NCBI RefSeq assembly: GCF_910592395.1
Contig: NC_088317.1
Coordinates: 4,154,001-4,218,000, forward strand
Source: Lineus longissimus
Taxonomy: Eukaryota > Nemertea > Pilidiophora > Heteronemertea > Lineidae
Direction of reading: 5' to 3'
Length of the DNA: 64,000 nt
The translations under genes were made by a program, and so were the position numbers. Position 1 is the stretch's first letter, and every line of letters starts with the position of its first letter. Below, piece by piece: positions 1 through 64,000 of the stretch. A model generated the notes under the pieces. That model was not told where the DNA came from and searched no databases. It saw only the letters and a list, made by a program, of their open reading frames with translations.

Positions 1-156
1 AATGGCACACTCCCGAGTATAAGGGTTAATTTTGACGAGAAGGGCGAGCAGGACCGCGACCGCAGCTCCATCTTCGTCGCCACTTCTGAACAGGGAGTGG
101 GGACTGAATACAGCTCTATATTCGTGGATGCAACTAACGAGGCGGAATCAGTGTGA
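1..156 (+). CDS. 3' terminal exon of an unidentified gene (partial)
   Basis: Frame 1 is open from the first base to a TGA at 154-156 and gives 51 residues rich in Ser, Glu, Asp and Thr. It contains two similar short stretches, RSSIFVATSEQ and YSSIFVDATNE, which look like an internal duplication. The chain ends in AESV, which resembles a class III PDZ ligand. The upstream part lies outside the window, so neither the exon start nor the protein family can be fixed. A poly(A) signal at 889-894 fits the end of its 3' UTR. That the frame is coding is inferred from its composition, the lack of stops and the downstream signal. Confidence 0.55.
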   Translation, partial: NGTLPSIRVNFDEKGEQDRDRSSIFVATSEQGVGTEYSSIFVDATNEAESV

Positions 157-581
157 ATAGCTCAATGTTCCGTAAAGGACCAGTCCATACTCCGGCGCAG
201 ATTGTATGAGTGTGGTGAGGCGGTCCTATAATATGCCTCAATATATCTGTTTTGGAGATTGGGACCAGTGGTGAATCCGTCTGTCTTTCGGCTGTTGTGT
301 ACTATATAGTGTACTGTCTTCATTAAGTTTTCGAAATGCTTATTCTTTCTGGTAGAGATTGTTCACTCTGGTTGTGATGACACATACTGTGATATCAAGG
401 AAATCCCCTAGACTCACCGTGATTTATATAATCACAAATCATATTCTGGGGCCTCTGAACATAAAATGAACACCCATGACTCGATTGTGAGCATCTATGT
501 CCAAGCACCATGGTTCAGGTAGGTCGATCGTGGGAAGACTCTCGAGGCAGCCCATTTGTCATCGTAGCTGAACAATAGGGA

Positions 582-773
582 GGTTTCGCAAGCCTTACGA
601 ATCGCTACGAACGACGAAGTACGAAGAATGAAAATGCATTTCGATTTTTCGGCAAATATTTCCACGATTCCAACTCCAACTGATTTAGGGGTGTCGCCTA
701 AATGAATAAGCACAGGACTTGATGAGACCACAGACCTTCGAACTTCGTCGTTGTTCGCAGGTGTTGCGAAACC
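582..773. repeat. Short inverted-repeat element (MITE-like)
   Basis: The ends are inverted copies beginning GGTTTCGCAA. The left arm continues to ACGAACGACGAAGTACGAAG and the right arm carries the complementary ACTTCGTCGTTGTTCGCAG. No protein is encoded; the open frame across it on the minus strand follows from the arms. It lies in the probable 3' UTR of the gene at the left edge. Confidence 0.6.
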
Positions 774-888
774 AGTCATAATCTGCCAGTGGCTAAGAAA
801 TCATGTACGTTTTAATATGCGAGTGGTAATATCACTAGACAGTAGCAGGGAGTAGCATGATAATGTGTATTACTTGGTAGAAATTGAC

Positions 889-894
889 AATAAA
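889..894 (+). promoter_or_regulatory. Poly(A) signal AATAAA
   Basis: A canonical AATAAA lies 730 bases after the stop codon at 156, followed by TG-rich sequence. It probably ends the transcript of the gene at the left edge. Confidence 0.5.
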
Positions 895-1037
895 GTGTAT
901 TTATATGTTTTGTATGAATATCGTTTTCTCATTCATTTTGACTCTTCCAAATGTTACCCCGTCTTGGTGGTCTACTGATCTGATCTGAACTGTCTGAATG
1001 TGCGGTGCTTAAAGAGCGGAATCAGCTGCTACCTCTT

Positions 1038-1039
1038 CG

Positions 1040-1071
<32 letters not shown>

Positions 1072-1205
1072 AATACTATATGTAAATGAATGAATATAAA
1101 AAGTAAATGACGAGAATAAGAAAGTTGTGGATACACAGGGAGACGAACCCGTCACCACCAGACCGAAAGTCCAGAACTCTAACCGTTGAACCACAGAGGT
1201 CGTCA
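1038..1205 (-). mobile_element. tRNA-derived SINE with (ATT)n tail
   Basis: Read on the minus strand, the element starts with a tRNA-like part. This has an A-box-like GTGGTTCAACGGTTAGAG and a B-box-like GGGTTCGTCTCCC at tRNA spacing. A short body follows and it ends in a run of about nine ATT triplets (plus-strand AAT, 1041-1068). This is the usual architecture of tRNA-derived SINEs. It is not a functional tRNA because no acceptor-stem pairing is preserved. Confidence 0.75.
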
Positions 1206-1413
1206 TGCTGATTGGAGATGTAAAAGCCAAGCTATGGCTAAGATCATTATAAGCTCTTATTTTCCAATGCTGACAATCGAGCGCCCGGTTACCTGACTTA
1301 CCGCTCGAGTTCTTATTTTAGCGCTACCCATCAATTAGCATCGGACATGGTTTGGGTTGTTTCTTCTCGGAAATCCGACTTTCTATGCTAATGGCCTCAT
1401 AAATGAAAGCGAA

Positions 1414-2985
1414 ATGGCGGCAGCTAGGCTTCCTCCGTCTATTTTGGAGGTTTTATTCAGTTTTCTCGACATTGATGATCTCAGAAACTGTGCTCTAGTG
1501 TGCAAGTATTGGTATAGATTCCTCAATGACGAAAATAATGACGTTTGGCGCTTCCACTGCATCAGGAAACTCGCAGAGGTGGCCCTAAAATCTAACATCC
1601 TGAGCAATGTTCCAACTTACAAGGCAAAACTGAGGGCATTTTTTCATGCTTGGAACCCACTTGACTGTTCTAGAAACATGTATATCAAAGATAATGGATT
1701 CACGATACATCGAAATCCCGTTGCTCAAAGCACGGACGGATCTCGGGGAAAAATAGGATTTAAAAACGGCCGGCATTGCTGGGAAATATGGTGGGAGGGG
1801 CCACTCGGAACTGTAGCGGTTATCGGAATAGCGACAAAAAAAGCGCCGATGCAGTGTCATGGATACGTGGCATTGTTGGGGAGCGACGATCAAAGCTGGG
1901 GATGGAATTTAGTCGACAACCATTTATTACATAATGGTGACAGTCAAGGAAACTACCCACTGTTGAATAATGCACCGAAATATCAGGTTTGTATATACAC
2001 TTAAACAGAATAGATAACAGTATGCTGCGGGCTGCCCAATCACAAGTTTAGCCACAGGCCACTGAATCCAGTATAAGGGGTCAAAACATTGTAAAAGGGT
2101 TCGGGCAGGAAAGGGAGCAAGAAATCCACAGAGGTCTTGGAAAGGACCTCTGTGGATTCCTTCTTCTTCTACCTTAACCATTCATGGACATTGTACAATC
2201 TTTTAACCCCTTACTGACCCTTCATCTAGTGGCCTGTGGTTTAGCAGCCCAAATCTAGCTACCTGTTTCTTCTGCGCAACTGGAAATAAGAAGGTACAGT
2301 AGAACTACCCACGAGACTGAAGTGTTGTCCCTAATAGAGAGGTGTCCAGTTTGGATAGGTCAAATTGAATGGAAACGACCAATTTGGGGCCAAACCTATT
2401 GTAATTGTCCTTAATACTAATAGAGAGGTGGTCCTTAAGAGAGAGGTGTCAACTAAGGGAGGTTCCAACGTGTAATTTTGTGGGCAGTGAAAACATCAGA
2501 GAATTAAAGGCTAAAAAAACTGGTTGAGCGAAATTCACTTTTAACAGTGAAAGTCTTTTTTGAGTTCATGGGTTTAGGCTGAAAGCCTGACTTGTAATAA
2601 GCAGGAAATATTCGAATAATATTTCACTTTGAGTTTGAGACGTTCTGAAAAAAAATTATTTATTTATCCTTTCAGGTTGGAGAACGTATACGGGTTATAT
2701 TGGACTGTGAAGATAACACATTAGCCTTTGAAAAGAATTATGAATTTTTAGGTTGGTATGAAGTCTTTATCATTATTAATTCTAAGATTTTATGCAAGTA
2801 CAAGTGCTTTTTCTATGCCATCGCCAGCTTATTTGAATACTTACTAGTTTGTAATATAATCCTTTTCTCTTGCAGGTGTAGCATTTCGTGGTCTACCGGA
2901 CACTCATCTCTACCCCGCCGTGTCTGCAGTCTATGGCAATACGGAGGTGTCTATGGTCTATCTAGGGCAGCCCCTTGATGGATGA
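1414..2985 (+). CDS. FBXO45: F-box/SPRY domain-containing protein 1 (FBXO45), 3 exons
   Basis: The coding exons are 1414-1986, 2676-2751 and 2876-2985, with agreeing phases and 252 residues in total. The N-terminal F-box (about residues 5-50) has the motif [20 protein letters not shown] domain fills residues 60-252 and contains [17 protein letters not shown] and [19 protein letters not shown], nearly identical to vertebrate FBXO45. The protein ends YLGQPLDG as in vertebrates. An in-frame ATG at 1357 would add 19 residues. The ATG at 1414 (MAAARLPPS) was chosen because vertebrate proteins start MAA. The donor after exon 2 is GTTGGT, which is weak but forced by the conserved [10 protein letters not shown] junction. 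In the known family this atypical F-box protein pairs with the PHR ubiquitin ligase (MYCBP2/Highwire) and Skp1 at synapses, rather than in a normal SCF complex. Confidence 0.97.
2043..2247. repeat. Foldback element in FBXO45 intron 1
   Basis: The outer ends TTTAGCCACAGGCCACT and AGTGGCCTGTGGTTTA are inverted copies. Inside, AATCCACAGAGGTC and GACCTCTGTGGATT form a second perfect 14-bp stem. The whole stretch can fold back and has no coding content, so it is probably a MITE. Confidence 0.6.
2294..2475. repeat. Interspersed repeat, CCTCTCTATTAAGGAC family, copy 1
   Basis: The words TACAGTAGAAC, CCTAATAGAGAGGTGTCC and GTCAAATTGAATGGAAACG recur in two ECT2 introns near 18710-18865 and 21718-21884. 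The three copies are diverged. The best (21718) has inverted ends (ACAGTGGAACC and GGTTCTACTGT), so this is a short non-autonomous DNA element. Confidence 0.6.
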
Positions 2986-3167
2986 ACTGTTATAAAGCTA
3001 GGAAATTTTGGATCAAATTTGTTCAGTTGTACTAGGATATGTATATTGCGTTTCTGCATCCAAGAATAAGGGTTGTGCAGACTGCTGGTCACTGGCGGTG
3101 CTGGAAAAGGAATGCAGTTTTGTGTGGTGTATCTTCACCTTAAGAGAGAGCTGGCAGTTCCTTGGTT

Positions 3168-4213
3168 GAGCTTGAGATCAAGTCAGTCTGCTGCCGTGCT
3201 TGTTGGACTGATACAGAAACAGATCAGCTTGAGATCGAGTCGGTCAGCTGCCATGCTTGTAGGACTGATACAGACACAGATCAGCTTGAGATCGAGTCAG
3301 TCAGCTGTCAAGATTGTAGGACTGATACAGAAACAGATCAGCTTGAGATCGAGTCAGTCAGCTGCCAAGCTTGTAGGACTGATACAGAAACAGAGATCAG
3401 CTTGAGATCGAGTCAGTCAGCTGTCAAGCTTGTAGGACTGATACAGAAACAGAGATCAGCTTGAGATCGAGTCAATCAGCTGCCAAGCTTGTAGGACTGA
3501 TACAGAAACAGATCAGCTTGAGATCGAGTCAGTCAGCTGCCAAGCTTGTAGGACTGATACAGAAACAGAGATCAGCTTGAGATCGAGTCAGTCGGCTGCC
3601 AAGCTTGGAGGACTGATACAGAAACAGAGATCAGCTTGAGATCGAGTCAGTCGGCTGCCAAGCTTGTAGGACTGATACAGAAGCAGAGATCAGCTTGAGA
3701 TCGAGTCAGTCAGCTGCCAAGCTTGTAGGACTGATACAGAAGCAGAGATCAGCTTGAGATCGAGTCAGTCAGCTGCCAAGCTTGTAGGACTGATACAGAA
3801 ACAGAGATCAGCTTGAGATCGAGTCAGTCAGCTGCCAAGCTTGTAGGACTGATACAGAAGCAGAGATCAGCTTGAGATCGAGTCAGTCAGCTGCCAAGCT
3901 TGTAGGACTGATACAGAAGCAGAGATCAGCTTGAGATCGAGTCAGTCAGCTGCCAAGCTTGTAGGACTGATACAGAAACAGAGATCAGCTTGAGATCGAG
4001 TCAGTCAGCTTCCAAGCTTGTAGGACTGATACAGAAACAGAGGTCAGCTTGAGATCGAGTCAGTCAGCTGCCAAGTTTGTAGGACTGATACAGAAGCAGA
4101 GATCAGCTTGAGATCGAGTCAGTCAGCTGCCAAGCTTGTAGGACTGATACAGAAGCAGAGATCAGCTTGAGATCGAGTCAGTCAGCTGCCAAGCTTGTAG
4201 GACTGATACAACA
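3168..4213. repeat. Minisatellite with 57/59-bp units, about 18 copies
   Basis: The unit begins AGCTTGAGATCGAGTCAGTC and goes on through AGCTGCCAAGCTTGTAGGAC and TGATACAGAAACAGA. Copies with CAGATC are 57 bp and copies with CAGAGATC are 59 bp. The 57-bp units at the left end preserve a reading frame across a few copies. The 59-bp units break it, so the array is not coding. It starts about 180 bp after the FBXO45 stop and may lie in that gene's 3' UTR. Confidence 0.9.
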
Positions 4214-5401
4214 ACAAAAATCAACTTGTATATTATTCCTAGGAGGGACCAATTGACTGACAATAATACTCAGGTTGCTCAGGTCGTCAAAGACTCGCAT
4301 GGTCACAGACATCGTTCCTTATCAGTTGTATTAAATTGGAAATGAATGTGAAATTGGAAATTTCGGTGAACAAGATCCGATTTTTGGAGGGCAGGGCATT
4401 GTGTGAGTGTATTTAACAAGCAGTCCAAAGGCCTACCAAGGTTGGATGCTTAAGTAAATCTTAAGTAGCTTATGATTTCAGTGATTTTGTGGAAAAATCC
4501 TGACGGTGTGGCATGAAATTACCAAATAATTTGATCGACAATTCTTTCCAAAAGAGCCATTGCAGTCTGTACTTTTAGACGGAATGTATGAACCTGAGAA
4601 TTCAAGTTGCAACGAGACAAAAATTTTAAAATTGAGATTATTTGTTCTGAAAGCCTGGTCTACATAATCAAACTTTTGTTTGCAAACATCAGCAAACTTT
4701 GTGTTCCGTCATGATTTCCACCATGGCTATTGGAAACCAGTCTTTAGACTTGAAATAAGCACGACTGATTATGATATATTTTTGTTTGGGAAGCACTGCA
4801 GAATGATTGATTGTGATATGAACTGTAGCATGTTACAGCACATTGAAAGAATAGTACCAGTACATAGGAGAAAGTGTCATATACTAAACCTTTATAGGAC
4901 AGGATTTCTAGATAGGATCCCTATATAGGAACTATCCTATATAGGATCTGTAAAGGATTTAGATTTGTGGAAGGAAACATTTTTTGGTGAAAAAGAAGAT
5001 GAAAAAGAATTTTTATGAGAAAAAATTTAGGTTTTGCCATTTCCAATGTAGGATTTTCATAGGAATCCTATAGGATTTGTGAAGGTTTTATAGAGGTTCG
5101 GTATCGGACATTTTACTCTATGTTTGATGGTATTTGCATGAAATGATTTGAACATAAAACCAAACATTACAAAATGTATAGGAGCACTAATTCACTGTGT
5201 ACATATTCAGTATTTGAAACTGTTCTCAGGGAAATTAAGACGACGCTTAATAATCAAAGAATATTACTATACCTTTGGTTGGTTCCAATCAGGTTGAATG
5301 TACTCACTATGATGTATGCTGTGTAAATGTATAGGATTTTCAGTCTAATTTGAGGTGAAACAAAAACCAGGTGGTCTGAGGATGATAAGTGTGTAACTTT
5401 T

Positions 5402-5540
5402 GAGAAAGAAAGAAAATGTTTCTTGCAAAAATGTAGGATACAAATCCTCGGCAAAGTTTTTGAGTTGTACATGACATTTTGAACCAGGGACCTCTTGACC
5501 GCAAGTCAAATGTCTGAGTCGCTAGACCACAGCGCCTCCT
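5402..5540 (-). mobile_element. tRNA-derived SINE
   Basis: On the minus strand the element begins AGGCGCTGTGGTCTAGCGAC (A box), with CCCTGGTTCAAAATG (B box) about 40 bases later. It continues to a TTTCTTTCTTTC tail. The two boxes at tRNA spacing support a tRNA-derived SINE. The acceptor stem is not preserved. Confidence 0.65.
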
Positions 5541-6724
5541 ATTTTGGCCAGTATAGAACATTGTAGTATTAGTATTGAAGGTTATGCAGCGTGCACTCGA
5601 TTCAAAAGGACTTTCACTTTGAAAATTGTATTGTAAACGGCAATTCTATGTATTGTAAGGTTGAGTGGTACAATTATACCCCCATTACAACTCTTGTATA
5701 AGCAATAGTGGGCTCTGTGCATTTTTGTAAATTTTGGGTTGGATGCAGAAATGAACAGGGATAGTATATGTCCTCAGGGCAAAACTGTTTGAAATCAAAG
5801 TTCGAATTAACATTATGTATAATTTCAAAAAATCACTTGGTGTGCATTTTAAGGTAAGGTGGAACAATTAAAGCCTCAGTGCAAATACAGCCTGTATGTT
5901 CCCTACTGGGTGCTATCAGTTGTTTTTTTACACTGAAGGGGCTATAATTGTATCACTTTACCTTAACTTGTGTGTTTTGTACGCACTTTAAAGACCTCTT
6001 TAAAAGTCTTCAAAGTGCACCTCTCCCACAAAAAATACAAAAATGCACCTTTTAATCCAAGGGGCTCATTTTGTTACAGGTTAGTTGCAGGCCATTTGTG
6101 ATCCCACCCGATTTTATATTTTGCACAATTTTGTCGCAAAGTTTTGATGATTATGACTAGGAACATTTTGCAAGCTACCTGTAACAACAGGTGTGAAAAT
6201 ATCTCAATTTCTTCTGTGCCAATAAAATTGGAAAATTAAAATGACCAAGATTTATGAGTGACACACTTGTGGATGTAAAACCGAAGTTTAACCATCAATT
6301 GCAAACCAGAAAAAGTATGCACGATTAAACGATAGTGCAGCTAGGCTGAATATTCCTGGTTTTATCAAGATTTTGTCCATTTTGTTTTGTATGACTTTTT
6401 TGTTTTGTGATTTTTAGGCAGCTATATCATTTACAGATTCTGTTGTGTTACATATCTATGTTTGTAGCCGTAGTGATGAAATGTATCATCAGATTTTACT
6501 TTACTTATCCAAGAGGAGCTTTATATCCTAGTGGTTAACATAATACGTAATAGGGTCGAGGTTTGCTCCCAGGGAGAACCCAGGATTGTATTTCGGGATG
6601 AACTGGCATAGCTTTCGTAGAACTAAAATTCCTTGCTCTTAACAAAAGGTTGGTGGCTCAATATGAGGTAAATCAATGAGGGTGCGTCGGATGTAACTAT
6701 GTACCCTTTGATCACATGTTCCAT

Positions 6725-6843
6725 GGGTGATATGAATAAAGGCTAGCAAATGCTTTTGCTTCAATTTTGTACAGAAAGGCCAAGTGTAAATGTACATGGA
6801 GTTTTAGATAAAAGCATTTACTACTCTTTATTCATATCACCCC
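6725..6843 (-). mobile_element. 118-bp inverted-repeat element (MITE), copy 1, inverted
   Basis: The ends are GGGTGATATGAATAAAG and its complement, with arms of about 35 bp. The core contains CATGTACATTTACA and CTTTCTGTACAAAATTGAAG, here in the opposite orientation to the other three copies. No coding capacity, so it would be moved by a transposase encoded elsewhere. Confidence 0.85.
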
Positions 6844-7423
6844 ATGTTAGGCCTTTGAACAAAATTCAAGTTGGCCTGTCCCGTAAACCAAAAAATAAAA
6901 AACATGTGGCCTAAAAATCAATTGTTGTAGTATCTCTTGATTGATGCATTAGAGCTTGAACTTGCGTAACATCACTTGTTAGATTGAACACTTGCTAACA
7001 TTTTCAAACATTGCCTTATCGCTTCTAGCCTCTGTTAAGGGGACAATATGGATGTGGGATTCGTGCAGTGCACTCCTTGGTGCTTGTATACCGTCATAGA
7101 TTCATTTTCAGATTTACATCGATGTGTATCGCCAACTCCCGTTTGAAATTTGTCCTGTGTGTGCTACTTGTTTTGTAAAATTATACTGTCAATTGGTCAG
7201 GAGCAGTCATGACTTAGAAATGGCAGCACCTGTATTGTTGTCGTATGTGGTGCTGTCATCTAGAAAAGCATGACGGCTCCTGAATGACATTTACAGAATT
7301 TCATTTTGTTGTTAGGCAATAATACTTATAGTCTGCAGCTGTCTGCTATAATGTGACATGGCTGATCATGGAGGCAACCATTATCAGTCCAGAATGGGAT
7401 CGTTTTCCATCCATAAATTTGGT

Positions 7424-7690
7424 GGATGGGAACCAGTCCTTTTCTGGACTGATTATGGTGGTGTGCTGCTTTTGATCAGTCAGAAGTGCATAAGACTTGT
7501 ATCCTTTTGTGACTCATATGATTCATTATGTAAAGCCGTCATCCATTTATGAATTGCTGGATGGTAATCAATACCCTTCTAGACTGATTGTGGTAGTGTG
7601 CTGCTTTTGGTCAGTCAGAACTTCATAAGACGTGTATCCTTTGTGTGACTTGTGAGGTTTGTTATGTGAAGAGGTCATCCATTTATAATA
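7424..7690. repeat. Two-copy tandem duplication, about 135 bp
   Basis: Two adjacent diverged copies share GTGTGCTGCTTTTG, TCAGTCAGAA, ATAAGAC.TGTATCC and GTCATCCATTTAT. The second starts at about 7559. The open frame over the first copy is not conserved in the second, so this is not coding. Confidence 0.6.
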
Positions 7691-8658
7691 GATATCCAAG
7701 TATCTGACTTCACTACTATTTGTACCCCTCCAGTGTTGTGGGGGAATAATGTCTGATTTGTGAAAAAGGGCTACTGCCCCTGCCTTTTTTTCGGGACATT
7801 TTAGTTGACCCGGCCTGTTGTGCACCAGGACTAGGTATTCCTGTGGTTCAAGTTGTCCTTTAAAATTGTTGCAACTTTTGTCAGCAACAATATGGTATGT
7901 AACTGTATCTTTGTTGTTTTGAATTCTGCTGTTTTTCTATCAAAGATTCTTCTCTTAATCTTTTTAGAGGATGGTTCTCTTAAGATTGATTCTGTTTCTA
8001 AAAGTGGCAAACTCCATTGGTAATGGTTTCAATCCATACCAAGGCAAGTCTTTCCCAGGGCAGTGAGTAGCTGCTGTTATTGGAACCTTTCGTGTGGGGT
8101 TAGAAATCCTGGTACCTGAGCTATGATTCTTGCCCCCTTACAATAAAAACCAGCAGCATCCTTGACAATCAGAGCATTGTTAAAGTTTTCAGTTATAAAA
8201 AAGCATGCCTTGGGAGTTAAATATAATTGAAGTGTCTTACCATATGAGGTTTGTCTTAAAATATAATTATGTTAAATCATTGGGTGTTGCAAAATGGTCT
8301 TAAGAAGTTATCTCAAAGTAAACTTAAATACATGTAATGTGAATGAAAATGGTGAAGTAGAAATGACATTTTTCACTCTGCCATGCAGTGACTAGAGTTT
8401 TTTCTTAATATGGCATGAAACATCAAGACTTCTAGCCAAAGGGCACAGTGTTCCAGGTTGGGTATTTTGGTCCCAAACATTTTATTGAATAAATGTAGGA
8501 TGTTATCAATCGAAAATATTTGTTTGTTTTAAGACTTCTACCAACTGAAAACCCCCTTGTAGTGCTCAGTAGCCTGAAGGCGGTTACAGGACTTACATCG
8601 ACTGCTGCATTCTACTTCCATGTGGGTGTGACATTGTCTCCAATATGGCTTGGACATT

Positions 8659-8776
8659 GGGTGATATGAATAAAGACTAGCAAATGCTTTTTTCTAAAAC
8701 TTCATGTACATTTACACTAGGCCTTTCTGTACAAAATTGAAGTAAAAGCATTTGCTCGTCTTTATTCATATCACCC
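8659..8776 (+). mobile_element. 118-bp inverted-repeat element (MITE), copy 2
   Basis: Same ends and core as the copy at 6725. It sits in a short direct-repeat field with the words GACATTGTCTCCAATA and GACATTG, so it inserted into or next to a degenerate tandem repeat. Confidence 0.85.
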
Positions 8777-9027
8777 TTTGTCTCCAATACGTCTATGATA
8801 CTGTCTCGACATTGCTATGACATCCTTGGCATTGCCCTCCAATTTGGTTGTGACAAGACATCGTTAAATTGTAAAGTCATTGCATCCAACAAGTACACTC
8901 CGGTGGCAGTGGAACGACCTCGTCTTGTCACCTGAGAGTCGATCAGGATGACGAAATGGACTGCATGGGATTCTACTGATAAGACTAGCTGTGACGTTTT
9001 CTCTAGCATGGCTCTAGCTGTGACAAT

Positions 9028-9145
9028 GGGTGATATGAATAAAGAGTTGTAAATGCTTTTATCTAAAACTCCATGTACATTTACAGTTGGCCTTTCTGTA
9101 CAAAATTGAAGTAAAAGCAGTTGCTAATCTTTATTCATATCACCC
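9028..9145 (+). mobile_element. 118-bp inverted-repeat element (MITE), copy 3
   Basis: Same family. Here the inverted ends extend outward as ACAATGGGTGAT and ATCACCCATTGT, which suggests that the true terminus includes ACAAT. Confidence 0.85.
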
Positions 9146-9775
9146 ATTGTCTCAAAATACGTTAGGACATTGAAGTTGTGACATTGTCTTCAATGCGGCC
9201 TTCGTCGGAGATCAAAGACGCACAGTAGAATCCTTTGCTTCCCGGACAACGTTAGACAGTTAAAAACGACTTTTACACCGGGATTCAGCAAATGCGTTTA
9301 AGCATCCATTATTTGCACATTGACTCAATGGTCACGACGACCCTAATTCAATTAACAAACAAAACGATTAAACAGTTTTTTTGTACCAAGAATATATAAC
9401 GGTTTTTGTGCTTCATCCAATAAATAATCTAAAACTAAGACAATTGGAACATTAATTAACTAAGCACGCATCTGTCACTAATACTGTTGGGCCACTCACT
9501 ATTACAGCGCTAGGCAAATACAGTTGCGCAATCAACGAGTGCTAATTAGCAATAAACAGATTAATTAATAATGGACGGTGTCATCTTGTTTGAAGTGTGA
9601 TTGAGGTCCACATGTGCTCAAACCACGTTTGTCTCAGGACCAATCTGGCCTTGCTCAAAGTTATGATGACATCTTCCGCAATCGTTGCGAATTTTGTTTT
9701 CGTGAGGACAATCTGCGATTTGGAATGTGACGCCGTCGTCATCTATCAATATGTCTTCTATACGCCGTGAGTAGG

Positions 9776-9781
9776 TTTATT
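9776..9781 (-). promoter_or_regulatory. Poly(A) signal (minus strand)
   Basis: TTTATT on the plus strand reads AATAAA on the minus strand, 212 bases beyond the stop codon of the small acidic gene at 9993-10346. It suits that transcript. Confidence 0.4.
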
Positions 9782-9992
9782 ATATTCTTTTTCATTTTTA
9801 CTGTTTCATGAGTCCGATCAGCCAATCTTCAACTTTGTCTTAGGCCCCCTTTCCCTCCCCTTAAGGTGAAGAATGGATTGCCTCCCACAGGAGTACTTTA
9901 GTTCACCGACGCCTAACTCTGTTTCAGCTTCTTAAACTCTCCCCATTTGTCAGCCCGCGTTCCTCTGCCTGCTCCGCCCCAGAGTCTCTCCC

Positions 9993-10346
9993 CTAAGCCT
10001 CCTCCTCCTGGACCCTCTGCACCCCCATCTTATTCACCGACGTCTTCCTCTGTCGCAGCTTCTCCATCTTCTCCCCTGTCGACTGCCTGCGTTCCCGCGC
10101 CTCCTCTTCCCGTCGCAGCATCTCTCGTCTGCGTTCCTCCATCTCAGCGTCCCGTATCTTTTGTTCCTCCATCAACTTTACTAAATCCTCATCATCGAGA
10201 TCAAAGTCTAATGTCGCTTCCGTTTCTATTGCGTCCTGGTTGTTACTATTTTTCGAATTGTCAAAGTTGTCGTTTTTCGTACTGTCCCCGTCTGAGTTCG
10301 TCTCAAGAATTCCTTTCTCGGAGGTGTCTCTGCCTTTAGCCTCCAT
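9993..10346 (-). CDS. Small acidic coiled-coil protein, 117 residues, family not recognised
   Basis: One open frame runs from ATG (10346-10344) to TAG (9995-9993). Residues 1-45 are Asn/Asp/Ser-rich and disordered. Residues 46-57 are very acidic (DFDLDDEDLVKLM). Residues 58-103 are charged, with long runs of Glu and Arg, and predict a coiled coil (EMEERRREMLRREEEARERR). The C-terminus is QEEEA. A 3' splice site (TTTCTTTTCAG on the minus strand) lies 23 bases upstream of the ATG. A consensus donor AAAG|GTAAGT on the minus strand at about 10801 would supply a 5' UTR exon, and a poly(A) signal follows at 9781-9776. Codon bias and the flanking signals make a real gene likely. A nuclear or scaffold role can only be guessed at. 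Confidence 0.6.
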   Translation of the reverse strand: MEAKGRDTSEKGILETNSDGDSTKNDNFDNSKNSNNQDAIETEATLDFDLDDEDLVKLMEEQKIRDAEMEERRREMLRREEEARERRQSTGEKMEKLRQRKTSVNKMGVQRVQEEEA

Positions 10347-11769
10347 TGCTGTATTTCGACGTTGATACCCTGAAAAGAAACAATACGATGTAAGGAATTA
10401 GTTAGGATTAGAAATTTGACTGCGGACAGAGGCAGATTTAGTGCGGTTTCGCAGATCACACCGCAACATATATACATGTAAATACATTTTACCATATCGT
10501 AATCGTCGGGCGGGAGCGAGAACGGATGCGTCTCCGATGCACAATGCAGACTTGTACCACTTGGGGATGCCATTGCATTACATAACTGTAAAACGGTCAG
10601 GTGCCACTGCCGCTTCCAATCACATATGTATTCTATTTCAAATACGCCGTGGTCGTTTTGTCGTTGGGATTTGTGACGGCACTTGGCTGAGTTTACAGCA
10701 TAGTTATGACAAATCGGAAGTTACCAAATAATTTAATTTGATGCCTGCACCCGTGATTTGAGCGGGATGTACCAATTGTACTGCGATCGTGTCCACTTAC
10801 CTTTGGGAACTATACTTTTACAAACAATCCTCAAGTCTATTCTTCCTCCGAGAGTCAACCAACAATCATCACAAACTGTTTCATTCCTCCAAATATTTCA
10901 CAGTCGGGTGTCTTTTCCTAAACTTGACTGCCTAGTCTCGAAGTCCTTACAGAAATAACGAAGTTAAATCCACTCCATATGGCATGCATATTTGGTAAAA
11001 TATCTAAAGATTTAACTTTGGCTTACTTGGGCAACCTTTATTAGATTAGCACAGTTGAATTACTTTGCAGAAAAAATACAATAAAAAGCTTTTAACATAA
11101 CGGGAAGTTGACTTTCCGTTAAATGTCCTCCCCAGGCCCTTGCGATTTGTAATAGAGAGATTCGGCAAATGCCCGCGTAAATGTCACGAAATGCGCACGG
11201 AAACGAATTCGGCTAGCAAGACGGTTTTAGGTTGTGCTTATGCATCCTGGCTTGTACCACGGGGTGTATGGATGTGCGTCTCCGTCTGTCGAAAGACAAA
11301 ACACGCAGTGCCCCAGTTCGGTCTTGATGATCTATTGACATGATGGAGGTTCTCCTATTTTTAGGTGTCATTGTCTTCAGTAATAATACCTCACACTATT
11401 TTATGAAATCCAAGCAGGGTGGCAGGTTGATTTTCTGAATTGCTCCTTCTCCTGAAGGGTCACTTCACTGCAGGTCGCATAGCGGATTTACTTATGATTG
11501 GTCTCACATCCACCACTAATTGCTCAAAAGGCTTAGGGCTCAAAAATTTACTCAAACGTAAAAACAGAAGACAATAATCGCCCTGGTATATAAAGTCACA
11601 ATCAACAGTAGACTCATTATAACTGTACTGTTTAAATCAATTCCACAGACCCAACTGATCAAGACTTGGTCTTTGTATATAATGCATCAATTTTATAAGT
11701 CACAATCACTGTTTATAGACATTGGTCCTTCCAAGTGTCATTGGTAAATTATGACTAATGAGACTATGA

Positions 11770-12090
11770 TCCGGTAAAGAACCCAAAGACAGTATCACAA
11801 CCAACTGAAAGACAACATCACAACCAACCAAAAGACAATGGGTGATATGAATAAAGACTAGCAAATGCTTTTATCTAAATCTCCATGTACATTTACACTA
11901 GGCATTCCTGTACAAAACCGGAGTAAAAGCATTTGCTAGTCTTTATTCATATCACCCATTATCAGACAACTAGCCCAAAGACAGTATCACAACCAACCTA
12001 AAGACAGTACCACAACCAACTGAAAGACAGCATCACAACCAACCAAAAGACAGTATCAGACAACTAGCCCAAAGACAGTATCACAACATG
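11770..12090. repeat. Degenerate short tandem repeat interrupted by a MITE
   Basis: The words AAAGACAGTATCACAACCAA and its variants (GACAACATCACAACCAACC, CAGACAACTAGCCC) repeat about ten times. The inverted-repeat element at 11840-11957 splits the field. Confidence 0.7.
11840..11957 (+). mobile_element. 118-bp inverted-repeat element (MITE), copy 4
   Basis: Same ends (GGGTGATATGAATAAAG and complement) and core as the other copies. Flanked by the AAAGACAGTATCACAACC tandem repeat on both sides, so the insertion postdates that array. Confidence 0.85.
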
Positions 12091-12340
12091 TTCAAGGAGA
12101 CCAGAACAAAATGACAAGACTGAGAACAAGTATTGATTTAATCTATAATTGCTAAGACACACCACTATCGCACCAACTTATACACAATTGCAAATCAACT
12201 GATTTGAATCATCAACCAAAACATAAAGTGCATTGATACCACATTTATTGACTTTGATTTGATTGTTGTCAATCTTTATGATCATGATTATTGGGAAATA
12301 TTGTAACTAAACCTTATTGTAGACAAAACTAGAAGGCACA

Positions 12341-13054
12341 TCAGGAACAGTTAATAACATTGTCAAAACTTTTCACATCCTTATGGACTGAATCACAATC
12401 TATAATTTCACAAAATGAATCCACAAATAGTTCTGCCGTCTCTTCCACAGTCACATCTCTGTCGAGTTCTTTAGACAGGCTTGTCACACCCTTCTCCTCC
12501 CCTGAGATCCCACATGGTACAATATGAGAAAACCAATCAAGATCTGTGTTACAATTCAAACTAATCCCATGCGTTGTAACAAATCTTCGTGCACTAATTC
12601 CAAGTGCAGCAATTTTATTCCGATTCACCCACACTCCAATATCTGATGTTATAGAGGCAGTGACTCCTAACTTTGCACAAGTTTTTATCAATGATTTCTC
12701 CAAACAGCAAACATACCACCGGATGCTCTTTTTAAAGTCTCTTAAATTCAGAACAGGGTATGCGACCAGTTGCCCTGGGCCATGAAATGTTACCAATCCA
12801 CCACGCCTGATTTTGTGAAAGTCTGCACCAAGATTTTTCAGTCTCTCCTCATCAGTTTTATCAACATTTTCATCAGTTCTGTATCCAATTGTAAAGACCG
12901 GAGGATGTTCCACGAGGAGTAGAGTATTTTTCCCCGGTGTTGTTGTCTTTCCTGCAAGATGGTCCAGATGCATTCGAGAGAGCGTATGTTGGATGTTCAA
13001 AGCATCACTGAAGGCCATCCGTCCAAGATTCACGATGTTCACTGTTGCTCTCAT
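12341..13054 (-). CDS. LIPT2: Octanoyl-[acyl-carrier-protein]:protein N-octanoyltransferase LIPT2, mitochondrial
   Basis: Single coding exon; 237 residues from MRATVNIVNLG, the start that matches the family. The frame stays open upstream to an ATG at 13156, which would add 34 residues (MSSPPTALPSPAP...). That could act as part of a mitochondrial presequence, so the start is uncertain. The LipB-family signature RRGGLVTFHGPGQLVAYP is complete. The conserved Lys lies in NKIAALGI and the catalytic Cys in HIVPCGI, followed by GVTSLSKEL as in vertebrates. In the family the enzyme moves octanoate from mitochondrial acyl-carrier protein to the glycine cleavage H protein, the first step of lipoic acid synthesis. 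It is head to head with ECT2. The TGA stop is at 12343-12341. Confidence 0.96.
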   Translation of the reverse strand: MRATVNIVNLGRMAFSDALNIQHTLSRMHLDHLAGKTTTPGKNTLLLVEHPPVFTIGYRTDENVDKTDEERLKNLGADFHKIRRGGLVTFHGPGQLVAYPVLNLRDFKKSIRWYVCCLEKSLIKTCAKLGVTASITSDIGVWVNRNKIAALGISARRFVTTHGISLNCNTDLDWFSHIVPCGISGEEKGVTSLSKELDRDVTVEETAELFVDSFCEIIDCDSVHKDVKSFDNVINCS

Positions 13055-13156
13055 TTTTTCTCTGAAACAGTGAAACTGGACTGTGAATATGAAATTGTGA
13101 AAAGTGTCAGTCAGCAAGGGCGCGGGGCTTGGCAAGGCTGTGGGAGGTGAAGACAA

Positions 13157-13609
13157 GGATTGTAAACGTAAAGCTTTGCCAAATATTGAGGAAGTGGCAT
13201 AACCTCATGATTCCAGGTGAAAGAAATGACAAGTCAGAGCCCAAACAAATTTTTTTGAAACTGTTGTGGCGTCTTTTTTTACGGTAGTTCAAGTTGGTGG
13301 TGCGCGGACGAGACACAAAACAATCAAACAGTGCTGAACAGTGACACTGACAGCAGCCACGGCCACAGCACAGCCAGCTGCCACTTCCTCATTTTAAAAT
13401 GATACACCTTCTAAGTTAAGATGAGCTCAACAAGGGATGAAATAGACGTAGATCACTGAGTGTCCAACATTAGATTTCATTACACAACAATTGTACACCT
13501 TGATACAATGAACGCCATTGTCGGATGACAACTTCAATGTTTGAAGTCACTTTGTGAAGCCGTTTAATACGTCAGCTACGAAATGTATTGTTGCCGTTGT
13601 TTAGCAAAG
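13157..13609. promoter_or_regulatory. Likely shared LIPT2/ECT2 promoter region and 5' UTR exon of ECT2
   Basis: LIPT2 reads leftward from here and ECT2 rightward, and no other gene fits between them. A strong donor GCAAAG|GTAAGTGAG at 13609/13610 suggests a non-coding first exon of ECT2. Acceptors TTTACAG or CTACAG at about 14053 and 14096 would join it to the exon that carries the ATG. No clear TATA box is seen. The bidirectional role is inferred from the arrangement alone. Confidence 0.45.
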
Positions 13610-14107
13610 GTAAGTGAGTGTACCATATATAGTAGCTTCAAAAATTACAGCAGAATAATTGAAGAATCTGCAATTGATTGATGTGTGAAAAAAGAGAAAG
13701 CAGCCGACGTAAGAGTGACATGGAATGCTGGGAAATTTTTGTACCTCGACCAATCAGAATCGGTGTTTCAAACTAACTTCGGCTTTTGCCGACCGCTGAT
13801 TTCAAAACTCAATTTTCATCAGAAATTATAATAAATTACGGATAAAACAGAATTCAAATGGAAAATTAATAAATTTACCCCTTCATCAACATTTCCATTA
13901 TTCATAGAGTACGGTCAATTTTGATAGTTGCTGGAAACCGTGATAAAAAAGCGCAAAAACAGCTGTCAAAGTGACTGTCCTGAACAGGACAGGTTGTTTG
14001 TTTTGTCTTGTGTAGTAGGCTGTTCACATGTGCATGACGTGTACATTTACAGAGAAAGGATAATATTATATAGATATGCACGTTACTATCTACAGAGTTG
14101 TTGAAAA

Positions 14108-17100
14108 ATGATGGCCTATTTCAAAGAAATGTATAAACCAGATGCATCCGGTCTAATGAGCCTTGACCCTGTCTCGGAATCAGTTGACATGGAAGGTAAA
14201 TACCAGTACAACACAGCGATGGCGGGTGGTACTGCCTACTCGGCTACTGGTAGTTGTAATGTTAGCAGTTGGAGAAAGTCGTTAAGTGGGTCAGAACAAG
14301 CCGGTAGATAACAAAAGACCATGTGGTTGCATACCATGTGCTCTCTTGTTGTTTGTTTTGCATGTATTTGGTCTGAACGACGAACTCTTAACAATAACAC
14401 CAACAGAATCCTGGAGATTGTCCACAAGACAATTGATGTATTGACTTGTCTGCCATGGCACTAATTACCAATAAACCCTTGATCAACGCAGAACGTGAGT
14501 TGTGATGACTGGACTATGCCTCCTAATAATGCCTTCCTTCAGAAGTGCTATTGTCTTTCTTACTGTACTATAGGCCAACTATTAATAATCCCTTTCTTCT
14601 TGAATCTGCAGAGAATGAAGAGCTGGTTGAGCCTGAAATCCAGATAGTTGTGGTCGGATCACAATGTCAAAAAAATCTGCAATTGAAGGCTGCACTGGTG
14701 GTAGGTTGAATATAAACTTTTAGTTTAAAGGATTTGCAGCGCAAAAAATGCATCTTATCTAAACAGTTGTAAAAGAAGTCTATAAAAGTCTAAAATACAT
14801 GTTTTATCTGCATTGTTTTTGGCTCTTGAGGGCCAATGAGTGGTGAAACACCACCACAATTTTATAGATATCTATATGGTCTAAGATAACAGCGATGTGC
14901 ATATTTGAATCTTCAGAAAATGAAGTCGCCCGTTTACTACTCCCAGCGTGGAGAGGAATACATCAGTAGCAATGAAGAGGATGTGGAAACCTTCTTCGTT
15001 TATGAGAACTTTGAAGACGACATCTATAAACGACTACGGGATGCTGAGTGTCGGATAGTTGGTCCACCGGTGATTTTTAAATGTGCTGAGGATGGAAAGG
15101 TGGGTGGTGTTTATTTTGAGCTCCTAAAACTAAAAGTAGAAACTGAAATTTAACTTTTATCTCTTCTCTTCTTTTAAAAGTTTTTGAATTATTTTAAACT
15201 TTTAGACTAATACTTCCAAGAAATTAACCACTAAGTGTGACAAATTTGAGCTCCACCATTGGCAGATTTAAAAAAGATTATTGTTTTTGTGAGACATGAG
15301 ATTGACTCTGAGCTAGCTGACCTGAATCACTTATGGCTTTCTTTTCGAAATAAAAGTCTCAAATCAAAGACTCTGAATTGTTTTTTTCAGGGGTTACCTT
15401 TCAGCCCGCGACCCCTCTACTGCATGGTGATGCATAAGCTAATATTTTGCTTCGCTGGATTCAAAGTCAAAGAGGAACTGGTAAGATTTGAAATCCCATG
15501 ACTTATGTTCACAAACACTGCTAGGTTGAATTCATACAGACTGCTCTGCTCAAGGAGTCAACCGTAGTTGCCCCCAAAAAACACCCATTGAGCACCGACT
15601 CACATTTTAGACTTTGGTTGGAACTTTTCAAGAATCACCTCTAGTCTTAACTTGATTGGTCTAATCATATTGGTCTAATCTTATTGCACCATCGCCCGTT
15701 CTTCAGTAATGGATTTTCTGATCCATTGATTTTCGTGTATGTCTAATTTTCATATCATGTCTTATTTTCATTTTATGTCTAATTTCAGGCCCGATTAGCT
15801 GACCTAGCCCATCACATGGGGGCGAGTATCCGGAAAGATTTCAGTCCAAGAGCAACTCACTTGGTGGCCATGTCGACGGGCGGGGAGAAGTATCGGGTAA
15901 GTTTGTCATGTGGTGGCATGCACCATGAGGGCTTCCGGAAAGATTTGCCCTATTTCACTTGTATGGTGAATCTAGATGACTCGATGACCGTGTTTCATGA
16001 GTGAAAGGGAAGATCATAATGCAAAATCCAGCTTTGGCCTTGGTTAAACTCAAAGTTTTCCTTAAAAGTTCCACAAGAGACAATTGCTGTTTTATGAGCC
16101 CTTTGTAGTACCCTTTGAAGAATCATTTTATTTTGAGTGAAACCTTTTCCCCAATGGCCATGAAATCAACTTCTAACCAAGTATTGTCAATTATTAGGCT
16201 GCCGTTAGTCTTGGTACACCGATCATGACGTCAGATTGGGTGGAAAAAGTATGGGAATGCCGGGACCAGCCAGACTTGGATGTAAAGGACGAACGCTTTG
16301 TAAGTATGCTTATTTATGTCCTAACCTTTTGCTGTTTGGAGAACTTAATTTTGATGTTTGATGTTACATTTACTGCTGAAAAAATCTTGATAAAGCATGG
16401 GTAAGCATGTCCTACTGTTACTAGACTTAGATATAACTCCTATGAAATACATGTTGTTTTTATTTTTCTTCAGAATGAGTTCAAGATGAGTCCATTCTTC
16501 AGATGTGTCCTGGCTTTCTATGGCTTTTCGACAACAGATCATTCACACATGGAGGAACTCACTGGCATGAATGGTATGTTTGAGTACGGTGTCTCAGTTC
16601 AAAACCCTGAAGGTGTTGTGAAAATTTTTGTTGGCAACACGTGTCATCCTTGTGTCTGCAACATAAATTCTCATATCGGTGTCATCTTCTTCATTTCAGG
16701 TGGAAGTACAGCAGGAATCACCGAGTGTCACAAATGTACCCACATCGTGATGAACGATGCATCAGTCAAACAGCTGCCAATGGAAGTGGGGCTTAAAGTC
16801 CATGTGGTCAAGTCTGAGTGGTTCTGGGGCAGTATTCAGATGAACGCGTGTGCTAATGAAGACATGTACAAGTTCTCCTCCGTAAGTTTTACGAATCGGA
16901 TCTTACAATTGTTGAATTTGGGCTACACCTTTAATTATTCATATTGATTGAATTTTGGTCCACTCCCATTTGTTAAACATAATACAAGGCCCTGCTCTGG
17001 TATCGGGATGTGTCATTTCCAATTTTTAAAGGATTTTTTGTTTCTGTTTCTGTGAACACTATGTCACTACTTTCAAATCAGATGAATTGGCTTTCAAACC

Positions 17101-20100
17101 TTCTTTCCCAAAGTGAACTTTCTTACCTCCCTCCACAGCACGGGACGTCACCCATGAACAGATTCGACCGGACGTCTTCGGTGTCTAAAATACGAAAACG
17201 TAAACGCCTGAAGGAGAACTTGGCCCAGCTAGCGCAGGAAGGAGAGGCTGAGTCACCTTTTCACTCCAAGCGACAGTCGACAGATATATCGCGGATGTCC
17301 CTCAGTGCTTCATTATTGGATGTGTCGTGCGATACTTCTGTTATCCTTGGCGGTAAGTTCGTAAGATGAGCAGTTTTTGGCTCTTTGTAATGATCTGAAA
17401 GTACCATGAAGCATGCTGACTTTGCTAATCCTCAAGATAACTTCCCAACGGCAAATAAGGAGTGTTATGAAAATGTATTTCCATTGTGAGTTGAGGAATA
17501 TTGTCACAACAGAAGTTCTAGTGTGGTTTGGCAGATACAGGGTGGTCACAAAAGAAGTTCTAGTTTGGCTACAACTGTTTCTTTTTGGCAGTATGTTAGC
17601 AAGTTCTTTGGATTGTGAAAAGTAGGCACCAATGTTTGAAAATAAATTACATTTCCCGCTGGGCTTGAAATCAACAACATAAAAGGAGGGAACTGTTGTG
17701 CTATGTTCAAGCTTGATTGTTGTGCTTTGTCCGTCCTTGGCTGATTTCTCACTGATTTTTTTCCAGACAACCAAAAAGAGCAAGAGCCATCGAAGAGTAC
17801 GAGTCAACCAGTTGCCAGGGTCACTGCTCGTATGCAAGTTGTTAAAGAGTTCTTACAGACGGAGACCAACTATGTCGGAATCTTAGAAACGATTTTACGG
17901 GTGTTTAAAGATGCGATAGAAGACCCGGAACAACCTGGAGGACCCCTGTTACCACCGAAAGACGTCGACATAATATTCAACGGACTCCCTGAGATCTATA
18001 ACCTGCACGCTCAAGTGCGAGACCAACTGTTGGAGATTATTAACAATTGGACAGAGGAGGCGTGTGTCGGGGAAGTTATACAAAAACATGTAAGTTTTTG
18101 AAAGGTTAATGCGATCAGCCATTTGTGACTAATTACATCAAAGTGGGTAGTAAGTTACATTTGGGGCATATGGATCATCCACTTGTTCACATCAGAGATC
18201 AGCCATTTGTGACTAATTACATCAAAGTGGGTAGTAAGTTACATTTGGGGCATATGGATCATCCACTTGTTCACATCAGAGATCAGCCATTTGTGACTAA
18301 TTCCATCGAAGTGGGTAGTAAGTTACATTTAGGACATGGAATTATCCACTTGTTCACATAAAGAATAAAAACCTACATACACCTGGCCAAAACAAAACTG
18401 ATATTGTTTCCTCTTCCCTTATCTCCATTTCTCCTGCATCCTTACAAATTCGTTATGTTTCTTCTCATTTCCCCAAGGCTGGTGCTATGGAGAAAGCATA
18501 TCCACCATTTGTCAATTTCTTCGACCAGACCAAGGAGACGATTAAGCATTGTGATAAGACTGTTCCCAGGTTCCATGCTTTTCTAAAGGTAAGGGTGTTG
18601 TTCCTTTCATTCTCAGAAACTTCCCTAAAGTTTGTCGAATTTTGCTTGCGTATTCTTTACATGCCGTCATTTTGGCAAAAACGACATCCTACCATGCAAA
18701 ATCCTAGAATTAGGTCACTGTGTCGCCCTCAATTGGGCACTTGGAGAATCAACTTGGTTGTTTCCGTTCAGTTTGACCTCTTTAATCAGGACACCTCCCT
18801 ATGAAGGACAGCACTTGCCAGTCCCAAAGGTGTCCCCAATAGAGAAGTTCTGTAGTTCCAGGCGATTCAATCTTTAACCCTTTGATTTATAATTTCAGCG
18901 GTGCTTAATGAAACCAGAGTGTGGGCGTCAGACATTACAAGAATTGATCATTCGACCAGTGCAGCGGTTACCAAGTGTCATGTTGCTATTAAATGGTAAG
19001 AATTACGATCTTCATCAAACAAGAATGATTTATCTGTGACTGCCAGATAAAGCGAAATCTCTGTATACAGAGTTAAACTAGATTTTACTCATGCCTCAGT
19101 GCTGCTTACTGGTGCCCTGAAAGTGTTCTGTACATTTCCAGAGATTTCCTGATCAGTCAAAAATAAACTTGTTTTAAATCTTCTTTTGTATTGTATTTCT
19201 AATGGAAGTGTTCTGTACATTTCCAGAGATTTCCTGATCAGTCAACAATAAACTTACTTTAAATCTTCTTTTGCATTGTATTTCTAATGGAAGTGTTCTG
19301 TACATTTCCAGAGATTTCCTGATCAGTCAACAATAAACTTACATTAAATCTTCTTTTGCATTGTATTTCTAATGGAAGTGTTCTGTACATTTCCAGAGAT
19401 TTCCTGATCAGTCAACAATAAACTTACTTTAAATCTTCTTTTGCATTATATTTCTAATGGAAGTGTTCTGTACATTTCCAGAGATTTCCTGATCAGTCAA
19501 CAATAAACTTACATTAAATCTTCTTTTGCATTATATTTCTAATGAAAGTGTTCTGTACATTTCCAGAGATTTCCTGATCAGTCAACAATAAACTTGTTTT
19601 AAATCTTCTTTTGCATTGTATTTCTAATCACCTTCAGTGCACTCTCATTGTGATCTACTCATCAGTCTTCATTGTTCTTTCTTACAATCAGATATCATCA
19701 AGCATACCCCCAAAACTAACCTGGATCACGAGGTGTTAGAACAAGCACTTGCTTCACTCAAGAATGTTATGACGTAAGTTTTATCTTGATATGCTTTCAC
19801 CATCTACAATTACAGTATAAAGGTACTGGAATTTGAAATCCAGCTCAACTTTCATAGCAAAGTTCCTAAAACTTCTACTTGTGATAAAAGAATTATCTCA
19901 CCGAACCTCCCAGTAATTTGGTTGTCTCACTTTCTATCTCCTTACCATCCAGTCACATCAATGAAGACAGAAGAAAAACGGAAAGTCAGGTTGCTATGTT
20001 TGATATCATGAATGATATAGAGAACTGTCCGGTAAGTAATGTGTTTTAGTCGGAGATAAACATGGCCGGTCATGTAGCATAACGGTGTAAGTAATAAACC

Positions 20101-23100
20101 CAATGTGGACAACATTTTGACTGCAATGCAGAGAGCTATCGACTAGTTTACTCACATTTGACTTCAGTCTTGTCGAAAGGCATATCCTTTAAAGTCAATC
20201 CTGTTAGCCACAAATCCGAGTTGAAAATGAAAGTGAAGTGTAGAGATGACCCTAATTTGGCATTGTACTTTTCAGCCGACGTTGCTCTCGGCCCATCGCC
20301 AGTTCATCAGTCGAATGAATGTGCACCAGATCTCGGATGAACCCGGCCTCCGTGGAGATCAGTTATGCCTCTTCCTCTTCTCTGACTACTTGGAGGTAGG
20401 TGTTTTTATCTTTTCCGAAATGTATATTTGAAGAGCTGTAAGGCTAAGCGACAAATGATGTAACGTTATTGTAAAGGGAACCCTGTCGGTAGCTTTGTAG
20501 GGAGTGTGTCGGGAAGTCGGTTGATCACCCCCACTACTCCCCTAACTCCAAAGAAAGCTCTGTAGATCTATTTGTTTGTTTGTCCCACCGTGCTCGATAA
20601 GTCTTACAACCCTTTCCTTTTTTCCAGATATGTAAACGGCGATCACGCGCAGCCCTGCAGTCGTACAAAAGTCCCAGCAATGCCCAGAAACCTTATCGTC
20701 ACATCGAGCTAGTGACGTTGTCATCCATCAAGAGGGTGATTGACTGTACAGAAACAGATGGTAAGACGTTTGATAGTTTTTCCGTCCCTTTGAGTTGAGT
20801 AAAGTGTCTATTGTAAACTCTATTTGCTTGGTAATCAAGGTTTAATTTAATGGGCTGTAGCGCAGTGGATAAGTGCCGGACTTGTGATTAGAAGGTCATG
20901 GGTTTGAAGCCCGGCCAGTACGTCACAACTGCTCTGAAGTGTGGTTTATCACAGGATGTTTCGTTTCTGCAGAAAGGTTTCTGGATCAGGTTGGGGGAAA
21001 AAAGTGCATTTTCAAAAACTGATTGCTATGTGGCTAGAACTATGAATATTGATTGTCTTATAGTTTTGATTAGTCTCTTTTATCTCCGTGTCTATATTTT
21101 ATGTACAGTGCATAGAAAATGTATTTTCATTAATGTTGCACTTTTACTTCAATGAATTATTATTATTATTATTATTATTGGTTGTCATCTTCTTTCAGAA
21201 ATGCGAAATATGTTTGCGATTATCTATCGGCCGACGACGGCCTCGAAGGAGAAGCTGTACAGCTTCATGATCATCACCGAGGATGTACAGAAGGAGGACT
21301 ACCTCATCAGCCTGTGTAAACAGATAGCTAACACTACATGCCGGACCGATTATGTAAGTGGACTACAGAGTCAAGTCAACTATGAATAGTGTCAGGCACA
21401 GCTTTGTGACTTATATTTGTTAGGTTGATAAGAGGTGCTGAGTACTCCCCCAGAGAATCAGTGTCCTCTGGGAGACAACATCAGACGGCTGAACCTGGTG
21501 ACGATACAATGTTAACCGGAGTCTGAATAACAACGGTGCAATTTTGACCGTGTTTTTCCTTCATCAGCTGAGCAGTTAATATTTTCCTCTTTCAGGAGAA
21601 CCTTCTTGTCAGTATGGATGCCAGCAGTTTGGAGATCGACGCATCCGAGATCAGCAATCAGAGTTTCAGCACAAAGGCGAAAAGGTTAGATTTCATGACC
21701 ATTCTTGTTGCAAGCGAGATACAGTGGAACCTCCCTAGCGGACACCTCTCTATTAAGGACAGGACTATTTTGGTCCCAAATTTGTTGTTTCCATTGAATT
21801 TGACCTCTCTAATCAGGACACCGCTCTATTAACAACACACTTGTCAGTTCCGAGGGTGTCCTTAATAGAGAGGTTCTACTGTATTTAGTTTTTCGAAAAT
21901 CTCTTCTCTCAATGAGAGCTGATTCAATCAGACGTCTCATCTATTGATATTTCTTTTCAGATTTGCATCACGGACTAGAAAGCGCGTTGGACGGGTGTTC
22001 TCATTCAACAACACCCCGAGGAAACTAAAGCGGGCAATATCGAGTGTTGGGGAGAGTATGAGCCCCTTCCAGACTCCCAAGCTCACTCCCAGGTCAGCCC
22101 TTGGGTCCCGGCTAGCGGCTAGCACCATGGATCTGGAGGTATGTATCTCGATGGCATTGTGTTTATTGTTTGGAGTGTCATGCATGTTACTAACACAGGG
22201 CTCCTTTTTGCTGATGGGGCCCAAGCCACATGGCAAAAAACCACCAAATCCAGCTGAAATTGTTCATTTTGTAATGATAAAAAATGGCAAATATTTTTTA
22301 GTTTTGTGTTTAGAACTTTCTCAATAAACTTTGAGTAATCATTAATGGGCAGAGCTACCCACTTGTAAGTACCTACTTAGCAATTGATGACTTCACTGGA
22401 TGGTTTGCCAACTCTGAATCCATTGCTCATGTTGCCTGACTTGAAATTGCCTTAGCAACCGAGATTCGGCAGAATGTCCATATTTAAGTGTATGTTGCTA
22501 CAAGTAAGATGAACTGACTTGGGCCTTGACTTATTCAATGAAAACATTTGAAAGTGACAACAATGCACAATAGCTACACTGTATGGTATCACAGCCATTA
22601 TATTTACTTGTACACACGCAGCCACTTGATGTGTTCACAGTGCTTTTTGTGTTAGTTTTAGACCAGGGTATTAAGCAAAAGTAAGAAAATTCTAATGCAT
22701 TAACCAGTTAATTCGGCAACATCTCATTGCTCATAATTTTCCCCAGACGCTTTGATTCAAGTGATTGCCAAGGGTCTGATAGGCCAAAAGGAGATCTTCA
22801 AACTATAAAATTTCCGTTGTGGGTTGACTGTGTTTGGAGGTCTGAGGCTTTGGGGGTGATACAACCTAGTCTTGTGCAGTAAATTACCAGTGTGTAACCA
22901 CCAGTTTCAATCTTTTGTTAATCAGAAATTAGTGGGACAGAGAAGTTATTTTGTTTAAGGTCTGTAGTTTGTCCGTTAGCTGTACTAATCAACCCTTTGA
23001 GTCAAAGCTTCCCTTGTAGATAATTCTGCTTGTAGTGGTGTGCCTGGGCTTATGTTATCGTTTCCAAATCACCTTGAAAATCGAATTTGCAGCGAACATA

Positions 23101-26100
23101 TCGACCCAAAATTTATAAGAAAAAACATGTGTTATCAAATCTTTTTAGAGCCAAGATTTTATCCAAACAACACGCTACTCATTTTATTTATTCACTTGTT
23201 GGAGTGTCGTCTGCTTTTCACTAACACGCCCATCTTGCTTCCCAACGCCAGGCCCTGGGGAATTCAGGTGAGAATGCTTATAGCCCCGCTTTCCTGACAC
23301 CGCGCCCAGTAAGAAAGATAATGGAGACGCCCAACTCGGTAAGTTGCACCAATCGGTCATTTTGGTGGAGGGTTTTTGATAATATTTCTTCGTTTGTTTT
23401 CTAATCCATTTGAATCTTATATTGTAGTATTGCAAACTTGTGTCATCGGTTCATTTTCCTTAACTCCATGGTATTCGTACCTGCAATTCTTCTTCTGCCA
23501 TAATTTTGTCACTTCAAAGACCTGTTTGCGCCATAAAGCGGGAGGATCTCAAGCTCGGTACCTCGGTAACTCAGCACCCCCTCTCTGTATTTTGGTGTTA
23601 ACAGGCCTCACCCATCCTTTGTTATTGCATACTAATACTGTATCTGTGTCTGTTAAAGCCCAGTGAATGGGACACTTGTGTTTATCATCGAGTTGAGAGC
23701 TGAGTAGATCTGTCATAAAAGTTGAAGATTGGAAAGTTTCCAAACTCAGGGAATATCGAAGAACCATGTGAATACCCTTCTGCCAGTCGGGAGTTCTTCT
23801 AGTTCGTTTAAACTTTCGTATTTGTGACCCGTCATAGCAAAACCAGGCGCATGTCACTCTGAGCTTGGCAGGTTGAGACGAACGGTTTGTTGATTTCAAA
23901 GTTGTCTGACTGTTTTGGAATCTGACGACATAAATTTCTTCCGTTTTCTCCTGCTCAACTTCCATGTGACATGCACCTCATTTTGCTGTGTGATATTTGT
24001 ATAACACAAGCCTTGATTAGAATAAAATTTGAAAGAAAGCTGGCCTTTTGCCCGGTTATCTTCCCACTAATCCCAGTTTGTCTCCAATCTGACCATGTCC
24101 TGTGTTCTGTGATCAAGGTTGTCCACGAGATAGTACCCCAGTTGTCCCACTTGGGATTATATAATTCACATTATAGGGTAGGTCAGTTCATATGTCATTC
24201 ACCATCTTCACTCTATGCGAATCCTGGCCTGGTTGAAAAAAATTACAAACTACCGTAGTCCCTTTGGGGGTCTTAATCTTAGTGACACACCTTAATTCCA
24301 AGTTTGGCAAGACTTTCGTTATACATGTAGTTTGGTACTCGATTGCGCTAACGTAGGAAGTTGCTTAAGTTTCATTTTCCTCTTTGGTAAAATAGAATTT
24401 CAAGATAAAAGTCTGAATCAGACACATGTCATCATTGACTAGAATTGAGAACCAGGCCAGGATTTCCAGTCACACATCATAGTTGCTTTTAATTTAACTG
24501 CTTGGAAAAGTGATTTCGTATCTGTCGTATTTTGATCCGTTGTGTTCTTCTATCTCAAAAGTGTCAAATAAAAAATTGTTGTCCACTGTATGTTGTCACT
24601 TTTGGTACCTGACAATGATCGAAGAAGTTGCTGCGACCGGCCATCATGATCACATGCGACGAAAATCACTCATCTGCGGCGGTCATCGCAGGTGCCTGCG
24701 ACAATGCACTCGGTCACTTTTGAGTTCGAATTTGGTTTGTTCATATTAGCGGTGATGGGTGTAGGTGCCATGTTTAGTCATTGTTAGTATAGACAGGTAA
24801 AGTGAGGTTACCTTGAAAACCTCCCCTAGAAAGAATTGTTGTGATGAGAAACATCTGAGGCCCAGTCTCCAAAGTTACCCTACTGTTCGAAGTCGCCCCG
24901 TGCGATGGTACAATAACGATGCTCTCACATGACATTGCGGGTGATCCCCCAGCTGGACAACTGCCTCTGTCTTTTGTTCCTACCCATTGTCAGTAAATTG
25001 AACTTTATTTCAGGATATCAAGTACAAAAGTACAATTGTCAATGAATTGAACCTTATTTCAGGATATCAAAGTACAAAAGTACAAAATCTTGTCAATAAA
25101 TTGAAGCTTATTTCAGGATATCAAAGTACAAAAGTACAATTGTCAGTAAATTGAACCTTATTTCAGGATATCAAAGTACAAAAGTACAATTGTCAGTAAA
25201 TTGAACCTTATTTCAGGATATCAAAGTACAAAAGTACAATTGTCAGTAAATTGAACCTTATTGCAGGATATCAAAGTACAAAAGTACAATTGTCAGTAAA
25301 TTGAACCTTATTGCAGGATATCAAAGTACAAAAGTACAATTGTCAGTAAATTGAACCTTATTGCAGGATATCAAAGTACAAAAGTACAATTGTCAGTAAA
25401 TTGAACCTTATTGCAGGATGTCAAAGTACAAAAGTACAATTGTCAGTAAATTGAACCTTATTTCAGGACATCAAAGTACAAAAGTACAATTGTCAATGAA
25501 TTGAACCTTATTTTAGGATATCAAAGTACAAAAGTACAATTGTCAATGAATTGAACCTTATTTCAGGACATCAAAGTACAAAAGTACAATTGTCAATGAA
25601 TTGAACCTTATTTTAGGATATCAAAGTACAAAAGTACAATTGTCAATGAATTGAACCTTATTTCAGGATATCAAAGTACAAAAGTACAATTGTCAGTAAA
25701 TTGAACCTTATTTCAGGATATCAAAGTACAAAAGTACAATTGTCAGTAAATTGAACCTTATTTCAGGATATCAAAGTACAAAAGTACAATTGTCAGTAAA
25801 TTGAACCTTATTTCAGGATATCAAAGTACAAAAGTACAATTGTCAGTAAATTGAACCTTATTTCAGGATATCAAAGTACAAAAGTACAGTTGTCAGTAAA
25901 TTGAACCTTATTTCAGGATATCAAAGTACAAAAGTCGTCGTTTCGTCGGCGTATCATGTCGACCGGGGAGCTCCTCTCTATGGTGAATAACACATTAACT
26001 CGGCGAAGAAGGGGGAGCGTCATGCCCGATGCCACCAGGGTTGTAAGTCGTGCATCTATTCTGAGCATGGTGCATGGCTTTTAAAACTCATAATAATAAT

Positions 26101-26405
26101 GATAAACGAAATGATAATAATAGAGTCTTTAAAAAGTGCTTTTCACTGAATTATCAACTGTATTAAAGCGCTTTACAATCGCAGGTTTGGGCCGAAAATG
26201 ATGCATGAATTTTCTTTTGTTGCCAATTGTCACAATCACATGTAGTAATTTGTACCTCTCTTTGTCTCTTCAGGATGCTGACTCACCGAATATGACCATA
26301 GAGTTCACACCAGGGCTAACCTCGCTCCCAGTCCTGTCAACGAGAGGAGCATTGTCGACCGTACTTAAACCGATCACAGATTCGCCCCTGGAAACGGATG
26401 CGTGA
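14108..26405 (+). CDS. ECT2: Protein ECT2, Rho guanine-nucleotide exchange factor, 22 coding exons
   Basis: Coding exons: 14108-14195, 14612-14700, 14917-15099, 15391-15480, 15789-15896, 16198-16299, 16474-16573, 16700-16881, 17139-17352, 17767-18089, 18478-18588, 18899-18995, 19692-19773, 19953-20031, 20276-20395, 20628-20760, 21199-21353, 21596-21684, 21961-22138, 23252-23338, 25917-26042 and 26274-26405. All junctions are GT-AG and in phase, giving 955 residues (vertebrate ECT2 is about 880-915). BRCT0 spans about residues 40-120, BRCT1 128-215 (LIFCFAGFKVKEEL, RKDFSPRATHLVA) and BRCT2 218-312 (VVKSEWFWGSIQMNA). A nuclear localisation signal KIRKRKRLKE lies near 331. The DH domain spans 410-612 (ETNYVGILETIL, LIIRPVQRLPSVMLLLN) and PH about 637-770. 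A basic stretch RVFSFNNTPRKLKRA is conserved near 800. The last three exons are not obviously conserved. In the family ECT2 activates RhoA at the cell equator for cytokinesis, bound by MKLP1/CYK4 centralspindlin through the BRCT domains. The start is ATG 14108; a second ATG follows at once at 14111. Confidence 0.97.
18113..18360. repeat. 84-bp tandem repeat, 3 copies, ECT2 intron
   Basis: The unit starts GATCAGCCATTTGTGACTAA and contains GTGGGTAGTAAGTTACATTT and ATCCACTTGTTCACAT. It begins 24 bases after the donor at 18090. The third copy is more diverged. Confidence 0.9.
18710..18865. repeat. Interspersed repeat, CCTCTCTATTAAGGAC family, copy 2
   Basis: It shares TTCAGTTTGACCTCTTTAATC, ACACCTCCCTAT and GGTGTCCCCAATAGAGAAGT with the copies at 2294 and 21718. 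It ends just before the acceptor of the exon at 18899. Confidence 0.55.
19121..19630. repeat. 85-bp tandem repeat, 6 copies, ECT2 intron
   Basis: The unit starts AAGTGTTCTGTACATTTCCA and contains GAGATTTCCTGATCAGTCAA, CAATAAACTTAC and TTTAAATCTTCTTTTGCATT. Each unit carries a TACATTTCCAG that resembles a 3' splice site, but the real acceptor is 60 bases further on at 19691. Confidence 0.9.
20852..21179 (+). mobile_element. tRNA-derived SINE in ECT2 intron, full length
   Basis: The 5' part reads GGGCTGTAGCGCAGTGGATA (A box) and GGTCATGGGTTTGAAGCCC (B box). A body of about 230 bases follows, and it ends in eight ATT triplets at 21155-21179. The tail stops only 19 bases before the exon at 21199, so the SINE supplies most of the sequence where the branch point of that intron should be. 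Confidence 0.85.
21718..21884. mobile_element. Short DNA element, CCTCTCTATTAAGGAC family, copy 3 (best preserved)
   Basis: It starts ACAGTGGAACCTCCCTAG and ends AGAGAGGTTCTACTGT, inverted copies of each other. Inside it repeats GGACACC.CTCTATTAA several times. No coding capacity. Confidence 0.65.
25001..25935 (+). repeat. 50-bp tandem array made of duplicated 3' splice sites of an ECT2 exon
   Basis: The unit is GATATCAAAGTACAAAAG (18 bases, identical to the first 18 coding bases of the exon at 25917), then TACAATTGTCAGTAAA, then TTGAACCTTATTTCAG. The AG | GATATC junction recurs 19 times, close to every 50 bases from 25010 to 25917, and only the last one leads into the full exon. All copies keep the AG. 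Variants are TTGCAG, TTTTAG and GACATC. Confidence 0.95.
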
Positions 26406-26509
26406 CGTCGATATATTGTGGGATTTCTATCCTAGGACTAGATTCACCAGTAACCCGGGTTGTGTGTACAAGCTGGTGTCCCTGCCAGTTGTGCTTCCTG
26501 CACCGATCG

Positions 26510-27015
26510 GATCACTCTTTCATTCACCCATAGACTTAACATGAGACAAATTGGACCAGACTTGCCACTAGCCTGGGATCACTGCATGTAAGAGTCGTGC
26601 GTGAGGGCCAGATCACACTTTCATCCATGAGTCAAATCTGACCAGTCTTGAACCTAGCCTTGGACCACTGCGTGCTAGTGTCGTCCTGTACTGGGATGGA
26701 TGACACTTTTATCCACCCACCATAGACTTACGAGACAAATCTGAACCTAGCCTGTGATCACTGCCAGCTAGAGTCATGTTGTACAGGGACAGATCACACT
26801 TTCATGCACCCCTGGACTTACGAGATCAATCTAGCCGGACTTGAACCTTGCCTGGGACAACTACATGCAGTGTCATGTTGTATAGAGATGAATCACACTT
26901 TCATTCATCACTGGACTTATGAGATCAATTTAGCCAGACTTGAAGCTAGTCTGGGACAACTACATCCTGGTGTCGTGAAAGCCTGGATTTCACTTTTATC
27001 CACCCACCATAGACT
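26510..27015. repeat. Degenerate tandem repeat of about 110 bp in the ECT2 3' UTR
   Basis: Four to five diverged units share GATCACACTTTCAT, CACC..TAGACTTA(C/T)GAGA, AATCT..CC.GACTTGAA and TAGCCTGGGA. It lies between the stop codon and the poly(A) signals. Confidence 0.65.
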
Positions 27016-28129
27016 TAGTGGAGATATCGGGGGAATTAACTTTACCTGGCTCTTGGGAGTTGCGATAATGAATAAGATGAAGTGTATAAGACATGATGTC
27101 TCGCTGTGTGATTGTGCTGCATGGGGTTGGTGAGTGGATATGAATGTGTGCAGCTTGTGTCGTGTTTTATGTTGGTCAATAGTCTTTATTTGACTGATGG
27201 CTACTGGCTGGTGTGGGGTAAAGCGTGTTTATAAAGGCCAAGATAGCTTGTTCAGTGCATGGCCAAGAAATATGCATTGCTTTTCTGTGTTAGACATTGG
27301 AGTGTATTGTCCAGGTGTGGAAATGTGCAGTATTACTTTTCATTCTGTAGTCTTTAGGTGTCCATACCACAGTTGGGTCTTCTGTGAAGGCCTGTTCCAC
27401 ACTGTTGGTCATCCCGATTTAGACCAATAAGGTGTATACTTGTGTTCTGGTTCCTGGTCGGCCACTCTTGATCCACCATATTTGTATCCAGCCTTTAAGT
27501 AGAGTTGATCAAGAGAAAGTCTTGACTGGAATCTGCACAAAATGAGTAGGCAAATACTACAGGTTCTAGCGATTGACCCTGCTCACAACCAGCCTGTGAG
27601 GAGAGTTGATTAATAGAAAGTCTGACTTGAGGAAGACTTCGAGTTCAAGTTCCAGGTTGAATTGGTTGGTACAAGTATACGCCTTATGGTTCGGAATTTC
27701 TACGTTATGCAGTGTGTACTCTTATGTAATCAGCTTTTGTCTTGGCCATTTGTCTTAGATTTTTCTGTTGATTTTTTTCTTTTTGCAATATGAATGGTTT
27801 CTGCCTTTGTTATTGTAAGGCAAGCCTTGTACATGATTAAACATTTTTGTGATGAGGGTGGTAAACAGATTAATCACCTTGCATAGAGCGTGGCCCAAAT
27901 TAAGTGTATCTTTCCTCTAAATTACATTGTGTTTCAAGCACTGACGTACTATGTGAGCTGAATGACATGTACATTTATATCTTGGCATCAGTATTTTGCA
28001 TATAAATTGTGTATGAAACTGTATTCCATTTATCTATTCAGTTCCCTTTTATAGTAGTATAATCTATCTTTTTCCATAAGTGGCCATCCCAAGGCTTATA
28101 TCCATGCAATTAGATGTACGGTATATGTA

Positions 28130-28135
28130 AATAAA
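28130..28135 (+). promoter_or_regulatory. Poly(A) signal AATAAA of ECT2
   Basis: A canonical signal 1.7 kb after the ECT2 stop. An ATTAAA near 27838 is an alternative and would give a shorter 3' UTR. Confidence 0.45.
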
Positions 28136-28399
28136 AACCTATAGCCTCAAAATCTGATAATTGTCAGCTTTTTGATTTGAAAGATATATTTTCTGCTTGT
28201 ATAGATTGATTACATTAATGGACATCACTTATCGCTGACGTTGGAAAGGTTAGGCAGACTGCTGCTTGGTAGAGCTGTGATTTCGTCAAAGCCTTGGCAG
28301 GGTGCCTAGGTTAGGGCCTGCATTTTATCTCCGCCCTCGCATTGTTTGGTGAGACAACCCAGTACCTCCAGTTTGGTGCCAATTCCTTAATCCAGTTAA

Positions 28400-29860
28400 A
28401 AACATTTCTTCTGTATGAATGAATCTCGCTGGAGGAGACTTTAGCCATCTAGCACAGTAGTCCTATTATGATGGTCTTTCTCCTGTATGAATGCATTTAA
28501 CTTGAGAAGACAATAGCCCTCTTTAGAATGCCAGTCCTATTATAATGGTCTTTCTCCTGTATGAATACATCTCATGGGAGATTACTTTCGCCCTCCTATT
28601 GTAATGGTCTTTCTCCTGTATGAATACATCTCATTGGAGATTACTTTCGCCCTCCTATTATAATGGTCTTTCTCCTGTATGAATACATCTCATGGGAGAT
28701 TACTTTCGCCCTCCTATTATAATGGTCTTTCTCCTGTATGAATACATCTCATGGGAGATTACTTTCGCCCTCCTATTATAATGGTCTTTCTCCTGTATGA
28801 ATACATCTCATGGGAGATTACTTTCGCCCTCCTATTGTAATGGTCTTTCTCCTGTATGAATACATCTCATTGGAGATTACTTTCGCCCTCCTATTGTAAT
28901 GGTCTTTCTCCTGTATGAATACATCTCATGGGAGATTACTTTCGCCCTCCTATTGTAATGGTCTTTCTCCTGTATGAATACATCTCATGGGAGATTACTT
29001 TCGCCCTCCTATTGTAATGGTCTTTCTCCTGTATGAATACATCTCATGGGAGATTACTTTCGCCCTCCTATTATAATGGTCTTTCTCCTGTATGAATACA
29101 TCTCATGGGAGATTACTTTCGCCCTCCTATTGTAATGGTCTTTCTCCTGTATGAATACATCTCATGGGAGATTACTTTCGCCCTCCTATTGTAATGGTCT
29201 TTCTCCTGTATGAATACATCTCATGGGAGATTACTTTCGCCCTCCTATTATAATGGTCTTTCTCCTGTATGAATACATCTCATGGGAGATTACTTTCGCC
29301 CTCCTGTTATAATGGTCTTTCTCCTGTATGAATACATCTCATAGAAGATTACTTTCGCCCTCCTATTATAATGGTCTTTCTCCTGTGTGAATGCAACTCA
29401 CTAAAGAAAACTAAAGCCCTCTTGTGAACACCAGTCATCATGGTCTTTCTCCTGTATGAATGCATCTCACCAGAGAAGACTATTAGTAGCCCTCTTTAGA
29501 ACACCAGTCCAATTAGAATGGTCTTTCTCCTGTATGAATGCATCTCACTAGAGAAGACTATAGCCCTCTTTAGAACACCAGTCCAATTAGAATGGTATTT
29601 CTCCTGTATGAATGCATCTCACTAGAGAAGACTATAGCCCTCTTTAGAACACCAGTCCAATTAGAATGGTATTTCTCCTGTATGAATGCATCTCACTAGA
29701 GAAGACTATAGCCCTCTTTAGAACACCAGTCCTATTAGAATGGTATTTCTCCTGTATGAATGCATTTCACTGGAGAAGACTTTTAAAAGCCCTCATTACA
29801 ACACCAGTCCAATTAGAATGGTCTTTCTCCTGTATGAATACAACTCCTTAGAGAAGACTG
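28400..29860. repeat. Minisatellite: 59-bp units, then about 74-bp units
   Basis: The 59-bp unit contains TACTTTCGCCCTCCTATTAT, AATGGTCTTTCTCCTGTATG and AATACATCTCATGGGAGAT; about fourteen near-identical copies fill 28560-29390. At both ends the units are longer and diverged (CACTAGAGAAGACTATAGCC, CTCTTTAGAACACCAGTCC), as expected when the homogenised core is young and the edges old. Confidence 0.92.
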
Positions 29861-30589
29861 CGCCTAATAAAATCCTTTGTCCCTGGACACTCTCTCTTCG
29901 TGCAAGAAAGCTTGTGCTATTGTCTCACTAGACAATCCGAGACCTGCAATTTACCACCACTAGATTCCCTGAAGTATGTGTCTCTGTCCTTCTACCCATT
30001 GGCACAACCCGGCACTACGAAATAGTAATGATGGCATGCACCCTGGGCAAGAGCATCCGTTACATAAACATTTTTTTCTCACCTGTGGGAAGTGATCACG
30101 CTTCTGGTCAAATCATTTGGGCAATCTGTGAAGGACACCCGTCTTCACAGCAAATGGTGTCACGTATCCTCTCTCCGTCTTGTTGCCGTTTTGTACAACC
30201 AAGGTCAATAGAGTTGTATCGCGAGACAACTGCACAACCTTCGCCCGACCGCCTGAATATTCGAGCTAAATTAGGGACTCCAGGGCCAGGCGGAAGCCGG
30301 CTGTCTCCCAAACTGATGGTCAGACTCACCGTTAGGAGATACTGCTGGCAGTTTGTGTTTGGGGGAAGTGCAGCGTTTTCACACCCGATTGACTCTCAGT
30401 CTCTCTTGGAGAGCCATCTTTTAAGCGTTTGTCAAATATTCGTCATATATGCCTTGCCTTGCCTTTAACACCAGGAGAGTAACGACTCTGGCAGGTGCTT
30501 TGGTCCTCTCCCCTCTAGCATCTCAAGTAAATTTTCCATGGCCCTTTTGGTGACCTGGCCCATCAGGAGTTGTGTCTTTGTCTTCCCTT

Positions 30590-31275
30590 GCTAGCCCTGG
30601 AGTTGACTTCTGCCACCTTCGCCCCACGCAATTTCTCTATCAAAAAGTCTCTGCTTTTGCCCATAACGGTGGCTGCTCCACCTGCAAGGACCGGCTCTCC
30701 GCTGCAATGGTCCGCACCACGTCTGCAGGAGTCTTTACGAGGTCGCCGAAAGGTTCCGCTCCCCCAGCCAACTTGTCCGCCCGCTCATTGAATTTGATAC
30801 CAGCGTATTTCAATCCTGGCCAGGATCTGCAGGATGATGGGGATCCATGTGCTCGTTGCCATCCTATTCTGCAACCTGCTAACCAAACTCAGTGAGTCAG
30901 TAAGGATCAGTGCATGGTCATGTTCATTGATGTTCTGAGACAACCATGCCGAGCATCCTGTAGCGCCTCTCCTTCAGCCCGGTATGAGGACGACCTTCCA
31001 TGTCTGCCCGTTGACCATTCGAATACGGTTTTGCCGTCTTTCCATTCTGTCCCGCCCCAGGCAGTGACCTCATCTCTGATCGATCCATCCGTCGCAATCA
31101 CTATAGTTGGTGCCCCGTACAAGACATTTCTGCAAGGGACGTAAGAGAAAGGTTGTTCGATTGTCTCTGTGTATAGGCAAAAGGCTTTGTGACACCATTT
31201 GAAGTAAAAAGAGGGTCCTTCTACAGAATGTTCAATTGATTGATAGGCCAAAAGCAAGGTCACCTCATGTTTCAA
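30590..31275 (-). mobile_element. Fragment of a non-LTR retrotransposon with RNase H domain
   Basis: Minus-strand translation shows the RNase H pattern: VIATDGSIRDEV (first Asp), SSSYRAEGEALQDA (Glu), HALILTDSLSLVSRLQ (second Asp) and, in a shifted frame, HIGIKFNERADKLAGGAE (last His/Asn/Asp region). At least one frameshift near 30800 and the lack of a reverse transcriptase domain show it is dead. The clade cannot be fixed from RNase H alone. Confidence 0.7.
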
Positions 31276-32180
31276 TGTATCCTAGACACTCCTAACAGAG
31301 AAACAGCGAGTCTGGTTTACGTATTATCTATTTCATCTTGCAGTCCTTACTGAGTGCGCTTTTCAACATCCCCATTCGAATGAGATATCAAGCGACGGTT
31401 GTGCAATTGTTTTCCCAGACTATTCTGTCGTTCCTGGAGGTACTAAAAGCTAGCAAGATAGGCAGGGGCTGGCGACACATGCGTTTGTAGATCGTCGTGC
31501 AACAGAAGTGTATGCCCCTTTCGCAAACGTCTTGTACAGAATGTCCCGGACAATTGACCAAAGGCTTATAGTCCCTTCTTGAGAAACTGTGAGTGAGTCT
31601 GGTGTAAGTAGACTGCATTTCACCATCTGCCTCTCCAGACTCATGACCTCCAGTCTCTTAGCGGTGAGTCTTTCCATCTATTGGAAAGGCAATGAGTTTT
31701 GTCCAAGAGACCTGCATTTAGCTGGAATATTCGCGCGGGCGAAGGTTGTGCAATGGTCTCTCTATACAACTAGGTTGTCGCTGGTTGTACCAAACGGTTA
31801 CAAGACGGAGAGAGAATACGGAACACCATTTGATGTGAAGACGGGTGTCAATAACGACGTAGGCAATGGAGTTGTCTCGCAGTGCGTAGTTGGCACAGTC
31901 CGGCTTGTTTGAGGTCTGCGCGTGTGGTACCAAGTAGGTTCGTGCAATGTCGTCCTTGGCGGGGTTTGTAGGTCTTGGAACCTGTGACAGCAGTATGCCC
32001 ATCTAATGGGAACATTGCGCTCTCCAGCATTCTTCATTTGATTGTGAGAGATGTTTGTACGCGCCAAAGTTGTGCAATTGTCTCTCTACAATACACGTAT
32101 CAGATGAATTGTCTCTGGTTTTACCAAAGGGTAAAATGACAAAGGGGAAGGCTTTGTCATGTGATGATTTTCTGCATCGC

Positions 32181-32259
32181 CGTTGCAGTAGAAGCGTGAG
32201 TCTTTTCTATATAGAAAAGACCCACGCTTCTAGAAAAGACTCACGCTTCTACTGCAACG
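32181..32259. repeat. Perfect inverted repeat with 29-bp arms and a nested second hairpin
   Basis: The left arm CGTTGCAGTAGAAGCGTGAG + TCTTTTCTA (32181-32209) is exactly complementary to 32231-32259. The 21-base loop can itself pair with the left arm: 32191-32210 against 32211-32230 with one mismatch. Two alternative hairpins are therefore possible. Confidence 0.9.
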
Positions 32260-34149
32260 AGTCATTTTACAGGGTGTCCTCGAAATGTGCGAAAAGCGTA
32301 TGGCGTAAAGACTGCGTATCGATAGACTGTTCCATTGTGTCGTTTCACGCTTCTCTTGCTACGACTATCCAAAATTCACGTCTACATGTCTATGACACCT
32401 AAATGAGGATTTCGCGGAGAAGCTCAATCATGGCACCCTTGGCACAACCAAGGACATTTTACAGAGACAACCGCACATCCTTTACTCAACAAATATTGCA
32501 GCTCTGATGAAAGGACTGCCAATTTAGGAGGTAAGAGGAATAGATATCATGATTTCACCACTCTCGGGACCAATAATGCTTTTGGTAAAATACAGTTTAA
32601 GGCATCCTGGAGAAGGACGTCCGTGAAGGGACACACTTCTGCTGTGACGACGGTTTCGCAAACTGCGAGTCCCAAAGCATCTGTCATCATCATCCGACCA
32701 GCATTATTCTGGCATCATGGCCCAGAATTAGGCCTTTGCCTGTGTGTGATATTCACTAGCTTTTAGTATACAACCTGGTACGTATCGTTAGGAAGACAAC
32801 TGCACAACCATCGTTTTTGTGAAAATCTGAAGCCAAAAATATGAAATGAGCGTTTCAATGAGAAGCAAACGGTTTCTCCATTAGACGGAAAGGCTCTCGC
32901 CGCTAAATTACCGCTGCTTGGGCTTGGAGGGGAGTGCAGCTATCATTTCTCTACTGGAGACTTAGAAATGGATTGGGACTACGACTTGGTCAAATTTTCA
33001 CGACACCCTGTTTGGTACAACCCGGGACACCAGCAACGGGCTTAGAGACAATAGCACAACCTTGGCCCGAAAGAACATCTTTCTACCTGATGAAGACTTT
33101 GAGAGAGATCAACGGTTTCCCAACTGATCGACATGCTCTCACTCAGGGATTGATGGTTGGCCAGTCCAGTGTTTGCCATGCCGACCTATCGACGGTTAAT
33201 ATCAGTCCTAAAGTGAAGGAAAGATATATACGCACAGCGACGGTGGATCGGCATGGTGTTTGCAAGATAGACAGGGACTTCTTCCCCCAGATCATGAAGT
33301 AGTAACCTCGCCGTTTCTCACTAACTTAGCGCCTTAAGTCATACACGAACGAAGAACGAGGAACGTCTTTGTCTTAACGCTATTTCTGTCCTTCGGTACA
33401 ACTGAGAACCATAGAGCAGCTTAGAGAGACAATTGCACAACCTTTGCTTGTGCGAATATCTAAGCCCGATGAGGGTTTTACGGAGAGGTTGATTGTCTTC
33501 CCGATAGATGGCATGGACAGGACATTGGCGGCCAATTTTGGTTTGAACAGTCAGATGGATGGACTCACCGTCCTCACTCCGGGACGTCTTCAGGACCGAC
33601 TAAATTTTCGAGACACCCTGTACAGGGACGTACGAGGAATGTACACGCTTCTCTTGCAATCACAAAAGAAGAAGAGACGGCGTTCTTTAGACTTGTTGTT
33701 TCTCAACTTTGACGTCTTGGGTTCCTTAAACCACGTAGAGACAGTAGACTTGGTCACATTTTGGGACACCCTGTAGAAGGATATTCGCGAAAGAGACACA
33801 TTCCTACACGGTGATTGAGGAAATCACATATGTCTGTCTCTTTGTCTTGCTTATCTTTGGGCAACCGCTTTAGGGAGTCATACTATAAAAAAATGTTTCG
33901 AGGAAGCTCCCCACCAGCTGGGAAGAGTGAAAGGCAGAGACTGCAGACCAGTTTGGGGTATGTTGTTTTTGCTGTTTCTCAGCAAAAGACAATTGGGTCC
34001 TCTGACTATCTAGATACCACACTTTTGCTGCTGCGGCGACTTCATCGGTGTGCCAAGCTTGCCCTGTCAAGGTATTCAGGGCACAACCAAGGACAACCCA
34101 ATAGTAGAGACAACTTCACAACCTTTCCGCGTGCGAATATTTTAGTTTA

Positions 34150-34380
34150 ATGTTTTGCTAATAGATGGCAAGACCCTCACTCAAAACTGACTGCTGGCCA
34201 GCTCGTGGTTTGTCTCTTCCAGCTCACTGATTTTTCCAATAGATGGCAAGATCCTCGCTCAAAAGTGACTGCTGGCCAGTATGAGATTTGTACCTTCCCT
34301 CACTGTTTTTCCAACAGATGGCAAGATCCTCGCTCAAAACTTACTGCTAGTCAGTTAGGGGTTCGTCTCTTCAAGGGGGA
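34150..34380. repeat. Tandem repeat of about 80 bp, 3 copies
   Basis: Each unit carries TTTTCCAATAGATGGCAAGA, CCTCGCTCAAAA.TGACTGC and TGGCCAG. It is an enlarged version of a block found in the adjoining diverged array. Confidence 0.75.
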
Positions 34381-35243
34381 ATATTGACACGAGATATCAT
34401 TTTCTTCAGAACTATGCCTCCCTGCTGCCGATGCGACAGGGACCTGACACTGACCAAGTTGTCTTAGTCCGATATGAGAACATTATTAGTATGTTATTGT
34501 GCGCTTCCAGCTACAAATTCTCTGCACAAGCCTTGAACAATGGGGTAGGACTGGTTCAAGGGGGGCAAAGCTAACTCTGACACCGCAGATAAAGTACTGG
34601 GAGACCACCAGTCAGATCCCTTTGTCCTGCCAATAGTCCTCCTTTTAGTGACAAGCAAAGGGAGTGGAACATTAGGTCTCATCGCCCTGCTTTCCACTTT
34701 TACTAGCCTCGATTTTATGCGTCAGTTCGAACCGCCTACGGCGTGGCCCTCGGTTTCCCAGCAACGCTAATTTCATGGGCAAACTGATAATTTATGGGTA
34801 AACTACGAATATTTTACAGTTCGTTTTCACAAATTATCAGTTGGAACAAAAGGATGATTTTACAATACGTTTATATTAATTGTTGGCTGAAATAGTCTAT
34901 TATGGGTAAACTAAAATTAAAAAACATGATAATATTATGAATAAGATTTTATTTACTACACATGATTCTGTACAAAACGTTATCTCTAAGTAAAATACTG
35001 ATAATACTCTATCTGTGTATTCATATACACTGGTTTTACATGACCTCGGAAAAAATTTGTATCAAAATGATGGTATGGAATGAGTTGGAAATGAATTCCA
35101 GGCCGAATTTTACTTTTTATTGAAAAAATTGGTTGATAATGATATCAAAGACCAGCAAAGCTGATGGATGTCTTAAGTACATCAGAGAAGTCTCGAATAC
35201 TTTCCACTAGTCACAGTCTAAGTACATAGTATTGCGATCCGAA
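34381..35243. other. Stretch without a supported gene
   Basis: A/T-rich, with two copies of TATGGGTAAACT (34793, 34901), a word that returns in the right part of the window. No protein or RNA gene is visible. Confidence 0.4.
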
Positions 35244-35658
35244 TTAAGGCAACGTGTTGGGCTTTTCTCGCTGTGTCTTGATCGGCGGGTTTTTTCTGGC
35301 CGCTTCTTCAAGGGCTTTAGCTGTCTCAGAACTTTCTGAAAGAATCGAAAAGATATTTTCAATACATGCAACTTGAATTTAGATTAAACCCTTACCGGTA
35401 ATCCAGCTACGATTACTGTCACGTCACCAAGGTCAATTTCTATGACCTTGCAAAAAGCAATGTACACATATGGCGCAGGCCTTCCAGATTTACTCCAAGT
35501 CACTTTCTTCCGGAAAAAACAACCCAAGTGTAGTCTTATTAGAAAATGGTATTACCTGTTTTGGGTTTAAATTCTCCATAATCTTGGCTTTTCTCAGCAT
35601 TTGCGGCATCTGCTGCGGAAAGTTCTTGCGTGGTCGCTTCTTTTGTTCTGTGTGACAT
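35244..35658 (-). CDS. Small two-exon gene, 64-residue Ala/Lys/Glu-rich protein
   Basis: Exon 1 runs from ATG (35658-35656) to 35556 and ends in a GTAAT donor in phase 1. Exon 2, 35335-35244, follows CTTTCAG and closes in frame at TAA. The protein starts MSHRTKEATTQELSAADAA, is hydrophilic, and ends KTQREKPNTLP. Residues 40-50 (ETAKALEEAARK) look helical. A further acceptor (ATATTTGCAG) 16 bases before the ATG and a donor at about 35752 suggest a 5' UTR exon. I do not recognise the family. The exact phase match supports a real gene, but the intron phase and N-terminus differ from the plus-strand cluster that follows. Confidence 0.55.
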
Positions 35659-36746
35659 TTTGCTCTTTTGTTTACTGCAAATATAGACCAAGAAAAATGA
35701 AAGAAAGTTACACTCTAGATGCAGTGGATCGGCCTCGTGCGTCCGCTTACCAAAGGCTTTGCTCAGGATGACTATATGTAATACCTCGGGAATCTAAATT
35801 GCAAGTAGGAAGAAGTGTGTATTAGAAACTACCCAAAGACCAACTTGAACTTCGTCGTTATCAGCTAAATGAAGAAATGTTTCTGGTAACGGTGTAACAA
35901 ATGCAATCTCCCTGAAACGGAAGTCCTTATACATCAGATTTTAAACTCAGCCAGAGGCACTCATTGGTGACGTTAATCCAGACCGCCCAATCATTTAAGA
36001 GAACGGGAACAATAAGGTGACCTTTTGCCAGGTATCACATTCTCACAAATGAAATGAAACAGCGTGTCTTGTATATCTAGAAACAAGAATTCATAAAGAC
36101 TAGTCTTTATTTATTCTTGCTAGAAACAATAATAGTACAAAACTATCAGATTGACTTGACTACGTCAGTCAAAGAAAAAGTATCTCCACGTTTACGTTCT
36201 CGTATCAAAATCGGAACCTGTCTAATATCTGAATGTGACACGGGAACGGCATAGGCTACCAATCGAAAACAGAATTGCGCTTAATCCAAGACGATTCATT
36301 GAAACCAGTTTCGAGTTTTTTACACCATGGAATTTGAAATACTAAACTCTCTTTGATCAGTGGTATTATGGACTATTTTTAGCATCACCGATAACCCTAC
36401 TGAAAGACACGACACAACAACCATTTAGGACACAATACATACTTATAAACGCATACTCATAAAGTCATTCTGAAGATGTATTATTTAGTGGACAAGATAA
36501 ATCACTTATGCCATCGATTATGCCGGTAAAAGCTGGCGCCCTGTCCGCAACCAATCAGGAGGCTACAGCGAGCTGTGAACACCAACAGCGTCCCCAGGAT
36601 CGAAACCATTCTGTAAGACAGGTTGACAATGTCAGTTTGCACAGGATAGGTAGGGCCTATTCTGTGCGCGCTATATTGGGCCTAGACACCGGGACTGTAA
36701 CTGATGAAGGTTGGGGAAGTCCGCGATGAGGCAATGATTTGGTGAG

Positions 36747-36754
36747 TATAAAAG
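36747..36754 (+). promoter_or_regulatory. TATA box of the glycine-zipper gene
   Basis: TATAAAAG lies 103 bases before the ATG at 36850. The expected start site about 30 bases on (TTTCGCAACCACATTT) leaves a 5' UTR of about 70 bases. Confidence 0.65.
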
Positions 36755-36849
36755 GAACATCTTCTAGGCTTTCGCAACCACATTTCAGCTGCTAGACAAT
36801 TTACCTCGGAGAGGATACGCCTACTGCTAAGAAATTAATAAACGTCAAA

Positions 36850-37347
36850 ATGCCAAACAATTCGAGCAATGTTTCCGGAAACGAAGTTTGTAAGGTAAGT
36901 TGATATATACTTCGTGTCCAATGCAATTTGCCTGGATTGTCAATGTGGTTGAATGATGATCGGAGTTTCGGGCCTTTAGAGAATCCACCCAATTTGATGT
37001 AAAGTATATGCCTATCATTGTCAAATCAGCAATTCACAAACAGTAAACTACGCGTATTGTTGTCGTGATGTGGCATTGAATCTTAGAATCTTAGGCTGAT
37101 ACAAGAGGGTCGGCCACTCTCTACGAAACCTTACGTTTAGGAGATAAGGATTTGTTAGGGATTCTATATGTGCTCTTTTTAAAATCTTTTCCAGAGAGTT
37201 GCCATAGCCGGGGGAGTCCTTGCTCCGACTGGTATTGGAGCTGCTGTTGGAACACTCGGTGGACCGCCTGGAATAATCCTAGGCTTAATAATTGGAGGCT
37301 GTGTAACTGTAGTTTGGACAACCGTAGCCTATTGTCGAAAGAAGTAA
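36850..37347 (+). CDS. NEV-cluster member 1: small glycine-zipper membrane protein, 65 residues
   Basis: Exons 36850-36894 and 37195-37347, phase-0 intron, donor GTAAGT, acceptor TTTTCCAG. Exon 1 encodes MPNNSSNVSGNEVCK, which carries the cluster signature. Exon 2 encodes a strongly hydrophobic, Gly-rich stretch (AGGVLAPTGIGAAVGTLGG, then GIILGLIIGGCVTVVWTTVA) that could span a membrane once or twice. It ends YCRKK. GxxxG-type spacing of glycines is typical of helices that pack in membranes. A TATA box is 103 bp upstream. No family is recognised. Its Gly-rich hydrophobic nature recalls interferon-induced ISG12-like proteins, but no diagnostic motif is present. Confidence 0.7.
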
Positions 37348-38990
37348 CTGCTGGCCAGAGTTTCGTCTAGCTAGCTGTGGTTGTTCAAGAACAGACTGAT
37401 GCGAATGGATCCCTGTAGTACAATGTTGTTGCAAGAAGAACTAGTGCAGTCACGAAAGTACAATTACAAATTAACATAACAACAGAACAATGTTTTCTAA
37501 ACATGTACATGTAATATATACTGCCAATTCGATTTTGTCTCATAGCTGTCTTGGTGAACTTTGAATGGCAGACAACCAGAGCGTTTGGACTTCGAAAGGG
37601 GACCAATTGTTCGCACCAGCCAGCACAGATTATATCATATATTCTTGTAGTGGGATTTATCTGTACTTGACAAAGGGTGGCATGGTGCCGAGTTTATCGT
37701 AACACCCTCGGTCAGTGTTATCGCAGATTGTTGATTGTCACTGTAGTTTTGTCGATTGCATTTTTTTGGCATCGTACCGTCCAGGATTATGCATTATCAC
37801 TCCCGTGGCCAAAATGGCATGGTTGTGATTATTCCATGACAAGTGATATAGCTTATTCTGCAGCCCGTTTTGCTGAAAACCCCCAAATGATATGTAATAA
37901 ATGTAATAAATGTAATAAATTGACGTAGTAAATAAAATGTTTTGTTATTAGTTTCATATGGCTTTCATCAGCCAATTTGGTGGCATATAAAACCAAATAT
38001 GATACGTTGTATGCATGATAACTGCAGTACGGCATTGTGTATATCTGTCTTCACAACGACAATAAACTATTTTTCCGAGGTCAATGATGGGCCAATGACT
38101 TGCTTTCAAATCAAATGCATTGTGTATAACTGCATTTCTATTTACTCCTGACCCACCATTGAATACGACCGGAGTACATACCCCTTTAAACTATTCACTG
38201 AAGGAAGAGCTTTTATTCCATTATCAAAATTCGTCGAGATGCGACCACCAATCGTTGTTCAGAATCAGCAGCATCAATTTGGCATTCAGGCATACACATT
38301 CAAGATTTTCATGGAGACACTGACTAATATTGTTTACTTGAGAGAGAAAAACCGTGTTGGATGTCACTGCATCATGATGACACCACTGAGATGGTCGCGT
38401 AAGTTGACAAAAGTCGCTGGTTGATGTTATAGTTCTTCTTAACAGTCGGTCGCAGTCCATTGAGTTGCTTCACAAAAGTAACTGTAGTGTTACTTCTACA
38501 GAAAGGATTGACCCAATTTTACGGGTAGTACATTCCACACGAAAGAATTCGCATGCCTATTGAAAGCCAATGATAAGCAAGTCCGAAGTGCAGTGGGTAA
38601 CGTAAAACACTTTTCACAATGAATACTTTCAAGTTTTATCATTAGCCTATTCGGCCTGAGCCAGTGCCTGGTTCCACCAAAGTAATTCGCCCAAACCCAC
38701 CACATCACTACTGATGAAGAGATTGGAGAAATGCGTTAAGTACGACCAGGCGGCGCTGACATCCAGTCTTAAAAACCTCTGCCCCAGTTTCCTACTTGCT
38801 GTTTCTGCGCGCAACACGCCGCCCAAGCAGCTGTAAGATTGAATTGGGACATAGCACTGCACTAGTTACAGTTCAGAGTTAAGTCTAAATTGTCGTGGAC
38901 GTAATATTTTGTCTAAATTTGCGGACATAATATTTAGAGGACCCTGGACTGGATTCCCGACTTCTACTAGAAAATTTGAAAACCAAGAAA
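37348..38990. other. Stretch between cluster genes 1 and 2
   Basis: No supported gene. About 37940-38160 holds CATTGTGTATA and ACTGCATTTCTATT words that return near 51910 and, inverted, near 59235. This is a dispersed repeat associated with this cluster. Confidence 0.4.
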
Positions 38991-40347
38991 ATGCCATACT
39001 ACAACAAGGGCAACAGCGGACCATCCGTTCCGGTTGATGAAGTTAAACGAAGGGTAGGTGCCATTATATTAATTCTATTCCACATTCTGCAAACTAACAA
39101 ACTATATTCAGTCGCCACAGACCCGCAATAATCTCAAATCCACCTCTCTCGCCTGGTACGCCGGCCGAGATCTCGGTTGACAACGAGAGTTATGTCAGAA
39201 GACCAGACAAATCCAGTGAGGCAAATCCATCCCCAGGGTTGCGCAATATTGCTGCCATGACACCCCGGCCGAAGGCATTATGTTATCATGATAATACAGT
39301 GATCTGAACTTGACCTTATTGGATGTCAAAAAGTGGTGAAGAACGTTTCCAAGATTAAAATGTGTCACAAAACTTTCATACTTGCCAATTTTGCCTCAAA
39401 ATCCTGGCTTAAAAGTAAATTCGGCCTTGATTTGCCTTTAAATGAGCTGCCATGGTGGCACAACCCTGAGAGACCCTGCCGCTTTTGACTCACGAAAACA
39501 GCAATCTATACTTGTACATTTATCACGCCAAAAAATATCTTCTCAGCTTATTTTTTATCTACCAGTAAGAACTAGTGCCTGGCAAATGTTGTCCCTATAA
39601 CGTTGGCGTTAACTTATTAAACTTAGCGTTATTTCTTTCAGTTAAGTCCTAAGACTATACATCAAGATATGATAGGGGTCTTTCTTATCTCACAGTATAA
39701 TATTTATTAGTATTCAAACACGGCCAAGTCCCCAGTCCCCTGTGGTCGATCATCACAAGACCAACACCTAGCCCCTGCCTATAGTCCGTCCCCCTTTAAG
39801 TCAAGCGTTAATAGGTTTCACTATCAAGCACAGCGTGTGCTTTTTTCATTCGGAGTGAGTATCCAAACAACCTCTTTAGAAACCTTTGACTTAAAGATGG
39901 GCTCTAGCCAGATGCTTACGAAACGATTCACTTTAACATCACTGAAGGATTTCTCAATAACTTTTGCAGGAAAACGTGCGAAGCGAACTGAAGCACTGGG
40001 TGGCCTTAATAAGGCGCAATCACGAAAATCGTAAGGATACTTCAAGCGGAATCGACAGCTTCAAGCGCAAAGTCCCTGATATCTGGATTGATATGAAAGC
40101 CTTGGCAAGGGGATGCAGCAGCGATGCCGTCGTCCATGAAAATCGGATCAGATTTTCTGACAAGGAGAAGCTCGCGGAGTTTCTCGGTGATGATCTCAAA
40201 CGCCGAGATGGTGAGAAACACGTGGTGATCGTGAACAAAGCCAAACCCTTCACTATTGATTACGACGGAGTCATATTGTTCACTATTGAGCATTATTATG
40301 AATATGACTACGATAGCACAGACGGTCATGCAGCACGATGTAAATAA
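38991..40347 (+). CDS. NEV-cluster member 2: 146-residue protein with a 125-residue second-exon domain
   Basis: Exons 38991-39053 and 39970-40347, phase-0 intron (AGG|GTAGGT, TTTTGCAG). Exon 1 encodes MPYYNKGNSGPSVPVDEVKRR. Exon 2 (378 bases) encodes a charged, mixed-structure domain: an amphipathic helix (VRSELKHWVALIRRNHENR), a strand-rich part (PDIWIDMKALARG, HVVIVNKAKPFTIDYDGVI) and an acidic/Tyr tail (EHYYEYDYDSTDG), ending ARCK. It has no signal peptide or membrane segment, so a cytosolic or nuclear protein is likely. The orphan exon at 43111 has the same length, phase and relative layout and is probably its diverged paralogue. Confidence 0.65.
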
Positions 40348-43110
40348 GTGACACAAAAACACCCACAGATGCCTCTACTATTTCGTAGTACATCAGTACG
40401 GTACTATTCAAGCCTGCACTCGGAATATTGCTATCACTTACAGTCAAACTTGAATCTTCCTTGAGGGAAACTAGTGTATTGCTATCACGTGATCTAACCG
40501 GAACCTTTAAAAAAAGTCAATTAGGCAGGATACGTGTTAGGTCAGATTCAATTACACAAACTCACCGATAGCACAAGAGGAATGTACATTCATTGCTCCC
40601 TGGGGATCATCAATTTGACCCCCAATATAGTCATTCTTTCATTGTGCATGACAATTGGACCAGTGAGCTCTGCCTAATCGCCGGCTCTCGACAAGTAAAT
40701 GTACAATTGAAATGCATTGGTTAGTACATGTATACTGTGTAGCTCATACATGATTCATATTGGATATTCACTTCATGTTACAGATTCTGAAGTCTACAGG
40801 TTTTAGTTTCATTGCTAACTACAGAATAATGTAAGCTTACCTTTCTTAAACTTATGGGTAAACATTTTTGTTCGTTGACATTGCTAGATAATTGGTAAAA
40901 TGAATCTTTGAAATCCAAGACACAAACAAGGATTTCGTTCTGTCATTCCTTTCCTGATTTATTTTACTTTAAGAAGTATATCCTAGAAAAGACTTGAGAT
41001 GTCGCATTCATCAAAACATCACAAAATGTGGAGTGCTATTTATGGGTAAACTACTCTTTTTGTCATTTCGTGTGCATTCTGGTTCCTCAGTGTAGTTTTA
41101 AAGTGAAAAGCAGAGTTGTTGAATAAATTTGCAAATAGTAGAGTATACGAAGAGTTAGCACTTTTTATCACCCCCCCCCCCCTGAACAATTCATCGTGAG
41201 TATAGCCTTCTGAGGAGATGTTTTTGACCCAGATTTAACTGGTCCCCGGCCTTATAAAACGTGGTAGATTCATCAAAATGTTGGAACCAGTAATAAGGTT
41301 GGGATGTCCTAACAAAAGGCGTCATGTATGTCTACTTTGTTTTGACATGGGTTGGCCACAGGATCCTGGACCCGCTGATCGTTTACTGTACAAAGGCGGT
41401 CATTTTATAATCGCCCATCCTCCAAAACGATTTGATTAGAGAAAATCTACAGCTAAGACCTCGCTGCGCAAGGCTGTATTATCACGAACACCTGTCCAGC
41501 AAAGGTACTAACCTAAGATTAACTGTTTGTCATGCCCTGCTTTTGTTAATTGGGTGTTGAGCCAGTCTTGTTGTTCAATAAGTTGCTTTTTCTCAACTTC
41601 GCGGGAGAATTATCTTCATCCCGCGGCGAATAGGCGGGAAAATGACGGAGAAAGTTGAAGGAATAATAGAAGCGCCGGCAATCAATAAACTTAGATTGCT
41701 GATTGTGAATATGTCCTCTGTAATAAATTCGTGGTCATGGTCTGCAGTAAGGTGATGAATATCAAAATCGAGCCATTATTGTGCATTTCAATACATGTTG
41801 ACAGTGAAAGATTAAATCCGGCCGCCTCTATTGATGACTATAGACCGTAGAATATTCCATTGTCGACTTTCATCAACATAGCGGGTCATCTATTAAATAT
41901 CATGAAAAAGTATTTCACATGATAGACTGACGTCAGTCTTTTATTAGGTTTGTATATTATTCTCCTACGATTTTAGTTGTATCACCTCGTTTCTAAGTGA
42001 GATAGGTGCGTAGATGACGCAATCTAAACCTCAGAGAGTCTACTTGGGGACGATGGACCTCGTCCCCCGAATCCGAACTGTACAAACTGAAGTACACACT
42101 ATGCAAGCATTCGAGATGGGCCACTCCGGTTGGTCGAATTGGCGCATTGGAGTCCGAGTTAAGTGTACTTGATTGGCTGACTGTTTATGGATGAAATTAT
42201 AATAAATTATTGTTATTGAAATTAGTCATATGTGGTGACACTGGGGTTTATCGGATTAAAAATAGTTTTTATGTTGAGGGGAAGTCAGATGGGGATTTTT
42301 CTCGAAACATTTCTGGGTAATGATTGATATTGGTCTAAAATTGGAATAAAGACGTCACTCCAGGGTGGAATAAAAGGATCAAATCTCAAAGGAAGTTACC
42401 ATTTACCACTAGAAAACCTGAACGAATAGAGGTGAAATCTAATACCTATAGCGACAGTATGAACCGTGACTATTCTTATGCTGGAGCCTTTGCTGGGAAC
42501 ACAACTGGTGATGAGATAACAGAGCGAGATTTGGTAACTACAGTTTATTTTTTTGAGCGCCATGCAGATGCCATGTGAATAATGCTTGTGTAGCAGTCGC
42601 AAATGTCCCTCTCCCCGGAAAAAGTGTCCGGCCCAATATCATCGACGACGGATCATGGTATGCCCATCTGATTTGATACCTGAGAGATCTTAGTGCACAA
42701 AATAACAGTCCTTGTTCCCCTGACATTCTGTTCTAGAACATTTCAAGCTTTTACACCGGCGATGAACAAGTTAAAAGCAAGGAAAATCGATCACACACAT
42801 TAAGGAATGACCTTACAGTTGGCTCCCAGTCTCATGTAGTATTTTTTAAATCATTTTTTGCGTTAATACGTGTTTTGCCCGATTTCTCACGCAAAAACCA
42901 ATCTGCAATTATGTTGTTCTTACGGCAAATTAGCGATCGAAATCTGTTGCTCAAATTTTTTTACTACTAAATTTATTGTTGATTAAATTCGTTTTGGGAT
43001 AGCAATTTTTCTTCTCAAGCATCCAGGATTAGAAAGGTATGACTTCGAAACGTAATTTTACTTTATGTTTTAGTAATCACGGTTTCATATAACAACATTT
43101 TACATTTCAG
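40348..43110. other. Stretch without a supported gene
   Basis: A/T-rich, with a C10 tract at about 41171 and TATGGGTAAAC words at 40853 and 41041. Near 42751 the bases ACCGGCGATGAACAAGTT + AAAAGCAAGG resemble the end of the member 2 first exon (CCGGTTGATGAAGTTAAACG), but the donor is missing and a stop lies upstream. This may be a decayed first exon. Confidence 0.35.
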
Positions 43111-43488
43111 AAAAAGCGTGTGGTCAGAATCATCGCAGATATGGTAGAAAAGGTGTTTGAAAATATGAGGCAGCACAGCAGCAGTTCATCTAGTTCATTT
43201 CACCTTGATGTAGATTCCGAAGAATTCAGGGTCATTCTGCGTCACGCGAATGAGGCTAGAGCTATCAAGTTCGTCTCCGGACAAATGACGGAGCTGAACT
43301 TTCCGTCAATGAGCTCGTTCTGTACGTTTCTTGATTCTATCGCGAATGGTCGGTGGACCGGTGGAGGCGGTGGCGGATATTCTGGCCCAATGATTGAAAT
43401 AAGCCAATATCACCCGTTCAAGATTTGTCATAATTCTTACCCAGTTAATAGTTCAACAGAGGTAACTTATCATTTTACAAAAGGTTAG
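43111..43488 (+). CDS. Orphan second exon of the NEV cluster, 125 residues
   Basis: After the acceptor TTTACATTTCAG an open frame in phase 0 runs to TAG. Its length, 378 bases, equals that of the second exon of member 2. It begins KKRVVRIIADMVEKVFENM (helical), then a Ser run, then SEEFRVILRHANEARAI, LNFPSMSSFCTFLDSI and a Gly-rich stretch, and ends YHFTKG. No intact first exon with the cluster signature was found between 40348 and 43110. It may therefore be spliced to the phase-0 donor at 39053 or have lost its first exon. An internal ATG at 43120 could also start translation. Confidence 0.5.
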   Translation, partial: KKRVVRIIADMVEKVFENMRQHSSSSSSSFHLDVDSEEFRVILRHANEARAIKFVSGQMTELNFPSMSSFCTFLDSIANGRWTGGGGGGYSGPMIEISQYHPFKICHNSYPVNSSTEVTYHFTKG

Positions 43489-45828
43489 TAAACACTAAGC
43501 CGGAGAACAGAACGTTTGAAATCGGCGGCACTGACGTTTATCATTGACGTCCAAAGAGAGACTGCTTTTTGTCAATTGCTAAAAGAATTTCACGGCATAA
43601 ACTCTATTTAATTCATTTTGATAATGTCAGTTGAGTCTAGGCCTGAACGCCTCCCACCCCCCCCCCCCCGCCATACACAAGTATGGAACGCATTTGATCC
43701 CTAAAATCCTGATTGCATGTGTTATCAACGCTGTGCCTGGTATATTATTGGTAACAGTTAATTTCATTTTGAAAGAACTCAAATATGAGAGTGTTGGGGT
43801 AAAGACAAGAAGCCATACGACTGACCTTATTGAAGTGAAATGATAGTATTTTGTAAACTACAGCATACAACTTCGAATTGAAAGACAGGGGCCAATTGTA
43901 TACCCTAGTTTCACCGATATAAGACCGGTTGACTTGCCACGAAATCGAAACTAGGGCCAAGCCAGAACACGAAGTTATGACCACCGGGAAACTTGGTGTA
44001 ATCAACCTACTGTCTATCCAAATTCAACACGCTGAATAGCATCGGAAGACCATGTGTATACTACTTAGCTTGACTGAATTGAATATTCAGCACCGGTTTT
44101 AGATCGATGAATCTAGAGTATGTTAGGAATACATTTATAGGGAGAATATGTACACTTGAGTATGTTCAAGTTCGAAAAACGATGTCTTAGAATTGATTCC
44201 ACTTTACATCGAATTGCAATGATTTTGTGGTTTTCTGCTGTGTATTCATTTTCTGCTGTGTATTCATTTCATGATGTGTATATTCTATTTTTCTTAAATG
44301 TTAGTTGTGTGTGTCATGTAAATGTATGTATGTCATTAGAATATCAGCAATTAAAATACACTTCTGGTGTTTATTCGACACATTTAATTTGTTCCTTCAC
44401 TGTTTCAATATTCAAACTATGCCAACGAGGTGCTGTCGTTCATTGTTTACTGAGAACGACGACATTTCACCTCTGAGAATAATTGCAAACAACGATTTGA
44501 CGTTGCGTAGGCCTACTTGTAATGTCATGTCGCATTTAGAAAGATGTTCCTCCAACGTTTTAGATAACTTGGCCCTCCTCTACACGTGCCCCCCCCCCCC
44601 CCCCACACACACACATCCCATCGAATTACTCTGAAGCTGATGGACCGAAATACGAGAACCTAGAGATGGAAAACAGCAGGATTCTTATACCTGACATGCT
44701 GAAGAACATATAAGCTTATAGCATAAATCAATATCAGTCTAGGAAGGTGTACACGTATGTTGAAAATAGGGAATCCGAAACCACCATGTGGACGCCCATC
44801 CCATTATTCGACTTGGTTATCAGAAGGTCGAATAATGAGATAGACGTTCACGTTGAAGTTTCGAGGTGTTGCGAAAACTCTCTTATCGATCGCGCACAAG
44901 AAGTCCATGCATAGTGTGCAGTGGAGCATCATGACGGGAGAAACGAGGAGTCACTTCTTGGCATTTACTAACAAAGCGGCATATGTAACAGTAAACAGTG
45001 TCTCCATTTTTCTGTGTTTCCATCAATGTTATATGGGCCACTGGAAGACAGATCAACAGATTTCTCTTTGCGCCCAGCAGTATCAATAAATGTTGTGCTG
45101 AAAACACTGATTTAATGGGGACTATTCTGGCAAATGATTTACACACAAAAATACGAGCTGTGTGGTTTTTTCATGTCGTAGGTCACATAAAGGTTGAATT
45201 ATATTCTGAATTTCTTTTCAAAAAAAAAACGTGTTGGGCAGTGTTTAATAAAAAGATAATTAGACGAGTAAATAAGCTAATGGAAGAATTCTAGCAATGA
45301 AAGGACATTTCTTGAAATTTGGTGAAAGATCATGGCAGGTGAGAAACACAAGCCTGAAGTTTGCGCAACTTCGCCTATCGATTTCTGTGGTTTTCTATCA
45401 CTGGTATTCCCCGTACGGAAATATAGCATCACAATATCGACCGTCGTGAACGAAAACAGCCTTTTCCTTGCACACAGGTTCATATTTATAGGTCGATTGC
45501 TTGAACCAAGCGGCTGGTGCAGTGTGTACAACATTTTGCTCAGTTATCATGTCAAGTTAGGCCTGAACACAAACACAACAAGTAGTCCTAGCAAACCAAA
45601 GTCCAACCAAAGCCTAGTGCGTTTGGCTTTTGGCCATTTTTGGAGTTGTAAGTGGTAAATTGACGCCAGAACCGCTACAGAAACCGCAACCAGCTGGCCA
45701 TTTAATTTCACTACCACATGATGATGACATAGTGTCTTTACTAGTACACTACGTGCTGGGACCCGATTGGCTAGAATATATTCTAATTTTGCTGCCCAAT
45801 AAAACCGAAATCCTCTGTCTGTTGCAAC

Positions 45829-45836
45829 ATAAAAGT
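45829..45836 (+). promoter_or_regulatory. TATA-like element of member 3a
   Basis: ATAAAAGT lies about 100 bases before the ATG at 45929, the same spacing as in other cluster genes. CCCAAT lies 35 bases further up. The identical element precedes the unit B copy. Confidence 0.45.
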
Positions 45837-45928
45837 GGCTTAATTCTTCCCTAGAAGATATCGAATTTTCCCAAGAAGAGACTTTATATTCGCGTTGAAA
45901 TTCTATTTAGTTTGATTAATTTTAAACC

Positions 45929-46409
45929 ATGTCCGGCAATACACAGCAAAACAGAAGCAGTAACACTACTGGGAACAACATTCCTAGACGGGATCGAGAG
46001 CAGGTATTTTGATGTTATCGAAATCTACCATCATTTGAAAGCAGATTTTGACCATTTCCGTCCAGTGTCTCCGTCGTACAGTCCTCCATCAAAGGGAACG
46101 CGGCAGCAGACGATAGCTTCCTTGAAATCTCTTTGTAATGTTTACTTGCAGAACTTATTTGAAGTACTTCTGAATGTTTTTAAACCTGATTGTTTTCTTC
46201 ATTTGTAATTTCAGACTTTCAGCAGCCCGCAGGCCCAAGCCAGGCATTACTACTGGGTTCGTCATAATCAAAACCCCAACACTTCTGGAAGTGGCCAGAG
46301 GTCTACTGGCGGCGGAGGAGGCCCGATAAGCTATCGTGGACAAGGATACAATGGCAACACTGGAGGAGGTCAGAGCAGTGCTAATGAATCTTCGTGTGAA
46401 ATATCGTGA
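45929..46409 (+). CDS. NEV-cluster member 3a: 89-residue Gly/Asn/Gln-rich protein with CaaX box CEIS
   Basis: Exons 45929-46003 and 46215-46409, phase-0 intron (CAG|GTATTT, TAATTTCAG). Exon 1 encodes MSGNTQQNRSSNTTGNNIPR followed by RDREQ, a diverged form of the cluster signature. Exon 2 encodes FSSPQAQARHYYWVRHNQNP, then a low-complexity Gly/Ser/Asn/Gln stretch with RSTGGGGG and SYRGQGYNGNTGGG, and ends SSCEIS. The last four residues form a CaaX box whose final Ser favours farnesyltransferase. From known rules one would expect a lipid-anchored, mostly disordered cytosolic protein. Confidence 0.7.
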
Positions 46410-47175
46410 GAAATTGGAATCTCATCTCATCGTGGTTGGATAGTGTCTAGTATATACATGTAATATACATATTCATACATTTGCCTAAAAGCAGAATTTG
46501 AGAGACTTCCGGTCGCACTGTCCTATCAAAAGTGTTGACTTCCGAAATGCAGCATGTAACTTTAGATTAGTCAATTACAGTGTGTGACTTTTTGAGATAC
46601 TTACCCGTTAAATAGTTTTAGGAGTGTGGCGGATAGTCAAAAATTAATGGTCAAGTGTACAGGATATATATCGACAGTGACATCAACTTTAGTTCTTTAT
46701 GTAAACGGGTAACTTAACAACGATAACGATGAAGAGAACATTTGGGAATTACAATTTATTCACGCTGTGCTTTGGACAGGGGGACATTACTGAAACTTTC
46801 ACGGGGATCCCAGGATTTATTCATGAAGAAGGACGGCTTAGTGTTACAGCTACCTGCTTGAGAGACGAATGTGTAGGGTCACTGGTCAGATTGTGGAGAA
46901 CATTATTCAACAGTAGGTTAGATAAATAGTTAGTTGGTTATGATAAAAATACTTCCTGTTAATTCACTGCTTTACCAATTGCCTAAAAGTGACGCTTTTA
47001 CTTCAGTCCTGAGCCCTTTCCCTTCCCCCAAGAAGTACCCTTTCGTCATATGTCAAACTTGATTACAAGATGACAACCGAATTCCTGAGCTCAGATAAGC
47101 CTGTTACATTTATTTTGACCAGGCGACATAATGTTTTTGTTACGAATCCTTGCAAACAATCTCTTTTACAATCTC

Positions 47176-50107
47176 TTCTACTGTGTATTCATTTTCTGCT
47201 GTGTATTCATTTCATGATGTGTATATTCTATTTTTCTTAAATGTTAGTTGTGTGTGTCATGTAAATGTATGTATGTCATTAGAATATCAGCAATTAAAAT
47301 ACACTTCTGGTGTTTATTCGACACATTTAATTTGTTCCTTCACTGTTTCAATATTCAAACTATGCCAACGAGGTGCTGTCGTTCATTGTTTACTGAGAAC
47401 GACGACATTTCACCTCTGAGAATAATTGCAAACAACGATTTGACGTTGCGTAGGCCTACTTATAATGTAATGTCGCATTTAGAAAGATGTTCCTCCAACG
47501 TTTTAGATAACTTAGCCCTCCTCTACACGTGCCCCCCCCCCCCCCACACACACACATCCCATCGAATTACTCTGAAGCTGATGGACCGAAATACGAGAAC
47601 CAAGAGATGGAAAACAGCAGGATTCTTATACCTGACATGCTGAAGAACATATAAGCTTATAGCATAAATCAATATCAGTCTAGGAAGGTGTACTCGTATG
47701 TTGAAAATAGGGAATCCGAAACCACCATGTGGACGCCCATCCCATTATTCGACTTGGTTATCAGAAGGTCGAATAATGAGATAGACGTTCACGTTGAAGT
47801 TTCGAGGTGTTGCGAAAACTCTCTTATCGATCGCGCACAAGAAGTCCATGCATAGTGTGCAGTGGAGCATCATGACGGGAGAAACGAGGAGTCACTTCTT
47901 GGCATTTACTAACAAAGCGGCATATGTAACAGTAAACAGTGTCTCCATTTTTCTGTGTTTCCATCAATGTTATATGGGCCACTGGAAGACAGATCAACAG
48001 ATTTCTCTTTGCGCCCAGCAGTATCAATAAATGTTGTGCTGAAAACACTGATTTTATGGGGACTATTCTGGCAAATGATTTACACACAAAAATACGAGCT
48101 GTGTGGTTTTTTCATGTCGTAGGTCACATAAAGGTTGAATTATATTCTGAATTTCTTTTCAATAACATGTTGGGCAGTGTTTAATAAAAAGATAATTAGA
48201 CGAGTAAATAAGCTAATGGAAGAATTCTAGCAATGAAAGGACATTTCTTGAAATTTGGTGAAAGATCATGGCAGGTGAGAAACACAAGCCTGAAGTTTGC
48301 GCAACTTCGCCTATCGATTTCTGTGGTTTTCTATCACTGGTATTCCCCGTACGGAAATATAGCATCACAATATCGACCGTCGTGAACGAAAACAGCCTTT
48401 TCCTTGCACACAGGTTCATATTTATAGGTCGATTGCTTGAACCAAGCGGCTGGTGCAGTGTGTACAACATTTTGCTCAGTTATCATGTCAAGTAAGGCCT
48501 GAACACAAACACAACAAGTAGTGCTAGACTATTTGTTCGCGCCAACCAAAGCCTAGGGCGTTTGGCTTTTGGCCATTTTTGGAGTTGTAAGTGGTGAATT
48601 GACGCCAGAACCGCTACAGAAACCGCAACCAGCTGGCCATTTAATTTCACTACCACATGATGATGACATAGTGTCTTTACTAGTACACTACGTGCTGGGA
48701 CCCGATTGGCTAGAATATATTCTAATTTTGCTGCCCAATAAAACCGAAATCCTCTGTCTGTTGCAACATAAAAGTGGCTTAATTCTTCCCTAGAAGATAT
48801 CGAATTTTCCCAAGAAGAGACTTTATATTCGCGTTGAAATTCTATTTAGTTTGATTAATTTTAAACCATGTCCGGCTATACACAACAAAACAGAAGCAGT
48901 AACACTACTGGGAACAACATTCCTAGACGGGATCGAGAGCAGGTATTTTGATGTTATCGAAATCTACCATCATTTGAAAGCAGATTTTGACCATTTCCGT
49001 CCAGTGTCTCCGTCGTACAGTCCTCCATCAAAGGGAACGCGGCAGCAGACGATAGCTTCCTTGAAATCTCTTTGTAATGTTTACTTGCAGAACTTATTTG
49101 AAGTACTTCTGAATGTTTTTAAACCTGATTGTTTTCTTCATTTGTAATTTCAGACTTTCAGCAGCCCGCAGGCCCAAGCCAGGCATTACTACTGGGTTCG
49201 TCATAATCAAAACCCCAACACTTCTGGAAGTGGCCAGAGGTCTACTGGCGGCGGAGGAGGCCCGATAAGCTATCGTGGACAAGGATACAATGGCAACACT
49301 GGAGGAGGTCAGAGCAGTGCTAATGACTCTTCGTGTGAAATATTGTGAGAAATTGGAATCTCATCTCATCGTGGTTGGATAGTGTCTAGTATATACATGT
49401 AATATACATATTCATACATTTGCCTAAAAGCAGAATTTGAGAGACTTCCGGTCGCACTGTCCTATCAAAAGTGTTGACTTCCGAAATGCAGCATGTAACT
49501 TTAGATTAGTCAATTACAGTGTGTGACTTTTTGAGATACTTACCCGTTAAATAGTTTTAGGAGTGTGGCGGATAGTCAAAAATTAATGGTCAAGTGTACA
49601 GGATATATATCGACAGTGACATCAACTTTAGTTCTTTATGTAAACGGGTAACCTAACAACGATAACGATGAAGAGAACATTTGGGAATTACAATTTATTC
49701 ACGCTGTGCTTTGGACAGGGGGACATTACTGAAACTTTCACGGGGATCCCAGGATTTATTCATGAAGAAGGACGGCTTAGTGTTACAGCTACCTGCTTGA
49801 GAGACGAATGTGTAGGGTCACTGGTCAGATTGTGGAGAACATTATTCAACAGTAGGTTAGATAAATAGTTAGTTGGTTATGATAAAAATACTTCCTGTTA
49901 ATTCACTGCTTTACCAATTGCCTAAAAGTGACGCTTTTACTTCAGTCCTGAGCCCTTTCCCTTCCCCCAAGAAGTACCCTTTCGTCATATGTCAAACTTG
50001 ATTACAAGATGACAACCGAATTCCTGAGCTCAGATTAAGCATGTTACATTTATATAGACCAGGCGACATAATGTTTTTGTTACGAATCCTTGCAAACAAT
50101 CTCTTTA
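47176..50107. repeat. 2.94-kb tandem duplication, unit B
   Basis: Direct copy of unit A. The junction lies in the run CAATCTCTTTTACAATCTCT near 47156-47175. After 50107 the two flanks diverge. Confidence 0.95.
48868..49348 (+). CDS. NEV-cluster member 3b: 89-residue paralogue with CaaX box CEIL
   Basis: Exons 48868-48942 and 49154-49348, same structure as member 3a in unit A. The proteins differ at only three places: Asn4 is Tyr, a Glu four residues before the CaaX Cys is Asp, and the final Ser is Leu (TCG to TTG). The C-terminus is therefore CEIL, and a final Leu normally directs geranylgeranyltransferase I instead of farnesyltransferase. Both copies are open and keep all splice signals, so both are probably expressed. 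Confidence 0.7.
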
Positions 50108-50785
50108 CAAGGTTTAGGTAGATATATCATTTAATGCCATAGCTTTTAATATGTAACATGTACATTTTTCACCTTAAATAAAACCTTGAAAAGGCAAAGT
50201 AGTCGTCGTCATTTTCACCTTTTCACCTTTCATTCACCTTTTGGGCAGGGACGGAACGACGTCATTATGCGAGTCCGCCATGACATTTCTGAGTCCAGCA
50301 AAATTCCATATTGGACGACCTTAAACATCCACTATTTGCTATATTATGCAACCAAATGTCTTGGCAAAGAAATCAATCCAAAGGAAAATAATGAAACAAT
50401 TTGTTTTTAATGAAATATACAAAATGTAAACAGCATTGAAATTTATGATACAAAATTCCATATCGGACTACCTTAAACATCCACTAAGGGATAATGAAAC
50501 AATTTAAATACATAAAAAATGTAAACAGTATTGACATAATACATTTTGCAGTTGTAAAGATCCAAGATCATTTGTAAACTTCATTTTGATTGGATTAAAA
50601 CCTTTTAGGATCCGTTACGACATTTTTTTGGATCCGTTATTGCTTTTTTGGATCCGATACGATGTGATGACTTGAAATCACATGATGTGAATCGAGTTAC
50701 GCTATTGGCCAAGAACATTTGGTAGCATAATATCAATTAATGAAGTTCTGGTCCCGCGCATGGAGGACGGGTTGACACTGGAGAC

Positions 50786-50848
50786 TTGATAACCACCCCC
50801 CCCCACCCCACCCCCCACCCCCACCCCCCACCCCCACCCCCACCCCAG
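50786..50848. repeat. C-rich/CA-CCCC low-complexity tract
   Basis: About 60 bases made of C runs of four to ten interrupted by single A. The complementary strand has more than four G4 runs and could form a G-quadruplex. Confidence 0.85.
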
Positions 50849-52335
50849 AAACTTTCAACACGTGCTACAGTTATGAAATTTCACTGAATTGTGTTTTTGG
50901 ACACACTGTAAAGGCTGCGAAAGCAATGGCTTATATCGCCTACAATGCATTTGTTTCTCATTATAATATGAATTTACAGTACGTTCTCATACGTTGACAG
51001 CTGTCATAAGACAAATCTCAATCCCTAAGTTTGATATACATGTGCAGTAAATGCAGTAAGGTCAGAATGAAGTGTAGAGTTTTTATATGACGAGGTATAT
51101 AGAACAATCCTACCTGTACGCAACATGCTAATTAGCCACGTGCTCACGAGTTCACTTAGGATTCTCCATTGCCTCAAGGTTCTAGGTTGATGTATCTGGA
51201 GGTGCTTTTATGGGACACCCTGCATGTATTGTTTGCGAAACCCCACACTCAGATGAAAAGGATGACACTCAACGTTTCAATGCAATCAGTTGAAGAAAGG
51301 TCTGTATCGGATAAAATGCACATTTTTTTCTCATTTTGAGAGGGAAATTTGACTTTACAGTACGTTTATATTTTTGGTCAGCTGTCACAAAATCAAAAAG
51401 AACTAAACAGATCAGGATTAGCACGCGCACGGATCGATAATCATGCAGTTTCGCCAAATAAAGAGAGACTGTGGGATGAGGCGTTAAGGCCGAAGTGCCT
51501 GGATCCCAAGATCTTACAAGAACTGTTTACAGACCGAGCAAAAAAACCGTAGTCCATGGATCCCAATATCTTACATGAACTGTTTACGATTGTGTGCGAT
51601 TTCCTGATGACCTCTGAACCAGGTATCGGCCACGGTCAGGGCTATCGACGAGTTTGTGGGTTATGCAGAAATAAATTTGGAGCAGCAGACATGACTGGTG
51701 TGGTCGAAACCGCTTCATCTAGCTACGACTGACGAAGATCATTTCCTGATTGTCAAAAGGCCTAAAAATTTAAAATCTCTACCTGAATTTAAAATGTACC
51801 AATTGCGTAAATACGTACAAGATATAAAGTTCAGCAATACCGAAATTGTGTTGACAGATATACATATACTATACATACCAAGTTTCAGCAAATTCGTATA
51901 CATGATATCTTCACTATGGCATTGTGTATAACTGCATTTCTATTTTCCTGTACCACCAGTTATTGCGAATGGCGTAGGCCTATAACAATAATAACGGACC
52001 CTGGTTGAAATTCGGCTTGAAATAATGTCAATACATGTACTTTCATTTTTGATCGATGGCTTTGAAGTGAGTACACACTAAACACAGGACAAATGCAGAA
52101 ATGAGCGTGTCTGGTCTTGTTGAATTAACTTTGACTGTTTAACATGACCTCAACGAGAGGAGGGGGGGGGGGGTGATATCGCAAATAGGACTTTGATTGG
52201 TCAGATGGCCGTCCTCGAAACTAGGAGTGACAGTCCTCGCAGTAATTCATTGAAATGACAATGATGACATTTTTTTTTATCTCTACGTCTCGTAATCTGA
52301 TTGGCTGAGACAAAAATCATTATTTCTAACAGCCA
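50849..52335. other. Stretch without a supported gene
   Basis: Contains two TTTACAGTACGTT words (about 50969 and 51353), each followed within 30 bases by CAGCTGTCA, a repeat-like block near 51780-51960 and a G11 tract at about 52162. No gene is visible. Confidence 0.4.
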
Positions 52336-52342
52336 TATAAAG
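52336..52342 (+). promoter_or_regulatory. TATA box of member 4
   Basis: TATAAAG lies 141 bases before the ATG at 52477, in sequence otherwise free of TATA motifs. Confidence 0.5.
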
Positions 52343-52476
52343 ATGAACCCAAACTGCAAAATTTAACCTTTTGGCAAAGGGAGAATAGCCGCGACCTTGT
52401 TGGATCACTGACTGTAGAGTCATTCGTGGAGTGATTCTTGATATTTCTCAGAGACTAAAACGAATAATTGCCGAAA

Positions 52477-52929
52477 ATGTCAACAAACCAACCTGAGAAC
52501 AAGAGTAGTAATGTCCCTGCAAACGAAGTGTTCAGACGACAAGCAGATCAGGTAGGAAGCTGAATACATTATTTCCCAACTGTCAATGCCAACGCTCAAG
52601 ATAATTCTCCGCCGTTCTGGGCCAAATGAAAACCCCTTATTGCATCTAAATGGATATTCTAATTCAAAAGTGTTCTTAGAGCGAGGTCCTCGATTTCAGT
52701 CGAAAATACACGCGCAATCAAATGTTTTCACCTGCCGAAAAATTATGATGACCCCTTTGATAAAGAATGACAAAAAAGCATCAGCACCATTTGTATTTTT
52801 CAGACCGATGGTCAGAACCCGAACAAAACCAGCAGTAGCACTCACCAAGGGGGCGGTATGTCGAGCACGGGAGTCGGCCAACAGAACAGCTGTGGTAGCC
52901 AAGGGAACAGCAGTTACCCCAAACCGTAG
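52477..52929 (+). CDS. NEV-cluster member 4: 66-residue Ser/Gly/Asn/Gln-rich protein
   Basis: Exons 52477-52551 and 52804-52929, phase-0 intron (CAG|GTAGGA, TATTTTTCAG). Exon 1 encodes MSTNQPENKSSNVPANEVFR followed by RQADQ, the clearest form of the cluster signature. Exon 2 encodes TDGQNPNKTSSSTHQGGG, then STGVGQQNSCGSQGNSSYPK and a final Pro. The protein is disordered and low in complexity, with no membrane segment and no C-terminal Cys. Exon 2 resembles member 3 in composition, though not in detail. Confidence 0.65.
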
Positions 52930-53731
52930 CCTATTGGTAACACTGATGATAAATGGATGCTGCTGGATGTGATTTTCCTCGACAGAAGTTGAGACAAAAA
53001 TGAAATTTTCTCTAATTTTCATACGTAAAAAGATGTGCTGAATACATCCAGATGGATTTAACATAACACGGACAGGATCGGATGATAGCCAATTTGATTT
53101 GAAATTCTCTTTCTAATTGTATTGAGTTTTATCACGGACCTAAATATACTGCGGATACATGTGAAGTAAGTGCGTGACTTATTATTAACTTTTAAGACGT
53201 CAAAGTAATCAACTTTTCTGAAAATTTATTCACAGAGGACGTTTTAGACTTGACGTAAATAACTTTTGTTTTTCTGTTTGTTTTATGAATGGGAGCGCTG
53301 TCATTTCAAACGGAAATCAATTGGAAGAGTCCACAGATTGGTCCTTTCTTCACTAATGCAGCGGCCAGAGAAAACCATACACCCCCTGGTCATTTCCAAT
53401 TGCGCAAATACGTTCTGAATATGTATACAAAAAACTTATATTCCAAGTTTCAACAAAGTTCCATGCATGAGAACTGCACTACAAATACGGTGTAACGTTT
53501 TTGCTTATTCCCCCATATTTCAGTGTTTCCATACAATAGACAGCTACTATTCAATAGGAGAAAACTGAGAAAAACTTATCAATCTGTCTTTCAGCGTTTC
53601 CAAATATTATATAATCTGCGACGTTCAATACCTTAAATGAGGATCAAAATGCAACACCACAATTATTCCCTACTACAAGTGCTTGTTGTTAAATTAATGG
53701 GAAATTTCAGAAAGAGGATTGATTTTTTTTG

Positions 53732-54075
53732 CATTACTCACAAAGCAATAATACGTTATGCGATATATACCACGTGATGCGATCTATGCCATGTACTTGG
53801 CTGAGAGAATATTCATTATTTTGCAACCAAATATATAGTTGAGCGCTTGCCATTTTTCGCAAGACTTGTTCAAGAAGTTAAGAAGATAAAAATCATTTGT
53901 GGATATCAGAATATTTTGTTTAAAAATGCCGCCCAAAGAGGATAAAAAAATGCCGCCCAAAGAGGATGAAACAAACGGACCTACAAATGTACCCGGCGAT
54001 GAGGTTCCTAAACGGGTAAGGAAAACCTTTAATAACTATTACAGCAACAATATTGATCAATAAGTTTAATTGATC
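53732..54075. repeat. Promoter/exon-1 duplication, copy A
   Basis: Matches 54605-54940 from a CATTA.TCACAAA.CAATA start, through a TACGTTATG...ACCACGT.ATGCGATCTAT block, TGGCTGAGAGAATA.TCATT and the TATA-like ATATATAG, to the first exon and the start of its intron (TTTAATAACTATTACAG). It includes everything needed for transcription and the first coding exon. Confidence 0.8.
53831..53838 (+). promoter_or_regulatory. TATA box of member 5
   Basis: ATATATAG lies 95 bases before the ATG at 53926. The matching ATATAG at 54701 precedes the ATG at 54799 by 98 bases. Confidence 0.5.
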
Positions 54076-54669
54076 AATTAGTTTAAAAGTCTAATCCTCG
54101 TTCTCTTATACTTCATTAAATGTAGGGTATAAAACCCCATGAAGGATTCCGTTATAACTTTCTGTTAGCAGTCCATTTCAAACAAACATAACAGTGCTTA
54201 GGCAGCCAGTCACACATGTGAATTCCTATCCCTGCCCCACATGAAATGGCTATACATGCTTTGTCAAATTTCCATCGCCAAATTTACCTTATTATTCATT
54301 TACATGTATTAAAAAATTCTTCTGAGAGTTTGAGTTTGTGATCTCCTTCTTGAAGATATGGCCATGCAAAAAAATAAAAGGCCTAGGGTCGCTAGATGAT
54401 AAAATGTGTTTTCCTTATTTGTATTTTAGTCCAAACCTGAGACCCCAACCGAAAAGCGTTCTTCTCCGCCGACCCGGCAGAAGGGCGGGGGAAATAATAT
54501 CAGTAGTCAAAATCGGGATGAGATATTTTTTTGGTCATGGCATCTCTGCATCGAGACCCAAATTGTTGTTGTACGTTATACATCACGATATAAAAAGAAT
54601 TTCACATTAATCACAAAACAATACTACGTTATGTGGTATATACCACGTAATGCGATCTATATTACGTAA
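53926..54669 (+). CDS. NEV-cluster member 5: about 109 residues, 3' end uncertain
   Basis: Exons 53926-54015 and 54430-54669, phase-0 intron (CGG|GTAAGG, TGTATTTTAG). Exon 1 has a direct repeat MPPKEDKK then MPPKEDE, followed by TNGPTNVPGDEVPKR, the cluster signature. Exon 2 starts SKPETPTEKRSSPPTRQKGG (basic, Pro/Ser-rich). It then runs through an unrelated-looking stretch and stops at TAA 54667 inside the duplicated promoter block of the next gene. The original C-terminus was probably lost when that block was inserted, and the last 20-25 residues are likely accidental. Confidence 0.55.
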
Positions 54670-54940
54670 TTGGCTGAGAGAATACTCATTTCGCAACCGA
54701 ATATAGTTGAGGCCCTTACCATTTTTTGCCAGGCCTTTTAGCGAAGACAAAGAACATTAAAAAAAATTTTTTGTGGATATTAGAATATTTGTTTAAAAAT
54801 GCTGCCTAAGGGACAAAACAAAAGTTCGAATGTACCTGCTAATGAAGTTGAAAAATGGGCTAGGAAGACTTTTAATAACTATTACAGACAGATTCCCATA
54901 CCAATTTCAGCAACATTACTGAACAATAAGTTTAATTGTC
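54605..54940. repeat. Promoter/exon-1 duplication, copy B
   Basis: Diverged copy of 53732-54075. It contains the near-palindrome TTATGTGGTATATACCACGT + AA at 54628-54649, TTACGTAATTGG at 54662 and the first exon of member 6. Confidence 0.8.
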
Positions 54941-55297
54941 ATCACAGCAGAGCATTCATTATCTAACTTGACTTTAATTCCGCGGGGTATGTTTTTTCTC
55001 TAAATCATTATCAATACAAATTTTGGACTCCATCCGCCGAGTGATATTAGGTGAAAATACTTAGTAGGCCCTGTGCTCACCTGTAAACTATTGCAAGTCA
55101 CCGAAATTATGAAACATGGACAAGAGTATGCAGTCGTCTTTTTGCATGCTATACTCGAAGCGATTTAAAAAAAATTATTTCCAAATATTCATACCAGTAT
55201 GAAAACAATAACACCATTTTGTACATTTCAGTCCAACAGCAGTGGTAACGAGAAAGGTGTCTGGGAAAAAGTTAGGGATTTGTTTACAGGTAAATAA
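54799..55297 (+). CDS. NEV-cluster member 6: 41-residue protein, or first two exons of a longer transcript
   Basis: Exons 54799-54858 and 55232-55297. Exon 1 encodes MLPKGQNKSSNVPANEVEKW. Its donor is GCTAGG, where the related exon at 57559 has GTAAGG, so splicing depends on a rare GC donor and may be impaired. Exon 2 encodes SNSSGNEKGVWEKVRDLFTG + K and stops. Alternatively, exon 2 ends at 55289 with a consensus donor ACAG|GTAAAT in phase 1. That would join in frame to the exon at 57504-57559. Confidence 0.45.
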
Positions 55298-55880
55298 CTG
55301 CAGAAACCGTGGCGACCGTGGAGCGGGCAGATAGGCATCATTATTTCTGACTTAAAGGACTTCATCGAGATTGATGTCACTCGTGGAGGACAAATAGAAA
55401 TTCGCTGCTGGGAGAGGAAGTAATTCTAACGTTCTGGTGATGGTGGATGCTATCATGTTTTCCTGGGACAAATGACAACAAAAGTAGCAGGGGGGGGGTG
55501 ATTTTTTTTGAAATGGTATAACATTTACACAAAATGAAACCGGCTACGGAAATGCTATTGAACGAATTCTGCTTCAACTTTTCAACATGAACCTATAATG
55601 AAACGGATGGGATTACATTGGATGACATTGTGGGTTAAAAGTCTTCATTCACCACTCTCTCAGCATCGTTTAAGTAAGAGCAACTGATCTGGTAGTTGTT
55701 TTTGCACAAACAGTAAAATTAGTAAAAACAGTAGTGAAACTAAACCCCAATTTCTTGTTGTAATTTTTAAAAAGCAGTAAAAAATAACCATCAAAATGGT
55801 TTAGAATCACAATTTCGATAGTTAAACAAAAAAAGTACATGTACAATCGGTGCAATAGGAATTACACAATAGTAAAATAT

Positions 55881-56320
55881 GCGGTTATATTATCCATGCA
55901 AATTTGTTGAAACTTGGAATTTTCAGTTTTTGTATATCTGTCTACACAACAGGACGATTGAAAAAATATTTTGTACGAATTTTGAAGATTGGATATTTTT
56001 CAAATTCAATCAAAAATTTCAAATTTTAATGAACGGCTAAGACTTTTATCATTCGAAGGTTCTTTCCCTCAGAAATGTTATTCTCACCAACATTGCTGAA
56101 ACTTAAAGTCATTCATTTTTCTCTGTAGTAGCTTAACATTCATTAAACAGGTCATTGCACAAAATGTCTTTTTTGTCTCTTTATTGGTTTTGTCACTTCA
56201 TAATGTCGCTTGTTTTGACATAGCCGGCGTTCTGGTAAGTACAACATTTTCGACATTTTGTTCTGCAGGGGTTCTGCCTGCTACATGTATGTCTGAGAAA
56301 TACATATTATAGATTTTATC
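55881..56320. repeat. Dispersed repeat of about 440 bp, copy 1
   Basis: Nearly identical to 59272-59707. It starts GCGGTTATATTATCCATGCA and ends GAGAAATACATA...AGATTTTATC. It lies about 600 bp after member 6, and the second copy lies about 730 bp after member 7, so it probably spread with the genes. No coding capacity. Confidence 0.9.
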
Positions 56321-56345
56321 TTATCTTGTGACCTCACCCTTCTAG

Positions 56346-57448
56346 GTATGAGAGAAGACCTAGGTGTGGTCTCCCAACTAGATATAGAAGTTTAAAGTGA
56401 TACTAAACTCGATTCGAAACTCAAGTGTGTAATCTATTTTGGATCTGATAGTGGGTAAGATAGTTGAACTCGGATGCTTCCCTGCAGTGATTTATTATGC
56501 AAATTAGTCACTGAAAAAATCACATCCTGCATGCACAACTTCAACATGTCACCTATCATCTCTGAATAGAATAGAATAAGTTTTATTGCTCAACAAAATT
56601 TCATTGCGTAGAGCACAAAACTACCTATATAAAATAGAAATACGAATATACATGCGAAGGTTTTTTAACATCAACAAAGAATACGAATTTGCTTACAATA
56701 TGATTAGAGTAGTTGGAGAGACTTTGACAAAAATTTAGTTAGTTTTATTAATGTATTCTTTGGCGAGTTCAAAAGTTTTACATATTTAAATAAATCGGGA
56801 TATCTGTGAAAGTCGGCTGGAATGTAATTTACTCGAATGTTTGAAAAGAAGGGGCATACGAGGGCGAGGTGAAATTCATCTCCAACTACTCCGAGGTTAC
56901 ATTTATTACATGTACGTTCTAGTCGGGGGGGGGGAGGGGTATTATTATACCGGGCTAATTCTATAGGGAGTTTATGGTTGGTACATCTAAATTTACAGAG
57001 TAATATACGTTGGGCTTGAGATAGACAAAGCAAATAATTCTCAAACCCCATGCAAACTTGATTTCTCTGTAGATCAAACATTTTGGAGAGTTTATCAGAG
57101 TATTGCGCCATTCTTGGAGATACTGGTCCTGCAGTCGTCTTCTGACAATTTCACCGAGATAATTAACGTTGAGGAACATCTGTGTCAGCCAGATGTCCCC
57201 GAGCCCACAAAGTTCCAAAATATTTTTGACAAACGCGACCCATTTGATATTTTGACCGTTTTGGTGTCTATGGTATGCAATTTTATACATTTTTCCGGCT
57301 ATAGTTTGTTCCTGTAGAAAATGTCAGTTCTCTTCACCAAGCGCTAGCGGTTACAATGCGTTGTCCGAAAATGATTTTTTGTCATTTAATGATTACCTAA
57401 TAGAGCTCATAATCTCATGAACAAAGCGAAACATTTACACTTGGCAGA
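56346..57448 (+). repeat. 350-bp repeat, copy 1, split by a LINE insertion
   Basis: Bases 56346-56566 and 57317-57448 together match the uninterrupted copy at 63429-63777, which starts GTATGAGAGAAGACCTAGGT and ends ACACTTGGCAGA. The interruption is the LINE fragment at 56567-57316. Confidence 0.9.
56567..57316 (-). mobile_element. 5'-truncated non-LTR retrotransposon (LINE) C-terminal fragment
   Basis: On the minus strand it encodes the C-terminal region of a LINE ORF2. One frame has EWRNTLINSPKCLIYREIKF. The next, after a frameshift near 57040, has GFENYLLCLSQAQRILLCKF and LPIELARYNN, then a zinc-knuckle-like CNKCNLGVVGDEFHLALVC. Its 3' end is at the left: an AATAAA motif and a short ATTCT-type tail. 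The intact copy of the target (63429-63777) fixes the limits, and GAA flanks both sides as a possible 3-bp target duplication. Confidence 0.85.
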
Positions 57449-57503
57449 GTGACATTGCAATGAAACGAGGCTAGACAAATATAGATATATTTTTTCGGTT
57501 CAG

Positions 57504-57559
57504 ATGATAAGGCACAAAACAAAAGTTCGAATGTATCTGCTAATGAAGTTGAAAAATGG
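57504..57559 (+). pseudogene. Extra copy of the NEV first exon, decayed or used as an internal exon
   Basis: It is over 85 percent identical to the exon at 54799 (NKSSNVSANEVEKW in the shared frame) and keeps a donor TGG|GTAAGG, but the initiating ATG is out of frame. A good acceptor (TTTTTTCGGTTCAG) has arisen directly before it. With a phase-1 partner such as the donor at 55289 it would be in frame (DDKAQNKSSNV...). Read alone it is a pseudogene copy; read as an internal exon it could feed the phase-0 acceptor at 58448. Confidence 0.5.
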
Positions 57560-58003
57560 GTAAGGACGACTTTGAATAACTATTACAGACAGATTCCCAT
57601 ACCAATTTCAGCAATTTCACAATTTCGATAGTTAAACAAAAAGGTACAGTCGGTGCAATAGGAATTACCACAATAGTAAAATATTTTTTTTGATAGTTAT
57701 TTACACTAATTAATTTCAAGAATGTGCATTTGCTTGACATTTGGACTACAACCTGCTGTTCGAATCATTCAAATGAAACGCCCACCACCACAATGTAGAG
57801 TGTGCGCAACTGTTCATCATGGTGCAGGTGTTACCATGGCTTCGGTTAAAATGACCAATGGTGCCGCAACAACTCGAGATAGGTTGTCTTGGAGAGCTTG
57901 ACAACGCCATTGATCACGACGATCTGACTGCTGAAACTTGGATTCATATTATCTCGTTGAGATAGAACACAGTCCCTCATCGGTCAATTTGAATAATTGA
58001 AAA

Positions 58004-58543
58004 ATGCCTCGCAAAGGAGAGAATAAAAGCACGGAAGTTACTGGGAATGAGGTGGAACGTAGAACTGAGCAGTCGGTAGGTAGTTGTTGTAGCATGATAT
58101 AGAAAGCAGCTTATACCACCGTGTTGACTGGGTGTACATTGACGTACATAAAACGACATGTTTCCAATCTGTTATCAGCTGACATGCTTTCTAACAACCG
58201 GGCCTCTTCAGGTTTTTTATAACCTTACACAAGGTTGGTTGGTAAATTCATGTTTTGAATGTCGCCTGCATCCACTTCAACAATGTGGTTGTGGGTGGAC
58301 CAATTTATCATGCCCACATCCACAGGAAAGAATTCTGTCCAAAGGTGTATAGTCATAATAACCATTTGGTCAACCAATCCTTCTTTTCTGTTATAAAACA
58401 ACAAGACGCGACTTGAGGCTATTGTGTGCCAATTACGATATTTTCAGCTTAATGGGCCTCCTCCTCCAAGGCCTCACCAGGAAGGTGCAATAAGACTCAG
58501 CGATACTCCAACGAGGCACAGTGGAGGGTGTGAGTGCTGCTGA
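58004..58543 (+). CDS. NEV-cluster member 7: 55-residue Pro-rich protein ending CECC
   Basis: Exons 58004-58075 and 58448-58543, phase-0 intron (TCG|GTAGGT, ATATTTTCAG). Exon 1 encodes MPRKGENKSTEVTGNEVERR followed by TEQS, with the full cluster signature. Exon 2 encodes LNGPPPPRPHQEGAIRLSDT, then TRHSGGCECC and a stop. Four prolines could bind SH3 or WW domains. The terminal Cys cluster could be prenylated or palmitoylated, which would parallel the CaaX boxes of members 3a and 3b. No TATA box is seen at the usual distance. Confidence 0.65.
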
Positions 58544-59271
58544 ACTGCAGCTAACAAAAATGTGAGTAACAGAATGAAAAGCTAAATACTACTTTTTCAT
58601 TAGCACGTTTATTTAAGCCTTAATATCAACAGACGTATTGGAAATTTCGCAAAATCAGTTAGTAGTACGGTTTCTTGAAGAATATGTGTCATCCATGCAC
58701 AGGCATATGATTTGTAAGACGAACAACGCATAATTCCTTTAAATGCAACGTCATATAATTTTAGAAAGGTCGAAGTGACGAATTGGTGTCTAAAAAAGCT
58801 ACTCGAAAAGATTAAATGTACACCTTATCAGAACCATGTGTGAGCTGGACTACATTTATCCTATCTAGCGTCTCTGTCCTATCCAAGTAGATGCAACAGA
58901 CAGTTACTGACTGGTTCGTTGCAAGTGCATGAGATGCACTACTTTTCTAACAAATAACCTGTTCCTTTATAGGCAATGACTTGATCACATATTCCTAACA
59001 AGTCCGATAGATATATATCACGAATGTCTGAGACATCTTCATCCGAACGATATCTTACTCCAACGGAACATAATATCATCTTAACATTACAACATGAACG
59101 TTGATTGTTTGTTTCCTCACTTGAGTCAATCATCACAAAGATAATTCAAAGGAGCACTGTCATACATGTGTTACGATTTTAAATAACCTTTAAAGGGGTA
59201 CACCGTTCGTAAAACTGGTGGATCAGGGAAATAGAAATGCAGTTATGCACAATGCCGTAGTGCGGTTATAT

Positions 59272-59707
59272 TATCCATGCAAATTTGCTGAAACTTGGAA
59301 TTTTTAGTTTTTATATATCTGTCTACACAACAGGACGATTGAAAATATATTTTGTACGAATTTTGAAGATTGGATATTTTTCAAATTCAATCAAAAATTT
59401 CAAATTTTAACGAACGGCTGAGACTTTTATCATTCGAAAGTTCTTTCCCTCAGAAATGTTATTCTCACCAACATTGCTGAAACTTAAAGTCATTCATTCA
59501 ACTCTGTAGTAGCCTACTGTAATTAACATTCATTAAACAGGTCATTGCACAAAATGTCTTTTTTGTCTTTTTATTGGTTTTGTCACTTCATAATGTCGCT
59601 TGTTTTGACATAGCCGTTCTGGTAAGTACAACATTTTCGACATTTTCTTCTGCAGGGGTTTTGCCTGCTACATGTATGTCCGAGAAATACATAATTTAGA
59701 TTTTATC
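59272..59707. repeat. Dispersed repeat of about 440 bp, copy 2
   Basis: Second copy of 55881-56320, a few percent diverged with small indels. Upstream it continues into words (AGAAATGCAGTTATGCACAA) that occur inverted near 38130 and 51920. Confidence 0.9.
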
Positions 59708-59719
59708 ACAGACTAAAAT

Positions 59720-62700
59720 CTCTATACAGTCTGTGATTTTATGAAGGACAATAAATTAGACATTCCATATCATGTTTTTCCTTTTCCTTTTCTCTTCGTC
59801 TAGCCATTTTTGATGAACACTTATTTCCACAAAATAAATTCAAACCAGAGGGGGTTAACCTAATCTGAGTGCTATCGGGATATCTTTACAAGGTGTTTAC
59901 TAAACTTGTCGGCTGTCACTTTTAACTTTAGAAGACGTTTACTTATTTTTTGGACGTCATAATGGTTTCATATCTTACAGTACGTTTTTATAACTTGTTG
60001 GCTGTTTTTAAGTGCGTGGTTATGGGTAAACTTGATTTCTAGGTTATTTTTACGAAATAACACCAGATCGCGCAGTTGTTCTCAGTGTATCTCAGTTGGC
60101 AGGTCTCGGGCTACGTGTTTTTCTATCGGCTCCTGGCAAATGACGCCGACGGTATAAGCACCCACTATTTTTCTTGCAGTTTTTTCTCTCTGGCCCAAGG
60201 GAGAGGCGGGCTTGGGATTTATCATAATGAGAGGTCGTTCTCCAATTTATATTCGATCCTTTACCTAAAACAGCTCTTCCGATGGGCTCAAATGGACTAG
60301 CCATGTTTGAGTCCAACTTACGGTGCTAAATGTCGGGTGGAGAGGGATTGATTTGAAACTGGCAAAAAAATTCTAGGAAATACAAAAGTCCAATGTTTGC
60401 CATCAAATGTGTAGGCTATCGGAAGAACATTGGCTATTTGATTACCAGTAGAAAGAAAGATACATGTATAAGCGCCATCGAAATTTTTTTTGCTTGTTGT
60501 TGAAGTCATAATTACCACTTACAACTGTAAATGTATATACTTGGTTTATTTTTTCACAAAAGCGACATCATAGATACATATAATGGCACTGAATGTGGTA
60601 AATATGCCTAAAGTGATTTGGCAGTGTCAGTCGCATGACAGCCGGATTCCCCGACCATTTTAAACATTTTAATTTTTTTCATGATATATCCATTCACCAC
60701 GGGATATTATTCAACCTATTCATTTCTCACTGACTGTACAAAGACGCCGATTGACGTCAGTATTCCTTTCAAATGAGTTGATTGATGTGCTTTATTGACC
60801 GACAATGCAAATACGTTAGCTAAGTCAATTGTTAGTGGATTGAAAAATATCCTAAATCGATATGACAGTGTATAGGGTCTGAGTCAGTTAGGAAAAGTGA
60901 AACTGATTGCCAGAATGAAAAATGAAAGTAAAAATGATGAGGCTTGTACGATACGAAATCAGAGGAAATCCTGCGATATCACCTTATAGGGTGTAAAAGT
61001 TTGAGATACCCCAGGATAAAATATAAGGCCAAACCGTATAATACACAGATTTTCTACAACAGCGAAGTTTTGAGAGAATTCGCACAGAAGGCGTACAATA
61101 GACTGTTACACCCATAATGTAGGCTAGACTTCTGCCGCCCAGAAACTAATCATATTATTCTGGTTCATTCATTTATTTGATAAATTATTGTACAGTTGAT
61201 GTTAAAGAAACAACCTTTTTAGTGAAGACGGTACATCTTGTAATTAATTAACGCACCCGAAATTATACGTTAGTCAAATAAATTCAAAAGATGTGCGAAA
61301 TAATTTGACTCTGCGAACCCACTGGTAATGAATGCGTGACACGGCCGAACGCCGGCTCTAACATACGAGCTCATGTATGCAATTCGTACAGATATGTTTC
61401 ACGATCGCGTACGCATTGACACAACGTATGTAATTTTTATTCCGGAAACACTTGATTAGACTTTATAAGATTGTGACTGATATTTGATTACGCCATTGTT
61501 AGAAAGGAAAACCATTATTTTTTCGAAATTTTGAAAACATGCTGTAAGTTTGGAGGGTGGGGTGGGGGGAGGGGGGGGTTCTGGGCCTATGAAATGAAAG
61601 GCCTGCTAATAAATCAGAAAAAAAACAATGTCTGATGATATGTAACGTTTGCAATGGATTTTTTAAAATTTTTTTCTTTGTTCTGATTATCCATATACAT
61701 GTATGCCTAAAGGAAAGTTCCGTTTTTACGTGATCACCAATTTTTTCTTGACGGAAAGAAAAATATAAAAGTATGTTAGAGGATTGGCTTTCATACTGTA
61801 TATCTTTTGGGACCTTGCCACAGCAGATTCCGATCTAAAAATCCCATTGGGAATCCCCTATATTGCAAATCTGCCCAAACAAATAACAGGTATGACGCAC
61901 TTTGATGGACTTTGAAAGTTTTTGTGAACCAACTCAATTGCCTGACAATCAATCAATATCGTATTGTTGTCCTATCCCATTAAAAAAACATACTATCAAA
62001 ATAAAATAGCATCAATATTGTCATTCGCAGCCTAATGTAATGCCAGTAATATTTAGCTGGGACATATTCAGAAATTCGTGTTAATCACTATGACCTTCTT
62101 ACACCTGAACTTGTTTTTGGATAAGAGGTCTTCTGAACATTTTATATGATTAAATGAAGAGTACAAATCAATCTTCTAAAACTGTTTCTTCACCAGCCGC
62201 TTAATTCATTTCACCAACAGTAAAAAAACTGTCTCAGCTGTAACCTGGAAAGAGTATCATATTCAGCATGCATGTAATCGTATTTTACATAATTGGGAGT
62301 CGAATTATTTCCATGCCCATGGCAACCATTTAGACAGCTGGTTGTGGCGAAGCGTGTAAATTACAAATTTCTGTCAGTGGAATATTTGTCATTATTTGTA
62401 TCTAAAATATAGTTTCGCTTTTATTGAAACACACTGTGTTCGCATAATTTTATAATGATATACAATCTGAGCAAATGTTGCGGCTGGTAAACACTAGACA
62501 GAAATACCAACTGGGTTTCACGCCCGGGATTACCATCTAAAATCCCCTGATATATATATATATACGGGACAATTGCCAAGGTGTGTGACCTCACCAATTC
62601 TAGACGCAAGGGCCCAAAGCACCGCATAGCGGCAAAAAAACGAAGCTGGCGAAACATTTATAACGGGTCACCGTCACTTATTATTGGACTTATAGCGCAT

Positions 62701-63290
62701 TTACGGGGTTGCAACTATTTTGCTTTATAGTGTCACCAGGAAAGAAAAGCATGCGACCTAACGCCGATCCATTTGTATAAAGTGATAATTGGAAGGTATA
62801 TAGTAGGAAATATCAATAAAATAATCATTCCATGTCGTCTTTTGAGGGCATTTTTGATTGTAAAAAATATATGTGTACGTCACCGGAGTCTCTGCAATGA
62901 TAATTTCATCACAGCAGTCTCGCGCAAGTAGAAGTTCTTTACCTATTAGTTCTTCACTTATTAGTCTGGCGCAAAGCCAGACGTTTTCCACTACGATTTC
63001 ACTACGATGTTTGACCAGAAGGAGCAGTGCGCGAGATATGCCAATGAGCAGACTTCCCTCGCTTGAGTTTCGGAAGAATGTTCCATATCGCGCTAAGCTG
63101 ACCACTGCTGACCATGACAGGCGTGCATTGGACTGGTACAGGTTGGAACTGAACATTGAATATGCTGGTGGTGACGCTTTCTGATGAGAAGTTGGTCGTG
63201 ACTGATGCAGTATCCTTGGACTTGTCCACAGCATCGTTCAATCATTGCCCTCTGAGCTGGCTTGATTCTGTACTTACCCAATTACTGAGA
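59720..63290. other. Stretch without a supported gene
   Basis: A/T-rich. It contains TACAGTACGTTTTTATAACT and TATGGGTAAACT (59976-60032), a repeat pair also seen at 34862-34912, a G-rich tract at 61555-61578 and a short (TA)n at about 62550. Open frames of up to 158 codons near 62758-63241 occur on both strands and in several frames at once. None shows a motif or splice context I can support. Confidence 0.4.
61555..61578 (+). repeat. G-rich tract, possible G-quadruplex
   Basis: GGGTGGGGTGGGGGGAGGGG followed by more G, giving at least four G runs of three or more with one-base spacers. Confidence 0.75.
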
Positions 63291-63298
63291 CCAAATGC

Positions 63299-63362
63299 CT
63301 GTTGACTGTGCTTTAAGAGAGACTGGCGCCATGCCTAGTCTCTCTTAAAGCACAGTCAACAG
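63299..63362. repeat. Perfect hairpin with 26-bp arms and a 12-base loop
   Basis: The left arm CTGTTGACTGTGCTTTAAGA + GAGACT is exactly complementary to 63337-63362. The loop is GGCGCCATGCCT. Perfect pairing suggests a recent inverted duplication or the end of a foldback element more than a conserved RNA gene. Confidence 0.9.
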
Positions 63363-63428
63363 ACACCAACCAACTCAGACTCAGAAACCACAAACGCCCA
63401 ACCCTTCCTGCTACCTTAATACTTCTGG

Positions 63429-63777
63429 GTATGAGAGAAGACCTAGGTGTGGTCTCCCAACTAGATATAGAAGTTTAAGTGATACTAAACTCGATTCGAA
63501 ACTCAAGTGTGTAATCTATTTTGGATCTGATAGTGGGTAAGATAGTTGAACTCGGATGCTTCCCTGCAGTGATTTATTATGCAAATTAGTCACTGAAAAA
63601 ATCACATCCTGCATGCACAACTTCAACATGTCACCTATCATCTCTGAAAATGGCAGTTCTCTTCACCAAGCGCAGGCGGTTACAATGAGTTGTCCGAAAA
63701 CGATCTTTTGTCATTTAATGATAACCTAATAGAGTACATAATCTCATGAACAAAGCGAAACATTTACACTTGGCAGA
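63429..63777 (+). repeat. 350-bp repeat, copy 2, uninterrupted
   Basis: Matches the two halves of 56346-57448 without the LINE. It reads TCTCTGAAAATGGCAGTTCT across the insertion point and so serves as the empty site. Confidence 0.9.
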
Positions 63778-63786
63778 AGGGTCACG

Positions 63787-63938
63787 AAGGTAGAAGTGTG
63801 GGTCCTTGCGGAAGGCACTTAGCACCTGTTTTCTTCGTCCATAGTGTCCATGCTGTCTGCCATCATCATGGGCCTTGTCATTGTCTGTGGTATAGTCTCT
63901 GTAGCCGGGCCTATGCCTTGGCCTTCTTTCTGCATACT
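63787..63938 (-). CDS. Possible coding exon at the right edge (partial, uncertain)
   Basis: On the minus strand, after an acceptor-like AGTATGCAG, a frame reads RPRHRPGYRDYTTDNDKAHD and then GRQHGHYGRRKQVLSAFRKD without a stop for 50 codons. It runs into the 350-bp repeat. A second frame from ATG 63937 gives a 38-residue peptide ending EENRC. Both look protein-like, and I cannot decide between them or name a family. Confidence 0.25.
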
Positions 63939-64000
63939 AGCCTACGTGTAGGCATGTAATTGACATGATAGAATATAAGTTTGTGAAGCAGACTAGGACT

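Follow-up and report, generated by a model that had tools for sequence, protein, structure and literature searches.

A tandem cluster of nine predicted two-exon genes with a common first-exon peptide in the nemertean Lineus longissimus

Described systems and the layout of the cluster

Three described systems come closest to the locus analysed here. The SpTransformer (185/333) genes of sea urchins form a family for which segmental duplications and repeats have been reported (PMC5491942, PMC5103432). The EAD, Death-like and TRADD-N domains are small adaptors that are coupled to a variety of effectors and have expanded in particular animal lineages (PMC8195603). Human C19orf12 is predicted to contain two glycine-zipper helices (PMC4470416), and Drosophila Nazo, placed with it in PF20721, was reported in an NF-kB-mediated antiviral response (PMC10883546).

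The stretch of Lineus longissimus DNA that was analysed (the window: NC_088317.1, positions 4,154,001-4,218,000 of the forward strand, 64,000 nt, assembly GCF_910592395.1) carries nine predicted two-exon genes, g1 to g9, on the plus strand of a 21.7-kb cluster (Table 1). The predicted proteins have 41-150 residues and each gene has a single predicted intron. A preliminary description of this DNA had listed eight first-exon starts, and the first exons were confirmed at all of them; the second exon at 43111, regarded there as an orphan, proved to have a first exon of its own, which brings the number of two-exon genes to nine. The reported phase-0 junctions held in all nine genes, with an AG acceptor in each and a GT donor in eight, so that eight of the nine junctions are GT-AG in phase 0. 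Two of the genes are doubtful: g7, which overruns into the next promoter, and g8, with its GC donor. The window also contains a LIPT2 gene; Rfam families and tRNA genes were not found on it. Overall, the family defined by the first-exon peptide looks real and new, judging from its sequence features.

In layout the cluster resembles the SpTransformer genes, being likewise made of small, clustered two-exon genes, and to that extent the likeness proposed earlier stands. The leader of the SpTransformer proteins, encoded by the first exon, is a hydrophobic signal peptide. The first exons of the present genes were polar in 9/9 cases when read by eye, in agreement with the earlier remark that a hydrophobic signal peptide is lacking. 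Moreover, the SpTransformer accounts place the diversity in repeats within a common second exon, whereas the second exons here are mostly not recognisably homologous. The nine-gene cluster is not the 185/333 family.

Table 1. Predicted exons, tandem duplication and relic in the cluster (positions in the window)
Feature	Position	Strand	Remarks
g1 exon 1	36850..36894	+	MPNNSSNVSGNEVCK; motif score 31.8; donor AAG|gtaagt
g1 exon 2	37195..37347	+	Gly-rich double-hydrophobic hairpin, GGPPG turn, C-terminus YCRKK
g2 exon 1	38991..39053	+	MPYYNKGNSGPSVPVDEVKRR
g2 exon 2	39970..40347	+	125-residue domain, no known relatives
g3 exon 1	42459..42533	+	MNRDYSYAGAFAGNTTGDEITERDL; donor gtaact; overlooked in the preliminary description
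g3 exon 2	43111..43488	+	125-residue domain; the former orphan exon
g4 exon 1	45929..46003	+	MSGNTQQNRSSNTTGNNIPRRDREQ
g4 exon 2	46215..46409	+	Gly/Asn/Gln-rich tail, terminal CaaX box CEIS
g5 exon 1	48868..48942	+	duplicate of g4
g5 exon 2	49154..49348	+	like g4, CaaX box CEIL
g6 exon 1	52477..52551	+	MSTNQPENKSSNVPANEVFRRQADQ
g6 exon 2	52804..52929	+	Gly/Ser/Asn/Gln-rich tail, without CaaX
g7 exon 1	53926..54015	+	start repeated internally (MPPKEDKKMPPKEDE)
g7 exon 2	54430..54669	+	Pro/Lys-rich; 3' end doubtful
g8 exon 1	54799..54858	+	MLPKGQNKSSNVPANEVEKW; GC donor TGG|gctagg; possibly disabled
g8 exon 2	55232..55297	+	21 residues; possible amphipathic helix GVWEKVRDLF
g9 exon 1	58004..58075	+	MPRKGENKSTEVTGNEVERRTEQS
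g9 exon 2	58448..58543	+	Pro-rich tail, C-terminus GGCECC
Tandem segmental duplication, g4/g5	44233..47171 (first), 47176-50110 (second)	+	98.6% identical
Relic of g8 exon 1 and intron start	57508..57614	+	no in-frame ATG, no second exon

The first-exon peptide

The first exons share a 14-residue motif, approximately N-x-S-S-N-V-P-G-N/D-E-V-x-R-R, which occurs in ten copies spread over 21.2 kb of the plus strand; a scan of both strands of 264 kb gave no further copy. With a position-specific model the ten copies scored 29.8-40.7, and the best other position in the same 264 kb reached 12.2. In leave-one-out tests on the eight independent motifs (g5, the duplicate of g4, and the relic were not counted), seven scored above all 527,908 non-family positions; the weakest, that of g3, was exceeded by four of them. 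Across the 13 codons of the motif core, synonymous divergence was saturated (pS 0.76) and replacement divergence was not (pN 0.39), values taken from 36 mutually non-independent pairs of nine copies (relic included, g5 left out) and from a core chosen for its conservation, which biases pN downward. Since synonymous sites are saturated and replacement sites are not, the peptide itself appears to be constrained at the protein level. Indeed, g6 and g8 have NKSSNVPANEV in common, yet their pS is 0.77. The earlier view of a family confined to one locus, much diverged but keeping its N-terminal peptide, is supported.

The shared element looks disordered and appears to be without a known relative. 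BH3-only motifs form a helix in which hydrophobic residues occupy fixed places on either side of [GA]DE. The comparable [GAV][ND]E[VI] is present in seven of the nine genes, with GNNI in its place in g4 and g5; a BH3-only identity was rejected because every one of the nine genes has Pro, Ser or Thr just ahead of it and the residue four before the G is never leucine. By eye, the consensus fits none of the TRAF, SIAH, LIR, Keap1 or RHIM-type motifs. The cluster is like the effector-associated adaptors (EAD, Death-like, TRADD-N) in joining one small element to diverse effectors, but those adaptors are folded domains and the common element here, some 14 residues long, looks disordered.

Second exons and the history of the cluster

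The best explanation, though a tentative one, is that the genes encode small intracellular proteins of a tandem family that is specific to the lineage and grew by local duplication, in which exon 1 would provide a docking peptide and exon 2 its placement. The second exons were earlier called completely different. They do differ, although five of 28 pairs gave z >1.5 (g7-g9 4.3, g3-g4 3.3, g1-g6 3.2, g4-g6 2.0, g6-g7 1.6), all owed to short stretches rich in Gly, Ser or Pro; correction for 28 tests would leave none of them.

The second exon of g1 would form a membrane hairpin of the glycine-zipper type whose two ends face the cytosol. Its putative two-helix, glycine-zipper-like arrangement with GGPPG recalls C19orf12/Nazo, and it matched C19orf12 (PF20721) weakly at profile positions 49-83 (E 0.012, 15.8 bits, below the cut-off of 30); nine shuffled versions gave no C19orf12 match, though one of them hit an unrelated family (E 0.032). 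Besides falling below the family cut-off, g1 differs in having no soluble C-terminal part, since only a few residues follow its second hydrophobic segment. No significant similarity was found between g1 and this animal's own C19orf12, in which the boundary between the two matched exons falls inside the hairpin. A Pfam match of g1 to SidM_N (E 0.034) was below the cut-off.

Small folded domains are the second-exon modules proposed for g2 and g3. Each has a 125-codon open frame, rare behind pyrimidine-rich acceptors: of 3,631 such acceptors located elsewhere than in the cluster, 30 open frames of at least 125 codons, real genes included. The two second exons, though each of 125 residues, aligned with only 10.4 bits in BLASTP, and the only alignment of the full proteins beyond this, at 18.1 bits (E 0.048), paired regions that do not correspond. 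AlphaFold models of both second exons were too poor for use (pLDDT 40-42), and Foldseek with the poor g2 model returned nothing significant (best E 0.72). Pfam gave no TRADD-N (PF09034) match for g2 or g3, and the three Pfam matches for g3 were below the cut-off (best E 0.061). In the PDB sequence search g2 had no match; the sole g3 match, the chain THR6 (E 0.0029), was disregarded, as we take it to be a designed protein.

A C-terminal Cys, an aliphatic a2 and a suitable X are present in g4 (CEIS) and g5 (CEIL), so the low-complexity tails of both would be prenylated. Serine at the CaaX position X favours farnesylation. The best substrates of yeast GGTase-I are of the form Cxa[L/F/I/M/V] (PMC11304957). 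As a CaaX box the terminal CECC of g9 is ambiguous. No CaaX box was found in g2, g3, g6, g7 or g8, and no recognisable membrane signal in g2, g3 or g6. The cysteine cluster at the end of g9 may be a placement element, as may the amphipathic helix of g8, whose hydrophobic moment of 0.63 was borderline (shuffle p 0.05). The 3' end of g7 exon 2 is doubtful because its frame enters the duplicated g8 promoter; a match of shortened g7 to FXR_C3 in Pfam (E 0.0024, 18.9 bits against a cut-off of 27) was rejected.

A distinctly less likely account is ordinary tandem duplication in which only exon 1 matters, e.g., as a binding peptide, the tails being near-neutral spacer and some copies decaying. The low-complexity tails of g4-g7 and g9, the weak similarities between tails, and the presence of one relic and two doubtful genes agree with it, but the 125-codon frames of g2 and g3 and the g1 hairpin look non-neutral, and the CaaX box is retained in both g4/g5 copies, though that duplication is recent.

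The preliminary description had proposed that a conserved promoter and first exon are kept while the effector exon is exchanged, that is, a duplicated module capturing new effector exons and building an intracellular immune repertoire. We regard this as unlikely. The pair g7/g8 does fit, being similar at the DNA level in promoter, exon 1 and intron start and unlike in exon 2, and apart from weak similarity of low-complexity sequence nothing points to a shared ancestry of the Gly-rich tails, the g1 hairpin and the domains of g2 and g3. However, a generally conserved promoter was not borne out: among 28 upstream pairs of eight genes (g5 left out), only g7-g8 was clearly similar (z 33), followed by g6-g7 (3.2), g4-g6 (2.4) and g6-g8 (2.4). 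When the genome was searched with exon 2 of g1, g2 or g3, each query matched nothing but itself, giving no donor copy; the first pass yielded only one or two candidates, so distant copies could be missed. The DNA of the g8 promoter and exon 1 was found in the genome within the cluster only. The extra first exon reported at 57504 exists as a copy, but it is a relic of g8: a g8 piece (54807-54913, 94%) is joined to g8-downstream sequence (55807-55880, 88%), and the copy thus lacks exon 2 through loss, not capture. An immune-type promoter motif common to the genes was not found either; strict NF-kB and ISRE sites are missing from the nine 400-base upstream regions, g6 alone has a STAT-like site, and eight loose NF-kB-like sites in six of the nine regions are about the chance number (~7.6 expected). 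Ordinary duplication with fast divergence fits about as well as exon exchange. The genes g4 and g5 are one gene within a 2.9-kb tandem duplication.

Relatives and significance of the family

Among 5.8 billion proteins no homologue at E <=10 emerged, either for full g2 (nine candidates) or for an alignment of the motif headed by full g6 (26 candidates), so other species lend the family no support. The database covers animals, as the LIPT2 control indicated, and includes a LIPT2 identical to that of the window. In a LIPT2 tree using 41 of at least 120 hits, the protein of the window grouped with a metagenome protein alone, below a weakly supported fork, and was not assigned to a phylum. The g2 and g6 searches missed even the queries themselves, and the database may hold few spliced models of this animal. 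A genome-wide protein search with g6 exon 1 found only itself and was insensitive, missing g8 despite 11 consecutive common residues. Viral contigs had no match for the second exons of g2 or g3. It is very unlikely that the copies are repeat relics with splice junctions read in by eye, as the missing annotated or predicted relatives in the protein database (g2 and motif alignment) and one clear relic might suggest, given the protein-level constraint across saturated synonymous sites, the leave-one-out scores, the consistent phase-0 junctions, and the absence, in the 264-kb motif scan and the g8 DNA genome search, of the copies outside the cluster that a dispersed repeat would have.

On this explanation, exon 1 would contribute one constrained peptide of about 14 residues within an otherwise polar N-terminus, serving as the docking motif for one common cytosolic partner, and exon 2 would determine the site at which the motif is presented or the way it assembles. 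Local duplication would account for the growth of the family, with far quicker divergence in the second exons than in the motif. The motif, its protein-level constraint, the clustering, the junctions and the sequences of the CaaX boxes and hairpin can be read from the DNA; expression, docking, membrane attachment and a plausible immune role are inferred. A stronger and improbable version is a new kind of modular intracellular effector family in which selection keeps the unstructured docking peptide and the second exon is repeatedly replaced, sending the same partner to assemblies or to different membranes (by hairpin, farnesyl or geranylgeranyl).

The near-identical g4 and g5, about 1% apart, differ at the residue that decides the lipid anchor; if the modular-effector reading is true, CEIS and CEIL in these recent duplicates would be a lipid-anchor switch caught mid-change. 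Short two-exon genes of this kind are readily overlooked by annotation. If transcribed, the cluster would be a natural series in which a short peptide is held by selection and everything downstream changes, and, as the peptide stays fixed while the downstream sequence varies, its function could be isolated by comparing paralogues.

Shared first exon and gene structures

The cluster comprises nine predicted plus-strand two-exon genes (g1-g9) of 41-150 residues with introns of 211-916 bases, whose first exons share a 14-residue motif, approximately N-x-S-S-N-V-P-G-N/D-E-V-x-R-R. All eight first exons listed in the preliminary description were found in the sequence. Its extra first exon at 57504 is indeed a motif copy, but no second exon goes with it, and the copy is a relic derived from the g8 locus. 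The supposed orphan second exon at 43111 proved to have its own, overlooked first exon (g3). The phase-0 junctions hold in all nine predicted genes, with AG acceptors in 9/9 and GT donors in 8/9; g8 has a GC donor in a poor context. The g8 promoter is duplicated (53732-53936 vs. 54605-54809, 79%), and the second-exon frame of g7 enters this duplicated promoter, making the end of g7 doubtful. The genes g4 and g5 lie inside a 2.9-kb tandem duplication (98.6% identical; 24 mismatches in 2,925 aligned columns), whereby three of the four coding mismatches alter residues, CEIS/CEIL among them.

A 14-position motif model scored the ten copies at 29.8-40.7, the next best position in 264 kb (both strands) reaching 12.2. 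After leave-one-out on eight independent motifs, seven outscored all 527,908 non-family positions; the held-out g3 motif was beaten by four of them, so that g3 is the weakest member by motif. It also has an ATG start and a phase-0 GT donor, followed by a 125-codon frame. Against shuffled sequences, the proposed likeness of the first exons stood for the set but not for some pairs: p was ≤0.03 in 23 of the 28 (g5, the duplicate of g4, left out; g3-g9 counted at exactly 0.030), while g1-g2, g2-g3, g2-g4, g3-g6 and g3-g8 failed (p 0.13-0.33), with g2 and g3 as outliers.

For the 13-codon core, pS was 0.76 (saturation) and pN 0.39 across 36 non-independent pairs drawn from nine copies (counting the relic but not g5), the pN being biased low by choice of the core for conservation. 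Moreover, g6 and g8 have NKSSNVPANEV in common, yet their pS is 0.77. These codon comparisons point to motif copies that are either ancient or quick to change at silent sites, with the peptide itself preserved.

Features of the cluster and other loci in the window
Feature	Position	Description	C-terminal end
g1	36850 (exon 1 start)	exon 2: two hydrophobic stretches flanking GGPPG	
g2	38991 (exon 1 start)	exon 2: 125 residues	
g3	42459-42533 (exon 1)	exon 2: 125 residues	
g4	45929 (exon 1 start)	exon 2: low-complexity tail, Gly/Ser/Asn/Gln- or Pro-rich	CaaX box
g5	48868 (exon 1 start)	exon 2: as g4	CaaX box
g6	52477 (exon 1 start)	exon 2: as g4	
g7	53926 (exon 1 start)	exon 2: as g4	
g8	54799 (exon 1 start)	exon 2: short possible amphipathic helix (shuffle p 0.05, borderline)	
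g9	58004 (exon 1 start)	exon 2: as g4	CECC
F-box plus SPRY frame	1339-2004	presumably FBXO45	
LIPT2	12341-13204, minus strand	lipoyl-ligase frame, relatives named LIPT2	
Putative insertion	56567-57316	flanks 56339-56566 and 57317-57448; contiguous counterpart 63422-63777	
450-base repeat	55880-56320, 59261-59707	more diverged partial matches at 51765-51985, 53424-53482, 38009-38190	

Second exons and upstream regions

The second exons had been called completely different. None of the 28 pairwise similarities is convincing after that many tests, but five pairs had z above 1.5 (g7-g9 4.3, g3-g4 3.3, g1-g6 3.2, g4-g6 2.0, g6-g7 1.6). Those of g2 and g3 had no accepted family match, and their predicted structure models were unusable. 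The second exon of g1 gave a weak C19orf12 match under the cut-off (E 0.012). None of nine g1 shuffles matched C19orf12, but with an unrelated family hit by one of them at E 0.032 the match says little by itself. The genome also carries a separate C19orf12 gene (C11:16740759-16741354), matched in two exons with the split falling inside the glycine-zipper hairpin; its similarity to g1 was non-significant (best tblastn E 0.28). Overall, g1 is like C19orf12 in kind and at most a possible member of that family.

The low-complexity tails are explained no less well by fast divergence after duplication than by the capture of new second exons, although the second exons of g1 and g2/g3 are harder to account for by divergence. 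Capture, the exchange originally proposed, is hypothetical: a donor was found for none of the three second exons searched, in the sole clear DNA-level copy of promoter and first exon (g7/g8) the similarity dwindles by about 60 bases past the start of the intron, and the relic represents loss rather than gain of a second exon. The claimed conserved promoter was not borne out, with only g7-g8 clearly similar among 28 upstream pairs and others at most weakly so (g6-g7 z 3.2, g4-g6 2.4, g6-g8 2.4). In the nine 400-base upstream regions, strict NF-kB and ISRE sites were absent, g6 alone had a STAT-like site, and loose NF-kB-like sites were about as frequent as expected by chance; these results are neutral, neither for nor against immune regulation.

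Distribution and neighboring loci

No further motif copy occurred in 100 kb either side of the window (C10:4154001-4218000). Across the assembly (391 Mb, 30 contigs), the g8 promoter/exon-1 DNA matched only itself, g7 and the relic. Protein searches with the second exons of g1, g2 and g3 and with the g6 first-exon peptide returned self-matches only, but were insensitive, since very few candidates were passed on (1, 1, 2 and 1, respectively) and the g6 search missed g8; a second cluster may therefore exist elsewhere in the genome.

The 450-base repeat, with copies 94% identical, is a dispersed element that recurs at several places in the cluster. Given the contiguous counterpart of its flanks (99% and 93% identity, respectively), the 750-base segment between them looks like an insertion with an empty site 6-7 kb away. 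A Pfam search with its minus-strand frame gave no match; the terminal Cys/His pattern resembles that of a non-LTR retroelement. Several short repeats, direct and inverted, occupy 30134-34375, where three frames tried against Pfam had no matches. The F-box/SPRY and LIPT2 frames mark the window as animal DNA. The LIPT2 frame is 81% identical to one metagenome protein, on a 7.5-kb contig, and 46-60% to the other 118 relatives listed (best 120 of 7,845 matches), so metagenome data may conceal a related animal. In a tree built from 41 of these proteins, the LIPT2 of the window grouped with the metagenome protein alone, beneath a weakly supported fork.

Possible role of the peptide

A literature search gave no account of such a gene family among the matches listed, and protein database searches with g2 and with a motif alignment led by g6 gave no match at E ≤10. 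A conserved head with a diversified tail is known as a kind; new here is that the head is an intracellular peptide, not a signal peptide. Being constrained, polar and unstructured-looking on otherwise unlike proteins, this N-terminal peptide would most simply act as a docking motif that binds a single partner. With the g1 hairpin, both termini would lie in the cytosol, and a prenylated tail would likewise keep the N-terminus cytosolic; g1, g4 and g5, and possibly g8 and g9, would thus expose the peptide at the cytosolic surface of membranes. No membrane signal is seen in g2, g3 or g6, a point against reading the family as membrane tethers alone. Nazo, the C19orf12 homologue of flies, reportedly takes part in an antiviral response mediated by NF-kB (PMC10883546); by this analogy, together with the turnover, a possible defence role is suggested for the family.
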